Assembly: GCA_947479085.1 (NCBI GenBank)
Contig: CANJYB010000029.1
Location: 1 to 53,191, forward strand
Reading direction: 5' to 3'
Length of the DNA stretch: 53,191 bases
Source: Bacteroidota bacterium
GTDB taxonomy: Bacteria; Bacteroidota; Bacteroidia; 2-12-FULL-35-15
Within the stretch, counting starts at the first letter, position 1; each line of letters opens with the position of its first letter. The notes below the pieces were generated by a model, which worked only from the letters and a program-made list of their open reading frames with translations, had not been told where the DNA came from and searched no databases. The translations under genes were made by a program, and so were the position numbers. Below, one piece after another: positions 1 to 53,191 of the stretch.

Positions 1-958
<958 letters not shown>

Positions 959-1201
959 AATTGTAGAATTTGATTTTCTTGCTCTATTTCAAAAAAGAAA
1001 ATTAATTATTTATTATTTTGGACTTGGTTTCTCAATACATAATAAGAACATTACTATGTAAGGGATACTTACTATTTCATTTCATTTCTCAATATTTTCA
1101 AAGAACTTATTTATATTTTGTTCTGCTCTGTGCAGATGATTTTACTTTCGTAAAACCAATAAATTTCAAGTTGTAAAGAACTCCCTTTTTCTTAGGGGCG
1201 A
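959..1201 (-). promoter_or_regulatory. 16S leader with boxA-like motifs
   Basis: This is the transcribed leader between the nearest rRNA promoter and the 16S 5' end. On the minus strand it holds AGTTCTTTGAAAATATT at 1091-1107, which resembles the boxA antitermination motif seen before Bacteroidota 16S genes. A second AGTTCTTTACAACTTG-like motif lies at about 1168-1182, beside the start of the P1 transcript. There is no ORF. The antitermination role is inferred from the motif and its position. Confidence 0.6.
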
Positions 1202-1231
1202 CAAAAGTACTAATACTTTTTGACACTGCAA
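1202..1231 (-). promoter_or_regulatory. rRNA promoter P1 (nearest to 16S)
   Basis: On the minus strand TTG (1229-1231) is followed after 19 bases by TACTTTTG (1202-1209). This fits the Bacteroidota housekeeping promoter (TTG near -33, TAnnTTTG near -7). The bases just downstream, GTCGCCCC then TAAG and an A-rich stretch, recur almost unchanged at P2 and P3. Confidence 0.85.
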
Positions 1232-1325
1232 GCTTTTTTTTAATTATTTTTAAAATACTTTAATTTATTTTAAAAATCTATTACTTGCTAACCCTTTTAA
1301 GAACGACCCTTTTTCTTAGGGGCGA

Positions 1326-1354
1326 CAAAAGTAGTATTTATTTTTGATATACAA
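1326..1354 (-). promoter_or_regulatory. rRNA promoter P2
   Basis: On the minus strand TTG (1352-1354) is followed after 18 bases by TACTTTTG (1326-1333), with GTCGCCCC downstream. It lies 124 bp upstream of P1. The spacer shares TCAAAAATAAATAC with P3, so the promoters appear to have arisen by duplication. Confidence 0.85.
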
Positions 1355-1436
1355 GCTTTTTTTTAATTTATTTTTATTTTTATAAAAATGTACCCGCTGC
1401 AATCGTTTTTAAGAACTATCCCTTTGTTTGGGGCGA

Positions 1437-1465
1437 CAAAAGTAGTATTTATTTTTGACCCACAA
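1437..1465 (-). promoter_or_regulatory. rRNA promoter P3 (farthest upstream)
   Basis: On the minus strand TTG (1463-1465) is followed after 18 bases by TACTTTTG (1437-1444) and GTCGCCCC. It lies 111 bp upstream of P2. The remaining 160 bases up to the next gene hold only AT-rich sequence, including a TA run near 1600. Confidence 0.82.
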
Positions 1466-1625
1466 GGATTATTTTTACTTTTTTTTTGGAGTTATTAACA
1501 ATCTTCTTGCCAATTCGTCAAATGGCCAATAAACAATGGGGTTTTAGAAATATCTAAAATATGTTAAAGATTCTGCTTTTAAAAATCTGAAATCTGTTAC
1601 TATATATATATAGAATAGCCGGTAC

Positions 1626-4600
1626 TTAATTAACTATCATTTTTATCCTTGTCTTCTCGCCTGCAGAGCCTGCTATCTCTACAAAATAGACCCCTGCCTG
1701 CATATCTCCTTTTTCTATTATACATTCTTTGCCGGAAAACCGGATGCTTTTTATTTCTTTTCCTAATACATCTGAAATTCTCAATATTGCATGATTTTGT
1801 TCTATACCCGACAAAACCATGGTTTGCGAGTTAAATGGATTAGGATATATACTAATTGAGTTTCCGGCACTCTCTTCTACAGCGGTCATCAGGACATTGG
1901 CATCAGCAGAAGATAATGAATAACATCCGTTGTCCAGAACAATTACAGAATAGTTACCGTTCTGAGTGACTGTATATGTTTGTCCCGTGGCTCCTGTTAT
2001 TAAAGTACCATTCCAATACCATTGATTACTTGAGACTGAACTGGATGTTAGTACAAACCCGTTTTGTGTAATTATCGGAGTTGGCGGTAATGGTGTAACA
2101 CTTACTGTAGAAAGTGCCATAGCTGAACATCCGGAAGCAGTACCTGTTACCGTATATATTATAGTAGTGGAAGGATTAGCTGTTGGATTAGCGATAGAAA
2201 CATTATTAAGGCCTGTAGCTGGAATCCATACGAAAGTTACTGCTCCGGTAGCCACCAATGAAACAAATTCTCCCTGACATATTGAATCAGAATTTACAGT
2301 AACTATAGGAACAGAATTAACGGTGATGGTGGAAACAGCTGACCCCATGCAGGCACCCAATGTGCCGGTAACAGTATAAGTAGTAGTAACGAGAGGGGCA
2401 ACAGAAGCAGTATTACTTCCGGTGACTGTAGCTCCCGAAGACCATGTATATGAATTGGCTCCGTTTGCAATTAAGTTTACAGTTTGCCCTTCACATATTG
2501 TGGTGGAATTAACGGTTACAGATGGTGATGGATTGACATTTACCATAGCTACAGCCGTGTTGCTGCATCCCGAAGTGGTGCCTGTAACGGTGTATGTTGA
2601 ACTTGTTATGGGACTTGCATTAGCTGTGTTTACACCCGAAGAAGTTGCCCCATTGCTCCAGCTATAGGTGGCTGCACCATTGGCAGTGAGCAACGCAATC
2701 TGGCCTGAACAGATGGTATCCGAGGAAACAGTAACAGGTGGTAGACTGTTTACAGTAACAACTGAAACGGCCGTATTGCTGCACCCTGAAGCAGTACCTG
2801 TAACGGTGTAGGTAGCATTAACTGCAGGAGAAACAGTAGAAGTATTTACACCAATCTGGGTTGGCCCTGCAGACCAGGTATAGGAAGCAGCACCATTTGC
2901 AGTTAATGTTGCAACCTGACCAAAACAAATGGTTGGTGAATTAACACTTACGGATGGATTAGGAGTTACCGTTACTAAAGCAGTGGCACTGGCACTACAA
3001 CTGTTAGCTGTGCCTGTTACTGTATAAGTAGTAGTTAATGATGGTGATGCGGATGCTGTATTTACGCCTGTAGCAGTAACTCCTGCCGACCAATCATAAG
3101 ATGCTGCTCCGTTTGCCGTAAGCAAGGCCGACTGTCCTTCACAAATTCCAACTGAGGTTACTGTAACTGAAGGTAAAGGGATAACAGTAACCGTGGAAAT
3201 GGAAGTAGTACTGCACCCTCCTGTATTACCGGTTACCGTATAGGTGGCAGTAACAGCGGGAGTTGCATTGGATGTATTTACTCCTGTTGATGTTGCACCT
3301 GCCGACCATGAATAAGACACAGCTCCGTTGGCTGTTAAATTAGCCGTTTGTCCGGCACAGATGGTTGGGGAATTAACGGTTACGTTAGGTAGTAAGGATT
3401 GCGTAACAACAAAATCATAAGGAGATAAATAACTTGTAGTGGTGGGTGTTCCATATATCTCGATATAATAGGTACCGGTGCAGAGTATCTGCGATAAATT
3501 AATAACTGACGCTCCTGAGCTGTGAACTACAGTGCCAATCGTATTGTACTGACTATCGAGAATGCGAACCATTAAATCTGCCAAAGCAATATTATTAATG
3601 GATACATTTACAGTACTATTGGCAGAAACCGTGAATTTGTAATCATCATAATCATAAGGATAGCTGCCTGCGGGCTGTATAGTGGTAAATCCGGTGTAGG
3701 CCGTGTCGAAATTTATTCCATACGACAAATTGTATTCGTTAGGTTCATCCAGTCCTTCCATGTTCTGATAGCTTTGCGAAGGTAAATCGGTATGAATTTG
3801 AGTAACGGCTGAAGCGTTATAATAAAACACATTGGCTATGTTGGTATAAAAGTTATTGAGGTTGGCCGAATAATCATTTACTACTCCATCTCCTGCGCTC
3901 AGGTCAATGATACAGCCGCTGCACTCGCCAATGATACAGGAATAATCGAGATTGGTATAAATACTCCGCTGATTTAATCCGGTTATACTTTCGTTAGTGT
4001 TGCCCACGCCATTGCAGTTGACATCGGCATTATAGAAATAACAGCAAAACTGGTCGTCCATTGATGACAGATTTTCGATACCTCCAAAAAGAAATACTCC
4101 CGGGTTTCCGGAATAATAATAATCTCTTCGCAAGTCTCTGACGGCTTCCGATTGCCCGTCAGGCCAATATAATATACCTGCTGTGGTGGTGTTACTGCCT
4201 CCGTGCGGAGTGCCGGTGGTTACCAGTTTGGCTACATGCGACTGTCCTTCGGGTTGCCAGAAGGCGGGGTTTTGTAAATACTGGCGCGATGCAAGCCCTC
4301 CCATACTATGCCCCATGAGTACCACTTTATCTCTTCCTGTTTGCTGAAGTACAAAATAGATTGCCCACTTAAGTGCTAATCCTTGTTTGGTGATGGCAGA
4401 CTGATTACTTTTGACATAGGCACCACTCCACGAGGACGGACTGAAACTGCCATCGGTACCTACATCAAAATTGAGGTAATAATAATCACCGTCCACTAAT
4501 GTGGAAGAAAATAAAGCAAGGTCAGCTCCGGCCGTAGGGTAAAAGTTGGTATTAGCGATGGAATTATTCGCATCAAAGTTCAAACAAAAATCAAGGCGGC

Positions 4601-4886
4601 CTCCAAAGGTTAAGTTATATTGACCATCCATCCACGTGGTAGCTGTGTTCCATGTATCGCTATTGGATTCAAGACCATGAATAAAAATGATGGGATAAGG
4701 TAACTTTAACTGTTGCGAACGGCTTACATTTGCCGTTTTAAGGGGAGTACGATGGCCGGTGGAATCGGGAGCCGACAGGTATTCAAAATCTGCCTGGCGG
4801 GGTTTGGCTGCAGGCGGATTATTTAGCTGCGCTAACAGTACATTAGTGCAGAAAAGGATAAGGACGATTGTGAGGATGCGTTTCAT
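1626..4886 (-). CDS. Secreted lipase-like protein with six Ig-like repeats and T9SS type A sorting domain
   Basis: Residues 1-20 are a signal peptide ending LLAQ. Residues 60-400 form an alpha/beta-hydrolase domain: an HG oxyanion motif at 70-71, the nucleophile elbow GHSMGG with Ser194, and candidate acid and base Asp333 and His365. The GTPHGG motif after the elbow recalls triacylglycerol lipase and PGAP1-type families. A jelly-roll-like segment (about 400-495) precedes six repeats of about 78 residues (500-965) carrying the pattern ICxGQxxxLTANGA. The last 75 residues are a T9SS type A sorting domain (YPNPF, then AGVYFVEI). The product is probably exported through T9SS as a surface or released esterase. 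The substrate is unknown. The downstream-coded neighbour at 5006-7345 shares the repeat type and the sorting domain. Confidence 0.85.
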   Translation of the reverse strand: MKRILTIVLILFCTNVLLAQLNNPPAAKPRQADFEYLSAPDSTGHRTPLKTANVSRSQQLKLPYPIIFIHGLESNSDTWNTATTWMDGQYNLTFGGRLDFCLNFDANNSIANTNFYPTAGADLALFSSTLVDGDYYYLNFDVGTDGSFSPSSWSGAYVKSNQSAITKQGLALKWAIYFVLQQTGRDKVVLMGHSMGGLASRQYLQNPAFWQPEGQSHVAKLVTTGTPHGGSNTTTAGILYWPDGQSEAVRDLRRDYYYSGNPGVFLFGGIENLSSMDDQFCCYFYNADVNCNGVGNTNESITGLNQRSIYTNLDYSCIIGECSGCIIDLSAGDGVVNDYSANLNNFYTNIANVFYYNASAVTQIHTDLPSQSYQNMEGLDEPNEYNLSYGINFDTAYTGFTTIQPAGSYPYDYDDYKFTVSANSTVNVSINNIALADLMVRILDSQYNTIGTVVHSSGASVINLSQILCTGTYYIEIYGTPTTTSYLSPYDFVVTQSLLPNVTVNSPTICAGQTANLTANGAVSYSWSAGATSTGVNTSNATPAVTATYTVTGNTGGCSTTSISTVTVIPLPSVTVTSVGICEGQSALLTANGAASYDWSAGVTATGVNTASASPSLTTTYTVTGTANSCSASATALVTVTPNPSVSVNSPTICFGQVATLTANGAASYTWSAGPTQIGVNTSTVSPAVNATYTVTGTASGCSNTAVSVVTVNSLPPVTVSSDTICSGQIALLTANGAATYSWSNGATSSGVNTANASPITSSTYTVTGTTSGCSNTAVAMVNVNPSPSVTVNSTTICEGQTVNLIANGANSYTWSSGATVTGSNTASVAPLVTTTYTVTGTLGACMGSAVSTITVNSVPIVTVNSDSICQGEFVSLVATGAVTFVWIPATGLNNVSIANPTANPSTTIIYTVTGTASGCSAMALSTVSVTPLPPTPIITQNGFVLTSSSVSSNQWYWNGTLITGATGQTYTVTQNGNYSVIVLDNGCYSLSSADANVLMTAVEESAGNSISIYPNPFNSQTMVLSGIEQNHAILRISDVLGKEIKSIRFSGKECIIEKGDMQAGVYFVEIAGSAGEKTRIKMIVN

Positions 4887-4935
4887 GCTTTTACGTTATA
4901 TTGGTTTGTAAAATTATTTTTTATTTCGACATATT

Positions 4936-4979
4936 TTAATAAAAAAATAAACTCCCGCTCTTTTTCAAGAGCGGGAGTT
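4936..4979 (-). terminator. Rho-independent terminator of the 5006-7345 gene
   Basis: A perfect 13-bp inverted repeat (4950-4962 with 4967-4979, stem AACTCCCGCTCTT) has a 4-base loop. On the minus strand it is followed by a T-rich run (4936-4949). It starts 26 bases after the stop codon of the 5006-7345 gene, so that gene and the 1626-4886 gene are probably separate transcription units. Confidence 0.9.
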
Positions 4980-5005
4980 CCTTAATCTATTATTGTTACG
5001 TACTC

Positions 5006-7345
5006 CTACTGTATTATCATCTTTCTGTTCACCCTACTATTTTCTTCATCTATTATCTCCACAAAATAAACTCCTGCCTTCATTTCCCCTTTTTCAATTA
5101 TACATTTGTTGCCAGTGAAGTTTATTGTTTTTATTTTTTTGCCTACTACATCGGTTATTTTAATGATGGTATTTTTCTGTGATTCGGTAAAAATAATGGT
5201 GGTAGCGGATGTGAAGGGATTAGGAGAGATGGTGATGGTGGATTGATGATTGTTGATTGTTGAATTTACACTAACTGAATAATAAGGTATACACGTTGAT
5301 GTGTCTATACAATTACCTAAACTAACTACCACTGCATACTGACCATTTGTTGTAATCGTATAGGATTGGTTGGTGGCACCTGTGATGGGCAAATAACCTG
5401 TTTCACAATTTAACCATTGATAGGAAACTCCAGTTTGATTGGCTGTTAATAAAGGACCTACTGATGAAACCGTATTATCAAGATTATTTAATACTGTAAC
5501 AAACGCTGTAGCAGTATCTGTTCCGCAACTATTTGTTCCTATTACTATATAAGTGGTGTCGCTGGTTGGCGAAACTGTTGCTGTATTAACTCCTGTTGAT
5601 GTTGCCCCTCCACTCCATATATAACTGGTGGCTCCGTTAGCTGTAAGAGTTGCGGTTTGCCCTGAACAAATTGTTGGTGAATTAACTGTAATAATAACCG
5701 AAGGGTCAACAGTAACAATTACTGCTGCCGTATTTGTACATGTATTTAAATCGGTTCCGGTAATAGTATAAGTAGTGGTTGCTGATGGCGAAGCAGTGGC
5801 AGAATCGTTGCCAATAGGTGTTGCACCAGCTGACCAGACATAAGTATTCCCACCGTTTGCAGTTAGTATCGCAGTTTGTCCTAAACAAATGGAAGGAGAA
5901 TTAACAGTGATGGTTGGTAAAGAATTAACTGTAACTGTTGATATTGCAGTGTTTGAACAGGCATTAGTAGTTCCAGTAACAGTATAGGTATATGAAGTTG
6001 AAGGTGAGGCATTGGCAGTATTTACTCCTGTTGAACTTGCCCCCGCACTCCATATATAAGTTGTGGCACCGGTTGCTGCAAGCATTGCGGTTTGTCCTGA
6101 ACATATCGAAGGAGAATTTACTGTAACAGTTGGTAAAGGGTAAACCGTTACTGTAAAATCAGAACTCATGGCAATGCCGCAATTTGAAGAAGATACAGGA
6201 GATACATAATATGTTACCGAACATGGCGTGGTGCCCGTATTAACTAAAGTATCATTAATATACCAAAGGTTATTAGCGAATCCCGTTATACATGAGGTAG
6301 CAGAATGTGGAATGCCGTTATTCATACCTCCACACCCTATCCACGAAGGATAATAAATAACAGCGTCACCAGAACAAATAGATAAATCCCCAATGGGATT
6401 TGTTATCGAAACTGGTGTACTATAAAAAAAAGAACCAAATCCAGGAGGAGATGTGCACCCGTTAACGTTAATAATAAGCCAATAATTAAATTGAGATTGG
6501 CAGGCATTGGTTGCCCAAAAACTAACGCCAGGGTTTTGTGATGATGAATTACAAGTACCACAAGACCATGAGTAGGTAGCCCCTGCAACAGTGGGTGTGG
6601 ATAACCAAAAGTTAATATAGCCATTGCCATTAGTACAACTACCATCAGGAGGTCCATAAACCGCAGGCGCACTCATTACCGGACAAATAACCGTCAACAC
6701 CGCATTATTACTTGTCATTTGGCTGCAATCACCAATCAATGGACCATACCTGCAATTAGTAATCACTACATGATAGGTATTCCCATTCATACCAAAAACA
6801 ACCGGATTAGCATAGAAGGAATAAATGGAGGTGTGGCCAATTGTGTCAAGTGTAGTTTGAACCAAAGTAGATCCTGCATACCAATAATAAGAAAAAGGAG
6901 GAGTACCATTTACCGTAACTGAAAATGAAATAGTAACTACATTTCCTGCTGTAAACGTTTGTGAAAGCGGCTGAATACTTATTGAAACCGGGATACAAAT
7001 TAAATGCACCGTATTACTTGTAACCGTATTTAATCCAGCACAATTAGTAATAATACAATAATAGGTATTATTACTATCTGCCATGGTTAGTGATGGGGTG
7101 TTGTAAGTATTGGTTGCAGAAGCACTGTTAACAGTACTATCCACCACCACCCCATTTACGTACCAGTAATAATTAAATGGAGATGTGCCACTTACAGAAA
7201 CAGAAAAATGAGCATGCCCGGGAATGGAATCGTTTTGGTTTTGGGGTTGAGTTGCTATTGAAGTAGCTGTGCATTGGGCAATGCAATGATGCTGGCAAAT
7301 TAATGCGAAAAGAATAACGAGTAATAAATTTATTTTTTTCATCAC
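5006..7345 (-). CDS. Secreted Ig-like repeat protein with T9SS type A sorting domain
   Basis: The product has 779 residues. A signal peptide (1-24, ending CIAQ) is followed by two Ig-like segments of the form PFNYYWYVNG and PFSYYWYAG (30-220). A Cys-rich middle part has no domain I recognise. From about 405 there are three repeats with the pattern ICxGQTAxLxATGA. The C-terminal 70 residues are a T9SS type A sorting domain (SPNPFTSAT, AGVYFVEI). The repeats and sorting domain are close paralogues of those in the adjacent lipase-like protein, but no catalytic domain is visible. It is probably a surface or adhesive protein. A terminator follows, and a probable promoter lies at 7366-7394. Confidence 0.8.
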   Translation of the reverse strand: MMKKINLLLVILFALICQHHCIAQCTATSIATQPQNQNDSIPGHAHFSVSVSGTSPFNYYWYVNGVVVDSTVNSASATNTYNTPSLTMADSNNTYYCIITNCAGLNTVTSNTVHLICIPVSISIQPLSQTFTAGNVVTISFSVTVNGTPPFSYYWYAGSTLVQTTLDTIGHTSIYSFYANPVVFGMNGNTYHVVITNCRYGPLIGDCSQMTSNNAVLTVICPVMSAPAVYGPPDGSCTNGNGYINFWLSTPTVAGATYSWSCGTCNSSSQNPGVSFWATNACQSQFNYWLIINVNGCTSPPGFGSFFYSTPVSITNPIGDLSICSGDAVIYYPSWIGCGGMNNGIPHSATSCITGFANNLWYINDTLVNTGTTPCSVTYYVSPVSSSNCGIAMSSDFTVTVYPLPTVTVNSPSICSGQTAMLAATGATTYIWSAGASSTGVNTANASPSTSYTYTVTGTTNACSNTAISTVTVNSLPTITVNSPSICLGQTAILTANGGNTYVWSAGATPIGNDSATASPSATTTYTITGTDLNTCTNTAAVIVTVDPSVIITVNSPTICSGQTATLTANGATSYIWSGGATSTGVNTATVSPTSDTTYIVIGTNSCGTDTATAFVTVLNNLDNTVSSVGPLLTANQTGVSYQWLNCETGYLPITGATNQSYTITTNGQYAVVVSLGNCIDTSTCIPYYSVSVNSTINNHQSTITISPNPFTSATTIIFTESQKNTIIKITDVVGKKIKTINFTGNKCIIEKGEMKAGVYFVEIIDEENSRVNRKMIIQ

Positions 7346-7365
7346 CTTTAGTTTTAAATTCTCTG

Positions 7366-7394
7366 TAAAGATATACTTATTTTGACTCTATCAA
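7366..7394 (-). promoter_or_regulatory. Probable promoter of the 5006-7345 gene
   Basis: On the minus strand TTG (7392-7394) is followed after 18 bases by TATCTTTA (7366-7373), one base off the TAnnTTTG consensus. The ATG is about 20 bases further on, preceded by AAAGGTG. Confidence 0.45.
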
Positions 7395-7783
7395 CAACAG
7401 GTACCATTCGAAAAAACTAAGGTTTCTAACAAAATCAAACAATTTTAAAAAAACTTTCAAAAAAACGTAACCTTTCCCAAAAACCTGCGTAAAACTACCA
7501 AAGGAAAAAATTTACCAAAAAGTGTAACCTTTTAAAAAAATCAGCGTAAAACAATAAAAAGTAAATAAACGGAAGTATAACCTAAACAATACCGCGCATG
7601 TAGTGAACCTTACTACTGAAGTCCAGATACCTGTAACAATATGGTTTGGCAAAAGCTCACAAAATTATTAGTACCGCCATATTTGGCGTTTTTTAAAGTT
7701 CTTTGATTGAATAAATGAATGATTCTTTCCCTTTTCGGAGGTTCTGAAGCTTATGGAAAATAGTTTTTTTCATAAATGAGGTC
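7395..7783. other. Gene-free stretch with A-rich degenerate repeats
   Basis: No ORF here looks real. Between about 7455 and 7590 an A-rich segment containing CGTAACCTTT and then GCGTAAAAC recurs about 57 bases later as GTGTAACCTTT and GCGTAAAAC, with a weaker third start near 7573. It leads into the 21-bp array. I see no function. Confidence 0.4.
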
Positions 7784-7972
7784 CATCGGCATACGCAGAT
7801 GCTCCTTCGGGATATGCGGATGACGATTTCGCGTATGTGAAAATCTCATCGAGATATACGGATGGCGTTTTCGCATACGTGAAAATAGCAGCGGGATATG
7901 CAGATGCTCTTTTTACGTACGTGAAAATCATTTCCACGTACGTGAAAACCTTATCCGCATACGTGGATGAAG
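7784..7972. repeat. 21-bp tandem array, nine degenerate copies
   Basis: Nine units of exactly 21 bp run without indels from 7784 to 7972, and a tenth partial unit starts at 7973. Units share a core of the form ATACGnGGATG, with a variant ATACGTGAAAA. Because 21 is a multiple of three, a 72-codon minus-strand frame stays open, but it has no recognisable start context or domain. The constant length with diverged sequence suggests an old minisatellite. It lies 190 bp upstream of the gene at 8165. Confidence 0.85.
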
Positions 7973-8164
7973 CATCGGAAATAGTCATAATAACACTATA
8001 AATATTTTAAATTCAAGTAAATACAAAAAAGAAACAATAATATAATACAACACCTGCGCAAGGTGCGATGTGTTTCGGTAGCTAAGTCGATTCGCTTAAG
8101 AAATGATCGAAAACAGAAGTAAAATGAAAGTTAATCGGTATAACCACCAAAAACAATTGAGAAA

Positions 8165-8782
8165 ATGAAAGTCAAGATTAAAACTGGTTTTGCAGCCTAT
8201 AAGGATAACGACCTTCCTGTAAAAGCACAGAAAATTCACGATGACATGGCGGCAGATTCGGCTGATTATTCAACCCCATCTCCCTCACTTGCTTCAGGTC
8301 AAACCAAAATCAATACATTTTTGGCTAAGCTTGCAGACAGAGGCACCACGGCTAAAACCGCTGCTAAAAAAGCTGCTCGTAAAGCACTGATTGATTACTT
8401 AAATTCGCTGGCATTGTATGTACAGCAAAATTGCGGTAACGATGAGGAAACTGCATTGAAAAGCGGTTATGACATCTGGAAAACTGGTACTCCTGTGGGA
8501 GATTTGCCTAAGCCAAAGAATTTTACGTTGGCTTCCGGAAATAACTCGCGCGAGATATATGCCAGTATGGATTCATTGGGTCCGAATGCGAAGTCCTATA
8601 CTTACAGGTACACGCAGGAGGAAGGCAGTGATCAGACAACCTGGAAAACAATAGTTTCTACTAATCCTAAAGCCTTAATAGGTGAATTGGTTAGCGGAAA
8701 GAAAGTATTTGTTCAGGGTGCCGGTGTTGGCGCAAGCAAACACCAGGTATGGAGCAATGTGATTTCCATGTACGTGTTATAG
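8165..8782 (+). CDS. Uncharacterised protein with C-terminal fibronectin-III-like domain
   Basis: The product has 205 residues and no signal peptide. Residues 1-110 are mostly helical, with a Lys/Ala-rich stretch (TAKTAAKKAARKAL) and Tyr-rich helices. Residues 115-205 look like a fibronectin type III fold (PKNFTLASG at the start, YTYRYTQEEG and WSNVISMYVL strands). I recall similar short proteins in other Bacteroidota but no assigned function. A clear terminator follows at 8806, so the gene is probably a single transcription unit. The 21-bp array upstream has no visible relation to it. Confidence 0.75.
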   Translation: MKVKIKTGFAAYKDNDLPVKAQKIHDDMAADSADYSTPSPSLASGQTKINTFLAKLADRGTTAKTAAKKAARKALIDYLNSLALYVQQNCGNDEETALKSGYDIWKTGTPVGDLPKPKNFTLASGNNSREIYASMDSLGPNAKSYTYRYTQEEGSDQTTWKTIVSTNPKALIGELVSGKKVFVQGAGVGASKHQVWSNVISMYVL

Positions 8783-8805
8783 TTTGTGAAGGCTAAAACC
8801 GGAAA

Positions 8806-8880
8806 GCACCGGGAACATCGAATTGTGGCTGTTATTGCAAGAACAGTTTTTATAGATGTTTCCGCTGCTTTTTTTATTTT
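8806..8880 (+). terminator. Terminator after the 8165-8782 gene
   Basis: The outer arms 8806-8819 and 8855-8868 pair at 12 of 14 positions (GCACCGGGAACATC against GATGTTTCCGCTGC). The loop contains a smaller hairpin (CTGTT/AACAG). A run of seven T follows the stem, and the sequence stays T-rich. Confidence 0.75.
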
Positions 8881-8896
8881 TAATTAGTTTGGCATT

Positions 8897-9181
8897 TTGG
8901 GGGCATTACTATTCACCTGCTTAATAATCTCCTCCATCGCATCGTTTTTAAACTTTATGGTAAAAAATTTCAGTATTCATTTTAATAATCCTAATTTTGT
9001 AACGCATAAGGAAATTAAAAACAAAAAAAAATTTTTATTAAATCTTAAAATGGATATGAATGCAATAAGCGAAGGGGGTTTTAACCAAATTATCGGCAAC
9101 TACCTTATTCTTGGAATTATTATTATGCGTATAGTTTGGGATGTGGTAAGTTTTATCCGTTCGAAATTATATAACGAATAA
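8897..9181 (+). CDS. Possible small membrane protein
   Basis: This is a 94-residue frame with a hydrophobic N-terminus (LLFTCLIISSIASFL), a Lys/Asn-rich middle and a second hydrophobic segment (NYLILGIIIMRIVWDVVSFI). The start used here is TTG; an in-frame ATG at 8957 would remove the first hydrophobic segment. The frame opens 16 bases after the preceding terminator run. I recognise no family. It could be non-coding. Confidence 0.35.
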   Translation: MGALLFTCLIISSIASFLNFMVKNFSIHFNNPNFVTHKEIKNKKKFLLNLKMDMNAISEGGFNQIIGNYLILGIIIMRIVWDVVSFIRSKLYNE

Positions 9182-9210
9182 AAAAAATCAAAGCTTCCCT
9201 CCTGCCCTGT

Positions 9211-10482
9211 TTATAATGCAGGCAGTACTTTTCCTCTTGCCTCACCAAAACCAATTCTTACTTTATCTTTTTTGCAGTAGCCTCTCATTATCACGGTATC
9301 GTTATCGTTAATAAATTTACGTTCCCTGCCATCGTTCAGTTTTAATGGTTTGGTTCCTTTCCACGAAAGTTCGAGCATGGAACCAAACGAATTAGGCGTT
9401 GGCCCGCTGATGGTGCCGGAAGCCATCATGTCACCAATATTAATATTGCATCCGTTAACGGTATGGTGGGCCAGTTGCTGCTCCATGGTCCAGTACATAA
9501 ATTTATAGTTGGAATGGCAAATGGCAGTTTCGGTGCTATTTTCAGGCTGAATGGAAACTTCCAGCTTTATGTCAATGTTTTTATCTCCTGCATATTCCAG
9601 ATAAGGCAATACTTTTGGTTCCTGTGTATAACCCGCAGTGCGGAAAGGTTCCAGCGCTTCCAGAGTAACTATCCAAGGCGAAACGGTGGAAGCAAAATTC
9701 TTGGCAAGGAATGGTCCTAACGGAACGTACTCCCAGGTTTGGATATCGCGGGCACTCCAGTCGTTGAACAAAGCCAAACCAAAAATATAATCATCAGCAT
9801 CTGCTGTAGATACGCTTTCGCCAAGTGAAGTAGGTTTGCCAATTACAAAAGCCACTTCCAGTTCAAAATCCAATGACTTGCATGGCCCGAAAACAGGAAC
9901 TTCTGCATCAGCAGATTTGGTCTGCCCTTTGGGGCGATGAAAATTAGTTCCTGAAATAATAATGGAAGAAGCCCGCCCGTGATAACCTACCGGCAAGTGT
10001 TTCCAGTTAGGCAACAATGCATTGGCAGGGTCGCGAAACATGGTGCCTACATTGGTGGCATGGTCGATGGAAGAATAAAAGTCTGTATAATCGCCCACTC
10101 TTACCGGCATCAGCATTTGAACATTGCTGATGTATTGCAATGCTTTTTCTCTTGCTTCCTTGTTATCGCGAAGTTCGGCTGAGTTTTCATTTAATAAATC
10201 GGAAATGCGCTGGCGCAACGAACTACAGGTAGGTTTTCCCAATGCCATCAGGTCGTTCAGGTATTGATTGATAAATACTGAATTATCAATTTTCAGGTTG
10301 TTGAGATAACCTAATTTGTTAAGTACTGCCAAATCGAGCACCTGGTCGCCAATGGCAACACCCACACGCGGGCTCGAACTTTGTGTTTTGAAAATTCCGA
10401 AAGGAAGATTTTGTATAGGGAAATCGCAGTTTTCATCAACTTCTATCCACGATTTTAATGTAGGGTCGTTTGCTTTTATCAT
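9211..10482 (-). CDS. fahA: Fumarylacetoacetase
   Basis: It hydrolyses fumarylacetoacetate to fumarate and acetoacetate, the last step of tyrosine degradation through homogentisate. The length (423 residues) is normal. Residues line up with mouse FAH at a constant offset of eight: metal ligands Asp134, Glu207, Glu209 and Asp241, catalytic His141, and Arg150, Arg245 and Lys261. Glu371 in SFGSMLELSWKG matches the catalytic Glu364. The N-terminal SH3-like domain (about 1-125) is present. No other homogentisate pathway gene lies in the window. A strong promoter sits directly at the ATG (10487-10514), suggesting a leaderless message. Confidence 0.97.
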   Translation of the reverse strand: MIKANDPTLKSWIEVDENCDFPIQNLPFGIFKTQSSSPRVGVAIGDQVLDLAVLNKLGYLNNLKIDNSVFINQYLNDLMALGKPTCSSLRQRISDLLNENSAELRDNKEAREKALQYISNVQMLMPVRVGDYTDFYSSIDHATNVGTMFRDPANALLPNWKHLPVGYHGRASSIIISGTNFHRPKGQTKSADAEVPVFGPCKSLDFELEVAFVIGKPTSLGESVSTADADDYIFGLALFNDWSARDIQTWEYVPLGPFLAKNFASTVSPWIVTLEALEPFRTAGYTQEPKVLPYLEYAGDKNIDIKLEVSIQPENSTETAICHSNYKFMYWTMEQQLAHHTVNGCNINIGDMMASGTISGPTPNSFGSMLELSWKGTKPLKLNDGRERKFINDNDTVIMRGYCKKDKVRIGFGEARGKVLPAL

Positions 10483-10486
10483 TCGG

Positions 10487-10514
10487 CAAAAGTAAGAAAA
10501 ATAGGTTATAACAA
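10487..10514 (-). promoter_or_regulatory. fahA promoter abutting the start codon
   Basis: On the minus strand TTG (10512-10514) is followed after 17 bases by TACTTTTG (10487-10494). Only four bases (CCGA) separate it from the ATG, so transcription would start at or next to the start codon. Confidence 0.65.
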
Positions 10515-10531
10515 TAGAAAACGAGTCCTTA

Positions 10532-10664
10532 TCCTTACACCTCTTCCCCGGCCCCTCTCCAAAGGAGAGGGGTGACGCTACCTTCAGTATTACATATTAA
10601 TAGGTGAGTTTCACTTTTCTTTGTCCTACCCCCTCTCCTTTGGAGAGGGGATTAAGGTGTGAGG
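10532..10664. repeat. Pair of inverted palindromic repeats (CCCCTCTCC-AAA-GGAGAGGGG type)
   Basis: Two copies of a self-complementary motif face each other (about 10532-10573 and 10628-10664). Each has a 9-bp stem CCCCTCTCC/GGAGAGGGG with a 3-base centre and an outer flank of the form CTCACACCTTAAT. The same element, with the same flank, is read in frame inside the phosphatase gene at 27288-27327. The pair fills the gap between fahA and the metallohydrolase gene and could act as a transcript hairpin. Confidence 0.85.
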
Positions 10665-10679
10665 CAATCAGAGCTAATT

Positions 10680-11441
10680 TTATAGTTGCAGTTTTAAACC
10701 ATCGTAGGCCAATGAAATAAAATCGGGTAATTCTTTTTCCACATCTGCATGCAGGCCAAGTTGGTGGCTGATATGTGTAAAGTAAGCTTTTTCGGGTTTC
10801 AGCTCTTCCATCAGTTTAATGGCTTCATCAAATGTATAATGTGATATATGTGGTTCTCTACGGAGCGAATTAATAACAATAACTTTAGAACCTTTTATCT
10901 TTTCCTTTTCTTCTTCCGAAATATAATTGGCATCGGTGATATAAGTAAAATCATTGATTCGAAAGGCAAAGACAGGTAGTTTATAATGCATTACCTCGAT
11001 GGGCATAAAATCTACACCTTCTATGTTGGTGAGTTTATTTTCAAGCGAATGCAACTTAATTTCCGGAATGCCGGGGTACTTGAAATCGCTGAAGATATAC
11101 GCATAATCGCGCCTGATGGCCTGTTGCACCCTGTGAGAAGCATATACATCCATTTCTTTTTGCTGTATATAATTGAAAGCACGGATATCGTCAAACCCAC
11201 CGGTATGGTCCTTGTGCTCATGTGTAAACACCACTGCATCCATTTGTTTCACATTTTCACGCAACATCTGCTGGCGAAAATCAGGACCGGTATCTATTAC
11301 AAATACTTTTCCTTTTTCTTCAATTAAAATAGAGGTACGTAACCGCTTATCCTTTGAATCTGTTGATTGACAAACCGCGCAGGGACAAGCAATGATGGGC
11401 ACTCCCTGTGATGTTCCTGTTCCTAAAAATGTTATCTGCAC
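10680..11441 (-). CDS. PhnP-like metallo-beta-lactamase-fold hydrolase
   Basis: The product has 253 residues. The start MQITFLGTGTSQG and the structural zinc motif CPCAVC (19-24) match the PhnP-type phosphodiesterase branch. The catalytic metal motif is THEHKDH (His74, His76, Asp78, His79). Further ligands are probably the His in VMHYKLP, the Asp in YITDANY and the His in THISHQLGLH. The family hydrolyses phosphodiesters, including cyclic nucleotide-type substrates. The physiological substrate here is unknown. It lies 12 bases after the lipoprotein gene and is probably co-transcribed with it. Confidence 0.88.
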   Translation of the reverse strand: MQITFLGTGTSQGVPIIACPCAVCQSTDSKDKRLRTSILIEEKGKVFVIDTGPDFRQQMLRENVKQMDAVVFTHEHKDHTGGFDDIRAFNYIQQKEMDVYASHRVQQAIRRDYAYIFSDFKYPGIPEIKLHSLENKLTNIEGVDFMPIEVMHYKLPVFAFRINDFTYITDANYISEEEKEKIKGSKVIVINSLRREPHISHYTFDEAIKLMEELKPEKAYFTHISHQLGLHADVEKELPDFISLAYDGLKLQL

Positions 11442-11453
11442 ACTAACTATGAT

Positions 11454-12761
11454 TTATCGGTTATAAACTAAATGAATATCCAAAATTGGTTCAGTTGAAG
11501 CTATTGAATGATGAAAGGTTTTGGTAGGATAATCGAATGTGCTTACCGTATTTGCCTCCACCACATATACCTCGTTATTTTCAAAATCATATTTTAATTT
11601 ATTGGCAGTGTAGCCAGTTAAATAAGGAGTTAAACTACTGTTCTGGTATTCATATTTATAAATGGTTCCGTTAGAAAGAGCAATCAAATAGGTATTGGAA
11701 TCAATTTCGACAGCAGATAATAAACTACCTGCTGGTAATGAAGAATTATAGGGGTTCCAGATATGATTGTTTAACCTATCGAAAAGTTGAATCACTCCCT
11801 GCCCGGCATTGTTACCAAACATAAAAACATTTTCGGGGTCCATTTCGCAAAAGGTCACCACATCCTGCGAAAGAACCATACCCTGCTCTGCCACACCGGT
11901 TGCATAAGAAACCAATAAACGTTTGGCAGCCGAAGTTTTGTCCTGCTCTTCCGAAACCATGAACCCATCATTGAAACAAAAATGCTGAATATAAAAGCCA
12001 GCTTCAGCCACAGCATTATAGGAAATAGCACCAGTATAATCATATCCTCTCACCGTTCCATCGTATTTTGAAACATAGGTTAGTTTTTCGGTATTAAAAT
12101 AACCTGTGAAATAAGGCCATGCAGAAGGATTGGAAGAAACAGAAAACTTAATGGTATTATCCGCAAGGTTAATACAAGAAAGATTACCGGTATAATTACC
12201 GCAAACATATCCCTGCTGGTAATAACTACTGGCAGAAGAACCAATGTAATCTCCCTGGAAAACATGAACAGGAGTCATCGTTGTAAAGGCACTGTCGATG
12301 GATGATAAGTTAGTTTGACTAGTGGAAGTGGCACTTACTACCAATACTTTTTTGACCACTTTAGGCAGAGCGCCAAGGTAAATAGGCTGATAAGACTTTG
12401 TATCGTTCTTACCATCAGATGCAGTTATCATAATGGAATACATGCCACTCTCCAGGTGAATATTATTCAATATATATTGCATGTTCACTTCCATGGAAGG
12501 AGACGAAACAGGAACCGAAACAGAAACATGCACAGGGTTATCAAGCGCATCGACCAGGCTAACGTTAACAGAAGTTATTTTGGTATCATCTTTAATGGTA
12601 GCATTGACCGTAACAGAAGACATTACATTAAAAAACTGGTTTTGGGAAGGAGAATTAAAGGTGATTTTAGGTCCGAAAATATCATCGGGTTCTTTTTTAC
12701 ATGCAAAAAGAAAACACAAAACAAAAAAAGAAAACAGCCACTTGCTTTTTGAGAATTCCAT
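11454..12761 (-). CDS. Lipoprotein with Ig-like domain and predicted beta-propeller
   Basis: The N-terminus is a lipoprotein signal with lipobox LFAC (Cys21) followed by KKEPDD, an acidic context typical of surface or periplasmic lipoproteins. Residues 30-130 resemble an Ig-like domain (KITFNSPSQNQFF, then a 'MEVNMQYILNNIHLESGMYSIMITASDGKND'-type tail, seen here in part as GMYSIMITASDGKND). Residues 135-435 contain repeated strand patterns such as YVCGNYTGNLSCI and GTIYKYEYQNSS that suggest a beta-propeller. No catalytic motif is visible. It heads a two-gene unit with the PhnP-like hydrolase. On the minus strand a TAACTTTA element ends four bases before the ATG. Confidence 0.7.
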   Translation of the reverse strand: MEFSKSKWLFSFFVLCFLFACKKEPDDIFGPKITFNSPSQNQFFNVMSSVTVNATIKDDTKITSVNVSLVDALDNPVHVSVSVPVSSPSMEVNMQYILNNIHLESGMYSIMITASDGKNDTKSYQPIYLGALPKVVKKVLVVSATSTSQTNLSSIDSAFTTMTPVHVFQGDYIGSSASSYYQQGYVCGNYTGNLSCINLADNTIKFSVSSNPSAWPYFTGYFNTEKLTYVSKYDGTVRGYDYTGAISYNAVAEAGFYIQHFCFNDGFMVSEEQDKTSAAKRLLVSYATGVAEQGMVLSQDVVTFCEMDPENVFMFGNNAGQGVIQLFDRLNNHIWNPYNSSLPAGSLLSAVEIDSNTYLIALSNGTIYKYEYQNSSLTPYLTGYTANKLKYDFENNEVYVVEANTVSTFDYPTKTFHHSIASTEPILDIHLVYNR

Positions 12762-12927
12762 CGGATAAAGTTACTAAAAATATTTACCCTTATTCATTAA
12801 TCTTTTATTTTAGCTGTGCTTATGTAATCGAATAAAAACCAGCACAGTATTCATTATTTGCGATAAGCAATGAATCATAAATAGTGTTAATAAGATGTTG
12901 ATTCGGTGTTCAAAAATATATTTTTAT

Positions 12928-12956
12928 TTGAGGTGGTTTAATTTTTGGTAATTTTG
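12928..12956 (+). promoter_or_regulatory. dnaB promoter abutting the start codon
   Basis: TTG (12928-12930) is followed after 18 bases by TAATTTTG (12949-12956). Only CTGT separates it from the ATG at 12961, so the message is probably leaderless. It lies in the divergent gap shared with the lipoprotein gene. Confidence 0.75.
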
Positions 12957-12960
12957 CTGT

Positions 12961-14496
12961 ATGACAGAATTCACTTCAAAAACCGATATAAACTCCCGAA
13001 GAAGAGTACAAAAACCCAATATTAATGGTCCAATGCCGGACATCGGCAAAATGCCTCCACAGGCAGTTGACCTGGAGGAAGCAGTGCTTGGTGCCATCAT
13101 GCTTGAAAGAGATGCATTGATAAATGTAATTGATATCCTTAAGCCTGAAAGTTTTTATAAAGATGTCAATTCAAGAATATTTTCAGCCATACAGGCTTTG
13201 GCTAATCGTACCGAACCGGTAGATATTCTGACGGTTACACAGGAATTAAAAAAAACAGGCGAACTGGAAATAGTGGGCGGAGCCTACTACATTACCCAAC
13301 TGACTAATCGTATTGCATCTGCTGCCAATGCTGAATTTCATGCAAGAATAGTTGTACAGAAATTTATTCAACGTGAGTTGATTCGTGTATCAAGTGATAC
13401 TATTAAAGAGTCTTACGAGGAAGGAACTGATGTGTTTGAATTGCTTGATAAAGCAGAGAAAAACCTGTTTGCAATAGCTGATGGAAATATCCGAAAGGAT
13501 TTTGACAAGATGAGTACGCTGATTAAATTAGCGATTGAACAGATAGAAAAAGCAAAAAATAGTGAGGATGGTTTATCCGGTATTCAATCAGGAATTACCG
13601 CATTGGACCGATTGACTTCAGGTTGGCAGAAATCTGATTTGGTAATTATTGCTGCACGTCCAGCGATGGGTAAAACCGCATTGGTATTGACCATGGCACG
13701 AAATGCTGCGGTTGATTTTAATCATCCGGTTGCCATATTTTCTTTGGAGATGTCGTCCCTGCAATTGGTTACAAGGCTTATTGCAAGCGAAACAGAACTA
13801 TCTTCCGAAAAATTAAAAAAAGGAACACTGGAAGATTATGAGTTTCAGCAATTGAATGACAAGATTAAGAAAATTTCGGAAGCTCCTTTATTTATTGACG
13901 ACACAGCGGGTCTTTCCATATTTGAATTAAGAGCTAAAGCAAGAAGACTAAAAGAAAAACAAGGAATACAACTGATTATCATTGACTACCTTCAATTGAT
14001 GGTGGGCAGTGGTGATGGAAAAGGAGGAAACCGTGAACAGGAGATTTCATTTATTTCCCGTTCATTAAAAGGACTTGCAAAGGAATTGAATGTCCCTATT
14101 TTAGCGTTATCTCAGTTAAGCCGTGCGGTGGAAACCCGGGGTGGTGACAAACGTCCCGTGCTTTCCGACTTACGTGAATCGGGAGCAATTGAGCAGGATG
14201 CGGATATGGTAATGTTTATTCACCGTCCGGAATATTACAATGTAACAGCCGATGCAGAAGGAAATGACACAAGGGGAATGGCAGAGTTAATTGTAGCAAA
14301 GCATCGTAATGGTCCTGTGGATTCAGTAAAAACAAAATACGTGGCTCACCTTACTAAGTTTATGGACCTTGATGATATGGGTTCTATGGACGATTATAAC
14401 AATTCAACTTCGTTACAACCATCAACTGATTTTAATACAAAGATTCAGCAATCTCAAAACTGGGACAAGCATGATATTGAGGATGCACCGTTTTAA
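12961..14496 (+). CDS. dnaB: Replicative DNA helicase DnaB
   Basis: DnaB is the hexameric 5'-3' helicase that unwinds DNA at the replication fork. The product has 511 residues. The N-terminal domain (about 32-175) starts with PPQAVDLEEAVLGAIM. A linker leads to the RecA-like core, with Walker A ARPAMGKT (232-239; Lys238, Thr239), the SLEM motif at 261-264, Walker B LIIIDYLQLM (Asp342) and the Arg-rich SQLSRAVETR and SDLRESGAIEQDAD motifs. No intein interrupts the usual insertion sites. The first 30 residues are a poorly conserved extension. The C-terminal tail is acidic. Confidence 0.98.
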   Translation: MTEFTSKTDINSRRRVQKPNINGPMPDIGKMPPQAVDLEEAVLGAIMLERDALINVIDILKPESFYKDVNSRIFSAIQALANRTEPVDILTVTQELKKTGELEIVGGAYYITQLTNRIASAANAEFHARIVVQKFIQRELIRVSSDTIKESYEEGTDVFELLDKAEKNLFAIADGNIRKDFDKMSTLIKLAIEQIEKAKNSEDGLSGIQSGITALDRLTSGWQKSDLVIIAARPAMGKTALVLTMARNAAVDFNHPVAIFSLEMSSLQLVTRLIASETELSSEKLKKGTLEDYEFQQLNDKIKKISEAPLFIDDTAGLSIFELRAKARRLKEKQGIQLIIIDYLQLMVGSGDGKGGNREQEISFISRSLKGLAKELNVPILALSQLSRAVETRGGDKRPVLSDLRESGAIEQDADMVMFIHRPEYYNVTADAEGNDTRGMAELIVAKHRNGPVDSVKTKYVAHLTKFMDLDDMGSMDDYNNSTSLQPSTDFNTKIQQSQNWDKHDIEDAPF

Positions 14497-14507
14497 TTAA
14501 TAAGCCT

Positions 14508-14528
14508 TAACTTTGTTGAAATTTCAAC
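14508..14528 (+). promoter_or_regulatory. Probable -7 element plus palindrome before the 14530 gene
   Basis: TAACTTTG (14508-14515) fits the -7 consensus; I see no matching TTG at the right distance. It overlaps a perfect 14-base palindrome GTTGAAATTTCAAC (14515-14528) that ends one base before the ATG. The palindrome may be an operator or a small hairpin covering the start. Confidence 0.45.
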
Positions 14529-14529
14529 C

Positions 14530-15798
14530 ATGAAAAAAATAATTTTACTTTCTTCGTTCCTGTTTCTTTCCATTCTTTCCCAGGCTTCCTACATCCTGAT
14601 ACCAATGGATTTGCAGCAAAAGGACCACCTTAAAGCATACGGTGTTGCTTACTGGGTGCTGAAGAACTATGTGGAAGTGCATTGGTTATTAAATTACAGG
14701 GGTGGGAGTTTTATGATTAAAGATGCAAAGGAAATTGAAAGCGAATGCACTATTCGTGGGGTAAGCTTTGAGATAATTGCAGATGCCAAATCAACGTCAA
14801 TACTTACCGAAATAGCTGACCCGGAAGTGAACATGGAAGATGTGAAACTAGAGAAAGCCCCTAAAATGGCTGTCTATTCTCCTAAGTTTAAACAACCCTG
14901 GGATGATGCGGTAACATTGGTTTTGAAGTATGCAGAAATTCCTTATGATGTGGTTTACGATGAAGAAATTCTTAAAGATAAATTAGTTACTTATGATTGG
15001 CTTCACCTTCACCATGAAGATTTTACAGGGCAGTATGGTAAATTCTGGGCTCAATACCGGAATGCTGCCTGGTACCAGGAGCAGCAAAAAACACTGGAAG
15101 AAAGTGCAAGATCTTTAGGATTCCAGAAAGTATCGCAAATGAAACTGGCAGTTGCTAAAAAGATTCGTGATTTTACTGCAGGTGGTGGTTTTCTGTTTGC
15201 CATGTGTTCAGCACCCGATAGCTATGACATTGCTTTAGCGGCTGAGGGACTGGATATCTGTGAAACTATGTTTGATGGTGACGGCATCACTCCTAATTAT
15301 AACCAGAAATTAGATTACTCCAAGACTTTTGCATTCACTAATTTTTTAGCGGAAATAAATCCTGGCCAGTACAGCAAATCCAATATAGACACTACCGTAC
15401 CAAGGGGTCAGAAATACGGTGTAACCCAAAAGAACGATTTGTTTACGTTGTTTGATTTTTCAGCAAAATGGGATGTGGTACCTACCATGCTTTGCCAGAA
15501 CCATGAACAGATAATAAAAGGTTTCTGGGGGCAAACCACTGGTTTTGATAAATCATTAATTAAGTCGAATGTATTGATATTGGGGGAAAATAAAGCCGCC
15601 AATGAAGCACGCTACATACATGGCGAATTCGGCAAAGGCACCTTTACCTTTTATGGCGGCCATGACCCGGAAGATTACCAACACAGAGTGGAGGACCCTC
15701 CAACTGATTTAAGCCTTCATCCTAATTCTCCCGGATACCGTTTGATTTTGAATAATGTTCTTTTTCCTGCAGCCAAGAAAAAGAAACAAAAAACCTAG
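14530..15798 (+). CDS. Secreted protein of the Bacteroidota 'asparagine synthetase B' family, function unproven
   Basis: The product has 422 residues with a signal peptide (1-19, MKKIILLSSFLFLSILSQA). The ASYILIPMD and NHLKAYG-like start (here DHLKAYGVAYWVL) and the segment WLLNYRGGSF match a family found across Bacteroidota that databases often label asparagine synthetase B. I see none of the motifs of real AsnB (no N-terminal catalytic Cys, no PP-loop SGGxDS), so that label looks wrong for function. The region with YDEEIL, GGGFLFAMCSAPDS and FTFYGGHDPED recalls a class I glutamine-amidotransferase-like fold used by many secreted proteins. It is probably periplasmic or surface-exposed. It follows dnaB by 33 bases but has its own promoter element. 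The C-terminus is Lys-rich. Confidence 0.65.
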   Translation: MKKIILLSSFLFLSILSQASYILIPMDLQQKDHLKAYGVAYWVLKNYVEVHWLLNYRGGSFMIKDAKEIESECTIRGVSFEIIADAKSTSILTEIADPEVNMEDVKLEKAPKMAVYSPKFKQPWDDAVTLVLKYAEIPYDVVYDEEILKDKLVTYDWLHLHHEDFTGQYGKFWAQYRNAAWYQEQQKTLEESARSLGFQKVSQMKLAVAKKIRDFTAGGGFLFAMCSAPDSYDIALAAEGLDICETMFDGDGITPNYNQKLDYSKTFAFTNFLAEINPGQYSKSNIDTTVPRGQKYGVTQKNDLFTLFDFSAKWDVVPTMLCQNHEQIIKGFWGQTTGFDKSLIKSNVLILGENKAANEARYIHGEFGKGTFTFYGGHDPEDYQHRVEDPPTDLSLHPNSPGYRLILNNVLFPAAKKKKQKT

Positions 15799-15912
15799 AC
15801 TCCTTTCCTCTGCTTTTCCTTTTTTTAAGCTTCTATCTGTAACCCTTTTCCGGATTTAAAAATCAACACCCTAAATTGTTTAAATAAATAAATTTTGCCA
15901 GTTTAAAAACTA

Positions 15913-15928
15913 ATCGTAATATTGCGAT
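15913..15928 (+). promoter_or_regulatory. ArsR-type operator O1
   Basis: The imperfect palindrome ATCG-TAATATTG-CGAT lies 12 bases before the arsR ATG. The ATCG-N8-CGAT pattern recurs at 16286-16301. Its position suits autorepression by the adjacent ArsR. Confidence 0.6.
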
Positions 15929-15940
15929 GAAATTAAAAAC

Positions 15941-16270
15941 ATGGGAAGTACAAAATCAGAGGAGTTTACAGTTAAGGACAATAAAATTGCTGCCTATGCC
16001 AAGGCTTTGGCACATCCGGCTCGAGTTGCCATATTGCAATTGTTAATCAAAAAACAATCCTGTATCTGTGGTGACATAGTAGAAGAGTTACCCTTATCAC
16101 AGTCAACGGTATCACAGCACCTGAAAGAATTAAAATCCTGCGGGCTCATCAAAGGTGATATAGAAGGCGCCACTACTTGCTATTGCATTGATGAAAAAGA
16201 ATGGGCCCAGGCTAAGAAATACCTGAGTACCTTTTTTGACAACTATGTAAATAAGGATAAATGCTGTTAA
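15941..16270 (+). CDS. arsR: ArsR-family metalloregulator
   Basis: The product is a 109-residue winged-helix repressor. The family binds operator DNA and lets go when As(III) or another soft metal binds. The helix-turn-helix is at 51-72 (LPLSQSTVSQHLKELKSCGL). The metal-site cysteines are probably Cys41 and Cys43 in SCICGDI, at the place of the classical CVCDL motif. Other candidates are Cys80, Cys82 and the C-terminal pair Cys108-Cys109. It heads a four-gene operon (arsR, arsI-like, arsC, aquaporin), which supports arsenic as inducer. Confidence 0.92.
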   Translation: MGSTKSEEFTVKDNKIAAYAKALAHPARVAILQLLIKKQSCICGDIVEELPLSQSTVSQHLKELKSCGLIKGDIEGATTCYCIDEKEWAQAKKYLSTFFDNYVNKDKCC

Positions 16271-16285
16271 TAAAAGATAATACCA

Positions 16286-16301
16286 ATCGCAATTAAACGA
16301 T
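16286..16301 (+). promoter_or_regulatory. Possible second ArsR-type operator O2
   Basis: ATCG-CAATTAAA-CGAT lies between arsR and the arsI-like gene, 28 bases before the latter's ATG. It has the same half-sites and spacing as O1. It could repress the downstream genes separately or mark an internal promoter. Confidence 0.45.
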
Positions 16302-16328
16302 TAATAAAAACCAAATAAAAATAAAAAC

Positions 16329-16799
16329 ATGACAAACAATCCATTTCCAAGAATGCACGTTAGCTTATATGTTAGCGACATTCAAAAAACAGTAGATTTC
16401 TATACTTCCTTTTTCGGACAGGAACCTGCAAAAGTAAAAAGCAATTATGCCAAATATATACTTGAAAGTCCTTCCCTGATCATTTCATTTGTAGAAAACA
16501 AAGAACGTGTTCAGCAAAACTTCGGTCACCTTGGTTTCCAGGTGGAGTCGCTGGAAGATTTAAATATTAAGCTTTGGGAAGCAAAAAAGAAAAACCAGGT
16601 TGCAAAGGAAGAAGTAGGTACCAATTGTTGCTATGCAAAACAGGACAAGTTCTGGGTGAATGACCCCGATGGTGTTCAGTGGGAAGTATATTACTTTCAC
16701 GAAGATGCTGAGTTTAATGACCCTCGTTATGAAACCAACGAAGCCTCAGCGTGCTGTACTCCAACTGAAAAAAAGAAAGTTTCGTTATCTTCTTTATAA
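16329..16799 (+). CDS. arsI: ArsI-like VOC-family dioxygenase (C-As lyase)
   Basis: ArsI cleaves the carbon-arsenic bond of trivalent organoarsenicals such as methylarsenite, releasing As(III). The product has 156 residues in the vicinal oxygen chelate fold. The Fe(II) ligands match ArsI: His10 (MHVSLYV), His67 (GHLGFQV) and Glu119 (GVQWEVYYF). The vicinal Cys100-Cys101 in NCCYA is the substrate-binding pair that marks ArsI and CadI. A further Cys142-Cys143 pair lies in the C-terminal tail. The neighbours arsR and arsC support arsenic over cadmium. CadI-type cadmium induction is the alternative. Confidence 0.85.
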   Translation: MTNNPFPRMHVSLYVSDIQKTVDFYTSFFGQEPAKVKSNYAKYILESPSLIISFVENKERVQQNFGHLGFQVESLEDLNIKLWEAKKKNQVAKEEVGTNCCYAKQDKFWVNDPDGVQWEVYYFHEDAEFNDPRYETNEASACCTPTEKKKVSLSSL

Positions 16800-16811
16800 A
16801 ATAAACAGACT

Positions 16812-17255
16812 ATGGAGAAAATAAGAGTATTGTTTTTGTGCATACACAACTCAGCCAGAAGCCAAATGGCAGAAGCCTATCTTAAAAATATGGGAGGAGA
16901 TGCATTTGAGGTAGAAAGCGCAGGATTAGAGGCAGGAAAGCTGAATCCATTTGCTGTGCAAGCCATGATGGAAGATGGAATTGATATTTCGGGAAATAAA
17001 ACAAATGATGTCTTTGATTATTTAAAAGAAGGGAGGAAGTATAAATATGTAATAACCGTTTGTGATGAAGCCAGTGCAGCAGCCTGCCCGATATTTCCGG
17101 GAGTTCATAAAAAGATAAGCTGGAGTTTCCCTGACCCTTCTTCATTTGTAGGAACTGATGAGGAACGATTAAAAATGACAATAGCTGTTAGAAATACCAT
17201 TAAAGAAGCAGTAAAGAAATTTATTGCTGAAACTATTTCCACAAAAGCAAATTAA
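16812..17255 (+). CDS. arsC: Arsenate reductase, low-molecular-weight phosphatase fold
   Basis: It reduces arsenate to arsenite with electrons from thioredoxin. The product has 147 residues. The P-loop is CIHNSARS (Cys10 nucleophile, Arg16). The redox shuttle cysteines are probably Cys84 and Cys92, in the place of B. subtilis Cys82 and Cys89. The general acid is Asp108 in SFPDPS. The start is 12 bases after the arsI-like stop. Its product, As(III), needs an exit route, which the next gene may give. Confidence 0.93.
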
Positions 17256-17263
17256 ATATAGGA

Positions 17264-17908
17264 ATGAAAAAATACTTCGCTGAATTTTTAGGAACATTTG
17301 CAATCGTTTTTTGCGGGACCGGTGCTATCATAATTGATCAGCAAACCAATGGTGGTGTTTCCCATGCGGGAGTTGCCGCCACCTTTGGCTTGATTGTTAT
17401 GGCAATGATTTATACATTTGGTGAAATATCAGGAGCACATTTTAATCCTGCTGTTACTATAGGATTTGCATTTGCCAAACTTTTCCCGATGAAACAAATT
17501 CTGCCCTACATCGCCTCACAGATAGCCGGTGCCTTTATCGCTACATTGGTGTTGAAATTTCTTTTCCCTGAAAACATGACACTTGGTGGAACATTGCCTG
17601 CCGGTTCACAACTTCAATCCTTTATTCTTGAATTTATACTTACTTATTTCCTGATGCTGGTTATATTAAACGTATCACAAGGTTCGAAAGAAACAGGTAT
17701 TATGGCAGGTATTGCTATTGGTGCAGTGGTTCTGCTGGAAGCAATGTTTGCCGGACCTATATGCGGTGCTTCCATGAATCCTGCAAGGAGTTTATCTCCT
17801 GCCATCGTTTCAGGGAATGTACAATCACTTTGGATATACTTAATTGCTCCGGTAATGGGAGCCATCACTGCTACTTCCACCCACATTGTTTTTAAGAAGG
17901 CAAAGTAA
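17264..17908 (+). CDS. Aquaporin (MIP family) in the arsenic operon
   Basis: The product is a 214-residue channel with six predicted membrane helices and both NPA boxes (61-63 in HFNPAVT, 172-174 in SMNPARS). The start is nine bases after the arsC stop, so the two genes are almost surely co-transcribed. In Sinorhizobium meliloti an ars-operon aquaporin, AqpS, lets As(III) made by ArsC leave the cell down its gradient in place of a pump. No ArsB, Acr3 or ArsP pump gene is present here, so the same role is likely. General water or glycerol transport is the alternative. Confidence 0.88.
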   Translation: MKKYFAEFLGTFAIVFCGTGAIIIDQQTNGGVSHAGVAATFGLIVMAMIYTFGEISGAHFNPAVTIGFAFAKLFPMKQILPYIASQIAGAFIATLVLKFLFPENMTLGGTLPAGSQLQSFILEFILTYFLMLVILNVSQGSKETGIMAGIAIGAVVLLEAMFAGPICGASMNPARSLSPAIVSGNVQSLWIYLIAPVMGAITATSTHIVFKKAK

Positions 17909-17959
17909 TTATTACTACTTTCGTTTTCTGATTTAAAACTAATCTTAAGTAAAAGAAAA

Positions 17960-18913
17960 ATGAAAAAAAGCATCTTCCTTTTTCTATTCTCAAATCTCTT
18001 ACTTCTTAACCCTTCATATACAATTGCGCAGGAAGAAAATATCATTTTAAAAACAGCCACCGGAGATATAGATGGAACATTAACATTACCGGAAATAAAA
18101 AAAGATATCCCGATAGTATTAATTATTGCAGGTTCAGGACCAACAGACCGAAACGGAAACAACGAATCGATGGAAAATAATTCATTGAAGTTTCTGGCAG
18201 AAGAATTAAGAAAAAACGGAATTGCTTCTGTTCGCTTTGATAAACGGGGAATTGCAGCAAGTCACGATGCGGTAAGTTCAGAAAAAGAATTGCGTTTTGA
18301 TACGTATGTAAATGATGTGAAAGAATGGGTGGAAATGATTGCGAAAGACAAGCGATTTTCAAAAATAATAATTGCAGGGCATTCGGAAGGTTCTTTATTG
18401 GGTATGGCTGCAGCGGTAAAAAATAAAAATGTAAAAGCTTTTATTTCCATTGCAGGTGCAGGAAGACCAGCCGATGAAATTCTTAAAGAACAAATGGCTA
18501 AGACTCCTCCAGCTATTAAACAAACTATTTATTCAATGATTGACACGTTGAAAAAAGGTGATACCATTGGCAATGTGGCTCCGGCATTTTATATGTTGTT
18601 TCGCCCGACCGTGCAGCCCTATGTGATTTCATGGTTTAAGTACAATCCTCAGGAGGAGATTAAGAAACTGGATATCCCTGTACTAATTTTGCAAGGCACC
18701 ACCGATGCACAGGTAAAAGTGGAGGATGCTGAACTCCTTGCAAAAGCGCAACCTAAAGCGGAATTAAAAATCATTACCAACATGAACCATGTTTTAAAAG
18801 ATTGCGAAACTTCAGATAAAGATTTACAGAAACCCATTTACTCTAACCCTGATTTGCCTTTAAATAAAGACTTTACAAAAGAAGTGATTGGGTTTATTAA
18901 GAAAGTTAAATAG
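17960..18913 (+). CDS. Secreted alpha/beta hydrolase
   Basis: The product has 317 residues with a signal peptide (1-24, ending TIAQ). The oxyanion region is IAGSGPTDRNGN (57-68) and the nucleophile elbow is GHSEGS with Ser142. The acid is probably the Asp in GTTDAQV and the base the His in NMNHVLK. This arrangement is common in Bacteroidota esterases annotated as alpha/beta hydrolases. The substrate is unknown. The gap of 51 bases after the aquaporin gene leaves open whether it shares the arsenic transcript. It faces the MBOAT gene tail to tail. Confidence 0.85.
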   Translation: MKKSIFLFLFSNLLLLNPSYTIAQEENIILKTATGDIDGTLTLPEIKKDIPIVLIIAGSGPTDRNGNNESMENNSLKFLAEELRKNGIASVRFDKRGIAASHDAVSSEKELRFDTYVNDVKEWVEMIAKDKRFSKIIIAGHSEGSLLGMAAAVKNKNVKAFISIAGAGRPADEILKEQMAKTPPAIKQTIYSMIDTLKKGDTIGNVAPAFYMLFRPTVQPYVISWFKYNPQEEIKKLDIPVLILQGTTDAQVKVEDAELLAKAQPKAELKIITNMNHVLKDCETSDKDLQKPIYSNPDLPLNKDFTKEVIGFIKKVK

Positions 18914-18922
18914 AAGCCTTGA

Positions 18923-20425
18923 TTAAAACTGCAGGTAAATAGGCATTACCTGGTCGGCTTGTTTTACCTGGATAACAATCCAGATGAACACTAATAACAC
19001 CACTACCCTGCCTGCCAATGTAATCCTGGAAAGTATTCGTTCAGAAAAATACTGATAGGATTGCGGGATAAAATGAATTACGTATCCCAGCAACATTACT
19101 CCGAAAACTGTTCCGTAAGCAGAAAGCATTGGAACAAAAGCTTCTGAATTAAAGTTAGTGAATATCTGTGTCAGGATAATTCCCGCATCGTGAAATGAAG
19201 CCGCCTTAAAGAATATCCAGCAGAAACAGACAAAGTGGAATGTAATAATTACTCCAAATACTTTCATCACTCCATTGTTCAACAGTTTTGATTTTACATT
19301 ACTTACTAAAGAAATTCTGAATTTATCCACTGCCAATGCCAGCCCGTGCATACCGCCCCAGACAATAAAGTTAAATGAGGCACCATGCCATAATCCTCCA
19401 AGCACCATGGTTATCATCAAATTCAAATATTGGCGGAACTTTCCTACCCTGTTTCCTCCTAATGATATGTAGAGATAATCCTTCAGCCATGAGGATAAGG
19501 ACATGTGCCACCTGCGCCAGAATTCAGTAATGCTGCTCGATTGGTAAGGCGAATCGAAATTCTGATTAATGGTAAAGCCCATCCATTTGGCCATCCCTAT
19601 CGCCATATCCGAATACCCTGAAAAGTCGCAGTAAATAACCATGGCATAACCATACACTCCTATCAAACATTCTATCCCCGAATGATGTGCAGGGTCCTCA
19701 AAAATATACTGAACATAGTTAACGTATATATAATCGGAAATGACGACTTTCTTAAACAGCCCACCAACAATAAGGTATAACCCCTTTGCTACATCCATTT
19801 CGGTAACAACAATATCCTTTCTTATTTGAGGGATAAAATCGGATGCTCTTACAATAGGCCCCATTACCAGCTTTGGAAAGAAGGTAAGAAAGAAACAATA
19901 ATCAAAAAAACTTTTCACCGGCTTAAACCTTCCTCTGTATACATCAATGGTATAGCTCAGGTTCTCGAACGTATAAAAAGAAATACCGATGGGAAGTATC
20001 AGGTTCAAGGGCTTTAATTGCCCTGCATGCAGGTCGTTGATGATTTCAATAAAAAAGTTGGTATACTTAAAATAAAACAGCAATCCTAAATTGATAACAA
20101 TACTGAAAATAAGAATGGCTTTCTTTTTCCATTTTGTCCGCTCGAGGTAAAGCCACTTGGATAAAGTAAAATCAACAACTGCAGAGAGAAGAATAAACCC
20201 GAAATAAAACCCGCAGGCTTTGTAAAAAAAGTAAAGCGAAAAGAGAATGAAATAAATAACACGGAGTAGTTTTCGCTTGTACAAAAACTGGTAACCGATT
20301 AAAAAGAAAGTGAAGAAAAACAAAAAGAACCCGGAGTTAAATAACAGCGGGTCTTTCGCATTGTAGGTAAGTTGCGAAATCAGTTTATCAACATCAATGT
20401 CTGTATTTCCGAAACTAAAACTCAC
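18923..20425 (-). CDS. MBOAT-family O-acyltransferase (AlgI-like)
   Basis: The product has 500 residues and many membrane helices. The conserved MBOAT segment GGLWHGASFNFIVWGGMHG holds His347 and the catalytic His360. The stretch YCDFSGYSDMAIGMAKWMGF is typical of AlgI and DltB relatives. The protein would move acyl groups across the inner membrane for O-acylation of an exported polymer. The start overlaps the stop of the upstream SGNH gene by four bases, so the three genes (23212 to 18923) form one operon. The acceptor polysaccharide is unknown. Confidence 0.93.
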   Translation of the reverse strand: MSFSFGNTDIDVDKLISQLTYNAKDPLLFNSGFFLFFFTFFLIGYQFLYKRKLLRVIYFILFSLYFFYKACGFYFGFILLSAVVDFTLSKWLYLERTKWKKKAILIFSIVINLGLLFYFKYTNFFIEIINDLHAGQLKPLNLILPIGISFYTFENLSYTIDVYRGRFKPVKSFFDYCFFLTFFPKLVMGPIVRASDFIPQIRKDIVVTEMDVAKGLYLIVGGLFKKVVISDYIYVNYVQYIFEDPAHHSGIECLIGVYGYAMVIYCDFSGYSDMAIGMAKWMGFTINQNFDSPYQSSSITEFWRRWHMSLSSWLKDYLYISLGGNRVGKFRQYLNLMITMVLGGLWHGASFNFIVWGGMHGLALAVDKFRISLVSNVKSKLLNNGVMKVFGVIITFHFVCFCWIFFKAASFHDAGIILTQIFTNFNSEAFVPMLSAYGTVFGVMLLGYVIHFIPQSYQYFSERILSRITLAGRVVVLLVFIWIVIQVKQADQVMPIYLQF

Positions 20426-21732
20426 GATTTATTTTTCCTGTATTTTTCATACCCCGACATCAAGGCATCATAAAAAAGATTGGCCTGGAGCTTATAACCA
20501 TTGCCATTAAAATGAACTCTGTCTGCTGCCGAAAGCTTGGCAGTATACCATTTTGCCATGGAGCCGTATCCTCCCATAATTTCGTAAAGGTCCCAGTACG
20601 CAAGGTTATTATTTTTACAATACGTAATAATGGTTGCTTCCACCAATTTGATATCGGGATTCTTCACCCTGCCCTTTCTCGATTTGCGGAACGAATCACC
20701 GGGAGTGGTAAGTATAACAGATGCTGAAGGATTGGTGATGCGTATTGCAAGCACAAGCGAATCAATCTGTTTGTAAAACAAATCCTTATCAAACCCTTTA
20801 TTAAACCCCTCATTGGTGCCCATCGAAATAATTACCAAACTCGATTGCAGATAAGTAAGCTGCTCCATAAAGTATTTTGATTTGGTATAATGCCTGTACT
20901 CCGCACCGTTTACCCCTATCATATTATAAAGCACACCGGCTGAATCATTCTCCAGCAACATTCCATAAATGCGGGTCGAATGCTGATGAGCGGTATCGGT
21001 ATTTTTATTTCTCAGGATAATCTGGCGCATTGGCTTTTCAAACTTCAGTTCCGAAACAAACGGGTTATTCGATTTATCGGAAGATTTAAAAATTCCCTGC
21101 TCGCAATTAATGCTATCGCAAATGGTGATGTCGTAATTGCTCAATCCGCGTTCGTGAAATAAAGTAAACTTTGTAAAACTATAATCCAGCCCCGGTTGGT
21201 TTTTCACCGCAAGGTCAATCTCTGCTGATGAATCATTGGTTTCGATAGTAAACCCGCTGATGCCAATGGGCAAAGGTTTATCATAAAATACATTTCTTTT
21301 TGCATCCCATTTGGTCCCTGATGTGGTTTTGTACGACCCTGGCTCATTGCTCTTGGCCACACGATAAGGAAATATTAATCCCCGACCGGCATTACCAAAT
21401 TTCAATTGCAAATGCTGCCGTATGGTTCCCGAAAAAATATCGGCCTGTATGTGCGAATCGCCAATGTGAGTTATGTTTACCCGCTTGTTCTTTTTTTCTT
21501 CCAGCAATAATAAATTCTGATAGAACGAACTCAAAGCTGAACTATCATTTTCAATTTTATTTTTACTTAAATCAATAAACTTATATTTTTCGTACGAAAC
21601 AGAATCCATCTGCTGTGCATTGGCAGCAGTAATTACACAACTGCAGCAAACTGCTGTAAACAGCAAAGCGCGAAAACTGATAAATGAAAATCTGGTGAGG
21701 AATGACAATAAGGGACTAAAAAAATTCTTCAA
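20422..21732 (-). CDS. Periplasmic SGNH/GDSL-family hydrolase or acyltransferase
   Basis: The product has 436 residues with an N-terminal membrane or signal segment (about 20-40, ending ANAQ). Block I is ITHIGDSHIQ (Ser93). The Gly/Asn blocks are visible in FGNAGRGL and ISMGTNEG, and the C-terminal Asp-x-x-His is in AADRVHFNGNGY. In alginate and related systems an SGNH protein (AlgJ or AlgX type) takes acetyl groups from the MBOAT partner and puts them on the polymer. The four-base overlap with the MBOAT gene supports that role. Confidence 0.82.
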   Translation of the reverse strand: MKNFFSPLLSFLTRFSFISFRALLFTAVCCSCVITAANAQQMDSVSYEKYKFIDLSKNKIENDSSALSSFYQNLLLLEEKKNKRVNITHIGDSHIQADIFSGTIRQHLQLKFGNAGRGLIFPYRVAKSNEPGSYKTTSGTKWDAKRNVFYDKPLPIGISGFTIETNDSSAEIDLAVKNQPGLDYSFTKFTLFHERGLSNYDITICDSINCEQGIFKSSDKSNNPFVSELKFEKPMRQIILRNKNTDTAHQHSTRIYGMLLENDSAGVLYNMIGVNGAEYRHYTKSKYFMEQLTYLQSSLVIISMGTNEGFNKGFDKDLFYKQIDSLVLAIRITNPSASVILTTPGDSFRKSRKGRVKNPDIKLVEATIITYCKNNNLAYWDLYEIMGGYGSMAKWYTAKLSAADRVHFNGNGYKLQANLFYDALMSGYEKYRKNKS

Positions 21733-21742
21733 GCTATACGTG

Positions 21743-23212
21743 TTATTTATTTAATACAGTTCCAAAAGCAGTTTCGCCTGCTCCTTCTTTTTTATGTTTT
21801 TCTTTTTTATTGTAATCGGCATACAGGCCCATTAGTTTTGCGTACAGCAGTTTGCCCACCTTGTGTGCCCCTTTATAATTAAAGTGCGCATAGTCGTGGT
21901 TAGCCAGCACAGTATCCCCTTCCACCCATTTCACCATCGAACCACTGCCACCTATGGCATCGTACAAACTCCAGAAAGCAAGGTTGTTTTCCTTTGCTAT
22001 CCTTCGCTGTGCGCTCACCAGCAAGGGCACACTCGGGTCGGTTTGGTAACTGCCATCCTTTCGAATACTCTTATCTCCAACTGAAATTAAGAGAATACTC
22101 ACACCCGGAAAACTTTGCTGTATGTGCTTTACCGCATTGCCCATCCCGTTTTCGTACCACGAAAAATCAGTAACATTGGGCGACACCACATTGAGCCCAT
22201 ACTCCAGAATAATCAAATCATAACCCAGGCAATCGTTCGTTCCCGAATACACCTGCTGCGGCACCTTGGTAATAGGCATTCCCGAATTCCCCCTGAAAGA
22301 AAAATTATCTACAAACACACCGCTATCGCTTTCCATACTGAAGCCATAAATATCCATCGGAGTTTTGCACTGAAAGTTGGCATTAATACCCCTCACCTTG
22401 CCATCCCCCTTTATCACCAACTGATTCACCGTATTCTTTTCATCCAGTTTATAATGTTTGCCGTTTATCACCACATAATTTTCCCCGTCCGATTTTCCGT
22501 ACAACAGTTTTATATCGTAAAATTTATCCACATGCTTGCGGTAAACCGTTGCGTACTTCACCCACGAGGTGGAACTGGTCGAATTGGTATCAATAGAAGT
22601 ATACGTATTCGGAACAAAACAATACCCCGAAATGCCCAGCTTATGGCTGCCCGGCACATCATTCACCAGGTTATAAGTCGTCCAGCCGCCAAAGCTGTGA
22701 ATAATGCTCGTCCGGAAACTGGCCACTATACTCGTAATAGGCACATACCCCACACCCGACCCGCCAAACCTATCCTGCAAACAATCCCTGAAATCCTGCG
22801 TTATCAGGTCGCCCTCTATCATCGAATCGCCAAAATAAGCTATCCTCACCTTGTGCTTCTGCTTCTTTACCTGGTTCAGTGCATAAAAAAAATGCGCCAG
22901 CGCACTACTCGTATCCGTCACCGTGTTTTCAATGTTGCTCGAATCCGCTTCGTGCCGCGCCAGTTCGTTTTTTTCCTTTGCTATTATGCCCCGCCTTGCC
23001 GCTTCGCTCAGTATCATTCCCGGCAGCGGAACCTTTTTGGCCCGCTCCTTCATCCTTATATCTCCCAGCGGGTCCACCTTTTTGGTTTCCATCCCTAGCA
23101 GCTTTACCCCGGTTTCAAACTGACCCGCACATAGCAATACCACGGTAACCAGTATTACCATCAAAAAAGGTTGCGAATTGTTGCTCTGCATTAATCGTTT
23201 CATTTTTTTCAA
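21743..23212 (-). CDS. Membrane-anchored SGNH/GDSL-family protein
   Basis: The product has 489 residues. A single membrane segment (about 16-31) follows a short basic N-terminus, and a Lys/Glu-rich stretch (50-90) comes before the catalytic domain. Block I is IAYFGDSMIEGD (Ser130). The Asn block is probably EYGLNVVSP, and the C-terminal catalytic pair lies in NHDYAHFNYKG. It is related to the next gene (both have FGDS or GDSH followed by FGG/NxGxG), so the operon carries two diverged SGNH enzymes for one MBOAT. The tail is basic. It is the first gene of the operon. Confidence 0.8.
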   Translation of the reverse strand: MKKMKRLMQSNNSQPFLMVILVTVVLLCAGQFETGVKLLGMETKKVDPLGDIRMKERAKKVPLPGMILSEAARRGIIAKEKNELARHEADSSNIENTVTDTSSALAHFFYALNQVKKQKHKVRIAYFGDSMIEGDLITQDFRDCLQDRFGGSGVGYVPITSIVASFRTSIIHSFGGWTTYNLVNDVPGSHKLGISGYCFVPNTYTSIDTNSTSSTSWVKYATVYRKHVDKFYDIKLLYGKSDGENYVVINGKHYKLDEKNTVNQLVIKGDGKVRGINANFQCKTPMDIYGFSMESDSGVFVDNFSFRGNSGMPITKVPQQVYSGTNDCLGYDLIILEYGLNVVSPNVTDFSWYENGMGNAVKHIQQSFPGVSILLISVGDKSIRKDGSYQTDPSVPLLVSAQRRIAKENNLAFWSLYDAIGGSGSMVKWVEGDTVLANHDYAHFNYKGAHKVGKLLYAKLMGLYADYNKKEKHKKEGAGETAFGTVLNK

Positions 23213-23371
23213 AAGCCGGGTGGCAAAGATAGGGTTTTAGTTATGGCAATTATGAGTTATGAATTATGATTTATCAGTGCCCGTTACCCTTCAGCATTCA
23301 ATATTCGGTGTTCGGTATTCGACATTATTTTTTTCTCAACTTCATCCAAAGAGGCTGTCCTTTGCTTACTT
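23213..23371. other. Start of a 1.6-kb gene-free region
   Basis: Nothing here is coding. The first part holds short direct repeats of the form ATTATGAGTTATGAATTATGA and TTCGGTGTTCGGTATTCG. The repeats and structured element that fill the rest of the region up to 24807 are listed separately. Confidence 0.4.
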
Positions 23372-23400
23372 CGTCATTGCGAGGGCAGCGAAGCAATCTC
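23372..23400 (+). repeat. Dispersed repeat, CGTCATTGCGAGG...CGAAGCAATCTC type, copy 1
   Basis: This matches a short repeat found in many bacterial genomes, with the ends CGTCATTGCGAGG and CGAAGCAATCTC. A diverged copy lies at 43680-43706. Both copies sit a few hundred bases from a copy of the 31-bp repeat. Confidence 0.7.
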
Positions 23401-23607
23401 AACAACACCACTATTAATTATTTGGGCAGGTACATTGCCACTTCGTTCTTTCCTGTCTTCCCGCCCAGACGCGGTATCTTTTTTAAATATTTTTTTTCCC
23501 TGCGGGGCGATGGCAAAAAAGGATACTTCACGCGGGTCGGGTGCAGATTGATAATATCCTTCTTCGTAGTATCATTTTAAAAATTTTTTTTCAAAAAAAG
23601 TCCCGAA

Positions 23608-23638
23608 CCCCAGTTGGGCGTAGGGTCCCCCTACGTCC
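23608..23638 (-). repeat. 31-bp dispersed repeat, copy A
   Basis: These 31 bases are identical, in reverse complement, to 44149-44179, and their inner 23 bases match 46979-47001. The element contains two small inverted repeats, CGTAGGG/CCCTACG and CCCA/TGGG. The copy orientation is opposite to the other two. Confidence 0.9.
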
Positions 23639-23750
23639 TGCCTAACCGGCCTCTGGCCGATTTACCTATGTGAATTCCTATGTTTCTATGCCTGTCCCGT
23701 CTTTCTTACGGGGTGCCTATGTGGTAAAAAAAGAAAACCACCCCCGTACG

Positions 23751-23857
23751 CACTAAGCTAACGGGCAAGCAAAAGGGCGGGGCTTAGTGTGCAGTTAATG
23801 GTGTAAGCTGAGCTTACTACTATAACATTTTTATAGGTGTTTTTTTTACCTATAAAA
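23751..23857 (+). ncRNA. Structured two-hairpin element, copy A (possible RNA or mobile-element end)
   Basis: Hairpin 1 pairs CACTAAGC (23751-23758) with GCTTAGTG (23782-23789) around a 23-base loop. After a 13-base linker, hairpin 2 pairs GTAAGC (23803-23808) with GCTTAC (23812-23817) around TGA. The same 67-base layout, with paired changes in both stems, occurs on the other strand at 44037-44103. In this copy only, a third hairpin follows: TTTTATAGGT/ACCTATAAAA (23829-23857). Transcription is not shown. It could also be the end of a mobile element. Confidence 0.5.
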
Positions 23858-23960
23858 GTACATAGATTAAAAAGTTGAATATATTAATCGTCAACGTTTG
23901 TGGCGAAAATACCAACAAAGGCAAAAAATTTAAAACAAGCAATTGCCATTTTTTGGAGAA

Positions 23961-24212
23961 TAGCCTGCTTTTGTAGAAGTAATGTATGCCAACTTTTTGG
24001 TATAGCCTGCTTTTGTAGAAGTAATATATGCCAACTTTTTGGTATAGCCTGCTTTTGCAGAAGTAATGTATGCCAACTTTTTGGTATAGCCTGCTTTTGT
24101 AGAAGTAATGTATGCCAACTTTTTGTTATAGCCTGCTTCTGTAGAAGTGATATATGCCAACTTTTTGGTATAGCCTGCTTCTGTAGAAGTGATATATTCC
24201 AGCATTTCAAAA
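23961..24212. repeat. 42-bp tandem array, six copies
   Basis: Six units of exactly 42 bp start at 23961, 24003, 24045, 24087, 24129 and 24171. They differ at a few positions only. Each junction holds TTTGGTATAGCCTG. Because 42 is a multiple of three, frames of 105-114 codons stay open on both strands, giving 14-residue repeats. None has signals of a real gene. The same 14-mer occurs once more in the gap near 50862. Confidence 0.92.
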
Positions 24213-24484
24213 TGGCTAAAACTGGCATTTTTTGGTAAAAAACGCATTTTAAGGTGATTTAAGACATTATTTTAAAAAGATAGTGTTTTCCGGTTTTTTA
24301 TGTTAAAAACAGGTTTTTGAGGCTTTTTTGGGAAAAGAAGGAAAAACTTAGGCAGGTTGACGGTTTTTTGATTTATACATATATATATATGTATGGTTCC
24401 AATATTTTAACCCTAAAAATTACATAATACTGTATTTCAATAATATAACATAGTTTTACCCCCCTTCCCACCCTACTTTTTAGG

Positions 24485-24748
24485 CATACAGGATGATTAA
24501 AATAGGCATACAGGATGATTAAAATAGGCATACAAGACCATTAAAAATGACATACAGGACGATTAAAAAGGACATACAGGACAATTAAAAGTGCCATACA
24601 GGGTAATTAAAAACACCATACAAGACAATTAAAAACACCATACAAGGCAATTAAAACACTCATACAGGTCAGTTAAAAGTGTCATACCGGACAATTAAAA
24701 GTGTCATACAAGGCAACTAAAGAAAACATACAACCTAATTAAAGATAA
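24485..24748. repeat. 22-bp tandem array, twelve copies, upstream of the TPR-GAF-SpoIIE gene
   Basis: Twelve units of exactly 22 bp start at 24485 and end at 24748. The consensus begins CATACAGGACAATTAAAA and ends in four variable bases. CATAC and the TTAAA core are nearly invariant. There are no spacers, so this is not a CRISPR. The period is not a multiple of three, so it is not coding. It ends 59 bases before the ATG of the phosphatase gene and is close to two helical turns. A protein-binding array is possible. Confidence 0.9.
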
Positions 24749-24807
24749 GTTGTAATTTCACCTCCTTACAAGCAAACTTTGTATCAAACCAAACTTGTCA
24801 AACTGAA

Positions 24808-27696
24808 ATGAAAAAATTACTACTTCTTTTTGCCATCTTAAATTTGTTTCACCACCCATCTTTTTCTCAAAACAGAAAAACTAATGAGGTGCAAAATCCT
24901 ATTATGGATTCGCTGAACCTTGAGTTGAAAAAAGCAAAGCAAGATACTACCCGGTTGCGGATATATTTAGCTCTTTGTGATGCATGTGACATAAACGATA
25001 ATTTGAAATATACAGAACCGTTAATAAAATTATTAGATAAATTTATTGAGGAAGCTCCGAATGATAAAAAGAAAAAACATTATCTGGAAAAAAAAGCAGA
25101 TGCTTATGGATTTGTCAGGGCTTTTTATGACGATAAAAAGGATACCGCTAAAACTGTAGAAGTTCAAAAAATACGGATTAACATATACCAGGAAGCTAAG
25201 GACACAGAAGCGATTATTGGTCAGATGAGAGGCTTGAGCAATTATTATATGTCTTTTCAAAATTATCCTAAGGGAATTGAATATTGTGAAAAAGCATTGG
25301 CTATGGCTAAGGAAATGAATTACAAAAAAGGTATTGCTGGTTGCCTGCGCCAAATTGGAGAGATATATAAAGGACAGGGCGAAAACGCAGAAGCAATGGA
25401 AAAGTTTCAGCAATCATCATCTATTTATAGTGAACTAAAAGATACCATTGCATTGGCTGATGTGTTAGTAAGCGAAGGACTGCTTTATTGCCAATTTCAT
25501 GATTACAAAAAGGCACTTGAATGTTATAATAGATGTATTTTATTGTATGAAATTAAAAAAGAAAAACGTGGCGTTCGCAAAGGTTATGATTGTATTGCAG
25601 GTGTGTATATAGAAAATAATGATTTCCCTAATGCTATGGTGTATTTGCAAAAATGCCTGTCGATGTCGGAAGAAATGAAGGATAATTATTGGATTGGGCT
25701 TTCGTTAAAAAGTATTGGAAATATATATTCCCAACAAGGTTATTATGATAAAGCACTCGCGAAAATAAAAGAGGCATTAATCATTTATAAGAACCTGAGG
25801 GATGAAACGCAAACAGGCTGGTCGTACAATCGGTTGGCTGATACTTATTTTAAACAAAAAAATTATTCCACAGCAAAATTGTATAGTGATAGTTCCCTGG
25901 CAATAGAAAAAAAGCAGGCATTTATTTCAAATTTGCAAAATGGAGAATTACTTGCCACAAAAATTGATTCGGCAAGAGGTGATGGAAATGGAGCTTATGA
26001 ACATTACAAGCAATACATACTTCTCAGCAATAAATTAAAGAGCGAGGAAGTTCACCAGTTGGCACAAAAAGAAAAATATCAAAACGAATATGATAAACAA
26101 AAAGCAATAGATAAAGCCATTTCGGATAATGAAATTGAGAAGCAAAAAATAGTTCGCAATAGTTTTATAGGTGGTTTTGCATTAATGATTTTGCTTGCAG
26201 GGGTGAGTTACCGAAACTTCAGAAGAAAGAAGAAAGACAATAAAATAATTGAAACTCAAAAAGCTGAATTACAAAACTCGTTCAGTAATCTTGAATTATT
26301 AAATAATATAAGCACTGAAATTACTTCCTCTCTTAATATAGACAATGTAATGAGTGAGATATATAAAAATTTAAGTTCCATAATGGACATTTCCTTTTTT
26401 ATTATCGCCACCTACCATGAATCTGAAAAGAATGTTGAAATTAAATATTGTGTTAAGGATGGAAAAGTAGTTCGGGAAGAATTCAAAACTTCTATTCTTA
26501 ATCCGGATAGTTACACCGCCTGGACAATAAAAAACAAGAGTGAAATAATAATTATGGATGAGGAAAAGGAGCGTTCGAATTATCTTAATAGTGTTCGCCA
26601 ACTTCACGGAAAAGAGGATATGATGACAGATACTGTAGTATTTATTCCATTACTTATTAATGAAAAAGTAATTGGTTTGTATTCTGTTCAAAGTGTTAAA
26701 AAGAATGCATATACAAAAACTGATATTAACATATTACGTTCTTTATCCCCTGTAATTGCGGTAGCATTAAACAATGCTGATTCATATAATAAACTGGATA
26801 CTGCAAATGTGGAGATTGTGAAACAAAAAACAGTTGTAGAAGAAAAGCAAAGAGAAATACTGGATAGCATTGAATATGCTTTGCGTATTCAAACTGCTAT
26901 ACTTCCGCCCAATAAAACGGTAAAAAAATATTTAGAAAATTCCTTTATACTTTACAAGCCCAAAGATATAGTGGCTGGAGATTTTTATTGGATGGAGACC
27001 GTTCAATTTACCGATGAAACGATGAAAGGATTTACCGATAAAGGACATCCGAACATTGGTACATCTGCACATCAGATAATCCTTTTCGCTGCTTGTGATT
27101 GTACAGGGCACGGAGTGCCGGGGGCAATGGTTTCAGTTGTTTGCAATAATGCACTTAACAGAGCAGTGCGAGAATTTGGTTTAACACAACCAGCCGCCAT
27201 ACTTGACAAAACATCAGAAATAGTAATAGAGAATTTCAGTAAAAGCGAAGAAGATATAAAAGACGGAATGGATATTTCGCTGTGTAGCCTCACCCTTAAT
27301 CCCTCTCCAAAGGAGAGGGGGCAAGACCCAAGCTATACTCTTCAATGGGCGGGAGCTAATAATCCTTTGTGGTTACTGCAGAACGGAGAACTTATAGAAA
27401 CCAAAGCAGACAAACAACCAATAGGCAGGGATGAGGACAGTAAACCATTTACTAACCATTCTTTCAACCTAAAGGCAACAGATACGATTTATCTTTTCAC
27501 AGATGGTTTTGCAGACCAGTTTGGTGGCGACACGGGAGAAAAGAAATTAACGAAAAAAAGATTTAAGGATTTAATACTCTCCATTCAAAATCTATCAATG
27601 CAGGAACAAGGTGCTGCTTTAGATAAATTTATAATAGAATACAGAAAAGAAGTAGAACAGATAGACGACATACTTGTTATGGGTGTGAAAATATGA
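24808..27696 (+). CDS. TPR - transmembrane - GAF - SpoIIE phosphatase
   Basis: The product has 962 residues. A signal peptide (1-21) is followed by tetratricopeptide-type helical repeats (about 60-420), a membrane helix (about 452-472), a basic and coiled segment, a GAF domain (about 495-665) and a PP2C-like SpoIIE domain (about 690-962). The metal-site motifs are intact: GDFYW, CDCTGHGVPGA (about 763), DGMD, FTDGFADQ and DDILV. TPRs would lie outside the membrane and the phosphatase inside. The likely substrate is a phosphorylated anti-sigma-factor antagonist or similar protein, but none is coded nearby. Residues about 827-840 come from an inserted palindromic repeat. A second SpoIIE protein is at 50967-53191. 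Confidence 0.9.
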   Translation: MKKLLLLFAILNLFHHPSFSQNRKTNEVQNPIMDSLNLELKKAKQDTTRLRIYLALCDACDINDNLKYTEPLIKLLDKFIEEAPNDKKKKHYLEKKADAYGFVRAFYDDKKDTAKTVEVQKIRINIYQEAKDTEAIIGQMRGLSNYYMSFQNYPKGIEYCEKALAMAKEMNYKKGIAGCLRQIGEIYKGQGENAEAMEKFQQSSSIYSELKDTIALADVLVSEGLLYCQFHDYKKALECYNRCILLYEIKKEKRGVRKGYDCIAGVYIENNDFPNAMVYLQKCLSMSEEMKDNYWIGLSLKSIGNIYSQQGYYDKALAKIKEALIIYKNLRDETQTGWSYNRLADTYFKQKNYSTAKLYSDSSLAIEKKQAFISNLQNGELLATKIDSARGDGNGAYEHYKQYILLSNKLKSEEVHQLAQKEKYQNEYDKQKAIDKAISDNEIEKQKIVRNSFIGGFALMILLAGVSYRNFRRKKKDNKIIETQKAELQNSFSNLELLNNISTEITSSLNIDNVMSEIYKNLSSIMDISFFIIATYHESEKNVEIKYCVKDGKVVREEFKTSILNPDSYTAWTIKNKSEIIIMDEEKERSNYLNSVRQLHGKEDMMTDTVVFIPLLINEKVIGLYSVQSVKKNAYTKTDINILRSLSPVIAVALNNADSYNKLDTANVEIVKQKTVVEEKQREILDSIEYALRIQTAILPPNKTVKKYLENSFILYKPKDIVAGDFYWMETVQFTDETMKGFTDKGHPNIGTSAHQIILFAACDCTGHGVPGAMVSVVCNNALNRAVREFGLTQPAAILDKTSEIVIENFSKSEEDIKDGMDISLCSLTLNPSPKERGQDPSYTLQWAGANNPLWLLQNGELIETKADKQPIGRDEDSKPFTNHSFNLKATDTIYLFTDGFADQFGGDTGEKKLTKKRFKDLILSIQNLSMQEQGAALDKFIIEYRKEVEQIDDILVMGVKI
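27288..27327 (+). repeat. Palindromic repeat inserted in frame in the SpoIIE domain
   Basis: The bases CCTCACCCTTAAT, then CCCTCTCC-AAA-GGAGAGGG, match the inverted pair at 10532-10664, including the outer flank. Here they are translated as LTLNPSPKERG between two predicted strands of the phosphatase domain. The paralogue at 50967-53191 has only a short turn at this place (ICSVDTKNRIVKYAGANRP). Confidence 0.85.
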
Positions 27697-28177
27697 CACG
27701 GCAAACACAACTGAGGCTAACATAAGTTGCCGTTGCGGAAGCTTCTTTAAAAATAAGTGATTCAAAGAAACGGACAATATCCTCCATTTGAGGAATGTTT
27801 TAAGGTAGAAGGATTGTTCAATGATGCTCCTAAAGGAGCTAATAAGTAGTTATGTTTATTTGTTTCTATTAAGATTTAGCTCCTAAAGGAGCAGAAATGA
27901 TAAACCTAAAGGTTTCGAACACTTTTGGTTTCAAAACTCACCCGCAAACATTTTATAATGGAGACGAAACCTCCAAACTGGCAAAGGAGCCAGTTCGGAG
28001 GAGAGAGGGTATAAAAAGATACCGCATTTGGGGCGGGAAGACTGTGAACCATGAAATGGTAATAATCTTCCCAATAATTATAAAGCTCCCCCCTCCATTA
28101 GTCTTTTTTAAGAACTAAACCCGATAGTATTACAATTTATCTCCTTACTTTTGCAGTATAAAGATACCAACAGCTAA
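27697..28177. repeat. Gene-free gap with several small palindromes
   Basis: The gap holds GCTCC-TAAA-GGAGC twice (27826-27839 and 27879-27892), AAACC-TAAA-GGTTT (27902-27915), and a 32-base hairpin at 27970-28001 with 12 of 13 pairs around AAAGGA (CCTCCAAACTGGC arm). These look like Bacteroidota palindromic repeats. A 73-codon frame across them (27897-28118) is not credible. TACTTTTG at 28146-28153 is a possible -7 element for the gene at 28178. Confidence 0.7.
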
Positions 28178-29245
28178 ATGATTGCTACTTTCAGAACCTA
28201 TTATTTAATTTTTCTTTGTTTATCTTTTACGTTTATTCATACTGCTAAGGCACAGCTGGCAGCCCATGCAGGGACAGACATCAGCATTTGTCCTGGTACC
28301 AACACACAGATAGGAGCCACCATACCCGCTACCGGAGGGCAACCGCCTTATCATTATTCCTGGTCGCCATCCACAGGTTTATCTGCCACAAATGTGGCCA
28401 ACCCCATGGCATCACCTGCTTCGCTAACCATTTATACCCTAACAGTAACAGATGATACCGGGGCTGTAAGCACAGACAACATAGCCGTAGGGCTGAAATA
28501 CATCAGTAAGGTAAACGCGGGAGCAGACAGGGAAGTATGTAAAGGAGACAATTTTATGCTTGGAAATACGCTCAATGTTATCGGACAGGGCATTCATTAT
28601 AGCTGGGCACCTTCCACCGGTCTGGATAACGACACAATCCCACGTCCACTAGCATCACCTACCGAAACCATCACCTATACACTAACTGCTACCATGGCAG
28701 GTTGCACACCCAAGGTAACAACGGTTACTATTTACTTTGTGTCTATAGATGTTTCGGCCGGGCCGGATACGACTATAGACGAAGGCCAAAGTATTCAATT
28801 GGAAGCCACAGGTGCCTATATTTACCACTGGGACGCAAGCCCAACACTAAGAAACGCTTTCACGGCTAATCCGGATGCTGAACCTATTGTAACTACCACT
28901 TATTATGTTCTGGGAATAGACCGCACACTGCAATGCAGCTCAGGAGATTCGATTACAGTGCATGTAAAACCGGGAGACAATGTTTTTTTCTATAATACGT
29001 TTACTCCCAACGGTGATGATATAAATGATACATGGTATATTGGGAATATATGGAAACACCCTGACAATACCTTGCAAATATTTAACCGAAACGGTCAGCT
29101 GGTATTTAAGCAGGAGGGGTATAACAATACCTGGGATGGAAAAGCTTTTGGCCAGGAACTACCTGCTGCCACTTACTTTTATATTCTCGATTTGGGAAAT
29201 GAGGCAGGAGATAGTTATCATGGTACGGTGACGATTGTTAAGTAA
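28178..29245 (+). CDS. Small surface protein with T9SS type B (CHU_C) sorting domain
   Basis: The product has 355 residues. A signal peptide (1-25, ending AKAQ) precedes three Ig-like/PKD-like segments of the form AGTDISICPGTNTQIG and YSWSPSTGL (26-265). The last 85 residues match the gliding-motility-associated CHU_C domain used as a type B sorting signal (FFYNTFTPNGDDINDTW, LQIFNRNGQLVFK, YNNTWDGK, TYFYILDLG, GTVTIVK). The gene is followed 42 bases later by a PorP/SprF gene, the usual partner of type B cargo. It is far shorter than SprB-like adhesins. Confidence 0.88.
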   Translation: MIATFRTYYLIFLCLSFTFIHTAKAQLAAHAGTDISICPGTNTQIGATIPATGGQPPYHYSWSPSTGLSATNVANPMASPASLTIYTLTVTDDTGAVSTDNIAVGLKYISKVNAGADREVCKGDNFMLGNTLNVIGQGIHYSWAPSTGLDNDTIPRPLASPTETITYTLTATMAGCTPKVTTVTIYFVSIDVSAGPDTTIDEGQSIQLEATGAYIYHWDASPTLRNAFTANPDAEPIVTTTYYVLGIDRTLQCSSGDSITVHVKPGDNVFFYNTFTPNGDDINDTWYIGNIWKHPDNTLQIFNRNGQLVFKQEGYNNTWDGKAFGQELPAATYFYILDLGNEAGDSYHGTVTIVK

Positions 29246-29287
29246 TTATGGGTTATGAATTATAAGTTTTTTAGTTGCCTGTAAATA

Positions 29288-30250
29288 TTGAAAAAAGTTA
29301 GTTTATATATCTTATTTATACTTGTGGTGTGTAATGAAATACAGGCGCAACAATTGCCGTATTATACACAGTACAGGAGCAATATATTTTTACTGAACCC
29401 TGCTGTAACCGGAACAAAACGAACAGTAGATGCAAGGCTGGGCTATCGCTACCAATGGGCAGGGTATGATGGGGCTCCGCGAACCTCCATGGTGAGTGCG
29501 CATGGAAGGTTCTTTAAAGGGAAAATGGGAGCAGGTCTGTTTATGGTCCAGGATAGAATAGGTCCGAGCAAACAAACGAACCTGGGTGTGAATTATGCAT
29601 TCCATATTCGATTTCCAGATTGCGAACTTTCAATGGGAGCAGGAGGATTGTTTACCAAATATACACTGGAAGGTGGTGACATAACACTGCATAATACAGT
29701 GGATCCTTCGATTAATCAATACATAGCCAGCAGTGTGTGGGTGCCGGATGTAAATGCCGGGATATACCTTTATAACGACCGGTTTCACATAGGAGTGGGT
29801 GCGCTGCACCTTGCACAGCAAAAGGCCAATTTTTATAAAGGCGATTCGGCCAAACATGGTAAAATACCTTACAGTGCCCATGTCAACTTAAGTGTAGGAT
29901 ATAACTTTGCGCAAAACCCTGAATATGTATGGGAAAGCAATGTACTGGCCACCTATGTAACAGGAGTGCCCCTTTTCCTGGATTATACCTTACGGCTGCA
30001 TATAAAAGAAAAGATGCTTTGTGGTTTATCGCTCCGCTTACATGATGCGGTAGCGCTGCACCTTGGAGTAACTTTCCTGGAGGATTTCCAGGTGACTTAT
30101 TCGTACGACTTTTTGCTAAGCAAGATGCGGCATACCAACAGCGGTTCGCATGAGATAGTTATAACTTACAGTATGAAACCACTTCGAGGCAAGAAACACG
30201 GAAAAACAGACAATCAATTTGTTAAACAGAAATATGGTTATATGTTTTAA
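29288..30250 (+). CDS. PorP/SprF-family outer-membrane protein (TTG start)
   Basis: The product has 320 residues. PorP/SprF proteins are outer-membrane beta-barrels that help export or anchor type B T9SS cargo. The signal peptide (1-21, ending IQAQ) is followed by the family start QLPYYTQYRSNIFLLNPAVTGT, then YRYQWAGYDGAPRT. The only start that keeps the signal peptide is TTG at 29288; there is no ATG in the frame before the mature part. The cargo is probably the preceding CHU_C protein. A second family member is at 37044-38105. Confidence 0.92.
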   Translation: MKKVSLYILFILVVCNEIQAQQLPYYTQYRSNIFLLNPAVTGTKRTVDARLGYRYQWAGYDGAPRTSMVSAHGRFFKGKMGAGLFMVQDRIGPSKQTNLGVNYAFHIRFPDCELSMGAGGLFTKYTLEGGDITLHNTVDPSINQYIASSVWVPDVNAGIYLYNDRFHIGVGALHLAQQKANFYKGDSAKHGKIPYSAHVNLSVGYNFAQNPEYVWESNVLATYVTGVPLFLDYTLRLHIKEKMLCGLSLRLHDAVALHLGVTFLEDFQVTYSYDFLLSKMRHTNSGSHEIVITYSMKPLRGKKHGKTDNQFVKQKYGYMF

Positions 30251-30268
30251 GCCAAGCGTTGATTTAAA

Positions 30269-31237
30269 ATGAAAAATAAAGCTTCTGAAATAATAATGGT
30301 GAGCCCTGCTCGTTTTGGTTATAACAAACAAACGGCAAGTACTAACTTGTTTCAACAGAATGATGATGTGAGTGCTGATAAAATACAAGAAAGAGCGCTG
30401 AAAGAGTTTGAGGGATTTGTTAAGCTGTTAAAAAAAAACCATGTGAATGTAAAGGTTCTTAAAGATACCATTTCGCCCGCCACCCCTGATTCAATTTTCC
30501 CAAATAATATTGTTTCATTTCATACCATCGAAAACCTTACAGTGCCAGCACCTCCTGAAATGAATTTGCCCGACAACCTTTTAAACTTTAAAAATATTCC
30601 TGCATTAGTTATTTACCCGATGATGGCCAAGAACAGAAGAAGGGAAAGGGAAGGAGTGATAAGAAAGAAAATGAAAGGGTATTCTGTTGTATTTGATTTG
30701 TCTATTAATGAAAACCATGAAAACTTTCTGGAAGGTACGGGAAGCATAATATTTGATTACGAAAACCAGGTAGCTTATGCAAGTAACTCGAAGCGAACAA
30801 ATATTGAGTTGTTTAAAATGCTATGTCAACATTTAAATTATTCGACAGTAACGTTTTCGTCAGTAGATAAAAAGGGAAATGAAATATACCATACCAATGT
30901 GATGATGTGTATAGGCAAAGGATTTGCAGTAGTATGCGATGAGTGTGTGAGGGATAAGGAAGAATTATTTACATTGATGAAATCGCTTATAGATACGGAC
31001 CATAAAATTATTACCATAAATTATAAGCAGCTGAATGCCTTTGCCGGCAATATGTACCAGCTGTTTAACAAAAAAGGAGAAAGCATTATTGTGATGAGCG
31101 AGCAAGGATATAAGTCGCTTAAAAAAGAACAGATTACCAAATTAAAAAAATTCGGGAAGATACTTCACCCGCCCCTGTATACAATTGAAAAGTATGGAGG
31201 AGGAAGTGCTAGGTGTATGATTGCTGATGTTAGGTAG
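30269..31237 (+). CDS. ctlX: CtlX-like amidinotransferase/deiminase-fold enzyme
   Basis: The product has 322 residues in the pentein (arginine deiminase-like) fold. Visible motifs are PDSIFPNN, LEGTGSIIFD, the His-containing YHTNVMMCIG and the C-terminal nucleophile GGGSARCMIADV (Cys316). These fit the citrulline hydrolase CtlX group, which splits citrulline to ornithine, CO2 and ammonia. Other guanidine or ureido substrates are possible. It starts 18 bases after the PorP/SprF gene but is unlikely to share its role. No other arginine gene is close. Confidence 0.8.
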   Translation: MKNKASEIIMVSPARFGYNKQTASTNLFQQNDDVSADKIQERALKEFEGFVKLLKKNHVNVKVLKDTISPATPDSIFPNNIVSFHTIENLTVPAPPEMNLPDNLLNFKNIPALVIYPMMAKNRRREREGVIRKKMKGYSVVFDLSINENHENFLEGTGSIIFDYENQVAYASNSKRTNIELFKMLCQHLNYSTVTFSSVDKKGNEIYHTNVMMCIGKGFAVVCDECVRDKEELFTLMKSLIDTDHKIITINYKQLNAFAGNMYQLFNKKGESIIVMSEQGYKSLKKEQITKLKKFGKILHPPLYTIEKYGGGSARCMIADVR

Positions 31238-31296
31238 GTATTGGTTTGTGGTTTGTTATTGGTTTGAATATTATTTAATAAAAAAAATTAGAAAAG

Positions 31297-31785
31297 ATGC
31301 CGTCATTTGATATTGTAAACAAGGTAGATGCGCAGTTACTGGATAATTCCATTAATGTTGCGAAAAGAGAAATTATGAATCGTTTTGATTTTAATGGTTC
31401 GAAAAGTGAAATAACACTGGATAAAAAAGCCATGATGATTTCCATATTGACGGAAGATGATATGCGAATGGAATCGATTATTAACGTTATCCGTCAGCGA
31501 ATGATTAAACAAAACCTGAATCCACTTTGCCTGGATGTGGGCAAGGAAAGATATGCTTCGGGCTTTATGGTAAAAAAAGATGTGAAAGTGAAGGAAGGAA
31601 TAGACAAAGAGGTGGCAAGGAAAATTATAAAAGACATAAAGGATTCGAAGTTGAAAGTACAGGCACAAATGATGGATGACCAAGTGAGGGTAACTGCCAA
31701 AAAGATTGATGACCTGCAGGAAGTAATAGCAATGATGCGGAGAGGAAGTTATGATTTACCATTGCAATTTGTGAATATGAAGTAA
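31297..31785 (+). CDS. yajQ: YajQ-family nucleotide-binding protein
   Basis: The product has 162 residues, the normal family length. The start MPSFDIVNKVD, the RFDFNGSKSEI segment and the C-terminal QVRVTAKKIDDLQEVIAMMR are characteristic. The fold is a pair of ferredoxin-like domains. Xanthomonas and Pseudomonas members bind cyclic di-GMP and act on transcription. Whether the Bacteroidota member binds it is unknown. Confidence 0.95.
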   Translation: MPSFDIVNKVDAQLLDNSINVAKREIMNRFDFNGSKSEITLDKKAMMISILTEDDMRMESIINVIRQRMIKQNLNPLCLDVGKERYASGFMVKKDVKVKEGIDKEVARKIIKDIKDSKLKVQAQMMDDQVRVTAKKIDDLQEVIAMMRRGSYDLPLQFVNMK

Positions 31786-31879
31786 CTTCCTATTCACAAA
31801 TTGCAATAAGGTATCTGATTATTCCGAATCAAGTTAATCTTATGTTTTTTGAAAGAAGTAAAAAAAATAAAGTGAGAAC

Positions 31880-32302
31880 CTATTTTAAAATGGTTTGAGA
31901 AAAATATTTAAACAGTTTTTTGGCAGTTGTTGCATTATCGAGAGAAGTAACCAGGCTTGAAAATTCCTGTAGATTAAGAATATCCTTTAGCTGTTTCATA
32001 TCCACATCTTTTAGTTCTTTAAACGCCATGCTCCATGAAGAAAAGGCTCTTTCCTTTAAAGAACCTTGGTGCAATAAGGTGGGGTGGCAATGCCTTTTAT
32101 CAATATTAATTTTTTTGAACAATTGTTTAATTACCTCTTCTTCTCCTTCGAGGATTTGTAAAAATTCGCGATGGTGAAAAAGAAGGCAACCTGTTATATT
32201 ATGTTCATCATTAAATTTTCGAGCAGTATTAAGAATGTCCGTAATATCTTTTGAAGTAATTTCTCTTATTGCAATACTACAATAAATTAATTCGAATCCC
32301 AT
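31880..32302 (-). CDS. Stand-alone BLUF blue-light photoreceptor
   Basis: The product has 140 residues: a BLUF domain (1-95) and a short helical tail. FAD-binding and photocycle residues match AppA with a constant offset of 14: Tyr7 (Tyr21), Ser9, Asn31 (Asn45), Gln49 (Gln63), Trp90 (Trp104) and Met92 (Met106). It should bind flavin and switch on blue light. There is no fused output domain, so it must act through a partner, not identifiable here. The neighbouring genes are not obviously related. Confidence 0.95.
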   Translation of the reverse strand: MGFELIYCSIAIREITSKDITDILNTARKFNDEHNITGCLLFHHREFLQILEGEEEVIKQLFKKINIDKRHCHPTLLHQGSLKERAFSSWSMAFKELKDVDMKQLKDILNLQEFSSLVTSLDNATTAKKLFKYFSQTILK

Positions 32303-32366
32303 ATTTCTTTTTAAGTTAAAACTTCTATTTATTTAAATAATAAGGAAAAAGAAATGAAAGGTTTCG

Positions 32367-32879
32367 CTAATTAGTTTTAGCCTGTTGCAAAATTCTGTTG
32401 GCATTTTCTAAAAAAAGCACCTGTTCCTGCCCTATTGTAGCACCTGAAGGATAGCCTAACGAACCAATCGGTGCAAGATTAAAATTGTTAGCAGTTTCGT
32501 CTTTATTAGTATACAACAGCCACACAGTAGGATAGCCACTAATATGAAGAGCCTGCTGCATACCCGCATTTTGCTGAGTTAATTCAGGAGATAATTGTTT
32601 GGTACGGGGAAAATCAAGCTCCAATAATATCACATTTTTTTTTGCCCATGCAACAAATTCGGGTTTGGAAAACACATCGTTCTGCAGTTTCCTGCACCAG
32701 CCGCACCAGTCGCTCCCGGTAAAGAAAGCAAAAATAGGTTTGCCTGAAGTCTTTGACAATTCATGTACTTCCTGTAAACTTGTATGCCATTCGAGTTTAC
32801 TATTGGAGGGCTCCTGAGCACAAGACAATCCAATAAAAAAGAATATCAGACAAAAGGTGGTATAAATAAATTTTTTCAT
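32367..32879 (-). CDS. Thioredoxin-fold lipoprotein or secreted protein
   Basis: I start at the ATG at 32879 because it directly opens a signal sequence (MKKFIYTTFCLIFFFIGLSCAQ). A frame extending to 32909 adds ten residues that would spoil it. GLSC looks like a lipobox. The mature part has a thioredoxin-like fold with the active site WCGWC in FFTGSDWCGWCRKLQ, then VILLELDFPR and the cis-Pro region SGYPTVWLL. It probably acts as an envelope disulfide reductase or isomerase. Confidence 0.88.
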   Translation of the reverse strand: MKKFIYTTFCLIFFFIGLSCAQEPSNSKLEWHTSLQEVHELSKTSGKPIFAFFTGSDWCGWCRKLQNDVFSKPEFVAWAKKNVILLELDFPRTKQLSPELTQQNAGMQQALHISGYPTVWLLYTNKDETANNFNLAPIGSLGYPSGATIGQEQVLFLENANRILQQAKTN

Positions 32880-32980
32880 CGTTAAATAATTTAGAATTTT
32901 TTGAGCCAAAACTTTTTTCCATTTTCAGCAGCATGTAAAATTATTAAAAATTTCTTTAAATACCTGCAAATAGGAATTAA

Positions 32981-33304
32981 TTAACATCCACCTTTTAGTG
33001 CAAACAAGTAGATTAATAAAAACAAAAGTGATTGTGCGATAACAGGAACTAAAATGACAATACTATAATATATCAGAAAATTGAGGGGTCTTTTTTTTAT
33101 TTGAAATACAATAACAGTTATTAAACCTACCAGAAGAAAAATAAAATTAACAGGGACAAATACAAGCAGCCATAAATATACCCCAAATGTTTGTGGGTTA
33201 ATTGCCCATAGAAAACCGGCAAAATTGGTTATAAAAACAAGTACCACAAACCTTGAAAGAAAAGGATGATTTTTAAATACGTTTGGTTTTACTTCGTTGC
33301 TCAT
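32981..33304 (-). CDS. Small uncharacterised membrane protein
   Basis: The product has 107 residues with three predicted membrane helices (about 18-36, 42-68 and 76-102) and short polar ends. I recognise no family. It sits alone between the thioredoxin-like gene and the DUF3108 gene. Confidence 0.6.
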   Translation of the reverse strand: MSNEVKPNVFKNHPFLSRFVVLVFITNFAGFLWAINPQTFGVYLWLLVFVPVNFIFLLVGLITVIVFQIKKRPLNFLIYYSIVILVPVIAQSLLFLLIYLFALKGGC

Positions 33305-33479
33305 AGTTATTCTCCAACTATCTTTATAAACTGTTACGTTTACTTGAAGTTTTAAAGTTACAAAAAATTTAAAGTGAATTCGATAGTTTTGAGTTATGAA
33401 AAATTATTTGTTTCTGTTTATCTTGTTCAGCAAAAGGTTATACTTAACCAATCATTTATAATTCCTTACCTTTATCGTG

Positions 33480-34289
33480 ATGAAAAAAAGTGTTTTTATA
33501 ATATTATGGTTGCTATCCATGCAATTAGTCTCTCAAACCAATTGCACGGTTAGTAACCATACATTTAAAGGTGGAGAACAATGTATCTATAAAATATATT
33601 ACAACTGGGGAGTGCTGTGGGTGCCAGCCGGAGAAGCTGTTTTTTCAATTGATTTAGCAAAACTCAACAACCGCAGCATGTACCATTTTATTGGTTTAGG
33701 AGCTACTTACCCCAAGTATGATTGGTTTTATAAGGTAAGAGACAAATATGAATCGTATGCAGATACAACAACTTTAAAACCTTTGCGATTTTCGCGTGAG
33801 GTGCATGAAGCCAGCAATGTTTATTTTGATGATTACGCATTTAACCAGCGAAAAAACAAAGTGTATTCGTCTTTCCGGAAATACGGTGAATCGGCTAAAC
33901 TTGATTCGGTGAGTATTACCGCCTGCACCAATGATGTAATGACAGCCATATTTTATGCCAGATGCCTCGACTTTTCTAAATACAAACCTAAGGATACTAT
34001 CCCGATTACTTTTGTTTTAGGCAAGGAAGTGTTTCCTACTTATATCCGTTATCTAGGTAAGGAAACAATAGAAAATGATTCGATAGGGAAAGTGAGGTGT
34101 ATAAAATTCAAGGCAAACCTGATAGCAGGAACACTTTTTAAAGGTGGAGAAAAAATGACGGTATGGGTTACTGATGATGAGAATAAAATGCCTGTTTATG
34201 TGGAAACAGAAATTTTTGTCGGTAAAATAAAAGTGTACCTTATGAAATATAAAGGGCTGAGGAATAAAATGGATAGTTTGGTAAAATGA
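33480..34289 (+). CDS. DUF3108-family periplasmic protein
   Basis: The product has 269 residues from the ATG at 33480; a GTG three bases earlier is also in frame but is less likely. A signal peptide (to about residue 18) precedes the DUF3108 pattern: FKGGEQCIYKIYYNWGVLWVPAGEA near the start, a KVRDKYESYAD segment, and AGTLFKGGEKMTVWVTDDENKMPVYVE near the end. The family is a periplasmic beta-rich protein of unknown function. TACCTTTA ends a few bases before the start and may be a -7 element. Confidence 0.85.
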   Translation: MKKSVFIILWLLSMQLVSQTNCTVSNHTFKGGEQCIYKIYYNWGVLWVPAGEAVFSIDLAKLNNRSMYHFIGLGATYPKYDWFYKVRDKYESYADTTTLKPLRFSREVHEASNVYFDDYAFNQRKNKVYSSFRKYGESAKLDSVSITACTNDVMTAIFYARCLDFSKYKPKDTIPITFVLGKEVFPTYIRYLGKETIENDSIGKVRCIKFKANLIAGTLFKGGEKMTVWVTDDENKMPVYVETEIFVGKIKVYLMKYKGLRNKMDSLVK

Positions 34290-34316
34290 TTGATATGACA
34301 CGGGGGTAAAAGCGTT

Positions 34317-35483
34317 TTACAACATCATTTTTTTTCTTTTCCGCCTTTTTACAATTACCAATCGTATTAAAATCACAATTAAAATCAGAGCAACCATAAG
34401 TAAACTAAGCGGAATAAATAAGCCTGAGGTAATAAATGTTTCCACATTGGTGTCTACAGAAACAGTTGTTTCCAGTTCCTTTGGTTCACATTCAAAATTA
34501 AGCACCGAGTTAATAAATGCTCCAACGTGGTCGGCAAGAAATTCATTTGAAAAATCCTGGCTATGAGTTCCCTCTACTTTGGTATTTAATTCATAACATC
34601 CTCCCATGTGTTTGTATCTCTGCGCTATGTTAAACGAACCATCACGGGTGTAGGGATAATCGGGAGGGCCTAATCTTTTGTAAGGAACCGATTTATCTTT
34701 TGTTCCGTGAAACATAATGAGGGATGTAGCCAATGCTTCTTCTTTGCTGATAAATGAAGTATCTGCTATGGGACCCCACATATTGATAACCCCTTTAATT
34801 TTAAATTTATCCGTCAGTGTATTGGTGGATGAATCGATACTACCATACAACTGATGACAATTTTCCGGGATTAAAGAATTGCATAATGAATCAATATTTC
34901 TTTGAGATAAAAAAGCCATTACCAACCCCATCTCTCCTCCAGCACTTCTGCCTCCAATAAAAATGGCATTGGTATCTATTCCATATTCATGAGCATGATG
35001 AACAAAAAAACGTATTGCTGCATGTCCGTCCTGATAAGCCCTGTAAGCAGCCCTTGTGTATGATGGTCTTACTTTACTTTTCGGATTTATTTCTTTATCA
35101 TGATAATCCCAGCCTACACGATAGTCGATGGAAGAAGTAACAAATCCCCGCTGGGCAAACATCATGCATAGGTTATTCCATTGTTTTTTCTGGGTAATGT
35201 CGTCTTCCTGAAAACCGCCACCATGCATTAACATAATAAATGGTCGCCTTTTTAAAACATCATAATTACCTGATGGGTAATAGATGTTAAACTTTTGTTT
35301 CTTAGAAACTCCTTTCCAATCAACTGATTCACCATATACCACATCAGTATCTGCTTTTATTTTTTCTTTGGTAAAATATTCGGGATTGAGGTATCGCGGA
35401 TTAGGATATGGTTGGCAAGTGCAAATAGAAGGATAAAAAAACGAAAAAAATAGTAATGAGAAAAAGTAAAATTTCAATTTCAT
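34317..35483 (-). CDS. Membrane-anchored alpha/beta hydrolase (HGGG type esterase)
   Basis: The product has 388 residues. A signal peptide (1-23) precedes the hydrolase domain: oxyanion motif HGGG (87-90) and nucleophile GRSAGG (Ser180). The base is probably the His in EGTHSQDF. The C-terminus has one membrane helix (about 355-378) followed by a basic KRRKRKK tail. The domain faces the periplasm. The gene overlaps the end of the SorB-type gene by four bases (ATGA), so it belongs to the sulfite dehydrogenase operon, though the link in function is unclear. Confidence 0.82.
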   Translation of the reverse strand: MKLKFYFFSLLFFSFFYPSICTCQPYPNPRYLNPEYFTKEKIKADTDVVYGESVDWKGVSKKQKFNIYYPSGNYDVLKRRPFIMLMHGGGFQEDDITQKKQWNNLCMMFAQRGFVTSSIDYRVGWDYHDKEINPKSKVRPSYTRAAYRAYQDGHAAIRFFVHHAHEYGIDTNAIFIGGRSAGGEMGLVMAFLSQRNIDSLCNSLIPENCHQLYGSIDSSTNTLTDKFKIKGVINMWGPIADTSFISKEEALATSLIMFHGTKDKSVPYKRLGPPDYPYTRDGSFNIAQRYKHMGGCYELNTKVEGTHSQDFSNEFLADHVGAFINSVLNFECEPKELETTVSVDTNVETFITSGLFIPLSLLMVALILIVILIRLVIVKRRKRKKMML

Positions 35484-35824
35484 TTTTTTCCTTTAACCGT
35501 TGCCAGGTAATCAACTATGCGGTTAACAATGGTGGTATCGGCAATGGGAGCGCCATACATCTTCACCATTTTCTTTACAATTTTATCCCAGCCTTTCCTG
35601 TTCATGTCCGGTTGCATTTCAATATAACGAAGGGAATGACAGGTGACACAATTGGAATTTACCAGTTCTACATCCTTTGCATCAGGAAGCGAAACCGCTA
35701 CTTTATCAATATCTATAGAAGTTTCGGCAGGAACAGGTAATTTTACTTTTTCCTTTTCGGGAGAACAGGAAAATAAAATCATTGAAATAAAAACAAGTGC
35801 TAAACCATTAATTCCTTTCATCAT
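35480..35824 (-). CDS. sorB: Lipoprotein cytochrome c, SorB-like subunit
   Basis: The product has 114 residues. The lipobox is LFSC (Cys20) and the single heme site is CVTCH (59-63). Met70 or Met74 may be the second iron ligand. Small monohaem cytochromes of this kind take electrons from SorA-type sulfite dehydrogenase. The first bases overlap the stop codon of the molybdoenzyme gene, a strong sign of translational coupling. Confidence 0.87.
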   Translation of the reverse strand: MMKGINGLALVFISMILFSCSPEKEKVKLPVPAETSIDIDKVAVSLPDAKDVELVNSNCVTCHSLRYIEMQPDMNRKGWDKIVKKMVKMYGAPIADTTIVNRIVDYLATVKGKK

Positions 35825-37041
35825 TATTTTACTTTAATAACCAACGATTCTATTTCATTTCTCATGAACCCGCTTCTGTTCCATTGATGCCATGGCTGAG
35901 TTTCGTTTTTAGTATTGGTAGCTTTTACAAAAAACTTATAAGTACCGGCAGCTGTGGGTTTAAAATTATACCTCCATCTTCTCCATGAATAATTTCCAAG
36001 CGAAGCATCGAGCTTTGCAGCAGTCCAAGTTTTGCCACTATCATTGCTTATTTCCACTTTCTCAATGCCATCTCCCCCATCCAGTGCCAGTCCCTGTATC
36101 TCAGTATTTACTCCAACAGAAGCAACAGTGCCAGGTTCCGGAGCAACAAAGATGGAACGAACATCTAACTTATTAATCGGGACCAGGTTTTTGGCAAGCG
36201 AATCGGGTTTCTCATTTCCGTTTTTTATGCCTCTGGGAACCAGATAAGCCTTGTCCATCCAATAACCTTTGAATGTATCGGGATATACTTTTATTTCGTT
36301 CAGCATACCTATCCAATATGTTGCATACCATCCCGGAACCACCAGCTTTAAAGGGTAACCGTTTAGTAAAGGCAATGCCTGCCCATTCATTTCATAAGCT
36401 ATCATGACTTCGCCATCGATGGAATGATTATAATCGAGTGACTTTACAAAATCAGGAATGGTGGGTAAAGGAGGTGCATCCATTCCATTGAACGAAACAA
36501 ATTTTGAATTAGATTTCGATTTGGCCATCTCCAATACATCCTTCAACTTTACTCCTGTCCATTTTGCATTTCCCATTCCCCCATTGGTCCATTGCGCACC
36601 GGGAACTCTTGGATTAAAATTGTTTCTTGAATTGCCTGCACACTCGCATACTGCATTTACCGAATAGGATTTGAATTTTGTTTTTAAATCTGTAAGTGAT
36701 AATTCCAACTTACTATTTACATTTCCCGAAACTCTTAAACGAAAGGTATCGGCATTTATTTGTGTTGGCAGATTAGACAAATGCCAACGAACAAAAAACA
36801 CATCGTTTGGTGTAAAATCTTCTAGAAAATATTTTAATGGTGTTTCCAGGTTGGGTGGCCTGTCTGTCAGCAGCAGCAATGGCTTCTTCTCGGGTGCTGT
36901 TACCATGGTACCTTTCGAACCGTCCTTTGGTAGCTCACTCCCTTCTTCCTTTTTTTCGTCAGGCGATGAGCAGGAATAAAAGGCAAAAAGAACAACCGTG
37001 ACAAAAAACAGTTTGATGAATGAGGATACTTTGTAGGACAT
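35824..37041 (-). CDS. sorA: Molybdopterin-dependent sulfite dehydrogenase, SorA-like, lipoprotein
   Basis: It oxidises sulfite to sulfate and passes electrons to a cytochrome c. The product has 405 residues with a lipobox FYSC (Cys24). The molybdenum ligand is Cys134 in VCECAGNSR. The usual sulfite oxidase family patterns PGAQWTNGGMGNAKWTGV, PGWYATYWIGML and the dimerisation-domain ending PWHQWNRSGFMRNEIE are present. It has no N-terminal heme domain, so the next gene's cytochrome is the likely acceptor. The Tat motif is absent; the lipoprotein signal is Sec-like, which is unusual for a molybdoenzyme. Confidence 0.88.
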   Translation of the reverse strand: MSYKVSSFIKLFFVTVVLFAFYSCSSPDEKKEEGSELPKDGSKGTMVTAPEKKPLLLLTDRPPNLETPLKYFLEDFTPNDVFFVRWHLSNLPTQINADTFRLRVSGNVNSKLELSLTDLKTKFKSYSVNAVCECAGNSRNNFNPRVPGAQWTNGGMGNAKWTGVKLKDVLEMAKSKSNSKFVSFNGMDAPPLPTIPDFVKSLDYNHSIDGEVMIAYEMNGQALPLLNGYPLKLVVPGWYATYWIGMLNEIKVYPDTFKGYWMDKAYLVPRGIKNGNEKPDSLAKNLVPINKLDVRSIFVAPEPGTVASVGVNTEIQGLALDGGDGIEKVEISNDSGKTWTAAKLDASLGNYSWRRWRYNFKPTAAGTYKFFVKATNTKNETQPWHQWNRSGFMRNEIESLVIKVK

Positions 37042-37043
37042 AT

Positions 37044-38105
37044 TTAAAATCTTGCTTCCGTTCTTGGTTTCTTAAATGCACTTGGTGCAACAAATCTAAG
37101 GGAAATTTCAAAACCACCTCTAGTGGTAGTTACAGTTTTTAACTGAGAAAGATTAATATCATAACTAAAACCAATTTCATAATTGGCATACTCAAATTTA
37201 ACAACAGCTATCAACGCATCCTTTAAACGATAATACCCGCCAATAGAAAAAGCAGCCGGCTTTTTATTGTCTGTATATTTTGAACCACTTTGCAGTATGT
37301 ACTGAAACATCATTCCAGGAGTAATTTCTTTTGTGGGGCCTTGAACAAATACAATGTAGGATGGCTTTAAAACCAGGTTGGTACCTTTCATTCCTATTGC
37401 GGCATTTCCATTAAAAACAAATTTGGTATACAGCTTTTCAGAAGCATCACCATAAAAAGAATATATGGGCTGATGAGGATGAAAGACAGAAAAGCCAATA
37501 TTAATTTTTCGTGCATCATTTGAAGAAATATACATTTCATCGGTGCCGTAGCTGTAATTAATACCTGCTCCGAGATCTGCATATCCAAAACTACCTGCAG
37601 TTACAGGTTCTCCTGATGCCAACGATGATTCATAGGCCATACCATTGTACTGATTTCCCCAAGTGAGTGCACCTGTATTAATAGTATGCTGTGAATACCC
37701 GAACATCAATCCTCCTGAAAAAATACTTTTGCGTGAAATAGGAATAATAGCTGATAAGGAAACATTGAATTGATTAGTGGCTACCGCAGCATCGCCTGCT
37801 TTGTCGTTTAAGAAATCGAACCCGAAGCCCATGTGGTTTTTCTTTTTTCTTAACAGCCGAGTATCAAACGAAAGAGCAAATGTTTTATATGGAGAAGAAA
37901 TACTGGCCCATTGGTTTTTATAATTAGCTATTGCCTGTATCTCATGGTGAACACCTGTATTAGACGGATTTAGCTGCACGGGAGTTTCGTCAAACTGAGA
38001 AAAGTGAAAGTCCTGTGCTGTTGCAAGAAAGCCTGTAATCATAGTAAATACAATGATGAAACAAAATGCTTTGACTGATAATGTGTTTTTAGTTTCCATC
38101 TGCAT
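37044..38105 (-). CDS. PorP/SprF-family outer-membrane protein
   Basis: The product has 353 residues. A signal peptide (to about 31, ATAQ) precedes DFHFSQFDETPVQLNPSNTG, the family start, and repeated beta strands. It starts one base past the stop of the 1802-residue SprB-like gene, and a second Met at residue 3 is an alternative start. It is the probable export or anchoring partner for that adhesin, as SprF is for SprB in Flavobacterium johnsoniae. Confidence 0.93.
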   Translation of the reverse strand: MQMETKNTLSVKAFCFIIVFTMITGFLATAQDFHFSQFDETPVQLNPSNTGVHHEIQAIANYKNQWASISSPYKTFALSFDTRLLRKKKNHMGFGFDFLNDKAGDAAVATNQFNVSLSAIIPISRKSIFSGGLMFGYSQHTINTGALTWGNQYNGMAYESSLASGEPVTAGSFGYADLGAGINYSYGTDEMYISSNDARKINIGFSVFHPHQPIYSFYGDASEKLYTKFVFNGNAAIGMKGTNLVLKPSYIVFVQGPTKEITPGMMFQYILQSGSKYTDNKKPAAFSIGGYYRLKDALIAVVKFEYANYEIGFSYDINLSQLKTVTTTRGGFEISLRFVAPSAFKKPRTEARF

Positions 38106-38106
38106 C

Positions 38107-41100
38107 TTATTTTACAATTGTTATGTTACCATGTTTCTTTACTTCTTGGCCTTTTACAGTGGCTGATAAATAATAAGCAAACACACCGGCATCCAATTTC
38201 TTCCCATTAAAAGTTCCATCCCAGCCAACTGTCTGGTCGGTGGTTTCAAATACCTTTTCTCCCCAACGGTCGAAGATGGCTAGTTGAAGATTAGAAATAC
38301 AATCGCCCATTACATAAAGAAAATCATTCTGACCATCGTTGTTAGGAGAAAATGCAGTAGGAATAAATAATTCTCCGCAAAGTATATCTATAAATACGGT
38401 AACCGAATCGGTGGTAGAACATCCGTTTAATGTTACGGTAAGTGTATAGGTTGTGGTTTGCGCAGGGGTAGCAATAGGATTTGCACAATTATTACAACTT
38501 AATGAACCGGAAGGTGACCAACTAAAAGTTGCACCTAATGAACCGGTACCATTTAAAAGAGTAGAATTTCCGGCAGTAATGGTAACATCATTTCCGGCAT
38601 CTGCCGTAGGGCCTCCTATGGAAGCAACCGTTGCAGTATTGGTTGCGGTACATCCCAGCGAATCAGTAACAGTTACCGTATATGTACCTGCACCCAAATT
38701 ATTTATGGAAGAAGTACTTCCCCCGGGCGGACTCCACGAATAAGACAAAGTTCCTGTTCCGCCACCTGCAATGGCTGAGGCTGTTCCGGTATTTGACGAA
38801 CAATTAGAAGGAGTGGATGAAGTAGTTAATATAATTGCCGGATTTTGTGTAATGGTAACGGTTGAAGCATTAGAACAACCGGCACCATCAGTAACCGTTA
38901 CAGTATAAGTTCCAGCTGATAAGCCAGAAGAAGTAGCATTGGTGCCTCCCCCACCCGACCAGGAATAAGACAATGTACCTGTTCCGCCTGTTGCATTGGC
39001 CGTTGCACTTCCCGTATTTCCGCCATTACAATTTACATTAATCTGTGAAGTGATTGAAACAACCGGTCCTGTGGAATTAGCAATTACTACCAGGCAGGTT
39101 GCGATGCAGCTATTGCCATCCGTTGCAGTAACTGTATAGGTATTGGCCGCGAGGCCGGAAGCAGAAGCATTATTTCCTCCGCTTGGTGACCAGCTGTAAG
39201 TATAACCTCCTCCTATAGTTCCGCCACTTGCAGCTACTGTACCACTTCCATTACTGTTTCCACAGGTAGCATTGATGGAATTGACAAGAGCAACAGAAAG
39301 CGCTGAAACAGGCTGGGTAATGGTTAACACCGCACTGGAAACACAATTATTATTATCTGTAACCGTTACCGTATAGGTACCGGCAGTTAAGTTATTCAAG
39401 GTATTGGGAACCGCAATATTGTTTGCCGTTTGCAAGGTTCCCACAGTACCTGTCCACACATAGTCGTAAGGAGAAGCACCACCGGTAGCGGTGGAAGTGG
39501 CATTTCCTGTATTTCCACCAAAGCAAAGCACATTGGTTTGACTGGTTATATTTACTGTAGCCCCGCCTGTATTAGTTATAACCGCAGTATTGGAAGCTGT
39601 GCAACCATTATTATCCGTTACCGTAATGGTATATGTACCCGCTGCCAGGTTATTCAACACATCCGTAGAAGTACTGTTATTAGTTGTTTGTAATGTTCCC
39701 GCTGATCCTGTCCATACATAATCATAAGGCGAGGTTCCTCCTGAAGCCAATGCAGTAGCACTTCCGGAAGATGCATTACAAGGCGCGTTTACAGTATTGG
39801 TAATAGCTACGACAGGAGCTGATGAAGGCTGAGTGATGGTGACTGTAGCACTTCCGATACAACCATTATTATCAGTAACTATTACGGTATAAGTTCCCGC
39901 AATTAAGTTATTTACAACATCCGCAACCACACTGTTATTGGTAGTTTGCACTGTTCCTGAACTGCCTGTCCAAACATAATCGTAAGGAGATACCCCTAAT
40001 GTAGCATTGGCAGTGGCACTTCCGGTAGTTCCCCCGAAACATAAAACATCCATCTGTGAAGTGATGGAGACGGAAGCTCCTCCTGTATTGGTTAAAGTAA
40101 CCGTTGCCGAAGCCACACAACCATTGTTATCAGTAGTGGTAACAGTATAGGTTCCTCCTGCCAGGTTGTTCAATACATCCTGGGTAGTGCTGTTGTTTGT
40201 GGTTTGCAATGTTCCTGCGGTACCGGTCCATACATAATCGTAAGGAGAAGTTCCTCCGTTTGCCAGGGCTGTTGCACTTCCTGTATTGCTTCCGCATGGA
40301 GGATTGGTGGAGGCTGTTATGGAAACTGATGAAGCTGAAGCTGGCTGGGTAATGGTTACGGTGTTTGTTCCTATACAACCATTAGAATCGGTTACAGTTA
40401 TGGTATAAGTTCCTGCAGCCAGGTTATTTATTACATCAGGCACCACACTGTTGTTGGTAGTTTGCAAAGTACCTGCTGTTCCTGTCCATGCGTAATCATA
40501 AGGTGAAGCACCAAGAGTGGCACTTGCTGTGGCATTTCCTGTAGCTCCTCCAAAACATAAAACATTTGTTTGTGAAGTAATGGAAACGGAAGGGCCTCCG
40601 GAATTGGATAAAGTAACTGTCGCAGAAGCGGTACAACCATTATTATCCGTTACTGTAACCGTATACGTTCCGGCCGATAGATTATTTAACACATCGGAAG
40701 TATTACTGTTATTGGTAGTTTGCAGTGTACCTGCTGTTCCTGTCCAGACATAATCATAAGGGGCTGCACCACCCGATGCCAGACCCGTTGCACTACCGTT
40801 TGTTCCTCCACAGGAAGGATTTGTGGAAGCTGTTATGCTGGTAACAAGGGCAGAAGAAGGCTGAGTGATGGTAACGGTAGCGGTTCCCGGACAGTTATTA
40901 GCATCGGTAACATTTAAAGTATAGGTGGCTGCCCCAAGCCCATTAAAACTTTGGGTTCCTGCAACGTTTGAAAATGCAGCTACCGTACTTGCTCCATTCA
41001 TCAATACATAATTATACGGTCCTGTTCCACCTGAAGTGGACGCACTAAAGCTGCCGGTAGACTGCCCGAAACAGTTTACATTTACCTGTGCGGAAATGCT

Positions 41101-43515
41101 TACCGTTAATGGAGGGCAGCTGACACAGAAAGGAATTGAAGCAAGACTGGTAATAGTAAATATTGTTCCTACATTATCAATTACCTGCAGAGGAAAAGTT
41201 CCAGGAGGTACTGCTGTGGTGCCGGTGGCAAAGGTGTTCCAACCAGTTACAGGAGGACCTGCTACTGTAAAAGCACCATTACAAAACCCAAAACCTGCTA
41301 CGCATGGATTGGTGGTTACCTGCTGCTGCCAGGTGTAAGGACCATTTCCTCCCGAAACTGTTAATAAGGTTCCAGTTGCATTTTGACATACACTTAAAGG
41401 AGTACAGTTATTTACAGTAATATCAACCGTTCCGGTTCCGCATGGCAAAGTATACGTAATAGTAAAAACTCCAGCCCCTGAAACAGCCGGATTAAATACT
41501 CCACCGGCTGTAACTCCTGTACCACTCCATGTTCCTCCGGCAACAACAGGAGATAAGGTAACTGATGCACTGGTGGTGCATAACGGAGCAATCGGACAAA
41601 CCGTGGCATCGCAACAGATTAATACCTGAGGAAGACAGGCAGACATATTTATTTGTTGTGCATATCCTGTACGAGTGTTTACTGAGTTGTCACCGGTTGC
41701 CCCACAAACTATTACATTTCCTCCCGTACTTACCGCTACATCGAATACTTTAAAAGGAACAGAAACGGAAGACAGCTGCACCAGGTTAGCATCGTATTTA
41801 ATAACAGCATTACCTGAACCAACATAAACATTGCCACAACTATCTATATCTATACCACTGTTTCCAGCCTGATTGGTCCCTCCAAATACTGCATTGGAAA
41901 CACCTCCGGGAATGGCGGCAGTAGTAATTATTGCACCTGTGGTTAACGAACGCTTGTGAACCGTACTTCCATTTTGGGTATAAACAAAATTTCTATTTGC
42001 CTTGATGGCGCATATTCCTGAATTACCATTGTTTGGCCGATAGTTCTCCATTTTATAACTAAAATGATAACCATCATTGATATTGAATAAAGTATTGGAA
42101 CCGGGACAGGCTGCAAAATTCTGGTCGAAGGAACCAATTGAATCGAGTGTTAGGAAATAATAGCGGGAGTTAAACGATGATGTAACTGCACGCACTTCTT
42201 CCACATCGTTAATTCCTAAAAATCCGGGCCGGTCGTAACCAACTATTTTGGTAGCTGTTACACTTCCGTTGGCCGTATTGATATCGAAAATCATCCCATC
42301 TCCTGTGGGAAAAAGTGAGTTTAGCCTAGTTCCGCCAACAATGAGTTTGGTTTGGTCGCAGTTAAAAGCGATGCTCCAGTACTCATCCAAACCTCCCCCG
42401 TTAACACTCCATACCATTGTACCCGCAGTATTAATTTTTTGCATGGCTGCTCCCGAGCCATTGGTAACATAAGAATTTCCCGCTAGGTCGGTGGCCAGAG
42501 TTCCTAACCAATCCTGCTGTGAAGTATCCCAAGGGGTCGTATAGGTCCATTGCAATATGCCAGCAGAGCTGTACTTTAATAATTTCATTGGGGTATCTCC
42601 TCCAATTATGTATGCATTGCCGGCACCGTCTCTTTCGCATTCCCATACCCCGTTAGAAGCAGGCAAGGTGGGTGTTACCACCCATGGGTCGATAATAACC
42701 GTTTTTGAATGGTCATAATTGCCAAGGTTAAAACCTATTGTTTTTCCGTTTCTGTTAAAAGAGGAAGTGATGATGTTTGATTTATCTCCGGAATAAAAAC
42801 TTACAGGAGCATGGTCGATGATGTTTCCAAACCTGGAATTAACCAAAACATCTCCCGCTCCATTTAGTTTAATATTACTATCGTATTTCATTTTCACCAC
42901 CGATGCATCGGCACCGGGATGAACGATTAATGCGTATTTAATACCTTCTTCGGGATGAAAAGTGTATTCCACATCAATTCCCGGGTAGAGGTTTTTATAA
43001 ATAAGTTTGCGATAGCTGTTGATGTGATTGATATTGATAGGTTTTGAATTTTTCTGAGGTATTGAATAACTCTGGTAATCGGGGGTAATGTCTTCGGCAA
43101 CTAACTGTGCATTGGGGTTAGCACCTTGCCATATCATGTCCACCACATCGGTGGTGAACTTCATTTGCCTTTCTTCGGCTTCCAGTTCTGCATGCGATTT
43201 ACCTTCCTTGCCTTCTTTCTCCATTTGGTCTTTGTCTTCTTCTTTTTTCCATTTTTTAAGAAAACTATAGGTCAACCCTTTGGCAGTAAAATAAATTTTT
43301 ACCGGACCATTATCCACCGCATAAAGAACTTTTGCCTTGTTTTCAGATTTTCCGTTTATCTGAAACTGTCCTTTGTTTTCGATGAACGATTTTTGATTGG
43401 CAAATTTTATGTCCCATCCCTTGTTGCCATCAATGGCAAACGTGGCGCTGGTAAAACCAACGGCAATGATTAACAATAAAATACGCAGAGAATGGTGATA
43501 GAAATGTTTCTTCAT
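38107..43515 (-). CDS. SprB-like giant adhesin with ten SprB repeats and T9SS type B sorting domain
   Basis: The product has 1802 residues. A signal peptide (about 1-27) is followed by the segment SFIENKGQFQ that opens the N-terminal domain common in Bacteroidota surface proteins (40-250), a propeller-like region (270-620), a Cys-rich linker, ten SprB-type repeats of about 78 residues (about 860-1640), one Ig-like repeat (GGPTADAGNDVTIT) and a CHU_C type B sorting domain (FIPTAFSPNNDGQNDFLYV to the end). SprB-type proteins are moved along the cell surface by the gliding motor. The repeats alternate between a CFGG type and a CGxxxG type. The next gene is its PorP/SprF partner. Confidence 0.93.
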   Translation of the reverse strand: MKKHFYHHSLRILLLIIAVGFTSATFAIDGNKGWDIKFANQKSFIENKGQFQINGKSENKAKVLYAVDNGPVKIYFTAKGLTYSFLKKWKKEEDKDQMEKEGKEGKSHAELEAEERQMKFTTDVVDMIWQGANPNAQLVAEDITPDYQSYSIPQKNSKPININHINSYRKLIYKNLYPGIDVEYTFHPEEGIKYALIVHPGADASVVKMKYDSNIKLNGAGDVLVNSRFGNIIDHAPVSFYSGDKSNIITSSFNRNGKTIGFNLGNYDHSKTVIIDPWVVTPTLPASNGVWECERDGAGNAYIIGGDTPMKLLKYSSAGILQWTYTTPWDTSQQDWLGTLATDLAGNSYVTNGSGAAMQKINTAGTMVWSVNGGGLDEYWSIAFNCDQTKLIVGGTRLNSLFPTGDGMIFDINTANGSVTATKIVGYDRPGFLGINDVEEVRAVTSSFNSRYYFLTLDSIGSFDQNFAACPGSNTLFNINDGYHFSYKMENYRPNNGNSGICAIKANRNFVYTQNGSTVHKRSLTTGAIITTAAIPGGVSNAVFGGTNQAGNSGIDIDSCGNVYVGSGNAVIKYDANLVQLSSVSVPFKVFDVAVSTGGNVIVCGATGDNSVNTRTGYAQQINMSACLPQVLICCDATVCPIAPLCTTSASVTLSPVVAGGTWSGTGVTAGGVFNPAVSGAGVFTITYTLPCGTGTVDITVNNCTPLSVCQNATGTLLTVSGGNGPYTWQQQVTTNPCVAGFGFCNGAFTVAGPPVTGWNTFATGTTAVPPGTFPLQVIDNVGTIFTITSLASIPFCVSCPPLTVSISAQVNVNCFGQSTGSFSASTSGGTGPYNYVLMNGASTVAAFSNVAGTQSFNGLGAATYTLNVTDANNCPGTATVTITQPSSALVTSITASTNPSCGGTNGSATGLASGGAAPYDYVWTGTAGTLQTTNNSNTSDVLNNLSAGTYTVTVTDNNGCTASATVTLSNSGGPSVSITSQTNVLCFGGATGNATASATLGASPYDYAWTGTAGTLQTTNNSVVPDVINNLAAGTYTITVTDSNGCIGTNTVTITQPASASSVSITASTNPPCGSNTGSATALANGGTSPYDYVWTGTAGTLQTTNNSTTQDVLNNLAGGTYTVTTTDNNGCVASATVTLTNTGGASVSITSQMDVLCFGGTTGSATANATLGVSPYDYVWTGSSGTVQTTNNSVVADVVNNLIAGTYTVIVTDNNGCIGSATVTITQPSSAPVVAITNTVNAPCNASSGSATALASGGTSPYDYVWTGSAGTLQTTNNSTSTDVLNNLAAGTYTITVTDNNGCTASNTAVITNTGGATVNITSQTNVLCFGGNTGNATSTATGGASPYDYVWTGTVGTLQTANNIAVPNTLNNLTAGTYTVTVTDNNNCVSSAVLTITQPVSALSVALVNSINATCGNSNGSGTVAASGGTIGGGYTYSWSPSGGNNASASGLAANTYTVTATDGNSCIATCLVVIANSTGPVVSITSQINVNCNGGNTGSATANATGGTGTLSYSWSGGGGTNATSSGLSAGTYTVTVTDGAGCSNASTVTITQNPAIILTTSSTPSNCSSNTGTASAIAGGGTGTLSYSWSPPGGSTSSINNLGAGTYTVTVTDSLGCTATNTATVASIGGPTADAGNDVTITAGNSTLLNGTGSLGATFSWSPSGSLSCNNCANPIATPAQTTTYTLTVTLNGCSTTDSVTVFIDILCGELFIPTAFSPNNDGQNDFLYVMGDCISNLQLAIFDRWGEKVFETTDQTVGWDGTFNGKKLDAGVFAYYLSATVKGQEVKKHGNITIVK

Positions 43516-43551
43516 AAGTTAGTAGCTTTTTAGTTAACAAATGCAATGCAG

Positions 43552-43559
43552 CAAATCTA
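43552..43559 (-). promoter_or_regulatory. Likely -7 element for the SprB-like/SprF operon
   Basis: On the minus strand TAGATTTG fits TAnnTTTG, 36 bases before the ATG. The -33 region has only TTTC at the right distance, so the promoter is weak or regulated. Confidence 0.45.
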
Positions 43560-43626
43560 AACTAATTTTATTAAGGTGGAAAGAAAAAACGATGAAAATT
43601 AATAAGGGAGGTGTTAAAATAAAATG

Positions 43627-43668
43627 ACGGATGTCCGATGTCCGATGACGGATGACCAATGCCGGATG
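43627..43668. repeat. 7-bp tandem repeat, six copies
   Basis: Six units of seven bases with the pattern NCSGATG (for example TCCGATG, ACGGATG) run without gaps. Short repeats of this kind are common in Bacteroidota gaps. Confidence 0.7.
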
Positions 43669-43679
43669 AATGTCAAGTT

Positions 43680-43706
43680 CGTCATTGCTAGGAACGAAGC
43701 AGTCTC
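43680..43706 (+). repeat. Dispersed repeat, CGTCATTGC...CGAAGCAGTCTC type, copy 2
   Basis: It is a diverged copy of the repeat at 23372-23400. A further fragment GGATTGCTTTGCGCCTCGCA (43722-43741) looks like its inverted partner, so the pair could fold into a hairpin. Confidence 0.6.
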
Positions 43707-44036
43707 TGTAGTTCTTTTAAAGGATTGCTTTGCGCCTCGCATTTTCGAAATCCATATTTTTAGAACTCTTGTGAAAAGCACCTTTTTGTTCCATTTATTG
43801 ATAATTAATTTTAGTTATCGCTTCAAGTAAGTCCGGGATATATAAAACACGCTTATTTGTATCTTATTAAAACTATAATGTTAATTTCGTCTCCTTAACT
43901 TAATGACATTGCGCTCGCGCCTGCGGGGTGTTTTGTGGAAAGATAAATGAAGTTTTTAAAAGTCCCATATTAACTCTTCTTTTTTTGCCAGAGCTGTATT
44001 TTTAACTTGCTTTTTTTTCATTTCTTTTTTATTTAT

Positions 44037-44103
44037 GTAAGTAAAACTTATGGTATTAGTTTCACGCTAAGCGTCACCACATGTCCTAACCGTCAGCTTA
44101 GCG
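44037..44103 (-). ncRNA. Structured two-hairpin element, copy B
   Basis: Read on the minus strand, hairpin 1 pairs CGCTAAGC with GCTTAGCG (44065-44103) around a 23-base loop, and after a 13-base linker hairpin 2 pairs ATAAGT with ACTTAC (44037-44051) around TTT. Stem, loop and linker lengths equal those of the element at 23751-23817. Substitutions in both stems keep pairing. The 31-bp repeat lies just upstream on the same strand, in the same order as in copy A. Confidence 0.5.
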
Positions 44104-44148
44104 CGAAAGGGGTACAGGTGTGGTTAAGTCGGGACGCCTTGCTAAACC

Positions 44149-44179
44149 GGACGTAGGGGGACCCTACGCCCAACTGGGG
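44149..44179 (+). repeat. 31-bp dispersed repeat, copy B
   Basis: It is identical over 31 bases to copy A (23608-23638, inverted). With copy C (46979-47001, same direction) it brackets the Cys-rich gene and the TonB receptor gene. Confidence 0.9.
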
Positions 44180-44212
44180 ATAAATTAGGGGTTTTTGAAA
44201 ATATAAATTTTG

Positions 44213-44220
44213 TACTTTTG
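44213..44220 (+). promoter_or_regulatory. -7 element at the start of the Cys-rich gene
   Basis: TACTTTTG lies five bases before the ATG at 44226. A TTG is present upstream at a shorter distance than usual (15 bases). A leaderless or nearly leaderless message is likely. Confidence 0.5.
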
Positions 44221-44225
44221 TGCCG

Positions 44226-44549
44226 ATGAAATTTATTTGTTATATTTTTTCTTTTTATGTTTTGTTGCTTTCGGTTGTGCCTTGTGTGGATGCTGTGGGT
44301 GCAAGTGTTTCTAATGAGCATTTGACTTTACAGAGTTCGCAAGATAATGGGCAAAGTAATAAGGAGGATAATGATTGTTCGCCTTTTTGTACTTGTGCTT
44401 GTTGTGGTTGTAATGCTTTTAATGTTCCTTGTTTTTATACGGTGGTTTCTTGTTCTGAATTTGTGAGCGAAAATTTTATTTGTAATTATTCTGTTTGTTT
44501 TTCTTCTGATTTTATTTCTTCTATTTGGCAACCGCCAAAGTATAGTTAA
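44226..44549 (+). CDS. Small Cys-rich exported protein, DUF6660-like
   Basis: I place the start at the ATG at 44226; a GTG two codons earlier is in frame but lies in the promoter. The product has 107 residues. A hydrophobic signal (about 1-24) is followed by a Ser/Asn-rich linker and a Cys-rich motif CSPFCTCACCGC, then more cysteines. This motif recalls the Bacteroidota family DUF6660, often found beside TonB receptors and metal genes. A metal role is inferred from the cysteines only. The gene precedes a TonB receptor by 64 bases, with a terminator-like hairpin between them. Serine AGT/TCT and leucine TTG dominate its codons. Confidence 0.7.
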   Translation: MKFICYIFSFYVLLLSVVPCVDAVGASVSNEHLTLQSSQDNGQSNKEDNDCSPFCTCACCGCNAFNVPCFYTVVSCSEFVSENFICNYSVCFSSDFISSIWQPPKYS

Positions 44550-44579
44550 TAGTGTTGGCGGTGCGTAGCACCGCTTTTT
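44531..44579 (+). promoter_or_regulatory. Candidate attenuator: overlapping antiterminator and terminator
   Basis: A perfect terminator hairpin GCGGTGC-GTA-GCACCGC (44558-44574) is followed by TTTTT. Its left arm overlaps TTGGCGGT (44555-44562), which pairs perfectly with ACCGCCAA (44531-44538) inside the last codons of the Cys-rich gene. The two pairings exclude each other. The TonB receptor ATG follows at 44614 with no clear promoter between. Confidence 0.65.
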
Positions 44580-44613
44580 CTTTTCTTATTATTAACTTAT
44601 TTATTTTATTCAA

Positions 44614-46806
44614 ATGAAAAAAAATGTTTTGCTTTTGATGGCAATGCTTGTTGTTGGCGTTGTGGAGGCACAAAATATATTTAAGGCAACTATTAAAGAT
44701 AGCTTGACTAATGAAACTTTGATTGGTAGTACTGCTGTGCTGAAAGGTACTACCAATGGTGGTAGTGCTGATGTTAATGGTAAAGTTGAAATTAAAAATG
44801 TGAGCGATGGCGAACATATTATTGTTTTTAGTTTTGTTGGTTATGAAAAATTGGAACGTGTTTTTGTTTTTCCAATTACTGATTTATCTAAAGAAATTAT
44901 TATTTATTTAAAATCGGAAGCAAAGGAAATGGATGAAGTGGTGGTGTCAAGTACTCGTACAAGCCGTACTATTGAAAACGTTCCGACAAGGGTTGAAACT
45001 ATTGAGCTTGATGAAATAGATGAAAAAAATAATATGCGCCCTGCGAATGTTAGTATGATGTTGCACGAAAGTACGGGTATGCAGGTTCAACAAACGAGTG
45101 CTACAAGTGGTAATGCAAGTATCAGGATTCAGGGGCTTGATGGGCGTTACACGCAATTGTTGAAAGATGGTTATCCGAACTTTGGTAATTTTTCCAGTGG
45201 GTTGAGTTTGTTGGAAATTCCTCCGCTTGATTTGAAACAGGTTGAAATTATTAAAGGTAGTGCTTCTACTTTGTATGGTGCAGGAGCCATTGCGGGTGTT
45301 GTGAATTTTATTAGTAAAACTCCGAGCGAAAAAGGGGAGTATAGTTTTATCGTAAATCAATCGCACGTTGGGCAAACTAATATTGGTGCTTTTGTGAGTA
45401 AAAGAAAAAATAAATTTGGGTTTACGTTTTTGGCATTGGGAAATAATCAACTGCCTTATGATGTGGATGGGGATGATTTTACGGAATTGCCGAAGGCAAA
45501 AGATTTTACTATTAATCCTAAATTGTTTTTTTACCCTACTGAAAAAACTATGTTGATGGTTGGTAATAGCTTTACACAGGGCGAAAGGATAGGAGGGGAT
45601 ATTAATTTTATAAAAGGTAATGCGGATACTAATCATACTTATTTTGAAAAAAATAATAGTGTTAGAAATGTTTCTACTTTGGAGTTTAATAAGGTTTTTA
45701 AAGATAAAAATCATTTGACTGTTAAATCTTCTTTCAGTTATTTTGAAAGGGAAATTGGTGTTCCTAATTATAATTTTAAAGGTGTAAATAATAATAGTTT
45801 TACTGATATTTCTTACGTTCATAATTTAAAAAAGCATACTTTAATTATTGGTGGTAATTTTATTTATGATGATTTCAAAGAAAATAAAATTACTGTTTTT
45901 CCTTTGCGAAATTTTACTACTACTACTGGAGGTCTTTATATTCAACATACTTGGGATGTTGCTAAAAAGTTTCAATTGGAAAGTGGAGTTCGTTGTGATG
46001 TGGTTAATTATTTTAATGCTAATTATAATAACTCGGAAGTGTTTGTTTTACCAAGGGTTTCGGGGCTGTTTAAATTTACTGATAAACTAACATCTCGTAT
46101 TGGTGGTGGTTTGGGTTATAAATCTCCTACTTTGTTTACTGAACAAACGGAAAGTTTTCAGTATAGAAATGTGTTACCACTAAATAATGTTACGAGTGAA
46201 AAAAGTATTGGCGGTACTGCTGATGTTAGTTTTAAAACAGGCATTGGTAAGGATTTTTATTTTGCTTTGAATGAAATGTTTTTTTATACTTATATAAATA
46301 ATGCTACTGTTTTGAGTGCTGATACTTTGGGTAATTATTATTTTAGTAATACTACGAAAGGTGTGCAGAGTTTGGGTTTTGAAACAAATGTGAAATTAAT
46401 TTATAAAGAGAATTTTAAATTATTTGTCGGCTATACTTACAATGAAGCGAAAGCATTTTACTTAATTAGTAATCAGTTTTTGCCTTTATTGCCAAAAAAT
46501 AAATTAAATCTTGCGTTGGTTTATGAGAAAGAAAAAAATATTAAAATTGGTTTGGAAGGTTATTTAACTGACAAACAATTTTTGAGTAATGGTGTTGTAA
46601 CTCCTTCGTTTTGGGAGTTTGGTTTTATGGCTGAAAAAACTTTTGGTAAAATTAGTTTGTTTGTGAACTTTGAAAACTTTACTAATGTTAGGCAAAGTAA
46701 TTATAAACGTGTTGTAAATGAACCGCACAATAATCCAACTTTTGATGAGATTTGGACACATACAGAAGGGTTTGTTTTTAATGGTGGTGTCAAAATAAAG
46801 TTGTAA
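44614..46806 (+). CDS. TonB-dependent outer-membrane receptor
   Basis: The product has 730 residues. A signal peptide (1-19, VVEAQ) precedes a carboxypeptidase-regulatory-like domain (about 20-100, FKATIKDSLTNETLIGSTAVLKG). A TonB-box-like stretch EMDEVVVSSTR follows, then the plug (IRIQGLDGRYTQLLKDG, IEIIKGSASTLYGAGAIAGVVNFI) and the barrel, ending in aromatic GVKIKL. The ligand is unknown; the Cys-rich neighbour hints at a metal or metal complex. Codon use (AGT serine, TTG leucine, T-ending codons) differs from most genes in the window, and the pair is bounded by direct repeats, so it may have been acquired. Confidence 0.93.
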   Translation: MKKNVLLLMAMLVVGVVEAQNIFKATIKDSLTNETLIGSTAVLKGTTNGGSADVNGKVEIKNVSDGEHIIVFSFVGYEKLERVFVFPITDLSKEIIIYLKSEAKEMDEVVVSSTRTSRTIENVPTRVETIELDEIDEKNNMRPANVSMMLHESTGMQVQQTSATSGNASIRIQGLDGRYTQLLKDGYPNFGNFSSGLSLLEIPPLDLKQVEIIKGSASTLYGAGAIAGVVNFISKTPSEKGEYSFIVNQSHVGQTNIGAFVSKRKNKFGFTFLALGNNQLPYDVDGDDFTELPKAKDFTINPKLFFYPTEKTMLMVGNSFTQGERIGGDINFIKGNADTNHTYFEKNNSVRNVSTLEFNKVFKDKNHLTVKSSFSYFEREIGVPNYNFKGVNNNSFTDISYVHNLKKHTLIIGGNFIYDDFKENKITVFPLRNFTTTTGGLYIQHTWDVAKKFQLESGVRCDVVNYFNANYNNSEVFVLPRVSGLFKFTDKLTSRIGGGLGYKSPTLFTEQTESFQYRNVLPLNNVTSEKSIGGTADVSFKTGIGKDFYFALNEMFFYTYINNATVLSADTLGNYYFSNTTKGVQSLGFETNVKLIYKENFKLFVGYTYNEAKAFYLISNQFLPLLPKNKLNLALVYEKEKNIKIGLEGYLTDKQFLSNGVVTPSFWEFGFMAEKTFGKISLFVNFENFTNVRQSNYKRVVNEPHNNPTFDEIWTHTEGFVFNGGVKIKL

Positions 46807-47001
46807 TTCTGTTGTCGGGTCTGGTCGGAAAACTGAAAAGTTAGTAGTCGCTTTCGAGTTGCCGTAGGATTTCCTCTAACCTTTAGACTTGCACTCTAAA
46901 AATCAAAAGTAAACTAAATTTGTATTGGAAAGAGAAAAAAGAAATTAACCGAAAGCAGGGCGACCTATGCGCTAACAAGGGGACCCTACGCCCAACTGGG
47001 G
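46807..47001. repeat. 31-bp repeat copy C (23 bases) and coding-like remnant
   Basis: Bases 46979-47001 match 23 bases of the 31-bp repeat. At 46841-46882 the minus strand reads RLEEILRQLESDY followed by a stop, preceded by an in-frame stop after VQV. I have a vague memory of such tails in other Bacteroidota gaps. It may be a gene fragment or a common intergenic repeat. No whole gene is present in 46807-47116. Confidence 0.5.
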
Positions 47002-47116
47002 TTCCACATAAACTGTGTGAAACGATTTTGTTGTTGGCATTTAATATTTGTAAACAGAAATGTAAATACAGCCAATAATAAATATATGAAATTATTTTTT
47101 TTAGTATTTGACATTT

Positions 47117-47719
47117 TTATACGTTATTATTTATATTGTTATTTATCTCATCAAAATGGACATTGTATCTATATCTTAAATAAGAGAGACTAATGCAATT
47201 CTGCCAAGCTCTTTTTAATAATGCATACATTAACAAAGCATTAAAAAAAATCACTGAAATGAGCTCTATGGAAGAAAGGTAATGTTGATTGCAATTCAGA
47301 ATTATTAATCCAATGATGAAAAAGAAAAGTGAAAATGATAATGCAAATTGAAATTTAAGACGAAATACGATATAGTCAATTACATCATGTATTTTCTTAG
47401 ATTTAAGTAAATAATCATACCAATGCGAATTGTGGAATTCATCTTTTTCAGTGTCTACGAAATAATTTTCTGGTTTTGTACTTAAAATTTCATCGTATTT
47501 ACCTTCAATCCATAAGGCAAATTCTAAAAAGAGTAAACCAAGTAACAACGCGAATACAAGGAATACAAAATAATATGCAGTGTAAATATCTTCGTTTGTA
47601 TTCAATAAGGAGGGATAATTATTTATGAAAATACTAGCAAATGGGAACAAGCTAAAACTGCCTGTTAACAAAGCTATCGAGTAATACTTAATATCATTTG
47701 TATTTAATACTCCTTGCAT
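47117..47719 (-). CDS. Uncharacterised four-helix membrane protein
   Basis: The product has 200 residues. Predicted membrane helices lie at about 12-33, 46-69, 122-142 and 148-168, with an acidic soluble loop (70-115) between helices 2 and 3 and an Asn-rich tail. I recognise no family. It is transcribed alone and is low in G+C even for this window. Confidence 0.65.
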   Translation of the reverse strand: MQGVLNTNDIKYYSIALLTGSFSLFPFASIFINNYPSLLNTNEDIYTAYYFVFLVFALLLGLLFLEFALWIEGKYDEILSTKPENYFVDTEKDEFHNSHWYDYLLKSKKIHDVIDYIVFRLKFQFALSFSLFFFIIGLIILNCNQHYLSSIELISVIFFNALLMYALLKRAWQNCISLSYLRYRYNVHFDEINNNINNNV

Positions 47720-47798
47720 ATTTGAAAATGTTAAATTAGTTTATTGATCATTCGAAGAAGTTACGTAATTCCGAAAATTTTATTGAAAACATTCAAAA

Positions 47799-50006
47799 TT
47801 AATTTAGTTTAGTTAAAACAAATCTTGTTGTGCCATCCGTAGTTGTAAATGTATTATTTACAGTTGAATTTTGAGCATGGATTTTTATTAAATCTCCTAC
47901 CGATAAATTAACAACCATAGTCAAATTCGAACGACCAAGAGAACTACATAAATATCTATTTGAGTCATCACAGGAACCATATGAAATAGTAGAACTATTA
48001 ATTTTTAGCTCTATACCAATCGAAGCTGTTGAATTGCATCCTGTGTTTGCAACGCATACTGTTATTAAATAAATTCCTGATAAGCCAGTTGTATATGTTA
48101 CTCCATCAAAGCTTCCGGACAATGGCGGTGTGTATGTGTTAAATGTTATGTCTGCCTGTCCTGGCACATTTACAGCTGTGGACAAGGGTACTGTTTGATA
48201 AGCTCCCGTTTGGGTTGCTGTTAGGATAATTTGTGCTGCACCAGTAGCAACAGTTACGCCATTACATACATATTTAGTTAATGTGGCATTTATTTCTCCT
48301 GCGTCTAATGTGCCGTTATTATTGGCATCTAACCCTACTTCTATTTTTGTACCACCATTTGCACAATTTGCACCGGCAAATTCGGTAGTTGTATTTACTA
48401 AGGTGTTTTGGCCATTTGTGCCATTGGTTCCGTTTGTACCATTAGTTCCTGCTGCACCTGTTGCGCCAACTGAACCAGTAGCACCTGTTGCTCCAACTAA
48501 ACCATTTGTTCCGTTAGTTCCTGCTGCGCCTGTTGCACCAACTAAACCATTTGTTCCGTTGGTTCCATTTGTGCCTGCTGCGCCTGTTGCACCAACTAAA
48601 CCATTTGTTCCGTTAGTTCCTGCTGCTCCTGTAGCACCAACTGCTCCATTTGTTCCGTTGGTTCCTGCTGCACCTGTTGCGCCAACTGCTCCATTTGTTC
48701 CTGCTGCACCTGTTGCTCCGTTAATTCCATTTGTTCCGTTGTTGCCTGTTGCACCAGTAGCACCTGCTAAACCATTCGTTCCATTAGTTCCTGTTGCGCC
48801 CGTTGCTCCGTTAATTCCATTTGTTCCGTTGTTGCCTGTTGCACCAGTAGCACCTGCTAAACCATTTGTTCCATTAGTTCCCGTTGCGCCTGTTGCTCCG
48901 TTAATTCCATTTGTTCCGTTGTTGCCTGTTGCACCAGTAGCACCTGCTAAACCATTTGTTCCATTCGTTCCGTTGTTGCCTGACGCACCAGTAGCACCCG
49001 TTGAACCTGCTAAACCATTTGTTCCATTAGTTCCTGTTGCACCTGTCGCACCTGCTATTCCGTTTGTTCCATTGTTTCCTGTTGCGCCTGTTGCACCATC
49101 AACTCCATTAATTCCGTTAGTACCATTTAAACCATTAGTTCCATTAATACCATTAGTTCCATTCGTTCCGTTGTTGCCTGTCGCACCTGTTGCACCATCA
49201 ACTCCATTAATTCCGTTAGTACCATTTAAACCATTAGTTCCATTAATACCATTAGTTCCGTTTGTTCCATTTAAGCCATTAGTACCTGCCGTTCCTGTTG
49301 CGCCCGTTGCTCCGTCAATTCCATTTGTTCCGTTTGTACCTGCTGTTCCTGTTGCACCCGTAGCTCCATTAATTCCATTCGTACCATTTGTACCTGCTGT
49401 ACCTGTCGCACCTGTTACTCCATCAATTCCGTTTGTTCCATTTGTACCTGCTGTACCTGTCGCACCTGTTACTCCATCAATTCCGTTTGTTCCATTCGTA
49501 CCATTTGTACCTGCTGTACCTGTCGCACCTGTTACTCCATCAGTTCCGTTTGTACCATTCGTACCATTGTTACCTGTTGCGCCTGTTGCACCAACTGAAC
49601 CGCCACTATTTAAAGCATACAAAGCATAAGGTACACTCATTAATTGTTGTGTTCCCATTAATGAATAACTTGTTCCGCCTGTTGCATCCATACTTATTTC
49701 TATGAAGTAAGAACCGCTTCCCCAATTGATAGTATTGAATGTACCTGCTGTTACTGTGCCTGTGCCAACAACTACATTTATCAAACCTATGTTATTAGAT
49801 GTTGTGTTAAATGTTTCGGTATATACTATTGTACCTGTTGCGCTTCCTTGTCGCAAACTAATTTCTAAACCAATGTTTTGGTTTGTGATTGCAATACCTG
49901 TGGTATTGCGTGCTACTGCCTGGTAATTAAATCCCTGCGGTGCTTGTGCTTTCAATGTAAAGTTTAATAATAAACTTACAGATAATAATAGTACTAGTTT
50001 TTTCAT
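47799..50006 (-). CDS. Secreted collagen-like (Gly-X-Y) protein with C1q-like C-terminal head
   Basis: The product has 735 residues. A signal peptide (1-20, LKAQ) and a conserved Bacteroidota N-terminal domain ([16 protein letters not shown] to [11 protein letters not shown], about 21-134) precede about 133 Gly-X-Y triplets (about 136-534), mostly GTN, GAT, GIN and GLA with no proline. Residues 535-590 ([24 protein letters not shown]) match a short Cys-containing module often found after such stalks. The last 145 residues look like a C1q/TNF jelly roll ([46 protein letters not shown]). No T9SS sorting domain is visible. It lies 21 bases after the small T9SS protein gene. Confidence 0.87.
48421..49620 (-). 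repeat. Coding tandem repeats of the collagen-like stalk
   Basis: The stalk DNA is built of multiples of 9 bases. A 90-bp unit starts at 48721, 48811 and 48901 with few changes, and a 99-bp unit starts at 49102 and 49201. Recent unit duplication is likely, and length may vary between strains. Confidence 0.85.
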
Positions 50007-50027
50007 TTCTTGTTTTGTTTTTAGGAT

Positions 50028-50507
50028 TTAATTTTTAATTATTTGATATGTTTTACTTTTATTTATTTTTAATAGATATGTTCCGTTTGCATATTTACTT
50101 ATATCTATTTGCGAAATAGTTGTTGCGTTTTTCGTTTCTGATAAAAGTAATTTTCCTTCAACTGAAAATAATTCTATAACATTATTATCTGTTGCTTTGT
50201 CAAATTGTATTTGCACAAAGTCTGCTGTAGGGTTAGGAAACACAGTAACTCCAAAACTGTTGTCTAAATTTTCTACTTGTGTAATAAGTAAATCGTTTTG
50301 ATGAAACCCTTGTGTTAAAAGGTTTGTACCGTTGTTAAGTGTAAAGGTTGCAGGTTCGCCCAATGTCCAATCTAATACATTTGTTCCGTTTACAAAACTT
50401 GTTCCTGCTGTTGAAAGTACTTGTGGTGTTAATGTTTGCGCTTTTAATTCTGTTAATGCTAAACAGAATAAAAACAATGTAATTGTTTTTGTTTTTGTTT
50501 TTTTCAT
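50028..50507 (-). CDS. Small secreted protein with T9SS type A sorting domain
   Basis: The product has 159 residues. A signal peptide (1-23, LKAQ) is followed by a short module (LTPQVLSTAGTSFVNGTNVLDWTLGEPATFTL, ending LTQGFHQ) common in small T9SS cargo, then the type A sorting domain (VTVFPNPTADFVQIQF to YQIIKN). It is the first gene of a probable two-gene unit with the collagen-like protein. Confidence 0.87.
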   Translation of the reverse strand: MKKTKTKTITLFLFCLALTELKAQTLTPQVLSTAGTSFVNGTNVLDWTLGEPATFTLNNGTNLLTQGFHQNDLLITQVENLDNSFGVTVFPNPTADFVQIQFDKATDNNVIELFSVEGKLLLSETKNATTISQIDISKYANGTYLLKINKSKTYQIIKN

Positions 50508-50570
50508 TTTGTTTCTTTTTTAAAGTTCGTAAAGATAGATAAAATTTAATTCGTTGCGTAAAAGTTTGCA

Positions 50571-50966
50571 CCGCACTTCTCGGCATTACGCCTAAAGGTT
50601 TGCGGCTAAAAGAAGTGCGGAAATTACTTGCACAAAACTGTCTTAACCGATAAACTTTATTAAATGTACTGAACTAAATCGCAATTTTTTAAAAATAAAT
50701 TTATACCGCTGAAAAAATAAAATTGCAACTTGCACAAACTCCGCATTTTTTTTAGCCGCTGTTACCTGCTGGCGTATTGTTCAGCATTGTTATCATTCGA
50801 AGCTCTGTCTGTCGGCATACTATTTTTTTTGCGCAAGCTTTGCAAGCTCTTTTAAAAGCTTTGGTATAGCCTGGCTTTGCGCGGCTTTTAAATGTGCTTG
50901 CAATTGCGAAGCACTCACGAATACCAATAAAAATTAACAATTTATGAGTAAATGCGTTGGCTATTT
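50571..50966. repeat. Gene-free gap with a hairpin repeat
   Basis: CCGCACTTCT (50571-50580) pairs perfectly with AGAAGTGCGG (50611-50620). ACTTGCACAAA occurs twice (about 50628 and 50730). Near 50862 the 14-mer TTTGGTATAGCCTG of the 42-bp array recurs. A 62-codon frame (50752-50940) runs through this material and is probably not a gene. Confidence 0.6.
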
Positions 50967-53191
50967 TTAAACTCTGATTCCAATTACTAAAATGTCGTCA
51001 ACTTGCTCTGTACCGGCTTTCCAGTCTTCCACAAAATTGTCTAAGTGTTGCTCTTGTTCCTGCATTGATTTGTTTTGAATGCTGAGCAAAATTTCTTTCA
51101 GTTTTCTCGTCATTAATTTTTTTCCATCTTTCCCGCTAAACTGGTCTGCGTATCCATCTGTGCAAATGTAAAAAGTGTCGCCTTGCTGTAATTTTATTTC
51201 GTGGGTGTCAAAATGCTGAGCATCATTTGTCAAACCACCAATAGCAACTTTGGTTGCTTTTATTTCTTCCACTGCGGTCTGCCCGTTACGAATAATCCAC
51301 ACAGGTCGGTTTGCACCAGCGTATTTTACAATACGATTTTTTGTGTCTACGGAGCAAATGGCAATGTCCATTCCGTCTCTGGTAGATTCATCTTTGCTTG
51401 ATTGTTTTAAAGAAGTTTTTACACCTTTATTTAACAGCGATAATATTTCACTTGTATTGTTGCTTTGTTGAACCGCATCTGTCAACCTTTCCGAGCCAAC
51501 CATACTCATAAAAGCGCCAGGTACTCCGTGACCGGTGCAGTCAACTGCTGCAATAAATACTGATTCAGTATTTTTATGAAAGAAATAAAAGTCTCCGCTT
51601 ACAATGTCTTTGGGTTTAAATAGAATGAAACTTTGAGGAAGCGATAAATTGATTTCTTTTTTGTCGGGAAGAAACGCTTGTTGTATTCGTAGAGCGTAGT
51701 TGATACTGTCCGTAATTTCTTTATTTTTTTCTTCTACAATTTCTTTTTGTTTCACAATAGTAACTGTTGCTCTGCGCACTTCTTCTCCAAGTTCTTTTGC
51801 TCTTGCTCTTAATTGTCTTCCGTTCCACCAAACAATAAAAACAACAGAAGCGATAATTAATAAACCATAAATTGAATAAGCCCACCACGTTTTCCACCAA
51901 GGCGGACGAATTGTAAATGTGTAATTAAATTCATTGCTCCAATAACCTTCACTGTTCATTGCTTTTACTTTAAACGAATATTTCCCTTGCGGTAAGTTAC
52001 CGTAAGGTGCTTCGGTGCGGTTAGTGATCGCACTCCAGTTTTCGTCAATGCCTTCTAATTTATAGTGGTATTTTACTTTTTTACTTTGCTTTTGCGTAAT
52101 ACCAATAAAATTAAAAGTTAAGTAATTGTTGTTGTATGCTAAACTTAAATTCTCAGGTAAGCAATACCACTTTGTTATTCCATCAAATTCAAAATCACCA
52201 ACGCTCACTCCATTGCCGAGTGTTAGCGTACTGTCTTTCTTCTTCTCTAAATTTACCCATGCAATATTTTCATTAAATAGTGCAATGCTTGTTAATTGAA
52301 TGTTTGGCGCAACAGTATCTGTAATTTCTCCTTGCGGATGATATGCGGTTAGCCTTTCATTTGCGGCTATCCAAATAGTGCCGTTTTTGTCTTCACAAAT
52401 AGTTTTGCCTCCATTTACACCAATGCCTAAAAAGCCATCTTCATAAGTATAATTTTTAAAGAAAATTTTTCCTTCGGCCTCTTTAGAGGCGTTGACATTG
52501 TCAGAAAAAAAGACTAACTTCTCCTTGTTTTCCGGGCTTAGCTTGCTCAATCCAAACCTACTTCCGAACCAAAGATTTCCGCTTTTGTCTTCTAACATCG
52601 ACAAAACAGTATTATTGCTCAAGCCTTCTTTCTCTGTAAAATGCGTAAAGGATTTCCCATCATACTTTGATACACCGCCATTCGTGCCGAACCAAAGATT
52701 TCCGCTTTTGTCTTCTAATATACTCCTTACAGTATTATTGCTCAAGCCTTCTTTCTCTGTAAAATGCGTGAAGGATTTCCCATCATACTTGCTTACTCTA
52801 CCGCCATACGTGCCGAACCAAAGATTTCCGCTTTTGTCTTCTAACATCGACAAAACAGTATTATTGCTCAAGCCTTCTTTCTCTGTAAAATGCGTAAAGG
52901 ATTTCCCATCATACTTTGATACACCGCCAAACGTGCCGAACCAAAGATTTCCGCTTTTGTCTTCTAACATCGACAAAACAGTATTATTGCTCAAGCCTTC
53001 TTTCTCTGTAAAATGCGTAAAGGATTTCCCATCATACTTGCTTACTCCACCACCATCCGTGCCGAACCAAAGATTTCCGCTTTTGTCTTCTAACATCGAC
53101 AAAACAGTATTATTGCTCAAGCCTTCTTTCTCTGTAAAATGCGTAAAGGATTTCCCATCATACTTTGATACACCGCCATACGTGCCGAACC
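50967..53191 (-). CDS. Propeller repeat - Y_Y_Y - transmembrane - SpoIIE phosphatase (N-terminus cut)
   Basis: The frame stays open to the window edge, so the 717-residue version from an internal Met is not the true start. Two-component-regulator propeller repeats (LEDKSGNLWFG type, 41-42 residues each) are followed by a Y_Y_Y domain (YHYKLEGIDENW to YTFTIRPPWW), one membrane helix (WWAYSIYGLLIIASVVFIVWW), a coiled stretch and a SpoIIE phosphatase. The catalytic motifs are intact: GDFYF, VDCTGHGVPGA, DGMD, CTDGYADQ and DDILV. The sensor half is periplasmic and the phosphatase cytoplasmic. It is a paralogue of the phosphatase at 24808-27696 with a different sensor. Confidence 0.92.
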   Translation of the reverse strand, partial: FGTYGGVSKYDGKSFTHFTEKEGLSNNTVLSMLEDKSGNLWFGTDGGGVSKYDGKSFTHFTEKEGLSNNTVLSMLEDKSGNLWFGTFGGVSKYDGKSFTHFTEKEGLSNNTVLSMLEDKSGNLWFGTYGGRVSKYDGKSFTHFTEKEGLSNNTVRSILEDKSGNLWFGTNGGVSKYDGKSFTHFTEKEGLSNNTVLSMLEDKSGNLWFGSRFGLSKLSPENKEKLVFFSDNVNASKEAEGKIFFKNYTYEDGFLGIGVNGGKTICEDKNGTIWIAANERLTAYHPQGEITDTVAPNIQLTSIALFNENIAWVNLEKKKDSTLTLGNGVSVGDFEFDGITKWYCLPENLSLAYNNNYLTFNFIGITQKQSKKVKYHYKLEGIDENWSAITNRTEAPYGNLPQGKYSFKVKAMNSEGYWSNEFNYTFTIRPPWWKTWWAYSIYGLLIIASVVFIVWWNGRQLRARAKELGEEVRRATVTIVKQKEIVEEKNKEITDSINYALRIQQAFLPDKKEINLSLPQSFILFKPKDIVSGDFYFFHKNTESVFIAAVDCTGHGVPGAFMSMVGSERLTDAVQQSNNTSEILSLLNKGVKTSLKQSSKDESTRDGMDIAICSVDTKNRIVKYAGANRPVWIIRNGQTAVEEIKATKVAIGGLTNDAQHFDTHEIKLQQGDTFYICTDGYADQFSGKDGKKLMTRKLKEILLSIQNKSMQEQEQHLDNFVEDWKAGTEQVDDILVIGIRV
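52564..53191 (-). repeat. Near-identical propeller repeats, units of 123 and 126 bp
   Basis: The same anchor (CCGAACC on the plus strand) recurs at 52564, 52687, 52813, 52936, 53062 and 53185. Spacings are 123, 126, 123, 126 and 123 bp, and the sequence between is almost identical. The array continues past the window. Confidence 0.9.

Follow-up and report, generated by a model that had tools for sequence, protein, structure and literature searches.

A two-hairpin repeat of Bacteroidota as the very probable REP of one RAYT transposase clade

Repetitive extragenic palindromes (REPs) pose the question of how they spread, and of how an IS200-like transposase turned into the apparently single-copy, domesticated RAYT. 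In passages of an earlier account, RAYTs appear incapable of self-mobilisation and are described as single-copy (PMC3116915). For class 2 of the TnpA_REP proteins, part of a survey reports that copies are few and of low mutual identity, and the same part describes subclass 2.6 of Bacteroidetes by its 'atypical secondary structures' (Quentin et al. 2018, PMC6006769). The E. coli TnpA_REP requires a conserved bulge in the stem, according to an excerpt of PMC8266576; for a Marinomonas TnpA_REP the same source reports that the dinucleotide at which it cleaves shifts with the foot.

The element described here was found in a stretch of 53,191 nucleotides from a Bacteroidota contig (CANJYB010000029.1), the whole of which we call the window. 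It is very probably the REP of one Bacteroidota clade of RAYT/TnpA_REP proteins, which belong to the Y1 HUH single-strand DNA transposases. This reading, derived from sequence comparison, is based on covariation in the stems, on the converging bracketing of one RAYT clade and on multicopy units that end at the elements.

The element in the window and in related genomes

Copy A lies on the plus strand and is covered at 23740..23823 by a match of 75.9 bits to R1, a covariance model built on 31 copies. Its CCCCC lead (23741-23745) and foot GTAC (23746-23749) were read directly from the sequence. Hairpin 1 follows at 23751..23789, with the arms CACTAAGC (23751-23758) and GCTTAGTG (23782-23789) enclosing a loop of 23 nt; a linker of 13 nt then leads to hairpin 2, GTAAGC-TGA-GCTTAC, at 23803..23817. 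Copy B is on the minus strand (R1 match 44031..44114, 69.1 bits), and its foot is decayed, as it reads TTTC (44108-44105). Its hairpin 1 (44065..44103) has the arms CGCTAAGC (44103-44096) and GCTTAGCG (44072-44065), and the 23-nt loop and the 13-nt linker are the same. Hairpin 2 of copy B, ATAAGT-TTT-ACTTAC, was read from the sequence at 44037..44051, and the other three hairpins were placed from sequence and pair counts. Direct reading thus bore out the original prediction of two copies with two hairpins each and no length differences. In copy B, the outermost pair of stem 2, which had been taken for a wobble, is A.C and hence a mismatch that is not of the G.U type.

Copy A is neighboured by genes for GDSL-lipase-like and TPR/SpoIIE proteins, copy B by genes for an SprB/CHU_C protein and a TonB-dependent receptor. 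Between copy A and the TPR/SpoIIE gene there are two tandem arrays, one at 23960-24201 (42-bp unit, 5.8 copies) and one at 24485-24721 (22-bp unit, 10.8 copies). The stretch 43857-43914 (minus strand) is part of a repeat present at 17 places in the same genome, at least eight of them less than 200 bp from a contig end; it is probably the end of an IS that breaks the assembly, and on contig C27 it directly adjoins the foot of one copy of the element. The window itself begins inside a 16S rRNA gene (1-958, minus strand) that is cut by the contig end.

A blastn search of the own genome with copy A returned further copies on C17 (E 2e-29) and C27 (E 5e-27), so that the pair in the window is not due to chance. 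With R1, ten copies were detected in this genome at 39.6-82.4 bits, the next match scoring 22.4 bits, and none of the ten overlapped an open reading frame of at least 120 aa in a crude ORF call. At the DNA level, one copy was matched in 10 of 41 genomes (the own genome and relatives). Within the genus, 21 of 36 genomes had R1 matches, with up to 23 copies per genome at E 0.01; usual REP abundance is much higher, namely more than 100 copies per genome in passages of PMC2817692, a figure that is usual and not strictly defining. Under stricter filters, a sample of 295 genomes from the class yielded R1 matches in 25, covering 11 of 155 genera. Further homologues, on which the original prediction had depended, therefore exist in the own genome, the genus and the class. 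A search for the short core TAAGCTNACGG with up to two mismatches stayed at chance level (35 found, 33.5 expected), and a search of plasmid records gave no match.

The element starts with a CCCC lead, the foot GTA[G/C/A] and a G, followed by hairpin 1, typically CGCTAAGC ... GCTTAGTG, a short linker and hairpin 2, typically GTAAGC-nnn-GCTTAC. It is about 85 nt long, or about 64 nt when the loop of hairpin 1 is short. Among the 106 distinct copies in which our script placed stem 1, this loop had a length of 23-26 nt in 74 copies and of 3 nt in 14. Conservation extends to the unpaired lead and foot. The foot is GTA[G/C/A] in 96 of the 115 distinct copies, as GTAG (41), GTAC (35) or GTAA (20). 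The feet in the window are GTAC and TTTC. We did not retain a possible link of the fourth foot base to the bases at the start of the loop, as the table for it was not clean.

Neighbouring copies preferentially face each other. Among 150 listed of 194 R1 hits in the 36 genus genomes, neighbours within 200 bp were converging in 20 cases, in the same direction in five and diverging in none; within 1000 bp the corresponding numbers were 29, eight and two. These converging doublets are the REPIN arrangement. One locus of genome G020 (L040, 605-834) holds three elements in direct tandem at a spacing of about 70 bp, in contrast to the usual converging pairs.

A 31-bp repeat had been noted on the same side of both copies. 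It occurs exactly at 23608-23638 (plus strand) and 44149-44179 (minus strand), with 0.00 occurrences expected by chance, and does lie upstream of both copies, but at distances of 112 and 45 bases. Only three of the ten own-genome copies have it within 300 bp. It is hairpin 1 of a second two-hairpin REP family and not part of the element's unit. Next to copy A this second element spans 23608..23659 (plus strand), its hairpin 2 being CGGCC TCT GGCCG at 23647-23659. Variants of the repeat, with 2-3 mismatches in 23, adjoin a RAYT of another clade on the own contigs C13, C22 and C31, and a related RAYT in G022 is likewise adjoined by such variants. The proximity of repeat and element is thus a clustering of two REP families. 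The second RAYT clade (L093, L258, L253) starts with MSTGYQIKEQ and has its own REP family; its genes are found on three own contigs, each truncated by the contig end.

Pairing and covariation in the stems

The original prediction had proposed selection on structure because the stems changed while pairing was kept, and this is supported by 115 distinct copies. These were drawn from 150 of 157 R1 matches in 81 searched loci and aligned with the model (alignment A3); being fitted to R1, A3 leans towards the structure. It replaced an earlier alignment, A1, in which 2 of 15 pairs covaried and whose copies were picked by a pattern in which parts of the two stems were preset, so that its invariant core was partly imposed.

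In A3, 94.4% of the cells pair. Covariation was strong: two-sided changes were seen in 131 cells, whereas shuffles gave 28.4 and slid partners no more than 37, and the covariation score was 0.263, slid partners reaching 0.055 at most. The number of pairs in which a two-sided change occurs at all does not separate the observed from the slid alignment (10 of 15 observed, 11 when partners were slid by +3), and therefore only the cell counts and the score discriminate. As examples, T-A is replaced by G-C in stem 1 of 21 copies, and C-G by T-A in stem 2 of 37 copies. Near the foot, 80 of 113 copies have a G.T at one pair position; on the other strand this reads A.C.

Folding of single copies as DNA gave a mixed picture. 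Copy A alone was not more stable than its shuffles (z -0.79, 43 of 200 as good), whereas copy B was (z -2.88, 1 of 200 as good). The complement of copy A did not form hairpin 1; that of copy B formed both hairpins, but less stably (-9.9 as compared to -12.1 kcal/mol).

Association with one RAYT clade

RAYT loci were collected from named genomes with two peptide patterns, and the best 80 of 423 confirmed relatives were scanned, a non-random sample. Among these 80, all nine loci of one clade, in the following called cognate, had converging R1 matches on both sides of the gene, and none of the other 71 had a match at E up to 0.1. The cognate loci are 73-100% identical to the query, the other 71 only 43-55%, and the nine belong to MAG records labelled Bacteroidetes, Bacteroidota, Bacteroidia or Chitinophaga. 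In a separate set of 20 loci with RAYT-like genes, the R1 matches of six, in five genomes of the genus, converged on the gene or lay on both sides of it.

A tree of 87 RAYT rows placed the 15 rows labelled as R1-positive in one clade with a support of 100/99. This label includes weak matches (33-40 bits), and the right-hand match of L281 is non-converging. Nine of the 80 loci were left out of the tree, four by choice and five for stop codons, and nine RAYTs of R1-positive genomes outside the genus and seven of other genomes were added. R1 matches also occurred in 20 genomes outside the genus, of which 14 encode a protein matching the RAYT profile, in some cases of other clades; the gene has R1 matches on both sides in G063, G064, G245 and G226, and G190, G136 and G060 have them on one side.

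A cognate RAYT or its remnant was assigned to 12 genomes of the genus on bits per residue (about 1.3 or more against about 1.2 or less); 11 of these carry elements, as compared to 10 of the other 24 (p 0.005). Elements without a cognate RAYT are present in G015 (23 copies), G005 (21 copies) and the own genome (10 copies), the first two having the most and nearly the most copies in the genus. G043 has an intact cognate RAYT and no R1 match at E 0.01. In the own assembly no cognate-clade RAYT was found. A tblastn search for degraded cognate RAYTs at 14 loci of the own genome and G004 returned only RAYTs of other clades (C13, C22, C31), the 638-bp gap between two copies on C8 had no significant tblastn match to the cognate RAYT, and the viral contigs encoded no RAYT relative.

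The cognate protein has about 177 aa. One member, L095, matches the NCBIfam model REP_Tyr_transpos (NF047646) with 94.5 bits (cut-off 80) and does not match transpos_IS200 (NF033573) at E 0.001. The only PDB sequence matched at E up to 1 is 4er8, the E. coli TnpA_REP (E 5.8e-5, in two short stretches). In an alignment of four proteins, H59, H61, Y143, N147 and P148 are invariant, covering the HUH and YxxxNP motifs, and the motifs read SH[IV]H, WK and YIH[DN]NP.

The flanks of the 71 non-cognate loci among the best 80 of 423 also contain inverted repeats, the REPs of diverse Bacteroidota RAYTs, which differ in sequence from the element and share a grammar: CGC, stem, loop, complementary stem and GTG, with a G.T mismatch. 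CGC/GTG ranks first among all closing triplets at these loci. It occurs on both sides in converging orientation at 46 of the 71, and on at least one side at 64 or 63 in two counts. The fully paired versions CGC/GCG and CAC/GTG were on both sides at none of the 71 and on at least one side at five and two, respectively; the opposite-strand reading CAC/GCG was on both sides at three and on at least one at 20. At the position one step further out, 75 of 95 sides have a Watson-Crick pair (G-C 56, C-G 10, T-A 9), and the foot GCT[GAC] is present in 72 of 95. A second hairpin follows in 25 of the 95 sides as compared to 11% in shuffles, so that the two-hairpin form is a subset. This mismatch motif provides a simple rule for REP searches in Bacteroidota, where REPs have so far been called atypical and needed to be found by eye.

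Possible mobility of the units and comparison with known systems

In five genomes, element-RAYT-element units or parts of them are repeated at 91-98% identity, and homology stops at the outer element ends or within 7 bp of them, as it does in an insertion sequence. The units of G048 (784 bp, 93%) end within 1 bp of the outer element boundaries on both sides, those of G245 (707 bp, 91%) within 1 and 4 bp, and those of G022 (733 bp, 95%) within 2 and 7 bp. In G004, contig C81, which encodes an intact cognate RAYT of 177 aa, matches parts on C42, C1 and C9 at 97-98% with visible ends within 0-2 bp, where C42 and C9 are overlapping contig ends and may be one copy. In G063, 409 bp are shared at 97%, with the visible end within 6 bp. 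Sharp ends with unrelated flanks are therefore seen on both sides in G048, G245 and G022, and at the visible ends in G004 and G063. Other genomes were less clear-cut: units of G064 (77-82%) end at the element on one side and at the RAYT start on the other, homology between the two units of G190 (93%) continues 22 bp beyond the one element found, and the two RAYT genes of G136 are only 70% identical.

Our preferred reading of these boundaries is that the units may have arisen by transposition. When the element strand becomes single-stranded, the RAYT would bind hairpin 1, with the foot and the mismatched base of the stem as contacts, cleave near the CCCC lead and move what lies between two inverted elements. 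The cargo could be the RAYT gene, giving an IS-like unit, or a short spacer, giving converging doublets as in REPINs. The two copies in the window would then be solitary, partly decayed leftovers.

The same elements could be REPs in an ordinary, non-mobile REPtron, the RAYT units being copied by homologous recombination between pre-existing elements. We consider this less likely than transposition. Target doublets do exist (20 converging pairs among 150 listed of 194 hits), recombination within the 85-bp elements would yield the same boundaries, and a search for an empty site with the joined flanks of one G048 unit in 36 genomes matched only G048 itself. However, in five genomes homology reaches to the outermost element base or to within 7 bp of it, the shared tract is short for homologous recombination, and decayed and internally deleted units (the latter seen in locus L300 of G048) resemble the decay of an IS.

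Much less probable is that the elements are extragenic hairpins for transcription termination or mRNA stability with only a secondary link to the RAYT. Such roles have been hypothesised for REPs (in part of PMC3733652), and all ten own-genome copies lie outside the ORFs of the crude call, but in copies A and B hairpin 2 is not immediately followed by a run of T (T5 comes ten bases on in A), and the conserved unpaired lead and foot are not needed for termination. That the helices are conserved for the function of a structured RNA, be it a small RNA, riboswitch or leader, would equally predict compensatory changes in both stems, yet it is highly improbable, as converging pairs and bracketing of one transposase clade are unexpected for an RNA, the conserved mismatch is G.T on one DNA strand only, the two annotated window copies adjoin unrelated genes, no Rfam family reaches its gathering score at the element (in the window only the 16S rRNA does) and none matches it at E up to 5 at four loci.

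Of the two readings offered by the original prediction, the end of a mobile element is the supported one, since elements bracket the RAYT in converging orientation and sit at the ends of multicopy units, while an unrecognised RNA is not supported. The copies are not remnants of transposase coding sequence; they are only related to a transposase gene.

For the wider proposal, we see the chances as about equal. It states that this RAYT clade is not domesticated, that element-RAYT-element could be a self-mobilising single-strand transposon whose symmetric ends have two hairpins each, that lone and paired elements would be its non-autonomous derivatives, and that the whole could represent a living intermediate between IS200/IS605 and the single-copy RAYT/REPIN systems; the CGC/GTG foot with its G.T mismatch would serve many Bacteroidota RAYTs as a common recognition code. 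If true, a clade with its RAYT between its own REPs, in several copies and with derivatives, would allow the transition to be studied directly. In the literature searched, largely without subscription papers, we did not recognise a description of the element with its two hairpins, of the CGC/GTG mismatch or of RAYT units in several copies. What is new beyond this literature are the multicopy units ending at elements and the CGC/GTG foot with its G.T mismatch.

The nearest known category is TnpA_REP subclass 2.6, as far as described in the part of PMC6006769 quoted here. Common features are the occurrence in Bacteroidota, the protein length (about 179 aa in that paper), the Y-motif ending in NP, and a gene with atypical secondary structures on its flanks, copies of which occur elsewhere in the genome. 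The same part gives the motifs NH[LIV]H, WQ and YIH[QN]NP for subclass 2.6, as opposed to SH[IV]H, WK and YIH[DN]NP here; as the key motifs NH[LIV]H and WQ are lacking, we did not file the clade under 2.6. Subclass 2.6 is also described there as being without GT[AG]G, whereas GTAG is the commonest foot here (41 of 115), and as having 1.8 copies per genome at 40.7% identity, in contrast to the closely similar copies of our units.

With the REPs and TnpA_REP of E. coli (4er8), the element shares a tetranucleotide foot beside a hairpin and a mismatch in the stem and, as in REPIN/BIME doublets, inverted pairs and a gene bracketed by REPs. Unlike E. coli REPs, it has two hairpins, often with an apical loop of 23-26 nt, a foot that is GTAC or GTAA as often as GTAG, a low copy number and multicopy RAYT units. 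Like IS200/IS605, the system places a Y1 HUH enzyme between ends that form hairpins, and it occurs in multicopy units and in decayed copies; the ends of IS608 are asymmetric in passages of PMC3116915, whereas here both ends are inverted copies of one element.
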